A stretch of 36,973 nt of DNA from Alcanivorax sp. (GTDB taxonomy: Bacteria > Pseudomonadota > Gammaproteobacteria > Pseudomonadales > Alcanivoracaceae), in NCBI RefSeq assembly GCF_014762765.1, contig NZ_JABURH010000152.1, positions 1-36,973 of the forward strand, in the 5' to 3' direction. The translations under genes and the position numbers were made by a program. This document shows, in pieces, positions 1 to 36,973 of this stretch. Numbering within the stretch: the first letter of the stretch is position 1; the number at the start of each line of letters is the position of its first letter. Under the pieces are notes generated by a model, which had not been told where the DNA came from, did no database searches, and was given only the letters and a program-made list of their open reading frames with translations.

Positions 1-220
1 GCAGGCTGTGGTTGGCGGCCAGGGTCTGGTCGATCAGTTGCCCCAGCAGCGGGTCTTCGAAGCCGGCCCAGAACTGTTGCTCGGCCGGCTGCCGGGATGC
101 CGCCGTCAGCTCGGCTGCATGGAACGCCTCCGGCTCCGGGGTGGGCGGCGCCTGATAGTCCGGGCCCACGGCACAGGCACTCAGCAACAGAGTGACCGCG
201 GCGACAGAAAACTTACGCAT
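1..220 (-). CDS. RND efflux outer membrane factor, OprN/NodT-type lipoprotein (5' part only)
   Basis: The reading frame starts with ATG at 220-218 and leaves the window at base 1, so only about 73 N-terminal residues are seen. They show a short hydrophobic signal with lipobox LLSAC (Cys16), then VGPDYQAP, the typical start of OprM/OprN/NodT outer membrane channels, and a FWAGFEDPLL segment common to the family. The start overlaps the end of the RND pump gene by 8 bases (ATGCGTAA), so the two are translationally coupled. It would form the outer membrane duct of the tripartite pump. The family call is firm; substrate cannot be judged. Confidence 0.88.
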   Translation of the reverse strand, partial: MRKFSVAAVTLLLSACAVGPDYQAPPTPEPEAFHAAELTAASRQPAEQQFWAGFEDPLLGQLIDQTLAANHSL

Positions 221-3200
221 GGCTCTCTCCTTCAAGGCGACCATGGGGATCGCCATCCATGGTGGATGCATGCTGGCTCACCGGCGGCTTGCCGCCGGCC
301 AGCTTGCGCAATGCCACATAAAACACCGGCGTCAGGAACAAGCCGAACAGGGTCACCCCGAGCATGCCGAAGAACAGGGCCACACCCAGTGCCTGACGCA
401 CTTCCGATCCGGCACCACTACCCAGCACCAGCGGTACCACGGCAGCGGTAAAGGTGATGGACGTCATGATGATGGGCCGCAGCCGCAGGCGGCAGGCTTC
501 CAGCGCCGCGTCCACCACACCCCTGCCCTGCAGCTCCAGCTCGCGGGCAAATTCCACGATCAGGATGGCGTTCTTGCAGGCCAGCGCGATCAACACCACC
601 AGGCCCACCTGCACGAAAATGTTGTTGTCGCCCTGGAAGTACCACACACCGAGCAGCGCCGAGAGCATGCACATGGGCACGATCAGGATCACCGCCAGCG
701 GCAGGGTCCAGCTTTCGTACAGGGCGGCGAGCACCAGGAACACCAGCAGGATCGACAGCGGGAACACCAGCAACGCCGCATTGCCCTGGGTGGCCTGCTG
801 GTAGCTCAGGTCGGTCCATTCGAACGTCATGCCGGCGGGCAACACGTCTTCGGCGATGTTGCTCAGCACGTCCATGGCCTGGGCGGAGGACAGCATGGTG
901 GGGTCCGCCTCACCGGCCAGGTCCGCTGCCGGGTAACCGTTGTAGCGCAGCACCGGGTCCGGACCGAAATCCTCGCTGATGGTGACCATGGAGCCGATGG
1001 GCACCATCTCGCCATGGATGTTGCGGGTCTTCAGGTTGGCGATGTCGGCGACGCTGTCACGGAACGGCGCATCCGCCTGGGCGATCACCTGCCAGGTGCG
1101 TCCGAAACGGTTGAAGTCGTTCACGTAGGTGGAGCCCAGATAGGTCTGCAGGGTATCGAACAACCCGGTGAGCGGCACGCCCTGGGCCTTGGCCCGTTCG
1201 CGATCCACCGCCGCATTCAACTGCGGCACATTGGCCTGGTAGCTGGTGATCGGGAAACCCATGCCCGGTGTCTGGGCGATGGCCCCTTGCATGGCATTCA
1301 CTGCATTCTGCAGCTCGCCATAGCCCAGGTTGCCCCTGTCCTCGATGAACATCTGGTAGCCATTACCATTGCCCAGACCGAGAATCGGTGGCGGCATAAA
1401 GGAGAAGGCAAAACCTTCCTTGAGGCCGGCGATGCGCCCGTTGATTTCTTCATTGATCTGCGCGGCAGTCCGGCTGCGCTGATCAAAGGGCTCCAGCGGG
1501 AAGAACACCAGGCCAGTATTGGACGTGTTGGTGAACTGCAAAGCGTTGAGCCCGGGGAAGGCCACCGCGTGGGACACCCCTTCGGTCTCCATGCCAATAT
1601 CCACCACCCGCTGCAGCAACTGGTCCGTGCGCTCCAGAGACGCGCCTTCCGGCAGTTTTACCCCGGCGATCAGGTACATCTTGTCCTGGGTGGGAATAAA
1701 GCCCGGCGGCACCACCTTGAACATCAACCCGGTACCCGCCAGCAACAGCGCATAGATCACGAACACCATGCCACGGTGGCGCAGGGAACGGGCCACACCA
1801 CTCTGATAGCGCTCCGAGCTGGCGTTGAAGAAGCGATTGAACGGCCGGAACAACCAGCCAAACACGGCATCGATAATTTTGGTCAGGCGATCCTTCGGCG
1901 CGCTATGAGGCTTGAGCAACATGGCTGCCAGCGCCGGCGACAGGGTCAACGAATTGATCGTGGAAATCACCGTGGAAATGGCGATGGTCACTGCAAACTG
2001 CCGGTAGAACTGCCCGGTAACCCCATCCAGAAATGCCATGGGCACAAACACCGCACACAACACCAGGCCGATAGCCACGATGGGGCCGGACACTTCCTTC
2101 ATGGCCTGGTGGGCAGCGGCCAGGGGCGTCAGCCCTTCCTCGATATTTCGCTCCACGTTTTCCACCACCACGATGGCATCATCCACCACGATACCGATGG
2201 CCAATACCAGACCGAACAGGGTCAGGGTGTTGATGGAATAACCGAGCAGATAGAGCGCGCCAAATGTCCCGACGATGGAAATGGGTACCGCCAGCAAAGG
2301 GATAATGGAAGCCCGCCAGGTCTGCAGGAACAGGGTCACCACCAGCACCACCAGCAGCACCGCTTCCAGCAGAGTCTTGATGACTGACTTGATGGAATCA
2401 CTGACAAAGATGGTGGTGTCATAGACGGTTTCGTATTCCACCCCGGCCGGAAACCGAGTGGCGATTTCGTCCATGGTGCTGACCACCTGCTCGCGAATTT
2501 CCAGGGCGTTGGCGCCGGGGGCCTGAAAGATACCAATGGCTACCGCATCCTTGCTGTCCAGTTGCGCGCGCAGAGTGTAATCCCCGGCGCCCAGCTCCAG
2601 CCGTGCCACATCGGAGAGGCGTACGATCTCGCCATCGGCACCGCTCTTGATGACGATGTCACCAAACTCTTCCACCGTACGCAGCCGTCCCTGGGCATTG
2701 ATCAGGGTAAGGAAATCACTGCTTGGCATGGGTTCCGCGCCAAGCTGACCGGCAGATACCTGCACGTTCTGTTCGCGCATGGCCGCCACCACATCAGCGG
2801 CAGTCAGACTGCGGGCGGCAATCTTGTCCGGGTCCAGCCAGGCACGCATGGCGTAATCGCCGCCGCCAAACACCTGGGCATCGCCCACACCGCGAATCCG
2901 CGCCAGTGCATCGCGCACATGCAGCCGTGCATAGTTGCGCAGGTACAGCGTGTCGTAGCGGCCATCCGGGGAAGTCAGGTGCACCACCATCAGGAAGGTG
3001 GGCGACTGCTTCTGGGTGGTGACCCCTTGCCGCCGCACATCCTCGGGCAACCGTGCCAGCGCCTGGCTCACCCGGTTCTGCACCCGCACGGTGGCATCGT
3101 CCGCATCAATATCCGGGCGAAAAGTCACCGTCATCTGCAACACACCATCGGAACCGGCCACGGACTTGAGGTACATCATCCCCTCGACGCCGTTGATGGA

Positions 3201-3407
3201 TTCCTCCAGCGGCGTGGCCACGGTTTCGGCAATCACCTTGGGGTTGGCACCGGGGTACACCGTACGCACTACCACCGATGGCGGCACCACTTCCGGGTAT
3301 TCACTCACCGGCAGGCTGGGCAGCGAGATCAGGCCCACCGCAAAAATGATGATCGACAACACCGCGGCAAAGATCGGTCTGTCGACGAAGAAACGCGAGA
3401 AATTCAT
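213..3407 (-). CDS. RND multidrug efflux pump inner membrane subunit, MexF-like
   Basis: This 1064-residue protein has the full length of HAE1-type RND pumps. It begins MNFSRFFVDRPIFAAVL and has the TM4 proton-relay pair Asp409-Asp410 in GIVVDDAIVVVENVERN. The N-terminal 220 residues, including PPSVVVRTVYPGANP, TTQKQSP and EQNVQVSAGQLGAEP, resemble MexF more than MexB or AcrB. It exports drugs or solvents by proton antiport from the inner membrane, with the adaptor at 3495-4679 and the channel at 1-220. The start has a good ribosome site (CAGGAG). The gap to the adaptor gene is 87 bp. Substrates are unknown; MexEF-OprN systems elsewhere export chloramphenicol and quinolones. Confidence 0.95.
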   Translation of the reverse strand: MNFSRFFVDRPIFAAVLSIIIFAVGLISLPSLPVSEYPEVVPPSVVVRTVYPGANPKVIAETVATPLEESINGVEGMMYLKSVAGSDGVLQMTVTFRPDIDADDATVRVQNRVSQALARLPEDVRRQGVTTQKQSPTFLMVVHLTSPDGRYDTLYLRNYARLHVRDALARIRGVGDAQVFGGGDYAMRAWLDPDKIAARSLTAADVVAAMREQNVQVSAGQLGAEPMPSSDFLTLINAQGRLRTVEEFGDIVIKSGADGEIVRLSDVARLELGAGDYTLRAQLDSKDAVAIGIFQAPGANALEIREQVVSTMDEIATRFPAGVEYETVYDTTIFVSDSIKSVIKTLLEAVLLVVLVVTLFLQTWRASIIPLLAVPISIVGTFGALYLLGYSINTLTLFGLVLAIGIVVDDAIVVVENVERNIEEGLTPLAAAHQAMKEVSGPIVAIGLVLCAVFVPMAFLDGVTGQFYRQFAVTIAISTVISTINSLTLSPALAAMLLKPHSAPKDRLTKIIDAVFGWLFRPFNRFFNASSERYQSGVARSLRHRGMVFVIYALLLAGTGLMFKVVPPGFIPTQDKMYLIAGVKLPEGASLERTDQLLQRVVDIGMETEGVSHAVAFPGLNALQFTNTSNTGLVFFPLEPFDQRSRTAAQINEEINGRIAGLKEGFAFSFMPPPILGLGNGNGYQMFIEDRGNLGYGELQNAVNAMQGAIAQTPGMGFPITSYQANVPQLNAAVDRERAKAQGVPLTGLFDTLQTYLGSTYVNDFNRFGRTWQVIAQADAPFRDSVADIANLKTRNIHGEMVPIGSMVTISEDFGPDPVLRYNGYPAADLAGEADPTMLSSAQAMDVLSNIAEDVLPAGMTFEWTDLSYQQATQGNAALLVFPLSILLVFLVLAALYESWTLPLAVILIVPMCMLSALLGVWYFQGDNNIFVQVGLVVLIALACKNAILIVEFARELELQGRGVVDAALEACRLRLRPIIMTSITFTAAVVPLVLGSGAGSEVRQALGVALFFGMLGVTLFGLFLTPVFYVALRKLAGGKPPVSQHASTMDGDPHGRLEGESHA

Positions 3408-3494
3408 GGCAAAAGACTCCTGTCAGCCGTGCCGAAGCACAGCCGCGCTTTGTCGTTCCCTTGTGACGCCGGGCGACCGCCCGACGTTGATTAA

Positions 3495-4679
3495 TTACGG
3501 CTGGGCCACCGCGATGGCGGACTGCTCGTCGTTGCTGGCACTCATGGCCACCTGATTCGGCTGCACCGGCATTCCATCGCCAAACACTTTCTGGATACCG
3601 TTGACGATCACCCGGTCGCCGCTCTCCAGACCCTGGTGAATCACCAGCAGATCCTCCACCGACCGCCCGGGAGTCACCTGCCGGCGCGCCACCTGGTTGT
3701 TGTCATCCACCACGTACACAAAGCGACGATCCTGATCGGTCATTACTGCCTTACGGCTGACCAGCAGGGCGCGGTCCAGTTTTGCCACCGGCATTTCCAC
3801 GCGGGCGAACTGGCCCGGCTTAAAAATGCCAGCCGTGTTGTCCAGTACCGCCCGGTACTGGAGGGTGCCGGTGCCGCTGTTGAGACGGTTGTCGATAAAA
3901 TCCAGCGTGCCACGGTGCGGATACCCGGCTTCCCCGGACAGGCCGATCCGCACCGTGGCGGACTTCCCCGCGCCAGGCACCTGCTGGCTCTCGAACGCGG
4001 ATTGTTCATCGGCCTCGAAATAGACATGCATGGGATTCACCGACACCAGCGTGGTCAGCAGGGTCTGGTCCGCATTGGCCAGATTGCCCCGGGTCACCAT
4101 GGCACGGCCGGTACGGCCATCCACCGGGGCAGTAACGCGGGTGTATTGCAGATCCAGCTCCGCCGTATCCACCGCCGCACGGGCAGCGTTTACCAGCGCT
4201 TTGGCACTGAGCAGGGCAGCACTACGCTGGTCATATTCCTCACGGGAGATGGCGCGACTTTCCAGCAGGGTTTTCGCCCTGCCCGCTTCGCTCTTTGCCA
4301 GTTCCAACTGGCTTCTGGCCTGCTCCAGCTCTGCGCGAGCCGCCTGCAAACGTGCCCGGTAAGGACGCGGATCGATCTGGAACAACAGATCTCCGGCCTT
4401 CACCGGCTCCCCTTCCTCAAACGCCACCTGGTCGATATAGCCACTGACCCGCGGCCGCAGCTCCACGGTTTGCGGCGCCACCACACGGCCGGTAAAGGAT
4501 TCCCACAGGGTCACCGGCTCGGCAATCACCTGGGCCACATCCACTTCCGGCGGCGGCATCTGTTGCCCGGCTTCACTACGGGCATCGCAACCGGCAACAA
4601 ACACGGCCGCCATTAACGCCACCAACAGCCCCCAGTAGACACCCGCTCCACTGGCACTTTCTCCACTCAAACTTTCCAT
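3495..4679 (-). CDS. RND efflux periplasmic adaptor (membrane fusion protein), MexE-like lipoprotein
   Basis: I place the start at 4679, where ATG follows AACAGGAG by a normal gap; the longer open frame to 4790 adds a sequence with no family resemblance. The 394-residue product begins with a hydrophobic segment and lipobox VAGC, so it is probably lipid-anchored. It then shows the barrel-sandwich entry (ELRPRVSGYIDQVAFEEG), a helical hairpin of about 90 residues rich in Ala, Glu and Arg (ARLQAARAELEQARSQLEL to AARAAVDTAELDLQYTRV), and the return lipoyl half. It joins the pump to the outer membrane channel. First gene of the operon. Confidence 0.93.
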   Translation of the reverse strand: MESLSGESASGAGVYWGLLVALMAAVFVAGCDARSEAGQQMPPPEVDVAQVIAEPVTLWESFTGRVVAPQTVELRPRVSGYIDQVAFEEGEPVKAGDLLFQIDPRPYRARLQAARAELEQARSQLELAKSEAGRAKTLLESRAISREEYDQRSAALLSAKALVNAARAAVDTAELDLQYTRVTAPVDGRTGRAMVTRGNLANADQTLLTTLVSVNPMHVYFEADEQSAFESQQVPGAGKSATVRIGLSGEAGYPHRGTLDFIDNRLNSGTGTLQYRAVLDNTAGIFKPGQFARVEMPVAKLDRALLVSRKAVMTDQDRRFVYVVDDNNQVARRQVTPGRSVEDLLVIHQGLESGDRVIVNGIQKVFGDGMPVQPNQVAMSASNDEQSAIAVAQP

Positions 4680-5356
4680 TTCCGCAACTCCTGTTATCAC
4701 CACCCAGCTCTGCCTGGTTATCGAATACCCACGACAACATTCGACAGCGCACAAAAAAAACCGGGATGACTGGTTCTCTCGTGAAGCCAATCACCCCCCA
4801 ACAGATCAGCAACTCTATTTCCTCAAGCTAAGTTGAGGTCAATGCAGATTCGACTCGCCCTTTTACTATCTTCCTCATAGTCGCTGTCTCTGACCGAACG
4901 CCAGACGGAACAGCAAACGACCACCAACAGATCGGCCAGTCAGAGAAGACAAGATACGGAGAGGCGCCAATTCGGCGGTAGCGGGTTACTGCGTGAAGAT
5001 TGCCTGATTCTGTTAGCAAGGCGAAAAGTGATAAACCCGGCAAGGGCGATCCGGCAATATGAAGGCCACCTTTCATTGTAATTTCAGGCAAGTGACAACA
5101 ATGCAGGAAGAGCTGGACGACCAGGCTGCATTCTCAAATAACCTTACTCAAAGGCCATTACCCCGAGCATACCGTATTGACCTGCCAGGCTTTTGGACAA
5201 GCCGGACCCAGCATCCCGGCTTGTCATATCCCGCAAGGCAGCCATGACGTATTGCCGGTTTCTGCGCAGTGATTGCCTGATCCTGCAGAAAGTGACTCAA
5301 TGGGCACACGGGCTGGCAGCGCTCTGCGTATACTGCCGGCAACAGGAGGACAGGCC
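4680..5356. promoter_or_regulatory. Divergent intergenic region between the mexE-like operon and the araC-type gene
   Basis: No convincing gene lies in these 677 bases; the short open frames lack ribosome sites and protein-like composition. Two features stand out. A 15-base sequence GATTGCCTGATYCTG occurs directly repeated at 4998-5012 and 5271-5285 (14 of 15 identical), both followed within about 15 bases by AAAGTGA or AAGTGA. A 10-bp perfect inverted repeat, GACAAGCCGG and its complement, lies at 5196-5205 and 5216-5225 with a 10-base spacer. Either could bind the divergent AraC-type regulator; this is inference. Confidence 0.5.
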
Positions 5357-6307
5357 ATGACCGTGACAACCCCGGAGTTACCCCGCAATCTCAGCGCCGG
5401 ACCCCAGCAGCAACTGGCTGATATCGTCGGTCGCTGGGCCGATGGCAGCGGCATGCGCCAAACCGCTATCGAAGGTGTGGACTTGTATCGCTCTGATGGG
5501 CTGACGGCCTGCGGTTCCACCGTCTATGAACCCTCACTGATTTTTATTCTGCAGGGCACCAAGACCATTCAGCTCGGCGACCGGGAAATTGTCTACGGCC
5601 CCATGAGCTACCTGGCCAGTTCCGTGCATTTGCCGGTGCAGGGGCAGATCGTCGATGCCTGCAAGGATCGCCCTTATCTCGCTGCCAAGATCACCGTGGA
5701 TCCGCAGGAGGTAACGGACCTGGTGCTGGAACTGGGTGACAAGGTAGCCAGTTTCGACCCGGACAGTCCTTGCCCGGAAATCAGTTGCGGCCTGTGCATG
5801 TCCTACATGGACGAACGCATGCAGGGCGCCCTGTACCGACTGCTTAGCCTGCTGGATTCCCCCGAAGATATTCAGGTGCTGGCACCGCTGGCACGGCGGG
5901 AAATCATCTACCGGGCACTGATCGGCGAGATGGGCCCGCGCATGCGCAAGTTCGTGGCTGCGGACTCCCAGGCCAACCGGATTTCCCGGGTGATCTCCAC
6001 CCTGCGTGGCCGCTACACCGAACCATTGCGAGTGAAGGAGCTGGCAGAAGAAGCCAACATGAGCGAGTCCACCCTGTTCCACAGCTTCAAGCAGGTCACT
6101 CGCATGTCGCCACTGCAGTTCCAGAAAAAACTGCGCCTCTACGAAGCCCGCCGTCTGATGCTCACCGAGGGACTGGAAGCGGCCACCGCCAGCTACCGGG
6201 TAGGCTACGAAAGCCCCTCCCACTTCAGCCGCGAATACAGCCGCATGTTTGGCGCGCCGCCGAAGGCGGATGTGTTGAAGTTGCGGGGAGAGCAGATAAG
6301 CGCTTAA
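5357..6307 (+). CDS. AraC-family transcriptional regulator
   Basis: The start at 5357 is chosen because ATG follows AACAGGAGGACAGGCC; the frame is open back to 5273. The 316-residue product has an N-terminal AraC_N-type (PF06719-like) domain (roughly residues 20-190: LYRSDGLTACGSTVYEPSLI, then the cupin-like core). A C-terminal double helix-turn-helix follows (EPLRVKELAEEANMSESTLF; then ASYRVGYESPSHFSREYSRM), the classic AraC/XylS signature. It is divergent from the MexEF-type operon, suggesting it controls that operon and itself, whereas the known MexEF regulator MexT is a LysR protein. The inducer is unknown. Its stop codon lies 6 bases before heptad element 1. Confidence 0.9.
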   Translation: MTVTTPELPRNLSAGPQQQLADIVGRWADGSGMRQTAIEGVDLYRSDGLTACGSTVYEPSLIFILQGTKTIQLGDREIVYGPMSYLASSVHLPVQGQIVDACKDRPYLAAKITVDPQEVTDLVLELGDKVASFDPDSPCPEISCGLCMSYMDERMQGALYRLLSLLDSPEDIQVLAPLARREIIYRALIGEMGPRMRKFVAADSQANRISRVISTLRGRYTEPLRVKELAEEANMSESTLFHSFKQVTRMSPLQFQKKLRLYEARRLMLTEGLEAATASYRVGYESPSHFSREYSRMFGAPPKADVLKLRGEQISA

Positions 6308-6313
6308 CTGCAA

Positions 6314-6469
6314 TTGATAGTTGAAAATGGATAATTGATAACTCGCGAAGCTCTTTCGTCATAGATTCAAATGATAGAGGCCGCGCCCATTGGTTGGGCG
6401 CGGCCTCTTACGTTGAATACAAGAAAACGTTTATCGCGAAGTTATCAATTATCCATTCTCAATTATCAA
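6314..6469. repeat. Heptad-armed stem-loop element 1 (TTGATAA type)
   Basis: Left arm: four 7-base units of type TKGANAR at 6314-6341, then CTCGCG. Right arm: CGCGAAG at 6435 followed by inverted units to 6469. The arms pair over about 30 bp with few mismatches. In the middle, 6376-6389 and 6395-6408 form a perfect 14-bp hairpin of the shared core (AGAGGCCGCGCCCA) with a 5-base loop. The element fills the gap between the convergent araC-type and ABC permease genes. The permease stop codon (6466-6468) is the TGA inside a right-arm unit. It could act as a bidirectional terminator. Confidence 0.85.
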
Positions 6470-7233
6470 CTCTTCAATCGATATCCTGTCCGGAAAATCC
6501 ACCACACCAGCGCGATACAGATCGCCAGGAAGAACAGGGTCATGCCGATGCTGATGCCGATGTGTACGTCGGCGCTGCCGAAGAAGCTGTAACGGAAACC
6601 ACTGATCAGGTAGACCACCGGGTTGAACAGGGTCACTGTTTGCCAGAATGTTGGCAGCATGTCGATGGAATAGAAGCTGCCGCCCAGGAAGGTCAGCGGG
6701 GTAATGATCATCAGGGGAATGATCTGCAATTTCTCGAAGGTATCCGCCCAGATGCCGATAATGAACCCGAACAGGCTGAAGGTAATCGCGGTAAGCAGCA
6801 GGAAGCCGAACATCATGAAGGGATGCTGAACCTCATAGTCCACAAAGAATCGCGCCGTGATCAATATCAAAACGCCCAGTATCGATGACTTGGTCGCGGC
6901 TGCTCCCACATAACCGATGACGATCTCCACATAGGAGACCGGCGCTGACAGCACCTCATAGATCGTGCCCGAAAACGTGGGCATGTAGATACCGAACGAG
7001 GCATTGGAAATGCTCTGTGTCATCAGGGTAAGCATGATCAGGCCGGGAATAATAAACGCCCCGTAACTGACGCCGCCAATTTCCACCATGCGCGAACCAA
7101 TGGCGGAGCCGAACACCACAAAGTACAGGGACGTGGAGATCACCGGTGAGGCCACGCTCTGCATCAGGGTGCGCCAGGTACGCGCCATTTCGAACTTGTA
7201 GATGGCGCGAATGGAATAAATATTCAGTTTCAT
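6466..7233 (-). CDS. ABC-2 type transporter permease (YadH-like)
   Basis: The 255-residue protein has six hydrophobic segments and the ABC-2 family signature region ([20 protein letters not shown] followed by [12 protein letters not shown]), close in length and order to E. coli YadH. It forms the membrane channel of an exporter with the ATPase encoded just upstream; the genes overlap by 4 bases (ATGA), implying translational coupling. Substrate is unknown; drug or cell-envelope lipid/glycan export are usual for the family. The last residues are encoded within heptad element 1, so the element reaches into the coding end. Confidence 0.92.
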
Positions 7234-8198
7234 CGGGCCTCTCCGGCTGGGGTGGCGTTTTCCGTGGCGGGCTGGCCGTTGTGGACCAGGTCCACAAAGA
7301 TATCTTCCAGGGAACTCTGTCGGGAATGCAGATCCTTGAACTCGATGCCCGCCGCATTCAATGCCCGCAGCAGCTCGGCAATGCCGGTGCTTTCCTGGTT
7401 GGCATCATAGGTATAAATCAGCCCATAGCCGTCGTCCGACAAGGCCAGCGCATCGCTGCCCAGACCGGCTGGCAGACTTTCCAGGGGTTCGGCCAAATGT
7501 ACGGTGAGTTGCTTGCGACCCAGCTTCTGCATCAGACGGGCCTTGTCATCCACCAGGATAATTTCTCCCTGGCGGATAATACCCACCCGGTCTGCCATCT
7601 CCTCGGCTTCCTCGATGTAATGGGTAGTCAGGATAATCGTCACGCCCTGTTCGCGGAGCTGGCGCACCATCTCCCACATTTCCCGGCGCAACTCCACATC
7701 CACCCCGGCAGTAGGCTCATCCAGAAACAGGATCTTGGGTTCGTGGGACAGTGCCTTGGCAATCATCACCCGCCGCTTCATGCCGCCGGACAGCATCATG
7801 ATCTTGTTGTCCCGCTTGTCCCACAGGGACAGCACCTTCAGAACCTTCTCGATATGGGCATCGTTACGGGGTTTGCCAAACAGGCCCCGGCTGAAGCTCA
7901 CCGTATCCCAGACCGTCTCGAAGGCATCGGTTGACAGTTCCTGGGGCACCAACCCGATGGCGGAGCGTGCTTCACGGTAATCGCGCACAATGTCGTAGCC
8001 GTCCGCCAGCACGGTGCCACTGGAAGGATTGACGATGCCACAGATGATGCTGATCAGGGTGGTCTTGCCGGCACCGTTGGGGCCCAGAAGAGCAAAGATC
8101 TCTCCGGCGTGAATATCCAGATTGATGTTCTTCAGGGCCTGAAAGCCGCCCTGATAGATCTTGTTCAGGTCTTTCACGGAAATGACAGCACTCACCAC
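7230..8198 (-). CDS. ABC transporter ATP-binding protein (YadG-like)
   Basis: This is a 322-residue ATPase with Walker [10 protein letters not shown], signature LSGGMKRR, Walker B ILFLDEP and the H-loop histidine in [12 protein letters not shown]-terminal extension of about 90 residues is typical of DrrA/YadG-type exporters. Two GTG codons stand in tandem at 8198 and 8195; the ribosome site AAAGGAG fits the second better (6 bases rather than 3), giving a product starting at residue 2. It powers the ABC-2 permease downstream. It is divergent from soxR, so control by SoxR is possible but unproven. Confidence 0.93.
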
Positions 8199-8303
8199 TT
8201 TCTCCTTTGTTGGACCTGTGAGCAGGCTGTTGAAAAGCCCGCCTCATTATGCCCGAAATAAATGTCTCTCGCTGGCGCTCACGAGCAGAATTTGACAGCA
8301 TAA

Positions 8304-8325
8304 GACCTGAAGTTTGGTTAAGGTC
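8304..8325 (+). promoter_or_regulatory. Candidate SoxR/MerR operator upstream of soxR
   Basis: The 22-base site has perfect outer half-sites GACCT and AGGTC, with inner AA and TT also symmetric. It lies 25 bases before the soxR start, in the region divergent from the ABC exporter. MerR-family regulators bind such spaced dyads within stretched promoters. The match to the usual SoxR box is only partial. Confidence 0.45.
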
Positions 8326-8350
8326 AAAGCACGCATTGAAGGAATTCACC

Positions 8351-8800
8351 ATGACCCTCACCTGTGCAGACGATATCCACAAGGCACTCACCGTGGGCGA
8401 GGTCGCCGAACGCAGCGGCGTGGCTGTTTCCGCCCTGCATTTCTATGAAAAAAAGGGCCTTATTCAGAGCTCACGCAGTGCCGGCAATCAGCGCCGCTAT
8501 CATCGCGATGTGCTGCGCCGGGTGGCGGTGATCAAGGTTGCGCAGCGTATCGGTATACCGCTGGCGGAGATTGCCGAGGCCCTGGCCGAGCTGCCCGATG
8601 GCCGCAGTCCCACTGCCCGCGACTGGAAACGCATGTCCGCCAAATGGCGCGGGCATCTGGACGAGCGCATCAATGATCTGACCATGCTGCGTGACCAGCT
8701 CAATGAGTGTATCGGCTGCGGCTGCCTGTCCATCAAGGCCTGCCGGCTGCGCAATCCCTTTGACTCCCTGTCCGAGGAAGGTCCAGGGCCGCATTTCTAG
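8351..8800 (+). CDS. soxR: Redox-sensing MerR-family regulator SoxR
   Basis: I choose ATG at 8351, after GAAGGAA; this gives 149 residues, the normal SoxR size, and removes a non-conserved upstream extension. The protein has a MerR helix-turn-helix ([20 protein letters not shown]), a dimerisation helix, and the SoxR cysteine cluster Cys120-x2-Cys123-x-Cys125-x5-Cys131 that holds the [2Fe-2S] cluster. Oxidation of the cluster by redox-cycling compounds or nitric oxide activates transcription. No soxS is nearby, as usual outside enterics, where SoxR directly controls exporters and oxidoreductases. The divergent ABC exporter is a natural candidate target. Confidence 0.95.
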
Positions 8801-8839
8801 AGGCTTTTCGCGCTTTCAAAGCCGCTGCCGCCTGCCCTT

Positions 8840-8853
8840 CCGACCTTGGTCGG
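8840..8853 (+). terminator. Possible soxR terminator hairpin
   Basis: A perfect 14-base palindrome (CCGACCTTGGTCGG) is followed by CATTCATTTTG. The stem is short and the T-run interrupted, so it would be a weak terminator before the isocitrate dehydrogenase gene. Confidence 0.4.
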
Positions 8854-8923
8854 CATTCATTTTGCCATCTGCAGCGGGCACAATGAGATTCCTGCAACAC
8901 CCTTTCCGCAATCAGGAGGCAGC

Positions 8924-9940
8924 ATGAACAAGAACACCGTAACCGTTATTCCCGGCGACGGAATCGGCCCGGACATCGTGGATGCCACGGTACGGGTACT
9001 GAAAGCTCTGGATTGCGGACTCGAATTCGAATACGCCATTGCCGGCCAGGCAGCACTGGACAAGGGACTGGATCTGGTACCCGAAGAGACCCTGGCGGTG
9101 CTCCGGCGCAATCGCCTGGCCCTTAAGGGGCCCATCACCACGCCTGTGGGTGGTGGCTTCACCTCAGTAAACGTAACCCTGCGCAAGACCTTCGACCTGT
9201 TCGCCAACGTGCGCCCGGCCCTGTCCATTCCCGGGGTGAAGTCCCGCTATGACAACGTGGACATCATGACCGTACGGGAGAATATCGAAGGCATTTATTC
9301 CGGACTGGGCCAGACCGTCAGCGAGGATGGCGAAACCGCCGAACTGCGCAGCCGCATCACCCGCACCGAGTCCGAACGCCTGCTGCGCTTTGCCTACGAA
9401 ACGGCGGTGAAACAGGGTCGCAAGAAGGTCACGGTGGTGCACAAGGCCAATATCATGAAGTCCACCTCGGGCCTGTTTCTCGATGTGGCCCGCAAGGTGC
9501 GCGAGGACTACCCGCAGCTGGAGCACGAGGAAATGATCGTGGACGCCTGCGCCATGCAGCTGGCCATGAATCCCCATCGCTTCGATGTGATCGTTACCAC
9601 CAACCTGTTCGGCGATATCCTTTCAGACCTGTGTGCCGGCCTGATCGGCGGCCTGGGCGTGGCCCCCGGCGCCAACATCGGCGAGCATGGAGGCCTGTTC
9701 GAAGCAGTCCACGGCAGCGCCCCGGACATCGCCGGCCAGGGCATCGCCAACCCCACCGCCATCATGCTGGCCGGGGCCCTGATGCTCGACTACATCGAGC
9801 TGCATGACAAGGCCAAACAATTACGTCGCACCGTGCGTCAGGTAGTCGGCGAAGGCGAAATCGTCACCCCGGATCTGGGCGGCCGCGCCAGCACCAGTGA
9901 GTTTACTGATGAGCTGGTTCGCAGGCTGGAGAAGAATTGA
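8924..9940 (+). CDS. NAD-dependent isocitrate dehydrogenase
   Basis: Start at 8924 follows CAGGAGGCAGC. The 338-residue enzyme belongs to the beta-decarboxylating dehydrogenase family: IPGDGIGP near the N-terminus, [10 protein letters not shown] at 69-78, TVREN at 116-120, and the [19 protein letters not shown] segment. The substrate loop with Ser81, Asn83 and Arg87 (SVNVTLR) is the isocitrate type, not isopropylmalate. Asp268-Ile269 (SAPDIAG) replace the Lys-Tyr pair of NADP enzymes, indicating NAD specificity. It makes 2-oxoglutarate in the TCA cycle. Its stop codon TGA is supplied by the first unit of heptad element 2. Tartrate or homoisocitrate dehydrogenase is a less likely alternative. 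Confidence 0.9.
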
Positions 9941-10100
9941 CAGTGGACAGTTGAAAGTTGACAGCTACGCGGAACAGCCATACATGTTCTGCAACGAAAG
10001 AGGCCGCGCCCAGACCATGGACGCGGCCTCTTTCGTTTTAGGCTGGCAGAACTTTGATCGCGCAGCTGTCAACTTTCAACTGTCCACTGTCAATTATCAA
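9937..10100. repeat. Heptad-armed stem-loop element 2 (TTGACAG type)
   Basis: Four tandem 7-base units (TTGACAG, TGGACAG, TTGAAAG, TTGACAG) occupy 9937-9964, followed by CTACGCG. The reverse complement of 9937-9966 recurs without error at 10064-10093, a perfect 30-bp inverted repeat. The core hairpin is 9993-10008 with 10022-10037 (16 bp). It lies between convergent genes, and both stops are inside the arms: the isocitrate dehydrogenase TGA at 9938-9940 and the hemH TGA (complement of 10097-10099). Confidence 0.9.
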
Positions 10101-11191
10101 CTATCTTCCGCGCCTTGTTGGCGGGCCCGTTGTTGGCGTTCGTTCAGGCCGACCGCATCATTTTCCGGCAGCTCCCAGCCCTGAAGATTCTCTTCAATCA
10201 GCTGGACCAGCGCATCAATATGGCCGGGCTCTGCATTCAGTGCCGGGATGTAGGCAAACGACTCACCGCCAGCCTCCTCGAAGTACCCCCGGTTTTCCAC
10301 GTCGATTTCTTCCAGCGTTTCCAGGCAGTCAGAGGAAAAGCCGGGGCAGAACACCTGCACGGATTTCACACCCTGCTCTGGCAGCGCCATCAGGGTGTGG
10401 TCGGTGTAGGGCTTCAGCCATTCCTCACGGCCAAAGCGGGACTGGAAGGTAGTGAGCCAGTCGTCGTCGCCCAGGCCCAGCCGCTCCGCCAGCAGCCGCG
10501 AGGTCTTGTGGCATTCACAGAAGTAGGGGTCGCCATTAAGCAGGTATTTTTTCGGCACACCGTGGTAGCTGAAGATCAGCTTGTCCGCCGTACCGTGTTC
10601 GGCACGAAACGCCTCGATGTGGTTGGCCATGGCCTCGATGTAGGGCGGGTAATCCGGGTAGTGGCTGATAAAGCGCAGATCAGGCAACCAGCGCCGTTGC
10701 ATGAAGTCCTTGGCAATGGCGTCAAAGGTGGAAGCATTGGTGGACGCGGAATACTGCGGGTACAAGGGCAGCACCACCAGCTTGCGCACCCCCGCCTCTT
10801 CCATGGCCTGCAACTGGCTGGTGATGGAAGGATTCCCGTAACGCATGGCAAAGCGGACGTCGATGTCGTCACCGAATTTGTTCTGCAACCGCTCGCGGAT
10901 GCCAGCACACTGGGCTTGGGTGTGCACCATCAGCGGCGAGCCCGCCTCCGTCCAGACGCTTTTGTAAGCATGGGCAGAACGGGGCGGGCGGATCACCAGA
11001 ATCACCAGGTGGAGAATGAAGAACCAGATCAAGCGGGGGACTTCCACCACCCGCGGATCGGAGAGGAATTCACGCAGATAGCGGCGCAGGGCGCCGGTCT
11101 CCGGCGCATCCGGGGTCCCCAGGTTGGTGATCAGCACCCCCAGCCTCTGCGCCTGGCGGTGATCAAAGTTCTGTTGTCCCTGATAAGCCAT
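10097..11191 (-). CDS. hemH: Ferrochelatase
   Basis: This 364-residue protein catalyses insertion of ferrous iron into protoporphyrin IX, the last step of heme synthesis. It has GVLITNLGTPDAP at the start, the LPLYPQYS segment, the catalytic His210 in FSYHG, and the FCPGFSSDCLETLEEI motif with the acidic residues of the active site. N-terminal PRVVEVPRLIWFFILH is also typical of gammaproteobacterial HemH. The start has an acceptable ribosome site (GAGGAA). It appears monocistronic; the last codons run into heptad element 2, and the C-terminal tail is rich in Gln and Arg. Confidence 0.97.
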   Translation of the reverse strand: MAYQGQQNFDHRQAQRLGVLITNLGTPDAPETGALRRYLREFLSDPRVVEVPRLIWFFILHLVILVIRPPRSAHAYKSVWTEAGSPLMVHTQAQCAGIRERLQNKFGDDIDVRFAMRYGNPSITSQLQAMEEAGVRKLVVLPLYPQYSASTNASTFDAIAKDFMQRRWLPDLRFISHYPDYPPYIEAMANHIEAFRAEHGTADKLIFSYHGVPKKYLLNGDPYFCECHKTSRLLAERLGLGDDDWLTTFQSRFGREEWLKPYTDHTLMALPEQGVKSVQVFCPGFSSDCLETLEEIDVENRGYFEEAGGESFAYIPALNAEPGHIDALVQLIEENLQGWELPENDAVGLNERQQRARQQGAEDS

Positions 11192-11218
11192 CCGTTCCTC
11201 GCTGCCATTACGTTAAGC

Positions 11219-11288
11219 GATCAGTATGGCCGATAGTGTAGCGTGGCAACGTCAAGGTAACAGGCGCGCCATGCCTATCGGTCTGATC
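11219..11288. terminator. Interrupted inverted repeat downstream of the thioesterase gene
   Basis: GATCAG (11219-11224) pairs with CTGATC (11283-11288), and CCGATAG (11230-11236) pairs with CTATCGG (11275-11281). The repeat encloses about 40 bases between the thioesterase stop and the hemH start. It may form an imperfect terminator or a regulatory fold ahead of hemH; there is no clear T-run. Confidence 0.3.
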
Positions 11289-11299
11289 AAAGTCGGAAA

Positions 11300-11707
11300 T
11301 TAGAGGGTTTCCGCCAGAGGCCCCTGATGCTCGGCGAGGACCTGGCGAAACGCCTCGGGGATTGGCGCCGAGGCCTGCTTGTCATGCTCGAAGTAGACCT
11401 GCACCGCCTTGCCACGGGCCACCAGCTTGCCGTTCTGCCAGGCCTGCTGGGCCACCACGAAGGAGCTGTTGCCGATTTTCTCGATGCCGGTGCGTAACAG
11501 TACATCGCTGCCGTAATAAATCTGGCCGACAAAATCCACTTCCACCCGGGCCAGAATCAAGGGCAGGGACGCCGGGTCACTGCCACCCCCGAACAATTGA
11601 AACAGGGGCGTCCGCCCGGTTTCGAACCAGCCGGTGACCACAGTGTTGTTCACATGACCAAAGGCATCGGTTTCGTAAAAGCGGGGCGTGACAGTGAGCT
11701 CAAACAT
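11300..11707 (-). CDS. Acyl-CoA thioesterase, 4-hydroxybenzoyl-CoA thioesterase (hotdog) family
   Basis: The 135-residue protein has the single hotdog fold size and the motif ETDAFGHVNN, with catalytic Asp14 followed by GHVN as in YbgC/4HBT enzymes. A VDFVGQIYYGSDVLLRTGI segment forms the central strands. It would hydrolyse short or medium acyl-CoA in the cytoplasm; the exact substrate is unknown. It lies downstream of the lipoprotein gene at 11789 with an 81-base gap that contains a GC hairpin. Confidence 0.88.
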   Translation of the reverse strand: MFELTVTPRFYETDAFGHVNNTVVTGWFETGRTPLFQLFGGGSDPASLPLILARVEVDFVGQIYYGSDVLLRTGIEKIGNSSFVVAQQAWQNGKLVARGKAVQVYFEHDKQASAPIPEAFRQVLAEHQGPLAETL

Positions 11708-11730
11708 GGCGGTTATCTCATCAGGACTGC

Positions 11731-11759
11731 GGGGGCGTCATGATACCCGAGACGCCCCC
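11731..11759. terminator. GC-rich hairpin between lipoprotein and thioesterase genes
   Basis: GGGGGCGTC (11731-11739) pairs perfectly with GACGCCCCC (11751-11759), leaving an 11-base loop. No T-run follows on either strand, so it may stabilise or attenuate the minus-strand transcript rather than terminate it fully. Confidence 0.4.
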
Positions 11760-11788
11760 GGCCCTGAATATTGACTCTCAGGCTTGAG

Positions 11789-12559
11789 TCATTCACCACG
11801 CAGGCTGGCCAGGGCGTTTTTGCGACGCTCAACCTCTTCGCCAAGGCTGTCGCGGGCCGCCTCCTGCTCTTCCACCCGCTCAATCAGGGCCTCCACCTCC
11901 TGGCTGGCCTTCTCCATGGGCTCACCAAGTCCACCGACGGCTTCGGCGTTTTCTTCCAGCACTGCCAATTCAGCGCGCGCCGCCATCAATTGCACCTGTA
12001 TCTGGCGCAGGGTGTGATCTGCCTCGGCCATGGCGGACAGGCTGTCATCCAGTTTGCCCTGCAGCTCCTCTTCCAGATCGGCAAATTCATCACTGTCTTC
12101 AGCAATGACCTGCCAACCCTCGAAGCGTTGTTCGAAGTGTTCCGCTACCATGCCGCGGGGCAAGGCCTGCTCATCCAGGGTGGTCACCACGTTCTCTTGA
12201 TCATTGCCACGAATGATCTGCACTGAGGCCGTCAACTCTCGCTCCTCACCTTCCGCCAGTGCCGTACGAGTCACCACACGCTTGCCGATGTCATCCACAT
12301 AACGAACCTCACGCAGTGGCTTCTCCAGGGTCAGCACTGCCTCCACTTTGTAGGTCGTAATTTCTTCCGGGCCGGTGCTGTCCTGGCGCTGATCCTGGAT
12401 ATCCAGATCGTCTACCTGCCAATAGCCCAGGTCGCGAGTCTGCAAGGCCTGATTGATGGCTGCCGCCAGACGCTTTTCTTCACTGTTCATACCGCAGCTG
12501 ACCAACCATGCCGCCGCCAAAAACAGACCGATAACCGCTACGCCTCGTTTCAATGACAT
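11789..12559 (-). CDS. Uncharacterised lipoprotein with C-terminal coiled coil
   Basis: The start (12559) follows AGGAGGAAGGGCG. The 256-residue product has a signal peptide ending in lipobox VSCG (Cys22), a central part of about 130 residues predicted to be beta-rich, and a C-terminal stretch of about 90 residues with heptad-like Leu, Glu and Ala (from EEELQGKLDDSLSAMAEA to the end), probably a coiled coil. I do not recognise the family. The acidic residue after the lipobox Cys is absent (Gly-Met), so sorting to the outer membrane is plausible. Confidence 0.75.
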   Translation of the reverse strand: MSLKRGVAVIGLFLAAAWLVSCGMNSEEKRLAAAINQALQTRDLGYWQVDDLDIQDQRQDSTGPEEITTYKVEAVLTLEKPLREVRYVDDIGKRVVTRTALAEGEERELTASVQIIRGNDQENVVTTLDEQALPRGMVAEHFEQRFEGWQVIAEDSDEFADLEEELQGKLDDSLSAMAEADHTLRQIQVQLMAARAELAVLEENAEAVGGLGEPMEKASQEVEALIERVEEQEAARDSLGEEVERRKNALASLRGE

Positions 12560-12689
12560 CGCCCTTCCTCCTTGCGCGTTTCAATATGGGAATCCCAATC
12601 TGCCCTATAGTATGCACGGTAAGAGCCCGGCGTCGACGCCCGCCATTTGCAGCCCGTATCATGATTGCATCCATTTGCAGGAGAAGCCC

Positions 12690-12992
12690 ATGACCATACT
12701 GGATACCGCAACACGCACTGAACTGGAAGCAGCCGCCTTTCGCCGCTTGCTGCAGCATCTTGACGAACACAAGGAAGTGCAAAATATTGACTTGATGATC
12801 CTGGCCGACTTCTGCCGTAACTGTCTGTCCAAATGGCTGGTCACCGCTGCCGAGGAACGCGAGCTGCCGCTGGATTACGAGGCTGCCCGGGAATGGGTAT
12901 ATGGCATGCCCTATGCCGAATGGAAAGACAAATACCAGCAACCGGCCACGCCGGAGCAGCTGGCAGCGTTTGAAGCGAAGAAGACGGGGTAA
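12690..12992 (+). CDS. DUF1244 domain protein
   Basis: The 100-residue product starts at 12690 after CAGGAGAAGCCC; the open frame extends upstream but has no further support. It matches the small DUF1244 (PF06844) family: FRRLLQHLDEHKEVQNIDLM, LADFCRNCLSKW with a Cys-x2-Cys pair, and the C-terminal EWVYGMPYAEWKDKYQ. Function is unknown; the protein is cytoplasmic and widespread in proteobacteria. It is divergent from the lipoprotein gene. Heptad element 8 begins directly after its TAA stop. Confidence 0.88.
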   Translation: MTILDTATRTELEAAAFRRLLQHLDEHKEVQNIDLMILADFCRNCLSKWLVTAAEERELPLDYEAAREWVYGMPYAEWKDKYQQPATPEQLAAFEAKKTG

Positions 12993-13157
12993 AAGCGGCA
13001 AGTTTCAGGCTGAAACACGAGCAGGGCTGTGCTATTTGACCTCAACCCTGCCCGCGCTTTCAGTGTTGTTTATCCCGTTACCGCGCGAAGTCGTGCCTTT
13101 CCCGGTTATCACAGAAATCTCTTCGCGTTGTAGCTTGCAGCTTGTTACTTGAAGCTT
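12993..13157. repeat. Heptad-armed element 8 (degenerate, different core)
   Basis: Units AAGCGGC and AAGTTTC begin right after the TAA stop at 12990-12992, continue to 13013 and end in AACACG. The right arm, 13124-13157, read on the minus strand, has AAGCTTC, AAGTAAC, AAGCTGC, AAGCTAC and AACGCG. Arm pairing is poor. The shared GC core is missing; instead GCAGGG (13021-13026) faces CCCTGC (13046-13051). It lies between convergent genes and looks like an eroded or independently formed member of the family. Confidence 0.6.
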
Positions 13158-13162
13158 TTAAC

Positions 13163-13180
13163 GGCGGCCCACAGGCCGCC
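13163..13180. terminator. GC hairpin downstream of the choice-of-anchor I gene
   Basis: GGCGGCC (13163-13169) pairs perfectly with GGCCGCC (13174-13180) around a 4-base loop, 20 bases beyond the stop codon on the minus strand. It is followed there by GTTAAAAGC, so any intrinsic termination is probably weak. Confidence 0.45.
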
Positions 13181-13199
13181 TCGATATGGCTAACGAAAA

Positions 13200-15128
13200 T
13201 TACTCCTCGTCAAATAGCGTTTCCACCTGGTAGACAGCGGTGGTCCCACTGACTTCGTTACCCACCACCAGCAATGGCATGCCGTTGGGTGAATCAGCGG
13301 CGGCGATGAACACCAGCCCTTCCGGCCCCAAGTCTCCCACCACGGCACCCACATCGCTCTCTGCCAGCAGGCCATCATCGATCAGATCTTCGATATCCGC
13401 GCCATCACCACCGCCACCCCAGAAGTTGCGGCTGTTCAGGTAATCCAGTCGCTGAGGCTGCTGCGGATCAGTAATGTCATACACCAGGATGCCACCCATG
13501 CGCTCCAGGGCCAGGAACAGGAAGGTCTTGTCGCCAATCGCACCAATGGTCAACCCTTCCGGCTCCGGGCCTTTGGCATCACTGCGACTATCCATGGCAT
13601 TGATTTCATCATGGCCACTGTTGAAGTAATCCTGGCAAGCAATGCTGCGGTTGGTCCCCAGCCGGCATTCGTCGCTGGCCAGGAACTGCTCGATTTGATC
13701 ACCGCTGTCGAATACCAGATTGCCGTTTTCATCCCGAATGGAGAAGGAGCGCCCCCCATAGCTGTACAGGGTGTCATACATGATGCGGTCACCGGCCGGA
13801 TCCACCTGCCCCGCGTCGTTGTATATCAGCGGCGCGCCGGTGGCATCGGTCTTGTAGCCCATCGTCCAGGTAATATTGAGACGCCCCAGCACATCGTCTT
13901 CGCGGCAACCACCGGGATCACCGGCGGTGGCACCGCAGTAATCGAACACTGTGGGGTCCAGCAGTGCACCGGCAGCCAGCTCACGCAGCTGCGGGGGCAG
14001 ATCGTCACCGCAACGGCGATCAAAGCCACTGGCATGCACCAGATGCTTGACGCGGAATTCTTCCACAAAACCCTGGCTGGCATCGCCAACACAACCCTCG
14101 CCTTCACTACCCCAGTAGGCATCGTTGTCCTCCCCCCAGGCCCGGGCATCGCCTTCATTGGCGGTAACCAGATAGGTGCTGCCACCGGCGCTGTAGGCCT
14201 GAATGGCGTCAGGCAGGTACAGGCCAACTACCCCTTCCCAGGTCTGGATGTTGATCTCTTCATCGTCATCACTGGCATCAATGCCGAAACCTTCCACGCT
14301 ACGATCGATTTCTCCCAGCGGCAGGATATCGGTAACGGTAGCCGTCTCGATATTGACCTTGGCCAGGGCATTATTTTCCTGCAGAGTCACCCAGGCGGTT
14401 TTCCCATCGGCGGACACGGCAATGTATTCCGGCTCCAGATCCATGGACACATCCGCGCCCGGCCCATAGATGCGCACACCCATGCTGCTTAGTGTATCGA
14501 CATCAAAGGCGCTGAAATCCGCCGTACTGACCTGAGGGTCTCGCGGATTGCTGATATCGATAATGCTGATGGAACCCGGCGGATCAATCTGGTAATCGTC
14601 ACTGGGCTCACCCTCGTTAGCAGTGAGCACCTTGCTGCTATCCGGGGTAAAGATAATCATGTCCGGCTGGGCACCGACTTCGACGCTACCCAGCAGGCTC
14701 AGATCTTCTGCCCGATACAGAGCGGCAAAACCGTTGGCGGTTTTCGGGTCGGCTTCAATGGCGATAGCCACCAGTCCATTCTTTACAGCCACGCTGTTTA
14801 CTTGTGCCCCAGGCGCCACTTCCCCAACACTCAGTGAACCGATTTTCTCGGGGTGCTGCGGATCACTGAAATCCAGCACATCCAGTACGCCCTGTTCAGC
14901 ATTGACCACAAACAGGCGCTGGCTTGCACTGTCAAACGCGGGAATTTCCGCCGCAGAGGCGTCAAAGCTGCCGGATTCGTAGCGGCTCAGAAAAGACAGA
15001 CGCAGGCCATCCGGCGTTTTCACTTGCTCGCCACCAGCAGCAGGATTGTCATCGCTGCTGTCACCGCCACAGGCGGTCAAGGCAGCAGCCAGCAGTACGC
15101 CGGCCCCCAGGCTATACAAGGATGTCAT
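13200..15128 (-). CDS. Choice-of-anchor I family lipoprotein (beta-propeller)
   Basis: The 642-residue protein has a signal peptide with lipobox LTAC (Cys20), a low-complexity GGDSSDDNPAAGG linker, then repeated beta-propeller-like blades (QRLFVVNAEQGVLDVLD, SKVLTANEGEPSDDY, KTAWVTLQENNALAKV, TYLVTANEGDARAWGE). This is the architecture of the choice-of-anchor I family, related to mesenchyme-specific glycoprotein-like proteins and often encoded near alkaline phosphatases. Acidic loops suggest calcium binding. It is probably anchored to the outer membrane or surface. No adjacent phosphatase is seen. Start at 15128 follows GGGGAG. Confidence 0.85.
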   Translation of the reverse strand: MTSLYSLGAGVLLAAALTACGGDSSDDNPAAGGEQVKTPDGLRLSFLSRYESGSFDASAAEIPAFDSASQRLFVVNAEQGVLDVLDFSDPQHPEKIGSLSVGEVAPGAQVNSVAVKNGLVAIAIEADPKTANGFAALYRAEDLSLLGSVEVGAQPDMIIFTPDSSKVLTANEGEPSDDYQIDPPGSISIIDISNPRDPQVSTADFSAFDVDTLSSMGVRIYGPGADVSMDLEPEYIAVSADGKTAWVTLQENNALAKVNIETATVTDILPLGEIDRSVEGFGIDASDDDEEINIQTWEGVVGLYLPDAIQAYSAGGSTYLVTANEGDARAWGEDNDAYWGSEGEGCVGDASQGFVEEFRVKHLVHASGFDRRCGDDLPPQLRELAAGALLDPTVFDYCGATAGDPGGCREDDVLGRLNITWTMGYKTDATGAPLIYNDAGQVDPAGDRIMYDTLYSYGGRSFSIRDENGNLVFDSGDQIEQFLASDECRLGTNRSIACQDYFNSGHDEINAMDSRSDAKGPEPEGLTIGAIGDKTFLFLALERMGGILVYDITDPQQPQRLDYLNSRNFWGGGGDGADIEDLIDDGLLAESDVGAVVGDLGPEGLVFIAAADSPNGMPLLVVGNEVSGTTAVYQVETLFDEE

Positions 15129-15262
15129 TGTGAACTCCCCAACGGTTCGTGTTATTAAATGATCCTTGGGGTTATAGCCGCACGGGATGAAGCCACTGCG
15201 TCAAAAGCGTGATGCTTTTGTGGCAACATCGGGAAGATACGCCAGAACATGATCGCCGCCGC

Positions 15263-15298
15263 AAAAAAAACGCGGCACTGTTTGACCAGGGCCGCGTT
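15263..15298 (-). terminator. Intrinsic terminator after the FMO1 operon
   Basis: On the minus strand AACGCGGC (complement of 15291-15298) pairs with GCCGCGTT (complement of 15269-15276) and is followed by a run of eight T. It lies 25 bases beyond the FMO1 stop codon and ends the diiron/FMO1 transcript before the choice-of-anchor gene. Confidence 0.85.
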
Positions 15299-15323
15299 CA
15301 CCGGAAGAAACCAGACCAAGGGG

Positions 15324-16892
15324 TCAGACGGTTTCGTAATCACGCTCTTCAAATTCTGCCATCTGAGCCGCGTACTGGGTGGCGAAACCCGGGTACATGG
15401 TGGCATTGAAACCATCTTCGGTCAGATACCAGCTTTTGCAGCCGGAATTCCAGTTAGTCCGGGCCAGGCGCTTTTGTATTGCCTTGTTGTGCCGGCGCTG
15501 CACGCCCTCTTTCACGTCCAGCATTTTCAGATCATCCTTGAGAATCTTTTCGATGCCTTTCACCGCATAGTCGAGCTGGGATTCCATATACACCAGCGCC
15601 GAATTATGGCCAGGCCCCGAGTTGGGACCAAACGTCATGAACAAGTTCGGATACCCCGACACATTGATGCTCTTGTAAGCCTGGGCTCCGCCCTGCCATT
15701 CGTCCCCGAGCACCCGGCCGCCACGGCCCTTCACCGGAAACGGCGTACCGGAGTGACTCACATCGAAACCGGTGGCAAAGACAATGCAATCCACCTGATG
15801 CTCAATGCCTTCCACAGTCCGCACACCCTTTTCGCTGATACGGGCAATGGGCCAGGTAATCAGTTTGGCATTGTCTTTCTGCAAAGCCGGGTAGTAATCG
15901 TTGGAGACCAGCACCCGCTTGCAACCGATGGTGAAATCCGGCGTCAGCTGGCGACGCAACCAGCGGTCTTTCACCTGGCGGCGAAGGTGCAGGCGCGCCA
16001 CTCGCTCGGCGATGCGGGTCAGCGGTGAATTCCAGATCACCGCCAGCGCCATGCTTTCATGGGTCCAGTAGAGCAGATTGCGCATGGCCTGCTGGCTGGC
16101 CGGCAACTTGCGGAACAGGGCCTTGTTCCAGGCCGGGGTGGCGAAATCCGGGCGCGGCAAAACCCAGCCAGGAGTGCGCTGGAAAACCTTTACATGGCCG
16201 GCGGTTTTCACCAGTTCGGGAATGATCTGAATACCACTTGCACCGGTACCGATCACCGCCACACGCTTACCTCTGAAATCATAATCATGATCCCAGCGCG
16301 CACTGTGGATCTTGTGACCCTGGAAATCGTCGATGCCGGTAATGGCCGGGAAACTGCAGTTGGATAAAGGCCCCTGAGCCATGATGGCGGCGCGGCCGGC
16401 AAAGGTTTCTTTTTTGTCCGTGGTCGCCGTCCACACGCCGCTCTTTTCGTCGAAGCTCAGATCCGCCACGTTCTTCTCGAAGCGAATGTGCTTTTCCAGA
16501 TCGAACTCGGCCACCAGGTGATGGATGTAGCCGAGAATTTCCTCACTGCCGGAAAAACTCCGCGACCAGTCCGGATTCGGTGCAAACGAATAGGAGTACA
16601 GGTTGGACGGGATATCACAGGCCGCCCCCGGATACTGATTGTCACGCCAGGTGCCACCCACGGCACTGGCTCGCTCCAGAATCACGAAATCATCAATACC
16701 GGCCTGCTTCAGGCGAATCGCCATGCCCAGACCCGCGAAGCCGGCACCGACAATCAGCACCGACACAGGTTTTACGGGTTGAGTGTTGCGGGCGGGTTTT
16801 CGCTTTGCTGCGGCCTTTTTCGCTGCAGTGGCACGCTTGCGGGTGGCGGCCTTGCGCGGCGCCGGTTTTTTCTTGGCGGTGGATTCAGTCAT
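15324..16892 (-). CDS. Class B flavin monooxygenase (Baeyer-Villiger type) with basic N-terminal tail, FMO1
   Basis: I start at ATG 16892 (522 residues); the frame is open to 16952 without a better ribosome site. Residues 7-35 form an unusual Lys/Arg/Ala-rich tail with about 14 basic residues, resembling histone H1-like tails. The enzyme follows: FAD motif GAGFAG (49-54), GGTWRDNQYPGAACD, the Baeyer-Villiger fingerprint FxGxxxHxxxWD at 190-201, NADPH motif GTGASG (215-220), and the C-terminal ATGFDVS motif. It would oxygenate a ketone, sterol-like or other lipophilic substrate. It is second in an operon after the diiron protein at 16971-17903 (78-base gap) and ends in a clear terminator. Confidence 0.9.
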   Translation of the reverse strand: MTESTAKKKPAPRKAATRKRATAAKKAAAKRKPARNTQPVKPVSVLIVGAGFAGLGMAIRLKQAGIDDFVILERASAVGGTWRDNQYPGAACDIPSNLYSYSFAPNPDWSRSFSGSEEILGYIHHLVAEFDLEKHIRFEKNVADLSFDEKSGVWTATTDKKETFAGRAAIMAQGPLSNCSFPAITGIDDFQGHKIHSARWDHDYDFRGKRVAVIGTGASGIQIIPELVKTAGHVKVFQRTPGWVLPRPDFATPAWNKALFRKLPASQQAMRNLLYWTHESMALAVIWNSPLTRIAERVARLHLRRQVKDRWLRRQLTPDFTIGCKRVLVSNDYYPALQKDNAKLITWPIARISEKGVRTVEGIEHQVDCIVFATGFDVSHSGTPFPVKGRGGRVLGDEWQGGAQAYKSINVSGYPNLFMTFGPNSGPGHNSALVYMESQLDYAVKGIEKILKDDLKMLDVKEGVQRRHNKAIQKRLARTNWNSGCKSWYLTEDGFNATMYPGFATQYAAQMAEFEERDYETV

Positions 16893-16970
16893 AACGTTCC
16901 AGCTCTTACGAAATCGAGAGACATCGCAATGGGCCAAAACGACCCATGGCAATGAAATGACAAAGCGGGA

Positions 16971-17903
16971 TCAGTGCGTAGCCGTGGGCTGCCAGGTCAG
17001 CTCTTTGACCCAGGAGGGAACTGCAGGCAGTGCCCGACGCGGCACCATATTGGTCAGCTTCACCAGCCCATCTACGGGTACGTGATACGCCCTCTGGCTG
17101 CGGTTGGTCACGAAACGGCCATGGTATTTGATGATCTGGAACCAGGGGTTGCGACGGCCGTCCTCGGTACGGCCACCGATGCGCTCAAACTTCTTCATGG
17201 CCTTGTAGAGTTTTTCTTCCGGCAAGCCCATGGCGATTACGTTGTCGCGCATCTTGTTCAGCAGAGGCGCATAGGACGCGATACCCAGGATCAGACGAGG
17301 ATCCATCAACGGTGCCAGCATTTTGGTGGCGCCAATGAAGGTTTTTCCGCGGCCCTGCATTTCCATCACGGTAAAGCCCACGCCCAGGTGGCGGGATTCA
17401 TCGTCGTTGATTCGTTCGAATGCCTGGTGGCAAACCGGATCTTTGACGGTATCCAGCAGGAAGGTACAGAGGGCACCGTCCAGGGCAATTTCCAGCATGG
17501 GAACCACGGTACCCAGCACATACAGCGGCATTTCATCGGCAAAGCGGTCCAACCACTCGATAACAATACGCAGGTTGATATTGGGCTCGGGAATCTCGTC
17601 ACCGTCCAGCATGCCCCAGCGCTTCATCAACGCCATTTCCGCATTGGCGTGGCGCTGCTCTTCCGCGTGAAAGTAGGTATAAATCTGTCGCAGGGTATCG
17701 TCCGGGGCCTTCTTCGCCAGAGCCGCGAAGGCGCGAGCCCCCACGTGCTCGATCCACATCAAGTCGGCCATGAACTCTTTCAGCTTGGGCCACTGCTCGT
17801 CCGTGATCAGATCCGCACCAGGAGCGTCCCAATCGATGTCCGACAGGGCCCACTGGGTGCTTTTGATTTTGGTCAGCATTTTGTCCAGATCAATGGAAGC
17901 CAT
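16971..17903 (-). CDS. Ferritin-like diiron protein (putative oxygenase)
   Basis: Start at 17903, where AAGGAG stands 6 bases before ATG; an upstream frame to 17993 crosses the promoter and is rejected. The 310-residue product is mainly helical and carries a full set of ferritin-type ligands: Glu52 (WIEHVGARAF), Glu82-x2-His85 (EEQRH), Glu138 (MLEIALDG) and Glu169-x2-His172 (DESRH). Such four-helix diiron sites occur in oxygenases, desaturase-like and N-oxygenase enzymes. It is the first gene of the operon with FMO1 and divergent from the TetR gene. No closer family name is certain; the ligand set supports an active oxidase or oxygenase. Confidence 0.8.
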   Translation of the reverse strand: MASIDLDKMLTKIKSTQWALSDIDWDAPGADLITDEQWPKLKEFMADLMWIEHVGARAFAALAKKAPDDTLRQIYTYFHAEEQRHANAEMALMKRWGMLDGDEIPEPNINLRIVIEWLDRFADEMPLYVLGTVVPMLEIALDGALCTFLLDTVKDPVCHQAFERINDDESRHLGVGFTVMEMQGRGKTFIGATKMLAPLMDPRLILGIASYAPLLNKMRDNVIAMGLPEEKLYKAMKKFERIGGRTEDGRRNPWFQIIKYHGRFVTNRSQRAYHVPVDGLVKLTNMVPRRALPAVPSWVKELTWQPTATH

Positions 17904-17970
17904 GATGCACTCCTTACGGATTATTGTGCGAGTTGTGGCGAAAGGCCCAAGGGCCTGGCGCTCCGTTACG

Positions 17971-18041
17971 GTGACAAAATTATTTACTGTCACATTGGTT
18001 GATGTAACAATAAAGCGAATGCTCGTTCGGATTCAACTCGG
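17971..18041. promoter_or_regulatory. Divergent promoter/operator of the diiron-FMO1 operon and tetR (operator copy 1)
   Basis: The 54-base block 17988-18041 is 45/54 identical to 22392-22445, and its last 34 bases are 32/34 identical. It includes the imperfect palindrome CGAATGCTCGTTCG (18016-18029). On the minus strand TTGAAT (complement of 18031-18036), an 18-base spacer and TATTGT (complement of 18007-18012) make a plausible sigma70 promoter for the diiron gene, overlapping the palindrome. A further inverted pair, GTGACA (17971-17976) and TGTCAC (17988-17993), lies beside it. The palindrome ends about 20 bases before the tetR start, so autoregulation is likely. Confidence 0.65.
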
Positions 18042-18049
18042 ATAACCTG

Positions 18050-18661
18050 ATGGCACGCAAACCCAAGCAACAACGCTCCAAAGCCACCGTGGACGCCATT
18101 GTCCAGGCCGCCCTGATATCCATTGCCAGCCACGGCCCCAGTGCTATCACGGCCAGGCAGATCGCGGAAAAAGCCGGCATTGGCGTGGGTTCGCTGTATG
18201 AATATTTTGAGGACAAGGACGCCATCATTGATGCGGCGAGCAAACGCTTTGTCAGTGACACCGTGGATCTGATCAAACCGTTGATCCCGGAACTGGTGCG
18301 TCTGGACATCCGTGAGGCCATCGAGAAATTGTTGTTCAGCTTTCGGGACTTCCTGGAAGAGAACAACCAGCTCTATCTTCGCTGTGCCCGCCACGCTTTC
18401 AGCATGGACATGGTGATCTACCAATCTCCCATCAACAGTGCACTCATGGAGCTGTTCACCCAGTACCTGATGCACCACCCGCAGCTGCTGAAACTGCCCA
18501 ACATTCCCACCGTGGCCTATTTCTATATCAATGGCGGCATTTTCACCGTGGTCAGGCATCTGTCAGAGGACAACCCGATACAAAGCTTCGAGGAGCTGAC
18601 AACCGTGTTCGGGGATATCCTGGCCAGCTATGTGGAGAAGAAGGTGGAATTGGCCGACTGA
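18050..18661 (+). CDS. TetR-family transcriptional regulator
   Basis: The 203-residue protein has an N-terminal TetR DNA-binding domain (VDAIVQAALISIASHGPSAI followed by ARQIAEKAGIGVGSLYEYFEDKDAII) and a C-terminal ligand domain with no close family signature that I recognise. Its basic leader MARKPKQQRSKAT is typical. It is divergent from the diiron-FMO1 operon and shares an operator-like sequence with the PF10118-SDR-FMO2 operon, so it probably represses both until a hydrophobic or oxidised ligand binds. The ribosome site (GGATAA) is weak, and the operator overlaps its own leader. Confidence 0.9.
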   Translation: MARKPKQQRSKATVDAIVQAALISIASHGPSAITARQIAEKAGIGVGSLYEYFEDKDAIIDAASKRFVSDTVDLIKPLIPELVRLDIREAIEKLLFSFRDFLEENNQLYLRCARHAFSMDMVIYQSPINSALMELFTQYLMHHPQLLKLPNIPTVAYFYINGGIFTVVRHLSEDNPIQSFEELTTVFGDILASYVEKKVELAD

Positions 18662-18667
18662 CAGCCC

Positions 18668-18930
18668 TGTCGTAGGAGCCCCTCTCGAGGGGCGAAGCGG
18701 GAAAAAGGTGGAACGCTGGTCAGGTAGCAATCCTTTCAGGAAAGACCTGTAGAGCTCGGAAATTCCTGATCGCCCTGGGGACGATTTCCGCGCAAGCGCG
18801 GTTCGCCCCTCGAGAGGTATTATTCGCTTCGCTCACCCTTCGGGCCGCACGGAACTACGCGCGTTACTCCGCTGCGCTACGTTCCTACAGCGGCTTCGTG
18901 GAAATTCCAAAGTCTTGGGAAATTTCCACC
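18668..18930. repeat. REP/BIME-like palindromic cluster between tetR and FMO2
   Basis: This 302-base convergent gap holds no gene. CCTCTCGAGGGGCGAA (18681-18696) is repeated as a perfect inverse at 18802-18817. A CGTAGGAGC-type head at 18670 faces an inverted ACGTTCCTACAG at 18880-18891, as in pseudomonad REP sequences. GTGGAAATT (18898-18906) pairs with AATTTCCAC (18921-18929) just before the FMO2 stop. Several smaller hairpins (CGCGCAAGCGCG; GCGCGTTACTCCGCTGCGC) lie between. The heptad units and GC core of the other elements are absent, so this is a different repeat class. Confidence 0.65.
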
Positions 18931-18963
18931 CTTTCCCTATCCAACGAGCGTAGCTCGCAACCG

Positions 18964-20475
18964 TCAGGCGGCTTTCTTTTTCTCCGCGCTTTGATAGGCC
19001 ACTTCGTAGTCACTGACCTTGAAACGGCTCAGGCGTTTCTTCAGCTCCTTCAGCGACCAGGGCCAGGCAGCAAAATTGCGGCCGTTCTGGTCCAGGTAGT
19101 AGCTCTTGCAGCCACCGCTGTTGAACACCGTGGTTTTCAGGTGTTTCTGAACCTTGTCATTATGGGCCTTCAGCACCTGAGGCTTGATGGCAAAGCGGGT
19201 AATACCCTTCTGCTTCACCTTCTTCAAACCGTCGATAATGTAGTCCAGCTGGGCTTCGGCCAGGCCAATAAAGGAATCGTACACCAGCACATTAGGGCCC
19301 AGTACCAGGAAGGCATTCGGCACGTCCTTCATGGTAGCGCCCAGATAGGCTTCCGGAGAGCTGTCCTTCCACAGGTCGGAGAGGCGATCACCGTTGGCAT
19401 CAATCACCTTGCGACCAATGGGCGGGTGAGATACCTCGAAGCCAGTCCCCCAGATGATCACGTCCACTTCGTGACGCTCACCATTGGCGGCAATCACGGT
19501 ATTGCCTTCCACTTCCACCAGGCCATGGGGAATCAGGTTGGCGTTGTCTGCCTGCAGGGCCGGGTAATAGTTGTTGGCAAACAGGATACGCTTGCAGCCC
19601 AGCGTAAAGTCCGGGGTCACCGCTTTGCGCAGCGCCTTGTCTTTCACCTGCACGCGCAACAACTGCTTGGCTGCCGTGCTCACCGGCTTCAGGGCTGCCG
19701 GGTTACGCAGCCCGAAGTTGATCACATTCAGGGAGGTGGCAACTGCCTTGCGCCAGCTTTTCTGGATGATAGGCAGCTTGTCGATCAGCTGCTTGCTGGT
19801 GTCCCCCAGATCCATGTCCGGCTTGGGCAACACCCAGGGCGCGGTACGCTGGAACACGTGCAGTTCTTTGACCTTGGGCTGGATCTGCGGCACAAACTGG
19901 ATGGCCGAAGCGCCGGTACCGATCACCGCCACACGCTTGCCAGTCAGATCATAGTCATGGTTCCACTGTGCAGAGTGGAACATCTCGCCCTTGAAGCTAT
20001 CCAGCCCCGGCAACGACGGAATCTGTGCTTCGGTGATAGGCCCGGTGGCAAAGACCACCGTACGCGCCAGGGTTTGACCTTTGTTGGTATCCAGCACCCA
20101 CAGGTGGCGGCTTTCGTCCCATTCGGCATGTTCCAGTTCGGTGCCGAATTCGATCAGCTCATTAATGCCGAAGTCTTCGCTAACCTCTTCCAGGTAACTG
20201 AGAATTTCCGGTTGGCGAGCAAACAGATGGCTCCACTTGCTACTCAACGCAAAGGAAAAAGAGTACAGGGAAGAAGGCACATCACAGCCACAGCCTGGGT
20301 AGGTATTTTCCCGCCATGTGCCGCCGACGCGGGTGGCTTTCTCGATGATCTTGAAATCGTGATAGCCTTCTTTTTTCATCTTGATCGCAGCACACAGACC
20401 GGAAATGCCGGCGCCGACGATAAAGGTGTCGTAAATTTTAGCCGCAGAGGCGTTGCGTTTTTTTGCTGCTGCCAT
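18964..20475 (-). CDS. Class B flavin monooxygenase (CzcO/Baeyer-Villiger-like), FMO2
   Basis: The start at 20475 is preferred over 20496 because AGAGGT stands 8 bases before it. The 503-residue product has a short basic head (MAAAKKRNASAAK), FAD motif GAGISG (21-26), GGTWRENTYPGCGCD, a fingerprint FKGEMFHSAQWN at 161-172 where Asn replaces the usual Pro or Asp, NADPH motif GTGASA (187-192), and a C-terminal EKKKAA tail. It is the last gene of the PF10118-SDR-FMO2 operon (41-base gap to the SDR). It probably oxygenates a hydrophobic carbonyl or related compound; the altered fingerprint leaves the exact chemistry open. Confidence 0.9.
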   Translation of the reverse strand: MAAAKKRNASAAKIYDTFIVGAGISGLCAAIKMKKEGYHDFKIIEKATRVGGTWRENTYPGCGCDVPSSLYSFSFALSSKWSHLFARQPEILSYLEEVSEDFGINELIEFGTELEHAEWDESRHLWVLDTNKGQTLARTVVFATGPITEAQIPSLPGLDSFKGEMFHSAQWNHDYDLTGKRVAVIGTGASAIQFVPQIQPKVKELHVFQRTAPWVLPKPDMDLGDTSKQLIDKLPIIQKSWRKAVATSLNVINFGLRNPAALKPVSTAAKQLLRVQVKDKALRKAVTPDFTLGCKRILFANNYYPALQADNANLIPHGLVEVEGNTVIAANGERHEVDVIIWGTGFEVSHPPIGRKVIDANGDRLSDLWKDSSPEAYLGATMKDVPNAFLVLGPNVLVYDSFIGLAEAQLDYIIDGLKKVKQKGITRFAIKPQVLKAHNDKVQKHLKTTVFNSGGCKSYYLDQNGRNFAAWPWSLKELKKRLSRFKVSDYEVAYQSAEKKKAA

Positions 20476-20516
20476 GGGAAAAACCTCTGTTTTCATTCAG
20501 GAGAACCGCTGAGGGC

Positions 20517-21353
20517 TCACTTAACGAACCGGTAGGAAAAACCGAGCAGGTTCGCATACAAATTGGGAGTGGCGCGCTTCATCATCCAGAACAGCTTGGC
20601 GTCCACCTGGGGCGTGGTGTACAGCTCACCCTTGTCGAGACGGTTCAGGGTCAGCTTGGCCACGGAATCACTGGTGGTCATGGCGTAGTTCATCAACGCA
20701 TGATCAGCCAGTTTGGAGTAACGCGCGGGAATGCGGCCATCCTTGATGATGTTGGTGGGCACCAGGGTCGGACACAGCACGTTGACGTTGATATTGTCGC
20801 GCTTGAGCTCCGCGTACAGGGTTTCGGACAACGCCCGCACCCCGGCCTTGGTCACGTTATAGGCACTCATCTCCGGCGCAGCCGTATATGACGCGGCAGA
20901 CGCCACATTGATGATGGCGCCACGCCCCTGCTTCTTGAACCCGGGCACAAAGTAGTGACAACCGTGCACCACACCCCACAGGTTCACGTCCATGGCCCAT
21001 TTCCAGTCTTCCAGGCTCAGCTCTTCGAACTTTCCGCCAATGCCAACACCAGCATTATTGACCAAAAGAGTGACCGGATTACCCAGCAACTTCTCGGACT
21101 TGGCCGCCAGTTGCTTGACCTGACCTGCCTTGCCAACATCGCAGGCCACCGCATAGGCCTTGCCGCCGGCCTTTTCGATCAGCGCCACGGTTTCCTCTGC
21201 ACTTTCCAGTTTCAGGTCAGCGCAGACCACTGCAGTGTTTCGTTTGGCCAGCTCAAGGGCAAAACTGCGACCAATGCCACTGCCGGCACCGGTGACCACC
21301 GCGTAGCCGTTACAGCTCGGCTTGCTGGAGCGAAACTTGAGAATATTCAGCAT
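20517..21353 (-). CDS. Short-chain dehydrogenase/reductase
   Basis: This 278-residue classical SDR has the cofactor motif TGAGSGIG (21-28), Asp46 after the second strand (CADLKLES, favouring NAD(H)), NNAG, the catalytic Ser in NVASAASYTA and the YNVTK Tyr/Lys pair. The C-terminal part (FWMMKRATPNLYANLLGF) is hydrophobic and may touch the membrane. It is the middle gene of an operon: 38 bases after the PF10118 protein and 41 before FMO2. It likely interconverts an alcohol and the carbonyl that is oxidised or made by FMO2. Confidence 0.92.
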   Translation of the reverse strand: MLNILKFRSSKPSCNGYAVVTGAGSGIGRSFALELAKRNTAVVCADLKLESAEETVALIEKAGGKAYAVACDVGKAGQVKQLAAKSEKLLGNPVTLLVNNAGVGIGGKFEELSLEDWKWAMDVNLWGVVHGCHYFVPGFKKQGRGAIINVASAASYTAAPEMSAYNVTKAGVRALSETLYAELKRDNINVNVLCPTLVPTNIIKDGRIPARYSKLADHALMNYAMTTSDSVAKLTLNRLDKGELYTTPQVDAKLFWMMKRATPNLYANLLGFSYRFVK

Positions 21354-21391
21354 TACCTTCTACCTATACAGGTTGAGTATTCAGTGTTCGC

Positions 21392-22321
21392 TCAGGCACG
21401 CTTGGCCGGCACGAATTCCTTGGTCAGATACGGCGCCAACAGGCCGGTTTTCGGATTCAGCAGCTTTTCCTTGTAATACTCCAGGTAAGCACTGGTATCG
21501 TGATCGCTGGGATGAAAATCCCGGCGGGTGTAATCCAGAATATGCTTGATGGTGCTGCCGAAGACACCCTCTTCAGGACCGGCCAGCACCGCCAGGCTAC
21601 GCTTCACATCTCTCCAGTAACTGGGGCTCAGCAAGTTACGTGGTTTGCGCATCACCGGAATCAACGACGCCGCCACCGGAATCAGGAAAGCGATGGTGAA
21701 TGCCGCCAGGGCAAAACCACGCATACGCAGGGCATAGTCACCGGACAATTCCTGGAACACGTCGTAGGCCACATCCTTATGCTCAGACTCTTCCAGCATG
21801 TGCCACATCCACAGGGCGCGCTGCTTCTCGTCCAGGGATTCATAGAAGATGTCTTCGTGCTTCATCATGTATTCCGCCAGCACCGCAGTGAAATGTTCAA
21901 TGCCCGCCATCAATGACAACTGCATGCGGTTGGACAGTTTCTTGAAGCCGTGCTCGAACACCTTGTCGGCAAGGAAGCGATACAGGCCAACGGGGTAACG
22001 GTGCTGGGCCAGCACATCGTTGAACTCATTGTGCATCTTGGAATGGATGGCTTCCTGACCAATCAGGGCGGTTACCAGACGCTTGAGCTCCGGATCTTTC
22101 ACAAACTGACGGTGGTAGCGAGCCGTATCGATGACCAGATCTTCGCCAAAGGTCAGAAAGATGGAGAGGGCTTCAAAATAGGCAGACGCCAGCTCAGTGT
22201 TGCGGAAGAAGGTGTCGTCCAGCTCCTTGGCATCGAACTGAAAATCCATGTGGCGAATCGGCATCTCAGGCCGTTCCTTGGCGGTTTTCGGCACGTATGA
22301 GTGAATCGTTGCAGTCGTCAT
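21392..22321 (-). CDS. PF10118 (predicted metal-dependent hydrolase) family ferritin-like protein
   Basis: Start at 22321 fits AGGTGA upstream; the longer frame to 22345 lacks support. The 309-residue product matches the PF10118 family, long called metal-dependent hydrolase. Visible ligands are of the ferritin diiron kind: Glu60 (FGEDLVI), Glu90-x2-His93 (GQEAIHSKMHNEFN), Glu142 (GIEHFTAV) and Glu178-x2-His181 (LEESEHKDVAYD). A hydrophobic stretch at about 203-223 suggests membrane attachment. It is the first gene of the operon with the SDR and FMO2, and carries operator copy 2 upstream. Oxygenase or hydroxylase activity is as likely as hydrolysis. Confidence 0.88.
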   Translation of the reverse strand: MTTATIHSYVPKTAKERPEMPIRHMDFQFDAKELDDTFFRNTELASAYFEALSIFLTFGEDLVIDTARYHRQFVKDPELKRLVTALIGQEAIHSKMHNEFNDVLAQHRYPVGLYRFLADKVFEHGFKKLSNRMQLSLMAGIEHFTAVLAEYMMKHEDIFYESLDEKQRALWMWHMLEESEHKDVAYDVFQELSGDYALRMRGFALAAFTIAFLIPVAASLIPVMRKPRNLLSPSYWRDVKRSLAVLAGPEEGVFGSTIKHILDYTRRDFHPSDHDTSAYLEYYKEKLLNPKTGLLAPYLTKEFVPAKRA

Positions 22322-22391
22322 TAGGTCACCTGTCCAATGGGGCAAAGCCGATAATGTTTCGCGCCATGGAAGTCAGTTGGGCGCGCACTAC

Positions 22392-22445
22392 TGTTACATT
22401 GACGGGTGACACAATAAAGCGAATGCTTGTTCGGATTCAATTCGG
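22392..22445. promoter_or_regulatory. Promoter/operator of the PF10118-SDR-FMO2 operon (operator copy 2)
   Basis: The block is a near-copy of the tetR intergenic sequence (45/54 identical), including the palindrome CGAATGCTTGTTCG at 22420-22433. On the minus strand, TTGAAT (complement of 22435-22440), an 18-base spacer and TATTGT (complement of 22411-22416) form the likely promoter, about 90 bases before the first start codon. A TetR dimer here would block polymerase. Confidence 0.65.
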
Positions 22446-22814
22446 TTCAACATGGCTTATTCAGCCCGGCCTCCACAGCTCAGGATGCCGATAGAACGCC
22501 GCCTCGGCATGCCAAAAACAAACGCCAGAAAAACATTAAGCATTTGAAATAAAAGGAAATATTAATTTTCGCTTTGCTTGAAAGGTCTGACCCCCTGCTT
22601 CAATGTCATAGTCACTTTTCTGCACCATGGGCAGCCCGGTTAGTGTCAATCACCAAAAACGAACGCTGCGTTCGGATTTTGTCAGCTTCATAGGGCACTA
22701 TTTGCCTAGCGTTACCCCCCATCGCCTGCCGCAAGGACTCAGCGAGCATATAACAGAGCATTACAATCTATGGGTAGGAAAAGCCTGGGCTCCCGGCAAC
22801 AATGAAGTAAATCA
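22446..22814. promoter_or_regulatory. Upstream region of the DUF4282 pair with a third operator-like palindrome
   Basis: No gene is supported here. CGAACGCTGCGTTCG at 22660-22674 is a perfect palindrome apart from its centre base, and with its flanks (AAA before, GATT after) it resembles the two TetR operators. ATGCCGA (22485-22491) and TCGGCAT (22504-22510) form a second small inverted repeat. The stretch 22515-22575 is notably AT-rich compared with its surroundings. Confidence 0.45.
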
Positions 22815-23306
22815 ATGGCCATCGGGGTGCCCATGCTCAACAAGGAAAAACTGAATCAATCAAAAGTCCTGCAGCTGGTGGACTGGCAGTTCAATCGCTA
22901 CCTGTCCATGCAGCTGCTGCCGTTGCTCTACCTGCTGATGATTATCGGCGCGGTATTGCTGGTGGGCTTTTTTGTGGCCGCCAGTTTTTCCAGTTCGTTA
23001 TGGCTGGGGCTGGCCACCGCCACCCTGTCGCCGCTGATCCTGCTGGTGATGGTTGCCATCGTCCGGGCCGCGCTGGAGTACCTGGTGATGGCACATCGCA
23101 CAATGAGCATCGTGGAAAGCATGCGCACCTTGCCCGAGCGCGTGGAAAGCCTGGATAACAAAGTGGATGCGCTCAACGATCATGTCATTGATCTTCATGA
23201 AATGCTGATGCAACTGCGTCCACTGCTGCGTTCTGCAGGCCTGCCCGGACGTTTTATCGAATCACTGCGCAAGGGGGACAGCAAGGAAAACGGCGGCGAC
23301 AAGTAA
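22815..23306 (+). CDS. DUF4282-like membrane protein, copy 1
   Basis: The product (163 residues, or 157 from an in-frame ATG at 22833) has two transmembrane segments (LLPLLYLLMIIGAVLLVGFF and ATATLSPLILLVMVAIVRA), the ALEYLVMAHR segment of DUF4282 proteins, a short helical region (LPERVESLDNKVDALNDHV) that may be a coiled coil, and a RPLLRSAGLP motif near the end. It is a paralogue of the next gene. Neither possible start has a strong ribosome site. Function is unknown; it may be an inner-membrane oligomeric protein. The operator-like palindrome upstream hints at membership of the TetR regulon. Confidence 0.75.
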   Translation: MAIGVPMLNKEKLNQSKVLQLVDWQFNRYLSMQLLPLLYLLMIIGAVLLVGFFVAASFSSSLWLGLATATLSPLILLVMVAIVRAALEYLVMAHRTMSIVESMRTLPERVESLDNKVDALNDHVIDLHEMLMQLRPLLRSAGLPGRFIESLRKGDSKENGGDK

Positions 23307-23313
23307 ACACCGT

Positions 23314-23352
23314 AATCACCACACCGCCCGAGGGGGCGGCGCTGCGGTGATT
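23314..23352. terminator. Stem-loop between the two DUF4282-like genes
   Basis: AATCACC (23314-23320) pairs with GGTGATT (23346-23352), and CCGCCC (23324-23329) pairs with GGGCGG (23334-23339) inside it. No T-run follows, so it may reduce rather than stop read-through into copy 2. Confidence 0.45.
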
Positions 23353-23409
23353 GTGCCAAGAATCTGCGGTTCTAGACTGAATTCCATCACAACAATAGGG
23401 GAATTCACC

Positions 23410-23892
23410 ATGGAACCTGACCAGCGCTTACAACGACCACCGTCTCTCGTTCCCAACCTGGCGGATTGGCGTTTTGAGCACTACCTGACCATGCGCTTGC
23501 TGCCACTCTTCTACATTCTACTGGTAGGAGGGGCGGCGGTGGCCGTGTTTGGCATCGCTGCCGCCTGTTTCTGGATATCCACAACTGTCGGATTAATCGC
23601 CTCTGCGATAGCCCCGCTGCTACTGCTGGTGATAGTGGCGGTAGTGCGTGCCGCGCTGGAATACCTGATCATGGCTCACCGAATCATGCGAATTATTGAA
23701 CGCATGGACGCCTTGCCCGATCAGGTCAGGGGGCTATCTCACCGGGTAGACGGCATCACCCGACAGGTGGATAGCCTGACAGGTAATGTCCAGGACATTC
23801 ACCAGGACCTGATGCACGTGCGGCCCTTGCTGCGCTCGGCAGGATTTCCATCTCGCCTACTGGCTTTTCTGAAAGCCCCCACGATTCGCTAG
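23410..23892 (+). CDS. DUF4282-like membrane protein, copy 2
   Basis: Start at 23410 follows AGGGGAATTCACC; the open frame begins earlier, inside the intergenic hairpin region. The 160-residue product repeats the layout of the preceding gene: LADWRFEHYLTMRLLPLFYI, two membrane segments, VVRAALEYLIMAHRIM, a helical linker (LSHRVDGITRQVDSLTG) and RPLLRSAGFPSRLLAFLK. The two are clearly tandem duplicates that have diverged mostly in the first membrane helix and the linker. Function is unknown; they may form a hetero-oligomer in the inner membrane. Confidence 0.78.
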   Translation: MEPDQRLQRPPSLVPNLADWRFEHYLTMRLLPLFYILLVGGAAVAVFGIAAACFWISTTVGLIASAIAPLLLLVIVAVVRAALEYLIMAHRIMRIIERMDALPDQVRGLSHRVDGITRQVDSLTGNVQDIHQDLMHVRPLLRSAGFPSRLLAFLKAPTIR

Positions 23893-24016
23893 GCAGCGTC
23901 TGAATCAGCATCAACGTCGCATCCAACCATCGCAATTGCCGGCTTTTTCAGGTGTAATTTCTTCCTTGCGGGCGCCAGCCATGGTGCCCACACCCTGTTT
24001 CTCGCAAGGAGTCACC

Positions 24017-24982
24017 ATGTCGTTACCTGCGTCCCTGCAAGACCGGCTGCGCCTGCCCGCCGTCGCGTCTCCCATGTTTATTGTCTCCAACCCGGATCTG
24101 GTGATCGCCCAGTGCAAGGCCGGCATCGTCGGCTCGTTTCCGGCACTGAACGCTCGGCCGGCGGAAGAGCTGGAAGTATGGCTGAAGCGGATCACCGAAG
24201 AGCTGGACGCCTGGAACCAGGCCAACCCGGACCAACCGGCAGCTCCCTTCGCGGTCAACCAGATCGTGCACAAGTCCAACAATCGGCTGGAACACGATCT
24301 GGAAATGTGCGTGAAGTACAAAGTGCCCATCGTGATCACCTCCCTGGGCGCCCGGGTAGATGTGAACGAGGCAATTCACAGCTATGGCGGCCTGGTCTTC
24401 CACGACATCATCAATAATTTCTTCGCCAAAAAAGCCATCGAGAAAGGGGCGGATGGCTTGATCGCCGTGGCCGCCGGCGCCGGCGGCCACGCGGGCACTC
24501 AATCCCCCTTTGCACTGGTGCAGGAAATCCGCGAATGGTTCGACGGCCCGGTGCTGCTATCCGGCTCCATCGCCAAAGGTGATTCCATTCTCGCCGCCCA
24601 GGCCATGGGGGCGGACCTGGCCTACATCGGCTCTGCCTTTATTGCCACCGATGAAGCCAACGCAGACCAGCGCTACAAGCAATCCATCGTCGATAGCAGC
24701 GCCAGCGACATCATCTATTCCAACCTTTTCACCGGCGTCCACGGCAACTACCTGCGCAGCTCCATTGAAGACGCCGGGCTGGATCCGGATGACCTGCCGG
24801 AAAGCGACCCGTCCAAAATGGATTTCGGCGATGGTAGCTCCAAGGCCTGGAAAGATATCTGGGGCAGCGGTCAAGGCATCGGCGCCATCAAAAAAGTCGG
24901 CCCGGCCAGCGATCTGATCGACCGGCTCAAACAGGAATACAGCAGCGCTCGTCAGCGGATGGAACAACTACCCTGGAAATAA
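24017..24982 (+). CDS. Nitronate monooxygenase-like FMN enzyme (2-nitropropane dioxygenase family)
   Basis: Start at 24017 is 8 bases after AAGGAG. The 321-residue protein shows the PF03060 TIM-barrel layout: SPMFIVSNPDLVIAQCKAGIVGSFPALNARP at the FMN end, PFAVNQIVHKSNNR, VAAGAGGHAGTQSPFALVQEI with the His conserved in nitronate oxidisers, then phosphate-binding GSIAKGDSILAAQAMGADLAYIGSAF. It would oxidise alkyl nitronates or act as a related NAD(P)H:quinone reductase; this family is often misnamed, so substrate is uncertain. It appears monocistronic and ends in the hairpin of element 3. The last bases of its TAA stop abut the first heptad unit. Confidence 0.88.
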   Translation: MSLPASLQDRLRLPAVASPMFIVSNPDLVIAQCKAGIVGSFPALNARPAEELEVWLKRITEELDAWNQANPDQPAAPFAVNQIVHKSNNRLEHDLEMCVKYKVPIVITSLGARVDVNEAIHSYGGLVFHDIINNFFAKKAIEKGADGLIAVAAGAGGHAGTQSPFALVQEIREWFDGPVLLSGSIAKGDSILAAQAMGADLAYIGSAFIATDEANADQRYKQSIVDSSASDIIYSNLFTGVHGNYLRSSIEDAGLDPDDLPESDPSKMDFGDGSSKAWKDIWGSGQGIGAIKKVGPASDLIDRLKQEYSSARQRMEQLPWK

Positions 24983-25139
24983 AAGCTGCAAGCCTAAAGC
25001 TACAACGCGCCAGAAATTGGTATTGAACGAAAACGCAGGAGGCCGCGCTCAAGCTCTGAGCGCGGCCTCCTGCGTTTACTGCCAGCCACCACACCGCGCT
25101 GTAGCCTGTAGTTAGGCTTTTGGGCTTTCAGCTTTCAAC
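24983..25139. repeat. Heptad-armed stem-loop element 3 (AAGCTNC type)
   Basis: Units AAGCTGC, AAGCCTA and AAGCTAC (24983-25003) then AACGCG begin directly after the TAA stop at 24980-24982. The right arm (25095-25139) has the same kind of units inverted but about six of them, so arm pairing is partial. The core is the strongest in the window: 25031-25051 pairs perfectly with 25057-25077, a 21-bp stem with a 5-base loop. It should terminate transcription of the nitronate monooxygenase-like gene. The downstream gene is in the same direction here. Confidence 0.85.
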
Positions 25140-25199
25140 TGCTTCTCCCCACCAACCGCGTTACCATGAGGTTATCTCCTGAGGATAAGGAGAAGTCTG

Positions 25200-26405
25200 G
25201 TGCGCTTGCTTGTTTCCTTTCTGCTCGCCGGCCTGATAACAGACGGCGAAGCGCAAAACTGGCACGGCCCCCACCCTTGGCGAGCGAATGCGGTGGTGGA
25301 TGGACGCGCTCGTGACTACAACAACGAGTACTTTCTCCACGCCTTCAGCTATCGCCACCTGATTGATCAGCCCTCGCCCATTGAAGAAGGCATTCGCGGC
25401 ACCGCCGGGAGCCTTACCAGCGACCGCCTTTACATGGACTTTCGCTACCAACAGAGCTTTGCCTTCGACGATCCGGATCAGGCCTTCACCCTGGATATCC
25501 AGCGCACCGAGGACTTTGACGGCAGCTACGACCGCCAGCTGGTGGGCTTTCGCCAGACTCTGGCACAACGCTGGCAATTGTCCCTGCAGGGAGATGTGTT
25601 CAGTGATAAATCCCTCACCGATATCTATTTCGGCGCCCGGCGGTTACACAGCGAAGGAAGCTGGCTGCAACTGAGCCTGGTGCTGCCCAATGCCTACTTC
25701 AACGACAAGACCGACAGCCAGAGCGAACTGATTGACGAACCCCGCACCCTTTTCGCCCAGTGGCATCAGCAACACACTCCCTGGGCCAGCACCACCCTGT
25801 CTGTAAACCACACACCGGATGCCACCCTGGATGACCGCACCCAGGGTGACCGGGTATCCAGCCGGCAAACCCGGGTTGCTCTGCGTTACCGCGTGCAAAA
25901 GGGTAACTGGCAGTTGCAGACAGACCTTAACGGCGAGCACACCCGCCGCCAGCACCAGCTGGATGAACGCCCCGCACCACAAGCCTTTCGCCGCGACATG
26001 GCATCGCTGACCCTGGCCGTGCGCTACTGGCCCCATCGCTGGCAACCGCAAGTCGGTGCCCGCTATTTCTGGCTGGACGAAGACGGCTGGTTCGGGCGCG
26101 AACCGAATGGCAACGGCGAAGTCAGCCGACAGGAACCCATGCTGTTCGGCGGCATGTCACTGTCACTAAGCGATACTCAACGACTGGCACCCACCGTCTA
26201 TCTCAGCCGCCCGCGCGTGGAGCAGACTGTAAACAGCCCACGATGGCGGGACCGGGATGATCATGGTTTCGTGGGCAAACTGAGCGTGCCCTGGCACATC
26301 ACGGTATCAAAACAGAACGGCGCAGTACTGAGCATCGTACCGTCCATGCGCTTGCACCGGTTTGCGTTTGGCGGGGGAAATGTGCAGTTGCACTGGCCTC
26401 TCTGA
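25200..26405 (+). CDS. Uncharacterised exported, beta-rich protein (possible outer membrane barrel)
   Basis: The start is GTG at 25200, well placed after AAGGAGA; ATG options lie much further in. The 401-residue product has a signal peptide with a likely cleavage after GEA (residue 18), then almost continuous alternating polar/hydrophobic strands rich in Trp, Arg, Gln and Tyr (WQLSLQGDVFSD, WLQLSLVLPNAYFND, NWQLQTDLNGEHTRRQ, WQPQVGARYFWLDE). It has few cysteines and ends in HWPL. This suggests a beta-barrel of about 380 residues in the outer membrane, but I do not recognise the family and a soluble periplasmic fold is possible. Confidence 0.75.
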   Translation: MRLLVSFLLAGLITDGEAQNWHGPHPWRANAVVDGRARDYNNEYFLHAFSYRHLIDQPSPIEEGIRGTAGSLTSDRLYMDFRYQQSFAFDDPDQAFTLDIQRTEDFDGSYDRQLVGFRQTLAQRWQLSLQGDVFSDKSLTDIYFGARRLHSEGSWLQLSLVLPNAYFNDKTDSQSELIDEPRTLFAQWHQQHTPWASTTLSVNHTPDATLDDRTQGDRVSSRQTRVALRYRVQKGNWQLQTDLNGEHTRRQHQLDERPAPQAFRRDMASLTLAVRYWPHRWQPQVGARYFWLDEDGWFGREPNGNGEVSRQEPMLFGGMSLSLSDTQRLAPTVYLSRPRVEQTVNSPRWRDRDDHGFVGKLSVPWHITVSKQNGAVLSIVPSMRLHRFAFGGGNVQLHWPL

Positions 26406-26550
26406 GTTGCAAGTTTCAAGTTACAACGCGCCAACGCTTTTCCTGAACCTGAAATGCAAGAGGCCGCGCCCAAGTCATGGGCGCGGCCTCTTGCCTGGCG
26501 GCTGGCGGCAGCCTGGCTCGCGTTGCAACTTTCAACTTGAAACTTGCAAC
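26406..26550. repeat. Heptad-armed stem-loop element 4 (TTGCAAG type)
   Basis: Left units TTGCAAG, TTTCAAG and TTACAAC run from 26407 to 26427, followed by GCG, one base after the upstream TGA stop (26403-26405). The right arm (26519-26550) contains the same units inverted plus one extra unit, TTGAAAG, so arms differ by exactly one 7-base unit. The core stem is 26456-26472 with 26478-26494, 17 bp perfect with a 5-base loop. It fills the convergent gap between the beta-rich protein and almA, whose stop is 7 bases beyond the right arm. Confidence 0.9.
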
Positions 26551-26556
26551 CCCCAA

Positions 26557-28056
26557 TCAGGCTCCGAGCAGGGACGCCACCAACCCTTTCTTCTTCACCG
26601 GCTGGTAATTGCTGAATTCCAGCACACCATCATCAATGGCGCCATAGCGCAGCTTGGGCAGGTCCACCAGATAGTTTTGCACTACCATCCAGGGCTGCTT
26701 GGAACCCTGCCGTGGCAGACGATCATCGGCACGCATGACATAGCCGGACTCCAGACCCAGGAAGTTCTCTTCGGTAATGCAATTATCCTTGTCTCGCGGG
26801 ATCACCGTTGTGGCACCGGTTTTTTCCATGTGGTTCAGCAGGCGACATACATACTCGCACACCAGATCCGCTTTCAGGGTCCAGGAGGAATTGGTATAGC
26901 CGAATACCAGCGCCATGTTCGGCACATCACGCAGCATCATGCCCTTGTAGACCAGTGATTCGCGAGGCTCTACGGCCTTGCCATCGATGGTACCTTCCAC
27001 GCCACCCAGCATCTGAACATTCAGCCCGGTGGCGGTGATGATGATGTCCGCCTCCAGCTCCTGACCGGACTTGAGCAGAATACCGTTCTCGGTGAAACGC
27101 TCGATATGATCGGTAACGATATCGGCCTCACCCCGACGCACGGTCTTGAACAAGTCGCCATTGGGCACCGCACACAGACGCTGATCCCAGGGATTATAGT
27201 TGGGGCGGAAATGGGTCATATCCACATCATCGCCAAGCTGGCGTTTGGCCGCCGCCAGCAAGGCGCGACGCACCAGTTTTGGACGCTGCTTGGACAGCTT
27301 GTACACCAGGCGCTGCAGACCGATATTCCGGGCACGGGACAGCTTGTAGACCAGCATATCCGGCAAGAAACGGCGCATACCCACGGAAATCGGGTCCACT
27401 TCCGGCACGGTGGCAATATAGGTGGGCGACCGCTGCAGCATGGTCACCTCTGCCCCTTCTTTGGCCATTGCAGGCACCAGCGTTACGGCGGTGGCACCGG
27501 AACCAATAACCACCACCTTCTTGCCCTTGTACTGCAGATTTTCCGGCCAGTGCTGCGGATGAACGATCTGGCCCTTGAAGTCTTTTTCGCCGGGGAAATC
27601 CGGTTTGTAGCCTTCGTCGTAGTTGTAATAACCACTGCAGGAGAACAGGAAGTTCGCGGTAAAGGTTTCCTGCTCACCGGTTTTCTCATTGGTGGTTTCC
27701 ACGACCCATTGATTGTCATCACTGGACCAGTTCGCCTTGACCACCTTGCGCCCGAAGCGGATGTGCTTCTTGACGTCATATTCGTCCGCCGTGTCTTCCA
27801 CGTACTGACGAATGGAAGGGCCATCCGCCAGCACCTTGGGATCGGTCCAGGGACGGAAGCTGTAGCCCAGGGTGAACATGTCGGAATCGGAACGGATACC
27901 CGGGTACTTGAACAGATCCCAGGTGCCACCAATGCGTTCGCGACGTTCCAGAATGGCATAGCTGCGATTCGGGCTCTTGCGGGTCAGATGGCAAGCTGCC
28001 CCGATACCGGAAAGGCCGGCACCAATAATCAATACATCAACGTGGTTATTAGACAT
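26557..28056 (-). CDS. almA: AlmA-like flavin-binding long-chain alkane monooxygenase
   Basis: The 499-residue protein starts at 28056 with a strong ribosome site (GGAGGT). It resembles Acinetobacter AlmA throughout: VDVLIIGAGLSGIGAACHL, ERRERIGGTWDLFKYPGIRS, FAD motif GAGLSG (12-17), FxGxxxHxxxWP fingerprint at 160-171, NADPH motif GSGATA (185-190), and TATGLNVQMLGG. AlmA oxidises long-chain n-alkanes (about C20 to beyond C32) in Acinetobacter and Alcanivorax. The orthology call rests on remembered family sequences; a related ketone monooxygenase cannot be excluded. It is monocistronic, with a possible operator at 28105-28122. Confidence 0.82.
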   Translation of the reverse strand: MSNNHVDVLIIGAGLSGIGAACHLTRKSPNRSYAILERRERIGGTWDLFKYPGIRSDSDMFTLGYSFRPWTDPKVLADGPSIRQYVEDTADEYDVKKHIRFGRKVVKANWSSDDNQWVVETTNEKTGEQETFTANFLFSCSGYYNYDEGYKPDFPGEKDFKGQIVHPQHWPENLQYKGKKVVVIGSGATAVTLVPAMAKEGAEVTMLQRSPTYIATVPEVDPISVGMRRFLPDMLVYKLSRARNIGLQRLVYKLSKQRPKLVRRALLAAAKRQLGDDVDMTHFRPNYNPWDQRLCAVPNGDLFKTVRRGEADIVTDHIERFTENGILLKSGQELEADIIITATGLNVQMLGGVEGTIDGKAVEPRESLVYKGMMLRDVPNMALVFGYTNSSWTLKADLVCEYVCRLLNHMEKTGATTVIPRDKDNCITEENFLGLESGYVMRADDRLPRQGSKQPWMVVQNYLVDLPKLRYGAIDDGVLEFSNYQPVKKKGLVASLLGA

Positions 28057-28104
28057 TCTCTTTTACCTCCAGCCCTTGGGCCGCCTGGTCTTGGCAGTGC
28101 AAAA

Positions 28105-28122
28105 CATTGACATCATTCAATG
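28105..28122. promoter_or_regulatory. Candidate operator upstream of almA
   Basis: CATTGACATCATTCAATG has perfect 6-base inverted arms around a 6-base centre, about 50 bases before the almA start. No known regulator box is recognised. A regulator of alkane metabolism could bind here. Confidence 0.4.
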
Positions 28123-28190
28123 GCACCGTTAACTGGCAGACAGAATAGCCGTACTGGCGGGTATGAGAAAAGGCCAAAACAGGCCGTTAA

Positions 28191-28736
28191 TTGGCCCTGG
28201 AGACGGGAAAAAGTGCCGCTAGGGACGGCAAGCATGGCGCAGCCAGCATAAACACTGGATCTACTTTCACTGACCGCCTGTCTACCCGCATGGTGGCTGC
28301 GGGGTTGGCGAGCGGCTGTTACTCGCTGATCTTCATCATAAAGTGGTACGACCGGTCCAATATCATGGTGCTATCACCGATTTGTGACCTCATACACATT
28401 GCTGCCCTGCTCACTTCTGCATACTGCCTGCGCGCCATAGGGGAAAGGCGCTTATGGGGATGGAGTACACACTATAATTATAAGGGTACCGGCATGTTCG
28501 ATCTGACTGCCTTCGGGGATACGTTCGCCTCTCACTCCTGGCTGTGGATACCAATTTTCTGCGCCGCCACTATCAGTCTGCTGCTATGGAGCGGTCGCAT
28601 CCGCCAGCCCGCAATCGTTAATTTCTTCGCCATCGGCCTGATCCTGCCCTGCATCAACCTGAGCATGATCGCCACCGGCGCGCTGGTAGCGGCAGATCAG
28701 TTGACTCTGGATCTGATGGCATTGATGCCGTTTTGA
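28191..28736 (+). CDS. Uncharacterised membrane protein
   Basis: The frame begins at TTG 28191; an internal ATG at 28290 would give 148 residues starting just before the first membrane segment. Neither start has a clear ribosome site, so the true start is uncertain. The rest has about four hydrophobic segments (SGCYSLIFIIKWY; ICDLIHIAALLTSAYCLRA; WLWIPIFCAATISLLLW; IVNFFAIGLILPCINLSMIA) and a Ser/Tyr/Trp-rich loop. I do not recognise the family. The frame ends 4 bases before heptad element 5, as with other real genes here, which supports its reality. Confidence 0.55.
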   Translation: MALETGKSAARDGKHGAASINTGSTFTDRLSTRMVAAGLASGCYSLIFIIKWYDRSNIMVLSPICDLIHIAALLTSAYCLRAIGERRLWGWSTHYNYKGTGMFDLTAFGDTFASHSWLWIPIFCAATISLLLWSGRIRQPAIVNFFAIGLILPCINLSMIATGALVAADQLTLDLMALMPF

Positions 28737-28740
28737 GAGT

Positions 28741-28891
28741 GGCAAGTTACAAGTTTCAAGTTGCAACGCGCCATAAACTTATCCTTGATTTTAAAAACAT
28801 GAGGCCGCGCTCCAATCAATGGGCGCGGCCTCATGCGTTACGGTCAGCAGCGGCACTAATTCGCGTTGCAACTTGAAACTTGCAACTTGCC
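28741..28891. repeat. Heptad-armed stem-loop element 5 (TTGCAAG type)
   Basis: Left arm 28741-28770 and right arm 28862-28891 pair over 30 bp with one mismatch; units are TTACAAG, TTTCAAG and TTGCAAC ending in GCG. The core stem is 28798-28812 with 28821-28835 (15 pairs, one a G-T pair) and an 8-base loop. It spans the convergent gap between the membrane protein (stop 28734-28736) and the alpha/beta hydrolase, whose stop codon starts 4 bases past the right arm. Confidence 0.9.
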
Positions 28892-28895
28892 CGCC

Positions 28896-29780
28896 CTACA
28901 AGCCCTGAAGAAATTCCAGCTGATCCGCCAGACTGATATCCTTGGCCTCGCCCTGATAGATATCGAAATGACCAACCGGATAGCGCTTCACTGTCGCTTT
29001 CGCCATGGCAGCAGCGGCCTTTTCAGCGGCAGAAGCCGGCGCCACGGTATCGGTTTCACAAATCAGCACCAACGCCGGACAGCTCACCTTTGCCGCCTGC
29101 GCCACCGGGCGAAACATGGGCAGTACCAGACCAATACGGGCAGCCACTTCATTGGGAACTCCCGCCGGCATCAGCGCGGTATAACCGTCGTAGGCATCAT
29201 GGCTGGACATCGCCGCCAGCTCCCCGGGCTTGCCCGCAGATGGCAACATGCGCGGCCCCAGCCCCAGCACGCTGCTGATCACATCCCAGAGCCCCAGCCC
29301 GGTCATCTTAAGTGCTTGACCGATACCTGCATAGCGCACCACTTCCAGCACAGATGCCAGTCCGTCCATCATTGGGCACTGGGCAATGATGCCGGCCACA
29401 TCCGGCTCACGGGCTGCCACGGCAGTCACCAGGCCGCCACCAAAAGACGTTCCCCACAGTACAATACGCTGGTTGTCCACTTGCTCTTGCTTGCGTACAC
29501 AGGCCAGCGCCGCCTGCCAGTCCGCCACTTCCCGGTTGGGCAACAGCACCTGGCGTGGCATTCCTTCACTCTCACCGAAGTGCCGGTAGTCGAACAGAAA
29601 CACCGCATGGCCGGCCTTTAAAAAGGCATCCCGAAACGGCTCCAGCCCACAGGCCTTGGTGAGGCCAAAACCATGGCCCATGATCACGGTCAGGAAGGGG
29701 CCATCGCCATCGGGCAGGTACAGATCCCCGCGGCAGGACTGGCCATCGCTGACAAATCTCAGTTCACGGATTGTGCTCAT
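28896..29780 (-). CDS. Alpha/beta hydrolase (serine hydrolase, dienelactone/peptidase S9-like)
   Basis: I choose ATG at 29780, after AAGGAG; the frame is open to 29825. The 294-residue enzyme has the nucleophile elbow GTSFGG with Ser112, acid Asp244 (ICETDTVAP) and His271 (VGHFDIY), a full catalytic triad, plus the oxyanion segment MGHGFGLT. It is probably an esterase or thioesterase acting on a small hydrophobic ester; the substrate is not known. It lies 45 bases downstream of cysQ on the same strand, so co-transcription is likely. Confidence 0.87.
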   Translation of the reverse strand: MSTIRELRFVSDGQSCRGDLYLPDGDGPFLTVIMGHGFGLTKACGLEPFRDAFLKAGHAVFLFDYRHFGESEGMPRQVLLPNREVADWQAALACVRKQEQVDNQRIVLWGTSFGGGLVTAVAAREPDVAGIIAQCPMMDGLASVLEVVRYAGIGQALKMTGLGLWDVISSVLGLGPRMLPSAGKPGELAAMSSHDAYDGYTALMPAGVPNEVAARIGLVLPMFRPVAQAAKVSCPALVLICETDTVAPASAAEKAAAAMAKATVKRYPVGHFDIYQGEAKDISLADQLEFLQGL

Positions 29781-29802
29781 GGAAACTCCTTGGTTTTTTT
29801 GC

Positions 29803-29816
29803 GTCAGACGTCTGAC
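29803..29816. other. Perfect 14-base palindrome between cysQ and the hydrolase gene
   Basis: GTCAGACGTCTGAC is a perfect palindrome in the 45-base gap. It may bind a dimeric regulator or form a tiny hairpin; on the minus strand it is followed by A-runs, so it is not a terminator. Confidence 0.3.
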
Positions 29817-29825
29817 TTCCGACAT

Positions 29826-30638
29826 TCACCCAATCGCCGGGGCGATAAAGCGCCACTCTTCGATGCTCTGCCCCAACACCAGGAAGTGCGGATTGAGAAT
29901 GTCTTCCTTGTTGTACTGCAACGGCTCAAAGGCGGTATTGACCACAACGCCACCGGCAGCGGTCACCACCGCGTGTGCCGCAGCAGTGTCCCATTCAGAG
30001 GTGGGCGCCAGACGGGGATAAATGTCTGCGCTGCCCTCGGCAACCAGACACAACTTCAGGGACGAGCCCATGGAGGCCCGCTCCACCTCGCCCACTTCCT
30101 GGCGGATAAAGGCTTCCAGCTTTTCCACCGCTTCGCCGCCGTGGCTGCGACTGGCCACCATCACCACTGGAGTGGTACGGGCACGACACTGGATCGGTTT
30201 GCGCTCACCCTTTTCCTCTTTAAAGGCACCGACACCGCGGCCGCCCAGATAGGTCACCGCCGTTACCGGCACATGCACCACCCCCAGTACCGGGGTATCC
30301 CCTTCCACCAGGGCAATGTTCACGGTGAACTCGCCGTTGCGCTTGATGAATTCCTTGGTGCCATCCAGCGGGTCCACCAACCAGAAACGGGGCCAGTTCT
30401 TGCGATCCGCGTAGGCAATACCGCCAGATTCTTCGGAAAACACCGGGATATCCGGCGTCAGCGCCTGCAGCCGCGCCTCGATGATCTTGTGCGCGGCCAT
30501 ATCCGCTTCGGTGATCGGCGACTTGTCGTCCTTGGTTTCCACACCCAGGTCATCACGCTCGTACACCGTCAGAATGGCATCACCCGCTTCACGGGCAATC
30601 TCTGCGAGCGGTTCCAGCAGGGTATTAAAGTCGGTCAT
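29826..30638 (-). CDS. cysQ: 3'(2'),5'-bisphosphate nucleotidase
   Basis: Start at 30638 follows AGGAAA; the frame opens earlier but within the repeat-rich gap. The 270-residue enzyme belongs to the inositol monophosphatase-like superfamily: KSPITEADMAAH, EESG, the metal site DPLDGTKEFI, and WDTAAAHAVVTAAGG at the C-terminal end, as in CysQ. It converts 3'-phosphoadenosine 5'-phosphate to AMP, recycling the by-product of sulfate assimilation. It is transcribed in the same direction as nudE, but heptad element 7 separates them, so it probably has its own promoter or is attenuated. Confidence 0.92.
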   Translation of the reverse strand: MTDFNTLLEPLAEIAREAGDAILTVYERDDLGVETKDDKSPITEADMAAHKIIEARLQALTPDIPVFSEESGGIAYADRKNWPRFWLVDPLDGTKEFIKRNGEFTVNIALVEGDTPVLGVVHVPVTAVTYLGGRGVGAFKEEKGERKPIQCRARTTPVVMVASRSHGGEAVEKLEAFIRQEVGEVERASMGSSLKLCLVAEGSADIYPRLAPTSEWDTAAAHAVVTAAGGVVVNTAFEPLQYNKEDILNPHFLVLGQSIEEWRFIAPAIG

Positions 30639-30667
30639 TTCGTTTTTCCTATCGTTCAACATTGGGA

Positions 30668-30932
30668 GCAACAAGCCTCAAGCTACAAGCTGCAACACGG
30701 AGACACGCCAGCGGTACTTGCTGCCCCGTTACTCCGCGCTGCGAGTCAAGAAGATTCGCGAGCACCGTCATACAGAACAACAGGGCCTCAAATCGCGCCT
30801 TATAACCAGGCTTCTGGAACCTGCCCTCAATCACTTGCAGACAAGCTCCCCCAAATTATCAGCGCGGAGCCCATTGGTTTCAGCCCGCTCTTCTCATTTC
30901 CCCGCGTTGCAGCTTGAAGCTTGTAGCTTGCC
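30668..30932. repeat. Heptad-armed element 7 (CTNCAAG type, long, different core)
   Basis: Left units of type CTNCAAG lie at 30668-30696; the right arm (30906-30932) has them inverted, with one 7-base unit more than the left between otherwise matching ends. There is no shared GC core. Instead CTCCGCGCTG (30732-30741) pairs perfectly with CAGCGCGGAG (30860-30869) across 118 bases. It occupies the cysQ-nudE gap of about 295 bases, with the nudE stop one base beyond. No gene is seen here. Confidence 0.75.
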
Positions 30933-30933
30933 T

Positions 30934-31479
30934 CTATCTTTTCTCCAGCAACCGCTTGGCCATCAGCAGCGCCGCGATCACCCGGGCTTCGGTCACGTCG
31001 TCCCGCTCGATCAGGCGATCCAGGTCGGACAGTTTCCAGGTGAGTACTTCCAGTTCTTCCGGTTCGTCCCCGGGCAGGGATTCTTCATACAGGTCTTCGG
31101 CCAGCACCACCTTGATGCGGTGGCCCATATAACCCGGCGACAAGGTCATGTCCTTCATCAGGGTGAGTCGACGGGCACCGTAACCAGCCTCTTCCTTTAA
31201 TTCCCGGTTGGCCGCATCGCGCCAGTCCTCACCGTGTTCGTAGGCACCCTTGGGCAGTGTCAGCTCATAACTTTCGGTGCCGGCACCATACTCGCGGATC
31301 ATCACCACGGTGTCGTCATCCAGCAGCGGCACCATCATTACCGCCGCAATGGGTGGGGTGCGCAGGCGCTCATAGGTGCGCTCCACCCCGTTGCGAAAAC
31401 GCAGGTGCAACTCTTCAATCCCGAACAGCCGGCTTTTCGCCACCAGTCGGGTGTCGAGAATCTCCGGTTTCTCATCCAT
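30934..31479 (-). CDS. nudE: Nudix hydrolase, ADP-compounds hydrolase NudE
   Basis: The 181-residue protein carries the Nudix box: Gly in LPKGAYEHGEDW followed by NRELKEEAGYG, i.e. G-x5-E-x7-R-E-x2-E-E-x-G. The rest (FRNGVERTYERLRTPP before, LSPGYMGHRIKVVLAEDLYEE after) resembles E. coli NudE, which hydrolyses ADP-ribose, NADH and Ap3A. Its place beside yrfG-hslR-hslO-pckA, as near this set in E. coli, supports the call. It is divergent from yrfG with a 61-base gap. Confidence 0.85.
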   Translation of the reverse strand: MDEKPEILDTRLVAKSRLFGIEELHLRFRNGVERTYERLRTPPIAAVMMVPLLDDDTVVMIREYGAGTESYELTLPKGAYEHGEDWRDAANRELKEEAGYGARRLTLMKDMTLSPGYMGHRIKVVLAEDLYEESLPGDEPEELEVLTWKLSDLDRLIERDDVTEARVIAALLMAKRLLEKR

Positions 31480-31540
31480 AATTGGAATCAGCTCTCACGC
31501 TATTTAAGGCCGAAGACTAACCCGAATACGCAGGAAATTC

Positions 31541-32194
31541 ATGATTGACTGGCATTCTGTCGACACCGTGTTACTGGATATGGACGGCACCCTGCTCGAC
31601 CTGGAGTTCGACAACTGGTTCTGGCAGAAACATGTCCCTGAGTGCTACGCCCGCCAACAGGGCCTGGACCGGGCCGAGGCCGACCGCATCATTCACGACT
31701 GGATCACCAGCCATCTGGGCACTCTGAACTGGTACTGCCTGGACTTCTGGACCGCGGAGCTGGGCCTGGAAATCGCCCGCCTGAAACGCGAAGCCGGCGA
31801 TCGTATCGCCGTGCGCCCCGGGGCGGACACGTTTCTACAGGCACTGAAGGAGTCCGACAAACAGGTCATCATGGTCACCAACGCCCATCGTGATGCTCTG
31901 GATTTGAAGGTGGAGCGTACCGGCATCGACCGCTATTTCGATGAAATCGTCTCCAGCCACGATTATGGCCACGCCAAGGAAGCCCAGTCGTTCTGGCAGC
32001 ACCTGCAACGTCACCTGCCCTTCGACCCGGCCCGCGCTCTGCTGGTGGATGACTCACTGCCGGTACTTCACAGCGCCCAGCTTTACGGCATCGGCCAGCC
32101 GGTGAGCATCCTGCATCCGGATTCCAGTCTGCCCAAGCGGGACCATACCGATCCGTTCCCGGCCATCGACGATTTTCTGCAGGTACTGCCGTGA
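31541..32194 (+). CDS. yrfG: HAD-family GMP/IMP nucleotidase YrfG
   Basis: The 217-residue protein is a haloacid dehalogenase-like phosphatase: motif I DMDGTLLDL with Asp13 and Asp15, motif II VTNA, the cap insertion (FWQKHVPECYARQQGLDRAE), and motif IV LLVDDSLPVL. E. coli YrfG hydrolyses GMP and IMP. It is the first gene of a yrfG-hslR-hslO run; its stop overlaps the hslR start by 4 bases (GTGA), implying coupled translation. The start follows GCAGGAAATTC. Confidence 0.9.
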   Translation: MIDWHSVDTVLLDMDGTLLDLEFDNWFWQKHVPECYARQQGLDRAEADRIIHDWITSHLGTLNWYCLDFWTAELGLEIARLKREAGDRIAVRPGADTFLQALKESDKQVIMVTNAHRDALDLKVERTGIDRYFDEIVSSHDYGHAKEAQSFWQHLQRHLPFDPARALLVDDSLPVLHSAQLYGIGQPVSILHPDSSLPKRDHTDPFPAIDDFLQVLP

Positions 32195-32580
32195 GCGAAA
32201 CCGTTCGTATCGATTCCTGGCTGTGGGCGGCCCGCTTCTTCAAGACCCGCAGCCTGGCCAAGGCCGCCATTGAAGGCGGCAAGGTACAGATCGATGGCAG
32301 CAAGGCCAAACCCAGCAAGAATGTACAGCCCGGGCAGACCATCGCCATCACCAAGGGCACGGAACATTTCGAGGTAATAGTAGAAGGCCTGAGCAGCAAG
32401 CGCGGCCCCGCCAGCGTAGCCCAGACCCTTTATCAGGAAACCGAACAAAGCCGTAACCGCCGGGAACAGAACAGCGAGCAACGCAAGCTGGCACGGGCCG
32501 CCGCAGCAGCACCGGACCACAAGCCCAGCAAGAAGGAACGCCGGGATATCCAACGCTTCAAGAGAGACAACCTGGAATAA
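32191..32580 (+). CDS. hslR: Ribosome-associated heat shock protein 15
   Basis: The 129-residue protein begins at GTG, overlapping the yrfG stop. It has an S4 RNA-binding domain (VRIDSWLWAARFFKTRSLAK; GKVQIDGSKAKPSKNVQPG) and a basic C-terminal tail. Hsp15 binds 50S subunits that carry nascent chains after abortive translation and helps ribosome recycling. The gene order with hslO downstream matches E. coli. Confidence 0.94.
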   Translation: MSETVRIDSWLWAARFFKTRSLAKAAIEGGKVQIDGSKAKPSKNVQPGQTIAITKGTEHFEVIVEGLSSKRGPASVAQTLYQETEQSRNRREQNSEQRKLARAAAAAPDHKPSKKERRDIQRFKRDNLE

Positions 32581-32598
32581 CCGCTATCGCGCCCCCAT
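32572..32598 (+). promoter_or_regulatory. hslO: Candidate sigma32 (heat shock) promoter for hslO
   Basis: CTGGAA (32572-32577) and CCCCAT (32593-32598) are separated by 15 bases. The sigma32 consensus is CTTGAA, 13-15 bases, CCCCAT. The site overlaps the hslR stop and precedes hslO by about 55 bases, which fits a heat-inducible hslO. Confidence 0.55.
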
Positions 32599-32652
32599 TA
32601 AAGGCAGCAGAAAGACATAGCGAACCACAGTGACAGCCCTCAGGACACAACC

Positions 32653-33510
32653 ATGCAAGATCACAAACAACGTTTCCTGTTCCCCGACTCCGATATCCGC
32701 GGCGAACTGGTGCAGGTAGAAAGCAGCGTCACCCGTATTATTGAAGGGCATAACTACCCGCTGGCAGTACAAGGGTTGATCGGCGAGGCGGTGGCCGCCG
32801 TGGCATTACTGGCCAGCACCCTGAAATTCAAGGGACGTCTGGCACTGCAGGCCCAGGGCAAGGGCCCGGTATCCCTGCTGCTGGCCGAGTGCACCAACGA
32901 GGGTGAGTTGCGCGCCCTGGCCCGTCACAGCGACGGCCAGGACTGGAGCCATGGCGACATCCAGACCCTGATCGGCGACGGCAACATGGTGATCACCATC
33001 ACCCCGGACCAGGGCAAGCAATATCAGGGCATCGTCCCCCTGGCCGGTGACTCTCTGGCCCAGTGCCTGGAAGCCTACTTCCGCCAGTCCGAGCAGCTCC
33101 CCACCCGTCTTTGGCTGGCCAGCGGCAACAATCGGGCCGCCGGCCTGCTGCTGCAGCGGCTGCCCAACCAGTTGGCCAGCAGCGACGCCAACACACAGAT
33201 GTGGGAGCACCTGGAAGCCCTCGCTGGCACCCTGAAAATGGAAGAGCTGCTCAACCTGGACGACCAGACCATCCTTCACCGGCTGTTCCACGACACCCCG
33301 CCGCAACTCCCCGAGGCCCAGGCCCTGCAGTTCGGCTGCACCTGCTCCCGGGACCGCAACCGCAATGCCCTGATCTCCCTGGGCAGCAACGAGTTGCAGA
33401 TACTGCTCGACGAGGACGGCGAAGTGACCCTGACCTGCGATTTCTGCCGCAACCGGGAGCGGTTTGATGCGGTGGATCTGGCGGGGATGATTAAAGAAGT
33501 TGTCAGTTGA
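32653..33510 (+). CDS. hslO: Redox-regulated chaperonin Hsp33
   Basis: The 285-residue protein has the Hsp33 N-terminal domain ([39 protein letters not shown]) and the zinc-binding redox switch Cys229-x-Cys231 and Cys262-x2-Cys265 near the C-terminus. In reducing conditions zinc holds it inactive; under oxidative stress with unfolding the cysteines form disulfides and it acts as a holdase. Start follows CAGGACACAACC. The last codons and the TGA stop (33508-33510) lie inside the first units of heptad element 6. Confidence 0.97.
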
Positions 33511-33657
33511 TAGTGGACAGTTGACAGCTACGCGGGTTAGCCGTGGCACACATTTCACCGCAAGAGGCCGCGCTCAAGGTTTGGGCGCGGCCTCTTGCAC
33601 TTCAAAACCTGATGAGCCGGACCGCGACGCTGTCAACTGTCCACTATCAACTGTCAA
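33500..33657. repeat. Heptad-armed stem-loop element 6 (TTGACAG type)
   Basis: Units TTGTCAG, TTGATAG, TGGACAG and TTGACAG tile 33500-33527 without gaps, followed by CTACGCG. The sequence 33504-33528 has a perfect 25-bp inverse at 33629-33653. The core stem (33560-33577 with 33581-33598) is 18 bp including one G-T pair. It overlaps the hslO stop, which is the TGA of the second unit. The pckA leader lies downstream, so it should insulate pckA from the hslO transcript. Confidence 0.9.
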
Positions 33658-33884
33658 CTTGGCCGTGTTGCCGTGACCACCCGGTCCAAGGGGGAATCGC
33701 CACTGATTTCCTTTTCTGGCATAATCGCGCGCCTGTGCTGACTGGAGGTTTCGTCCCCCGGTCCCCTTTGGTCTTGCCCGGTGGCAGTAACGGGCACGAG
33801 ACCGGCACTGTTATCCGCAATGCGAACCAGAGTTTCGGCGCCCATACACGCTGAAACGGCACGGCCACAAGCCCAGGAATGACC
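33658..33884 (+). promoter_or_regulatory. pckA: pckA promoter and long leader
   Basis: CATAAT at 33720-33725 is the best -10 element; no good -35 precedes it, so an activator may be needed. The resulting leader of about 150 bases contains a strong hairpin, GGTCT-TGCCCG (33770-33780) with CGGGCA-CG-AGACC (33791-33803), having a 2-base bulge and 10-base loop. No protein is supported in this stretch. The hairpin has no T-run and could affect mRNA stability or initiation. Confidence 0.5.
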
Positions 33885-35429
33885 ATGACCGACCCGATTG
33901 TTTATAACGACCTCAGCCCGGCCCAGTTGGTAGAACTGGCTGTTCAGCGCAACGAAGGCCGCCTGTCCGATACCGGCGCCCTGGTAGTGGAAACCGGTCA
34001 TCGCACCGGCCGTTCCCCCATGGACCGCTACATCGTTGATGAGCCCAGCACCAGCGAGCACATCCACTGGGGCGCCATCAACCGTCCGTTCCCCACTGAC
34101 AAGTTCGACGCCCTCTGGGATCGTGTCAGTGTCGCCGTGGCCGACGCTGATGCCTTTGTCTCCCACCTGCACGTGGGCGCCGACACTGATCATTACCTGG
34201 CCGTAAAAGTGACCGCGCAGACCGCGTGGCACAACCTGTTCGCCAACACCATGTTCATCCGCCCGGAGAAGTACAACCCGCGCAGCAAGGAAGAATGGCA
34301 GATCCTGCACGCCCCGCACTTCCAGTGCGAGCCGGAGCGTGACGGCACCAACTCCGACGGCTGTGTGATTCTCAACTTCGCCCAGCGCAAGATTCTGATT
34401 GCCGGCATGCGTTACGCCGGCGAAATGAAGAAAGCCATGTTCTCCGTGCAGAACTTCCTGCTGCCGGAAAAAGACGTGCTGCCGATGCACTGCTCTGCCA
34501 ACGTGGGCGAAGACGGCGACGTGGCCCTGTTCTTCGGTCTGTCCGGCACCGGCAAGACCACCCTGTCCGCCGACCCGGCCCGTTACCTGATCGGTGACGA
34601 CGAGCACGGCTGGGGCAAGGACGTGGTGTTCAACATCGAAGGCGGCTGCTACGCCAAGTGCATCGACCTGAGCCAGAAGAACGAGCCGGTGATCTGGGAC
34701 GCCATCAAGTTCGGCGCGGTACTGGAAAACGTCATCATCAATGACGAGACCCGCACCGCCGACTACACCGACGTGTCCCTGACCCAGAACACCCGTGCCG
34801 CCTACCCGCTGGAAAACATCGACAAGAAAGTCGACGCCAACCGTGCCGGCGAACCCAAGCACATCATCTTCCTGACCTGCGACCTGACCGGCGTCCTGCC
34901 GCCTGTGTCCAAGCTGTCCAAGGAAGCGGCGGCCTACCACTTCCTGAGCGGCTACACCGCGCTGGTCGGCTCCACTGAAATGGGTTCCGGTGGCGGCATC
35001 AAGAGTACCTTCTCCACCTGCTTCGGCGCCCCGTTCTTCCCCCGTCGTGCCGGTGAGTACGCCGAGCTGCTGATCAAGCGGATGGAAGAGTTTGGTTCCA
35101 CCGTTTACCTGGTTAACACCGGCTGGACCGGTGGCCCCTTCGGCGAAGGCGAGCGTTTCAGCATCCCCACCACCCGTGGTGTGGTCAACGCGATCCTCTC
35201 CGGCGACCTGGACAACGCGGAAACCGAGCACCTGGACATCATCAACCTGGACGTGCCGAAAGCCGTACCCGGCGTCGACAGCAACCTGCTGCAGCCCAAG
35301 AACACCTGGGCCAACCCGGAAAACTACGAGGCCCGCGCCCGCGATCTGGCAGAACAGTTCGAAAAGAACTTCGCCGAGAAGTATGCGGACGTGTCCGACG
35401 AGATCCGCGCTGCCGGCCCCAAGGCCTGA
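33885..35429 (+). CDS. pckA: Phosphoenolpyruvate carboxykinase (ATP)
   Basis: Two ATG codons lie 6 bases apart; the second (33885) is spaced properly from AGGA, the first (33879) is too close. The product is 514 residues, typical for the ATP-dependent class. It has [11 protein letters not shown] (39-49), the kinase-1a loop [11 protein letters not shown] (218-228), kinase-2 GDDEHGW (237-243), and the GGPFGEG loop. It makes phosphoenolpyruvate from oxaloacetate, the entry to gluconeogenesis, essential when growing on alkanes or fatty acids. A strong terminator follows. Confidence 0.97.
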
Positions 35430-35444
35430 TCCGCAAGGATCACT

Positions 35445-35473
35445 GAAAAAGCCCGCCACCGGCGGGCTTTTTC
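35445..35473. terminator. Bidirectional intrinsic terminator after pckA
   Basis: 35445-35457 pairs perfectly with 35461-35473: GAAAAAGCCCGCC, a 3-base loop, and the complement with a T5 end. It has A-run and T-run on both sides, so it works on either strand. It stands 15 bases after the pckA stop. Confidence 0.93.
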
Positions 35474-35737
35474 ATTGCCGCCCGGCGGGCAGACCCGCCT
35501 GCCCGGGAAGGCAAAAAGGAAACACCTGGTCTGGACTTGTTTACCACACACGCTAGACTGCACCCCCGGAGTGGCGGCAACCGTCATCGCTCCCTGCCCC
35601 ACAAGGGCTCTGCCTCATTGATGAGCCACTGAGTGCGCCCAGCGTCATTCAGAGGTTCCTTTAACCCGGACCTGTTCACCGCCAAGGTGGATATGATTGA
35701 CTGGCAACCCATGAGGGTTAGCCCGACAGGAGCCCCA
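35474..35737 (+). promoter_or_regulatory. ndh: ndh upstream region
   Basis: There is no gene in this stretch. A GC-rich partial hairpin (GGCGGG at about 35483 with CCCGCC at about 35493) follows the pckA terminator. The best promoter guess is TGGACT, 16 bases, TAGACT (35554-35559), which is weak, leaving a leader of about 170 bases. I see no clear FNR or ArcA box. Confidence 0.35.
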
Positions 35738-36973
35738 ATGAGCAAACCCAGAATTGTTGTTGTCGGTGGTGGCGCCGGCGGTCTGCCTCTGGTCACCCGC
35801 CTGGGCCGCAAGCTCGGCAAATACGGCCACGCGGACGTAACGCTGGTGGATTCTTCCAGCATCCATGTCTGGAAACCGCGTTTTCACGAAGTGGCCACCG
35901 GCGCCATCGACGCGGACCTGGATGCGGTGGACTACCGCGCCCACGCCCAGCTGAACCATTATCGCTTCGAGCCGGGCACCATGACCCGGGTGGACGTGCA
36001 GGCCCAAACCCTGACGCTGGCGCCGCTCCATGACAACCATGGCTCGGAAGTCCTGCCGGAACGGCAACTCCCCTACGATTACCTGGTACTGGCCACCGGC
36101 AGCCAGAGCAACGACTTCGGCACCCCCGGGGTGCGTGAAAACTGCCTGTTCATGGACAGCCGTGCCCAGGCGGAGCGTTTTCGCGAGCGCTTCCTGAATG
36201 CCTGCCTGCACGCCAACTACGAAGGCAAGCCGGTCTCCGTGGCCATCGTTGGCGGCGGCGCCACCGGCGTGGAGCTGGCAGCGGAACTGCACCATGCGGT
36301 ATCCATGCTCAACTTCTACGGCCACGAGAAGCTGGACCGTAAACATCTGCAGGTAGACGTGATCGAAGCCGCACCGCGGATTCTGCCGGTGCTCAGCGAG
36401 CGGGTCTCCGCTACCGCCACCAAGCGGCTGGAAGATCTGGGCGTGAAGGTACGCACCGGCGTCATGGTGGCCGAAGCCACCCCCGACGCCCTGGTGCCCA
36501 AGGAAGGCGACCCCATCAAGGCGGACCTGCTGGTATGGGCGGCCGGGGTGAAATGCCCGGACTGGCTGGGCCAGATTGAAGGCCTGACCACCAATCGCAT
36601 CAATCAAGTGGAAGTGGAGCCAACCCTGCAGGCCAAGGGCCACAAGAATATCTTCATCATCGGCGATGCCGCGTTCCTGATCCCGGAAGGGGAAGAGCGG
36701 CCCATCCCGCCACGGGCCCAGTCCGCCCAGCAGATGGCCCAGCACACCGCCCGCAGTCTTCAGCAGCTGATCATGAAACGCGAACCCCGACCGTTCCAGT
36801 ACAAGGACCATGGCTCGCTGGTATCGCTGTCCAATTACAGTTCCGTGGGCATGCTGATGGGCAACCTGAAAGGCGGCAACTTCTTTGTGGAAGGCTGGCT
36901 GGCGCGGATGATGTACATCAGCCTGTATCGCATGCACCAGGCCGCCCTGTACGGCTGGCCGCGAACGATCATG
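35738..36973 (+). CDS. ndh: Type II NADH dehydrogenase (3' end outside window)
   Basis: ATG at 35738 follows GACAGGAGCCCCA; 412 codons are open to the window edge, compared with about 434 for E. coli Ndh, so only a short C-terminal part is missing. FAD site IVVVGGGAGGLPLVTRL at the start, ATGSQSNDF, NADH site VAIVGGGATGVELAAEL at about 170-186, and the second FAD motif IFIIGDAAFL with PPRAQSAQQMAQH. The C-terminal membrane-anchoring part begins (FFVEGWLARMMYISLYRMHQ). It passes electrons from NADH to ubiquinone without proton pumping. Confidence 0.95.
   Translation, partial: MSKPRIVVVGGGAGGLPLVTRLGRKLGKYGHADVTLVDSSSIHVWKPRFHEVATGAIDADLDAVDYRAHAQLNHYRFEPGTMTRVDVQAQTLTLAPLHDNHGSEVLPERQLPYDYLVLATGSQSNDFGTPGVRENCLFMDSRAQAERFRERFLNACLHANYEGKPVSVAIVGGGATGVELAAELHHAVSMLNFYGHEKLDRKHLQVDVIEAAPRILPVLSERVSATATKRLEDLGVKVRTGVMVAEATPDALVPKEGDPIKADLLVWAAGVKCPDWLGQIEGLTTNRINQVEVEPTLQAKGHKNIFIIGDAAFLIPEGEERPIPPRAQSAQQMAQHTARSLQQLIMKREPRPFQYKDHGSLVSLSNYSSVGMLMGNLKGGNFFVEGWLARMMYISLYRMHQAALYGWPRTIM

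Follow-up and report, generated by a model that had tools for sequence, protein, structure and literature searches.

Heptad-armed palindromes at gene ends in Alcanivoracaceae: plan, siting and variation between species

The contig NZ_JABURH010000152.1 of Alcanivorax sp. (GCF_014762765.1), analysed over its whole 36,973 nt and called the window here, raises the question of what kind of palindrome recurs in the gaps between its genes. A preliminary description had reported eight intergenic elements with arms of tandem 7-base units. This observation was confirmed, with heptad arms present at both ends in all eight gaps, and its interpretation was partly supported. Intergenic palindromes are common; here related species show variation at orthologous sites. 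The orthologous flips, swaps and paired arm changes make the spread and the uniformity of a repeat testable on standing variation.

A common plan for eight elements

The elements are palindromes of approx. 160 bases, framed by 7-base tandem units and located just past stop codons. The plan consists of ARYTNNN tandem units (approx. 3–5), CGCG, a locus-specific spacer of approx. 33 nt and a CCGCG..CGCGG hairpin, followed by the mirror image. The unit had been written as YTNNNAG; its length of seven bases was borne out, but ARYTNNN describes it better. Both strands show ARYT because it is its own reverse-complement class. The inverted arms measured 30–39 nt at the loci 6314, 9937, 28741, 30668 and 33500, and 17 nt at 26406. 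All six elements said to share a GC hairpin contained this stem, at 6377, 25039, 26460 and 33564, and in slightly altered form at 10000 and 28801.

Element 1 (6314–6469), with convergent ORFs on both sides, was of type I with GATAATT units; it comprised arms at 6314–6343 and 6440–6469, outer CGCG motifs at 6344 and 6435 and the core hairpin at 6377–6407. Element 2 (9935–10095) was of type IV with TTGACAG units, arms at 9935–9971 and 10059–10095 and the core at 10000–10030; its left arm overlapped the stop codon of the ORF at 8846–9940. The centre of element 3 (12996–13160) was different and lacked the shared core, between heptad arms at approx. 12999–13019 and 13124–13160. Element 4 (24983–25130), surrounded by tandem ORFs, had type III arms and a core (25039–25069) inside a perfect 21-bp stem; no heptads were found at its place in the related locus L074. 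Element 5 (26406–26550), between convergent ORFs, had type II arms, outer CGCG motifs at 26427 and 26519 and the core at 26460–26490, and its difference from the ortholog in L074 was one 7-base unit. Element 6 (28741–28891), also type II, had arms at 28741–28770 and 28862–28891 and the core at 28801–28832. Element 7 (30672–30930; locus 30668) was atypical: the type III arms (30672–30703 and 30899–30930) were 195 nt apart, the left boundary was CACG, and tandem ORFs surrounded it. Element 8 (33497–33660; locus 33500) was of type IV, with arms at 33497–33535 and 33622–33660 and the core at 33564–33594.

A covariance model with a scan had been proposed as a check of the family. The model, R1, was built from 48 training elements, 43 from other genomes and two from the window (26407 and 28747), and it gave strong matches to seven of the eight elements in the window. 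Five matches lay outside the training set (9951, 24986, 6322, 33515 and 12996; E 4e-17 to 2e-9), those at 6322 and 12996 being elements 1 and 3, the latter matched over 12996–13147 with 41.3 bits and E 1.7e-9. Only element 7 was matched weakly, at 30839–30926 (24 bits, E 6e-5).

The architecture had been called constant, and this held for the window and related copies: the arms had a 7-base period and four CGCG motifs stood at fixed spacing with free spacers (198/216 halves, orthologs of one locus being counted more than once, as in the siting and arm-letter counts below). Spacing and period were also checked free of arm selection on the same 25 distinct core copies. In their 50 flanks the identity at lag 7 was 0.71, against 0.16–0.29 at other lags; in 108 arm-selected elements it was 0.73. 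The arm detector required arms that were complementary and showed some 7-base period, ends resembling CGCG and a spacing of 78–112, and it recovered five of the eight window elements; its agreement, period and spacing counts are therefore selected. When the reversed sequence was used as control, 16 hits were obtained, because reversed elements keep their arms; this control was not clean and shuffles were used instead. When inverted arms of 7-base period were sought under strict settings, the window yielded 5 clusters and none of 60 shuffles yielded any. Predicted folding was strong, with −105.8 kcal/mol (z −15.4) for the RNA of element 2 and z −12.0 for the DNA of element 6.

Siting and distribution

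Siting was counted with gene calls from our own codon scoring on 100 elements, after 8 of 108 had been dropped at locus ends. Gene 3' ends accommodated 83 copies; for the other 17, any called gene 3' end was more than 45 nt away. Convergent genes flanked 53/100 copies, compared with 82/484 of the other gaps. Counted by element side, a gene 3' end lay within 45 nt in 123/200 and a 5' end in 20/200.

The preliminary description had made the family depend on further copies elsewhere in the genome, and 22 exact core sites were found. Other Alcanivorax contigs matched the window at approx. 92% across several kb. A scan of 84,980 species for the type II/III arm pattern, in which the window's own genome was possibly excluded, gave at least 60 stretches among the matches listed; the titles of these matches named Alcanivorax, its family or one Pseudomonadales MAG, and no others. 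Comparison with Rfam gave 0 window matches at the gathering score. The statement that no family with such a plan had been described stood as well: no paper with it stood among the top entries of a literature search with little coverage of subscription journals.

Flips, swaps and unit dialects between species

The ortholog comparison comprised 40 pairs at 18 loci, of which 10 were scored decisively, 3 had unrelated interiors only and 5 were undecided. At 5 of the 10 decisive loci the interior was inverted relative to the flanking genes, and the other 5 showed the same orientation only; one of these (L052/L078/L081) also had unrelated interiors in L054 and L066. At 28741 the interior scored −14 in the same and +19.5 in the inverted orientation, with a maximum of 8.5 over 20,000 shuffled pairs; scoring placed it inverted in three related genomes, and reading of the sequence did so in a fourth. 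At 33500 the scores were −5.5 (same) and 42 (inverted), the relative being the one carrying L104. The remaining flips scored 2.5 and 38 (L036/L039), −2 and 18 (L047/L056) and −5.5 and 16.5 (L079/L094). All are known from comparison between species, one genome per species, with flanks 72–98% identical. In addition, G203 has the L017 locus turned round, at 90% identity. Small hairpin-associated inversions of chloroplast genomes are similar: in intergenic stem-loops, the short loop enclosed by inverted repeats differs in orientation from species to species. The genetic system is another, and these inversions are not known to form a dispersed family with heptads.

Interiors were also replaced and copied. 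The second element of L046/L068 had unrelated interiors between flanks of 89% identity, and the DP30 copy (L068) resembled, inverted, a neighbour approx. 950 bp away. The similarity of three dispersed copies (L001, L040 and L017) extended from one arm to the other, and their flanks were unrelated. An element was present at 28741 in 6/17 genus genomes, and no clean insertion or target-site duplication was seen at the three loci read (28741, 30668 and L017). At the site of element 7 other species had different content, including a REP-like sequence, GTAGGAGC, in L154 and L155. Half-elements with one visible arm persisted at the L017 locus and, in three species (G196, G197 and G208), at 9937, where a type V left arm had no right arm within the gap; thus two arms are not required everywhere. 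Flipping, copying and swapping together were not described for any repeat family in the literature searched.

Unit letters had been said to match within an element. This was found at the level of unit family, but beyond the family only a slight excess remained. Agreement was checked free of arm selection on 60 elements, from 59 of the 60 stretches of the type II/III scan: left and right arms belonged to the same family (II or III) in 57/60 (L057, on the minus strand only, was uncounted), and inside one genome bin in 11/13 (Fisher p 0.02). An element's own arms matched at 19.8 of 24 compared with 19.3 for other elements' arms in type III (p 0.005), and at 19.7 compared with 19.2 in type II (p 0.03); for types I, IV and V the excess was not significant. 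Arm-letter covariation was rejected as proof of pairing, being weak after accounting for dialect. The dialect differed by species, with type II/III half-sites numbering 59/8 in G160, 3/100 in G206 and 37/49 in G000. Both arms had changed together at L001/L031, L010/L032 (the ortholog of element 1 in L032 having different letters on both arms) and L052/L054. Orthologs also gained or lost 7-base units, seen as length steps of 7.

Origin and possible role

At the level of sequence, the elements have a fixed plan, lie at stop codons, mostly of convergent genes, have had their interiors flipped, replaced and copied, and vary in dialect and unit number. On balance we favour the reading that they are gene-end palindromes of Alcanivoracaceae, spread and flipped via their heptad inverted repeats and probably serving as two-way RNA 3'-end hairpins. 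With these inverted repeats, strand switching or short-homology recombination would be able to flip or exchange the interior, a process that folding of a single strand into one long hairpin may aid; slippage would add or remove units. In RNA, the inner hairpin could act as a 3'-end structure for both facing mRNAs, in termination, protection or both. The element-free gap at 28741, with no clean insertion, counts against this reading.

MITE-like transposition, with the heptad arms as terminal inverted repeats, a transposase in trans and hops into gene ends, is possible, if rather doubtful. The three dispersed copies, the partial occupancy at 28741 and the half-site counts, as high as 100 for a single type in one genome, would fit it. 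However, conversion among existing elements could explain the copies equally well, neither a target-site duplication nor a clean empty site was seen at the three loci read, an unsystematic look at the listed arm pairs noticed no gene-sized copy, and a single transposase would need to tolerate arm letters that vary by family. The earlier suggestion of a mobile cassette is likewise favoured by copying, replacement and flipping, but not by the lack of clean insertion with target duplication, nor was a mobilising enzyme found in a search that covered Y1 transposases. Programmed inversion, with a site-specific recombinase that recognises heptads and CGCG and turns the interior round, appears quite improbable to us: the flips at half of the decisive loci, the fixed CGCG spacing and the concerted dialect change, which could follow protein specificity, agree with it, but the flips were seen across species only, and the promoter scan lists one interior site (30883–30855, element 7), which leaves little that a flip could evidently switch. 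We consider it unlikely, though conceivable, that the elements are maintained and moved by a hypothetical DNA-binding or strand-exchange protein which recognises CGCG together with ARYT at 7-bp intervals, its specificity drifting between species and the arms of dozens of elements following; if so, gene-end cassettes that can be inverted and exchanged would form a new class. Ribbon-helix-helix heptad operators were kept only within this idea. Integron attC sites were rejected, as on visual inspection the arms do not follow the attC consensus.

Mobilisation by RAYT transposases as a REP/REPIN family is very improbable. Size, palindromic doublets and position at gene 3' ends are alike, and 16/17 genus genomes have Y1 transposases. 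REPINs, as described in PMC3116915, share two inverted halves around a less conserved spacer, hairpins, extragenic siting and many copies with the heptad elements, which differ in having heptad arms and CGCG instead of a GTAG-type half, in interior flips and swaps, and in not lying beside the examined Y1 genes. The GTAG- or CGTC-tagged REPs of PMC3733652 are likewise found in convergent or tandem gaps downstream of coding regions, as close units of opposite orientation; they are units of 20–40 bp, and that paper has no mention of 'heptad'. The heptad elements lack a GTAG or CGTC foot on such a palindrome and have CGCG arm ends and a CCGCG hairpin. Ten of the 16 fetched Y1 loci carried GTAGGAGC, the sequence that occupies the 30668 site in two relatives; a full type II/III arm end was present at one (L183) and loose arm-end motifs at 5/16. 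Arrays of three or four ARYT units were found at 0/16, compared with 63 and 28 of the 108 elements, and a RAYT/REP origin was rejected on the Y1 loci examined.

That the elements are a functionless by-product of 7-base polymerase slippage and palindrome-driven template switching also seems unlikely. Further families of the order have heptad arrays of this ARYT class that lack the CGCG plan, long uninterrupted (AAGCTGC)n runs exist, and heptamer slippage was proposed earlier, as cited in PMC4679880, but the fixed CGCG spacing and the conserved hairpin would be left unexplained. The TAACTGA heptamers of marine Beggiatoaceae, some Cyanobacteria and Bacteroidetes are, like the arms, intergenic tandem ARYT-class units with many sets per genome; in the available part of PMC4679880 they are direct, with one inverted case, and no CGCG-and-hairpin plan was found. 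The Beggiatoa repeats lie mostly just upstream of start codons, unlike the heptad elements, for which 3' ends dominate. The class 3 'global regulator binding sites' of G. metallireducens consist of five tandem MTYCTGA heptamers, mostly paired; these are alike in the tandem heptamers, but the unit is another and no CGCG or hairpin plan is given in the available part of PMC2700814. The present elements tie to scattered reports of 7-base intergenic repeats from bacteria of unrelated groups; in the passages considered here, the slippage proposal cited in PMC4679880 is the one explanation given for their period.

A role in termination is plausible from position and tail composition, which fit the bidirectional terminator suggested in the preliminary description, but a simple scan accepted one of the six shared hairpins, at 25075–25033 and on one strand only. 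The scan gave no excess over shuffles (16 vs 17.2; 19 vs 18.1); its stems run on into a T run where this is paired, and the A/T hairpin at 35441–35477 escapes it as well. By eye, many copies in other species have the hairpin without an evident T run. At least 5 T were counted among the first 8 bases after the core in 28/50 tails of the 25 core copies, and in 5/12 tails in the window.

Plan and distribution of the heptad elements

In all eight intergenic gaps (starting at 6314, 9937, 12993, 24983, 26406, 28741, 30668 and 33500) arms of tandem 7-base units were found that end in CGCG (or ACGCG/CACG), with the inverse order on the far side. The observation of such a family in the preliminary description stands. 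The hairpin GAGGCCGCGCNCA..TGNGCGCGGCCTC forms the core of six window elements, two of them with small changes, and 22 exact sites of it were detected in the source genome (G000; 3.52 Mb, 211 contigs). Inverted arms with a 7-base period formed 5 clusters in the window versus none in each of 60 shuffles.

In 25 distinct core-bearing copies a CGCG-like tetramer was located 25-34 nt left and 22-30 nt right of the core; despite this spacing, the spacer letters showed no apparent relation from locus to locus. Identity at lag 7 in the core flanks of these copies, which were not chosen on their arms, was 0.71, versus 0.16-0.29 at other lags. The inner CGCG started 31-35 nt past the outer one in 198 of 216 half-elements; only 7 of the 216 had no inner CGCG at 18-40 nt, while 25 of 216 shuffled halves had one there. 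An exact 21-mer of arm type I, present in both arms, was mostly found in facing pairs 120-126 bp apart, with two pairs at 509-511 bp. Half-elements occur at the locus L017 in several species and at the 9937 locus in three relatives (G196, G197, G208), where only the left arm is visible. Left arms of type V or similar persist after the stop codon in L186-L188, L190, L192, L193, L196-L199 and L136-L138, accompanied by a different hairpin or by none at all and lacking a visible right arm.

The type II/III arm pattern with CGCG at both ends was run over one genome per species (84,980 species) and returned 60 stretches, all titled Alcanivorax, Alloalcanivorax, Alcanivoracaceae or, once, a Pseudomonadales MAG. 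Their hairpins differ, the constant part being CCGCG..CGCGG. In 57 of 60 elements fitting the pattern the left and right arms shared one family, either II or III. The covariance model R1, built on 48 type II/III elements including 26407 and 28747 from the window, recovered all eight window elements, 30668 weakly. It matched in 4 of 115 order genomes, three from the family (G000 and two others) and one, G099, from a different family; the G099 match inspected (L205) was a heptad hairpin without CGCG. Among 194 genomes of the order, exact core hairpins turned up only in 3 members of the family.

Inversion, exchange and unit dialects

The dynamics of these elements are of more interest than their anatomy. 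Orthologous sites were identified through flanking genes; 18 loci were compared, 10 could be decisively scored and a flip was detected at 5 of these. The 28741 interior has one orientation in G000 and G207 and the opposite one in G196, G197 and G208, and L164 (G205) reads like the latter three. At 33500 the inversion in the relative represented by L104 covers the interior together with a portion of the arms. A sixth flip was found at the L017 locus, where the same element is reversed in G203 with 90% identity.

At some orthologous loci both species carry an element with unrelated interiors; for L046/L068 the flanks are 89% identical, and the DP30 copy (L068) resembles, inverted, the neighbouring element at a distance of about 950 bp. 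Three G000 elements on two contigs (L001, L040, L017) share sequence from arm to arm, with no evident similarity outside the arms. At the 28741 locus the element is present in 6 of 17 genus genomes; sequence inspection revealed no clear arms in 10 of the 11 remaining ones, and in G204 the gap is 67 nt. In G207 the two genes flanking the 9937 locus lie on separate contigs and the left match stops at the element boundary, possibly through rearrangement or an assembly break.

Counts of type II (AAGTT) and type III (AAGCT) half-sites were 59/8 in G160, 3/100 in G206, 2/63 in G204 and 37/49 in G000, and neither type was detected in G195. At several orthologous sites both arms switch family together (L001 versus L031, L010 versus L032, L052 versus L054), and arm length varies in steps of 7. 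Palindromes of this sort tend to undergo strand switching and short-homology recombination. Such events would flip the interior, copy it from element to element and keep the two arms alike, and slippage would add or remove 7-base units. No description of the CGCG-and-hairpin plan with flipping was found among the papers listed by the literature searches, and as far as these searches reach the family is new.

Siting and possible RNA role

Where genes were called on both flanks (100 elements), their arrangement was convergent in 53, tandem in 43 and divergent in 4; among 484 other gaps of the same loci 82 were convergent and 106 divergent. A gene 3' end lay at most 45 nt from an outer CGCG in 83 of the 100, and in element 2 (9937) an ORF stop codon falls inside the left arm. 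The hairpin occupies the place expected of a terminator common to two facing genes. Single-strand folding gave -105.8 kcal/mol (z -15.4) for element 2 as RNA and -53.6 (z -12.0) for element 6 (28741) as DNA. In 28 of 50 tails, five or more of the first 8 bases past the core were T. The simple terminator scan accepted one hairpin only, a weak negative because the scan extends the stem through the paired T run. Protection of RNA 3' ends is as likely as termination. A 17-bp hairpin at 35441-35477 with A and T runs and no heptad arms, absent from the scan output, looks like an ordinary two-way terminator.

Other repeats

REP-like repeats in the genus adjoin Y1 transposase genes and form a family separate from the heptad elements. 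At the site of window 30668, a promoter-side gap, relatives (L154, L155 and others) differ: some species carry REP-like CCTGTAGGAGCGGC repeats, others a heptad element, and others neither. The window also holds an unexplained 19-nt inverted repeat, CCTCTCGAGGGGCGAAGCG, at 18681-18817, its arms separated by 99 nt.

Heptad arrays of the ARYT class (AAGCTNC) were seen, apparently directly after stop codons, at L112, L118, L119 and L131 in other families of the order and at L134 in G000; they flank ordinary terminators or form short simple hairpins without the CGCG plan. Two published reports describe heptamer arrays from Beggiatoaceae, Cyanobacteria, Bacteroidetes and Geobacter (PMC4679880, PMC2700814). 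Pure (AAGCTGC)n arrays were found in G000 within the opening 50 bases of C70 and of C157 and at C202:6278-6315, and in G043 (C18), G162 (C16) and G410 (C12); the position of two of them at contig starts suggests assembly breaks or unstable repeats.
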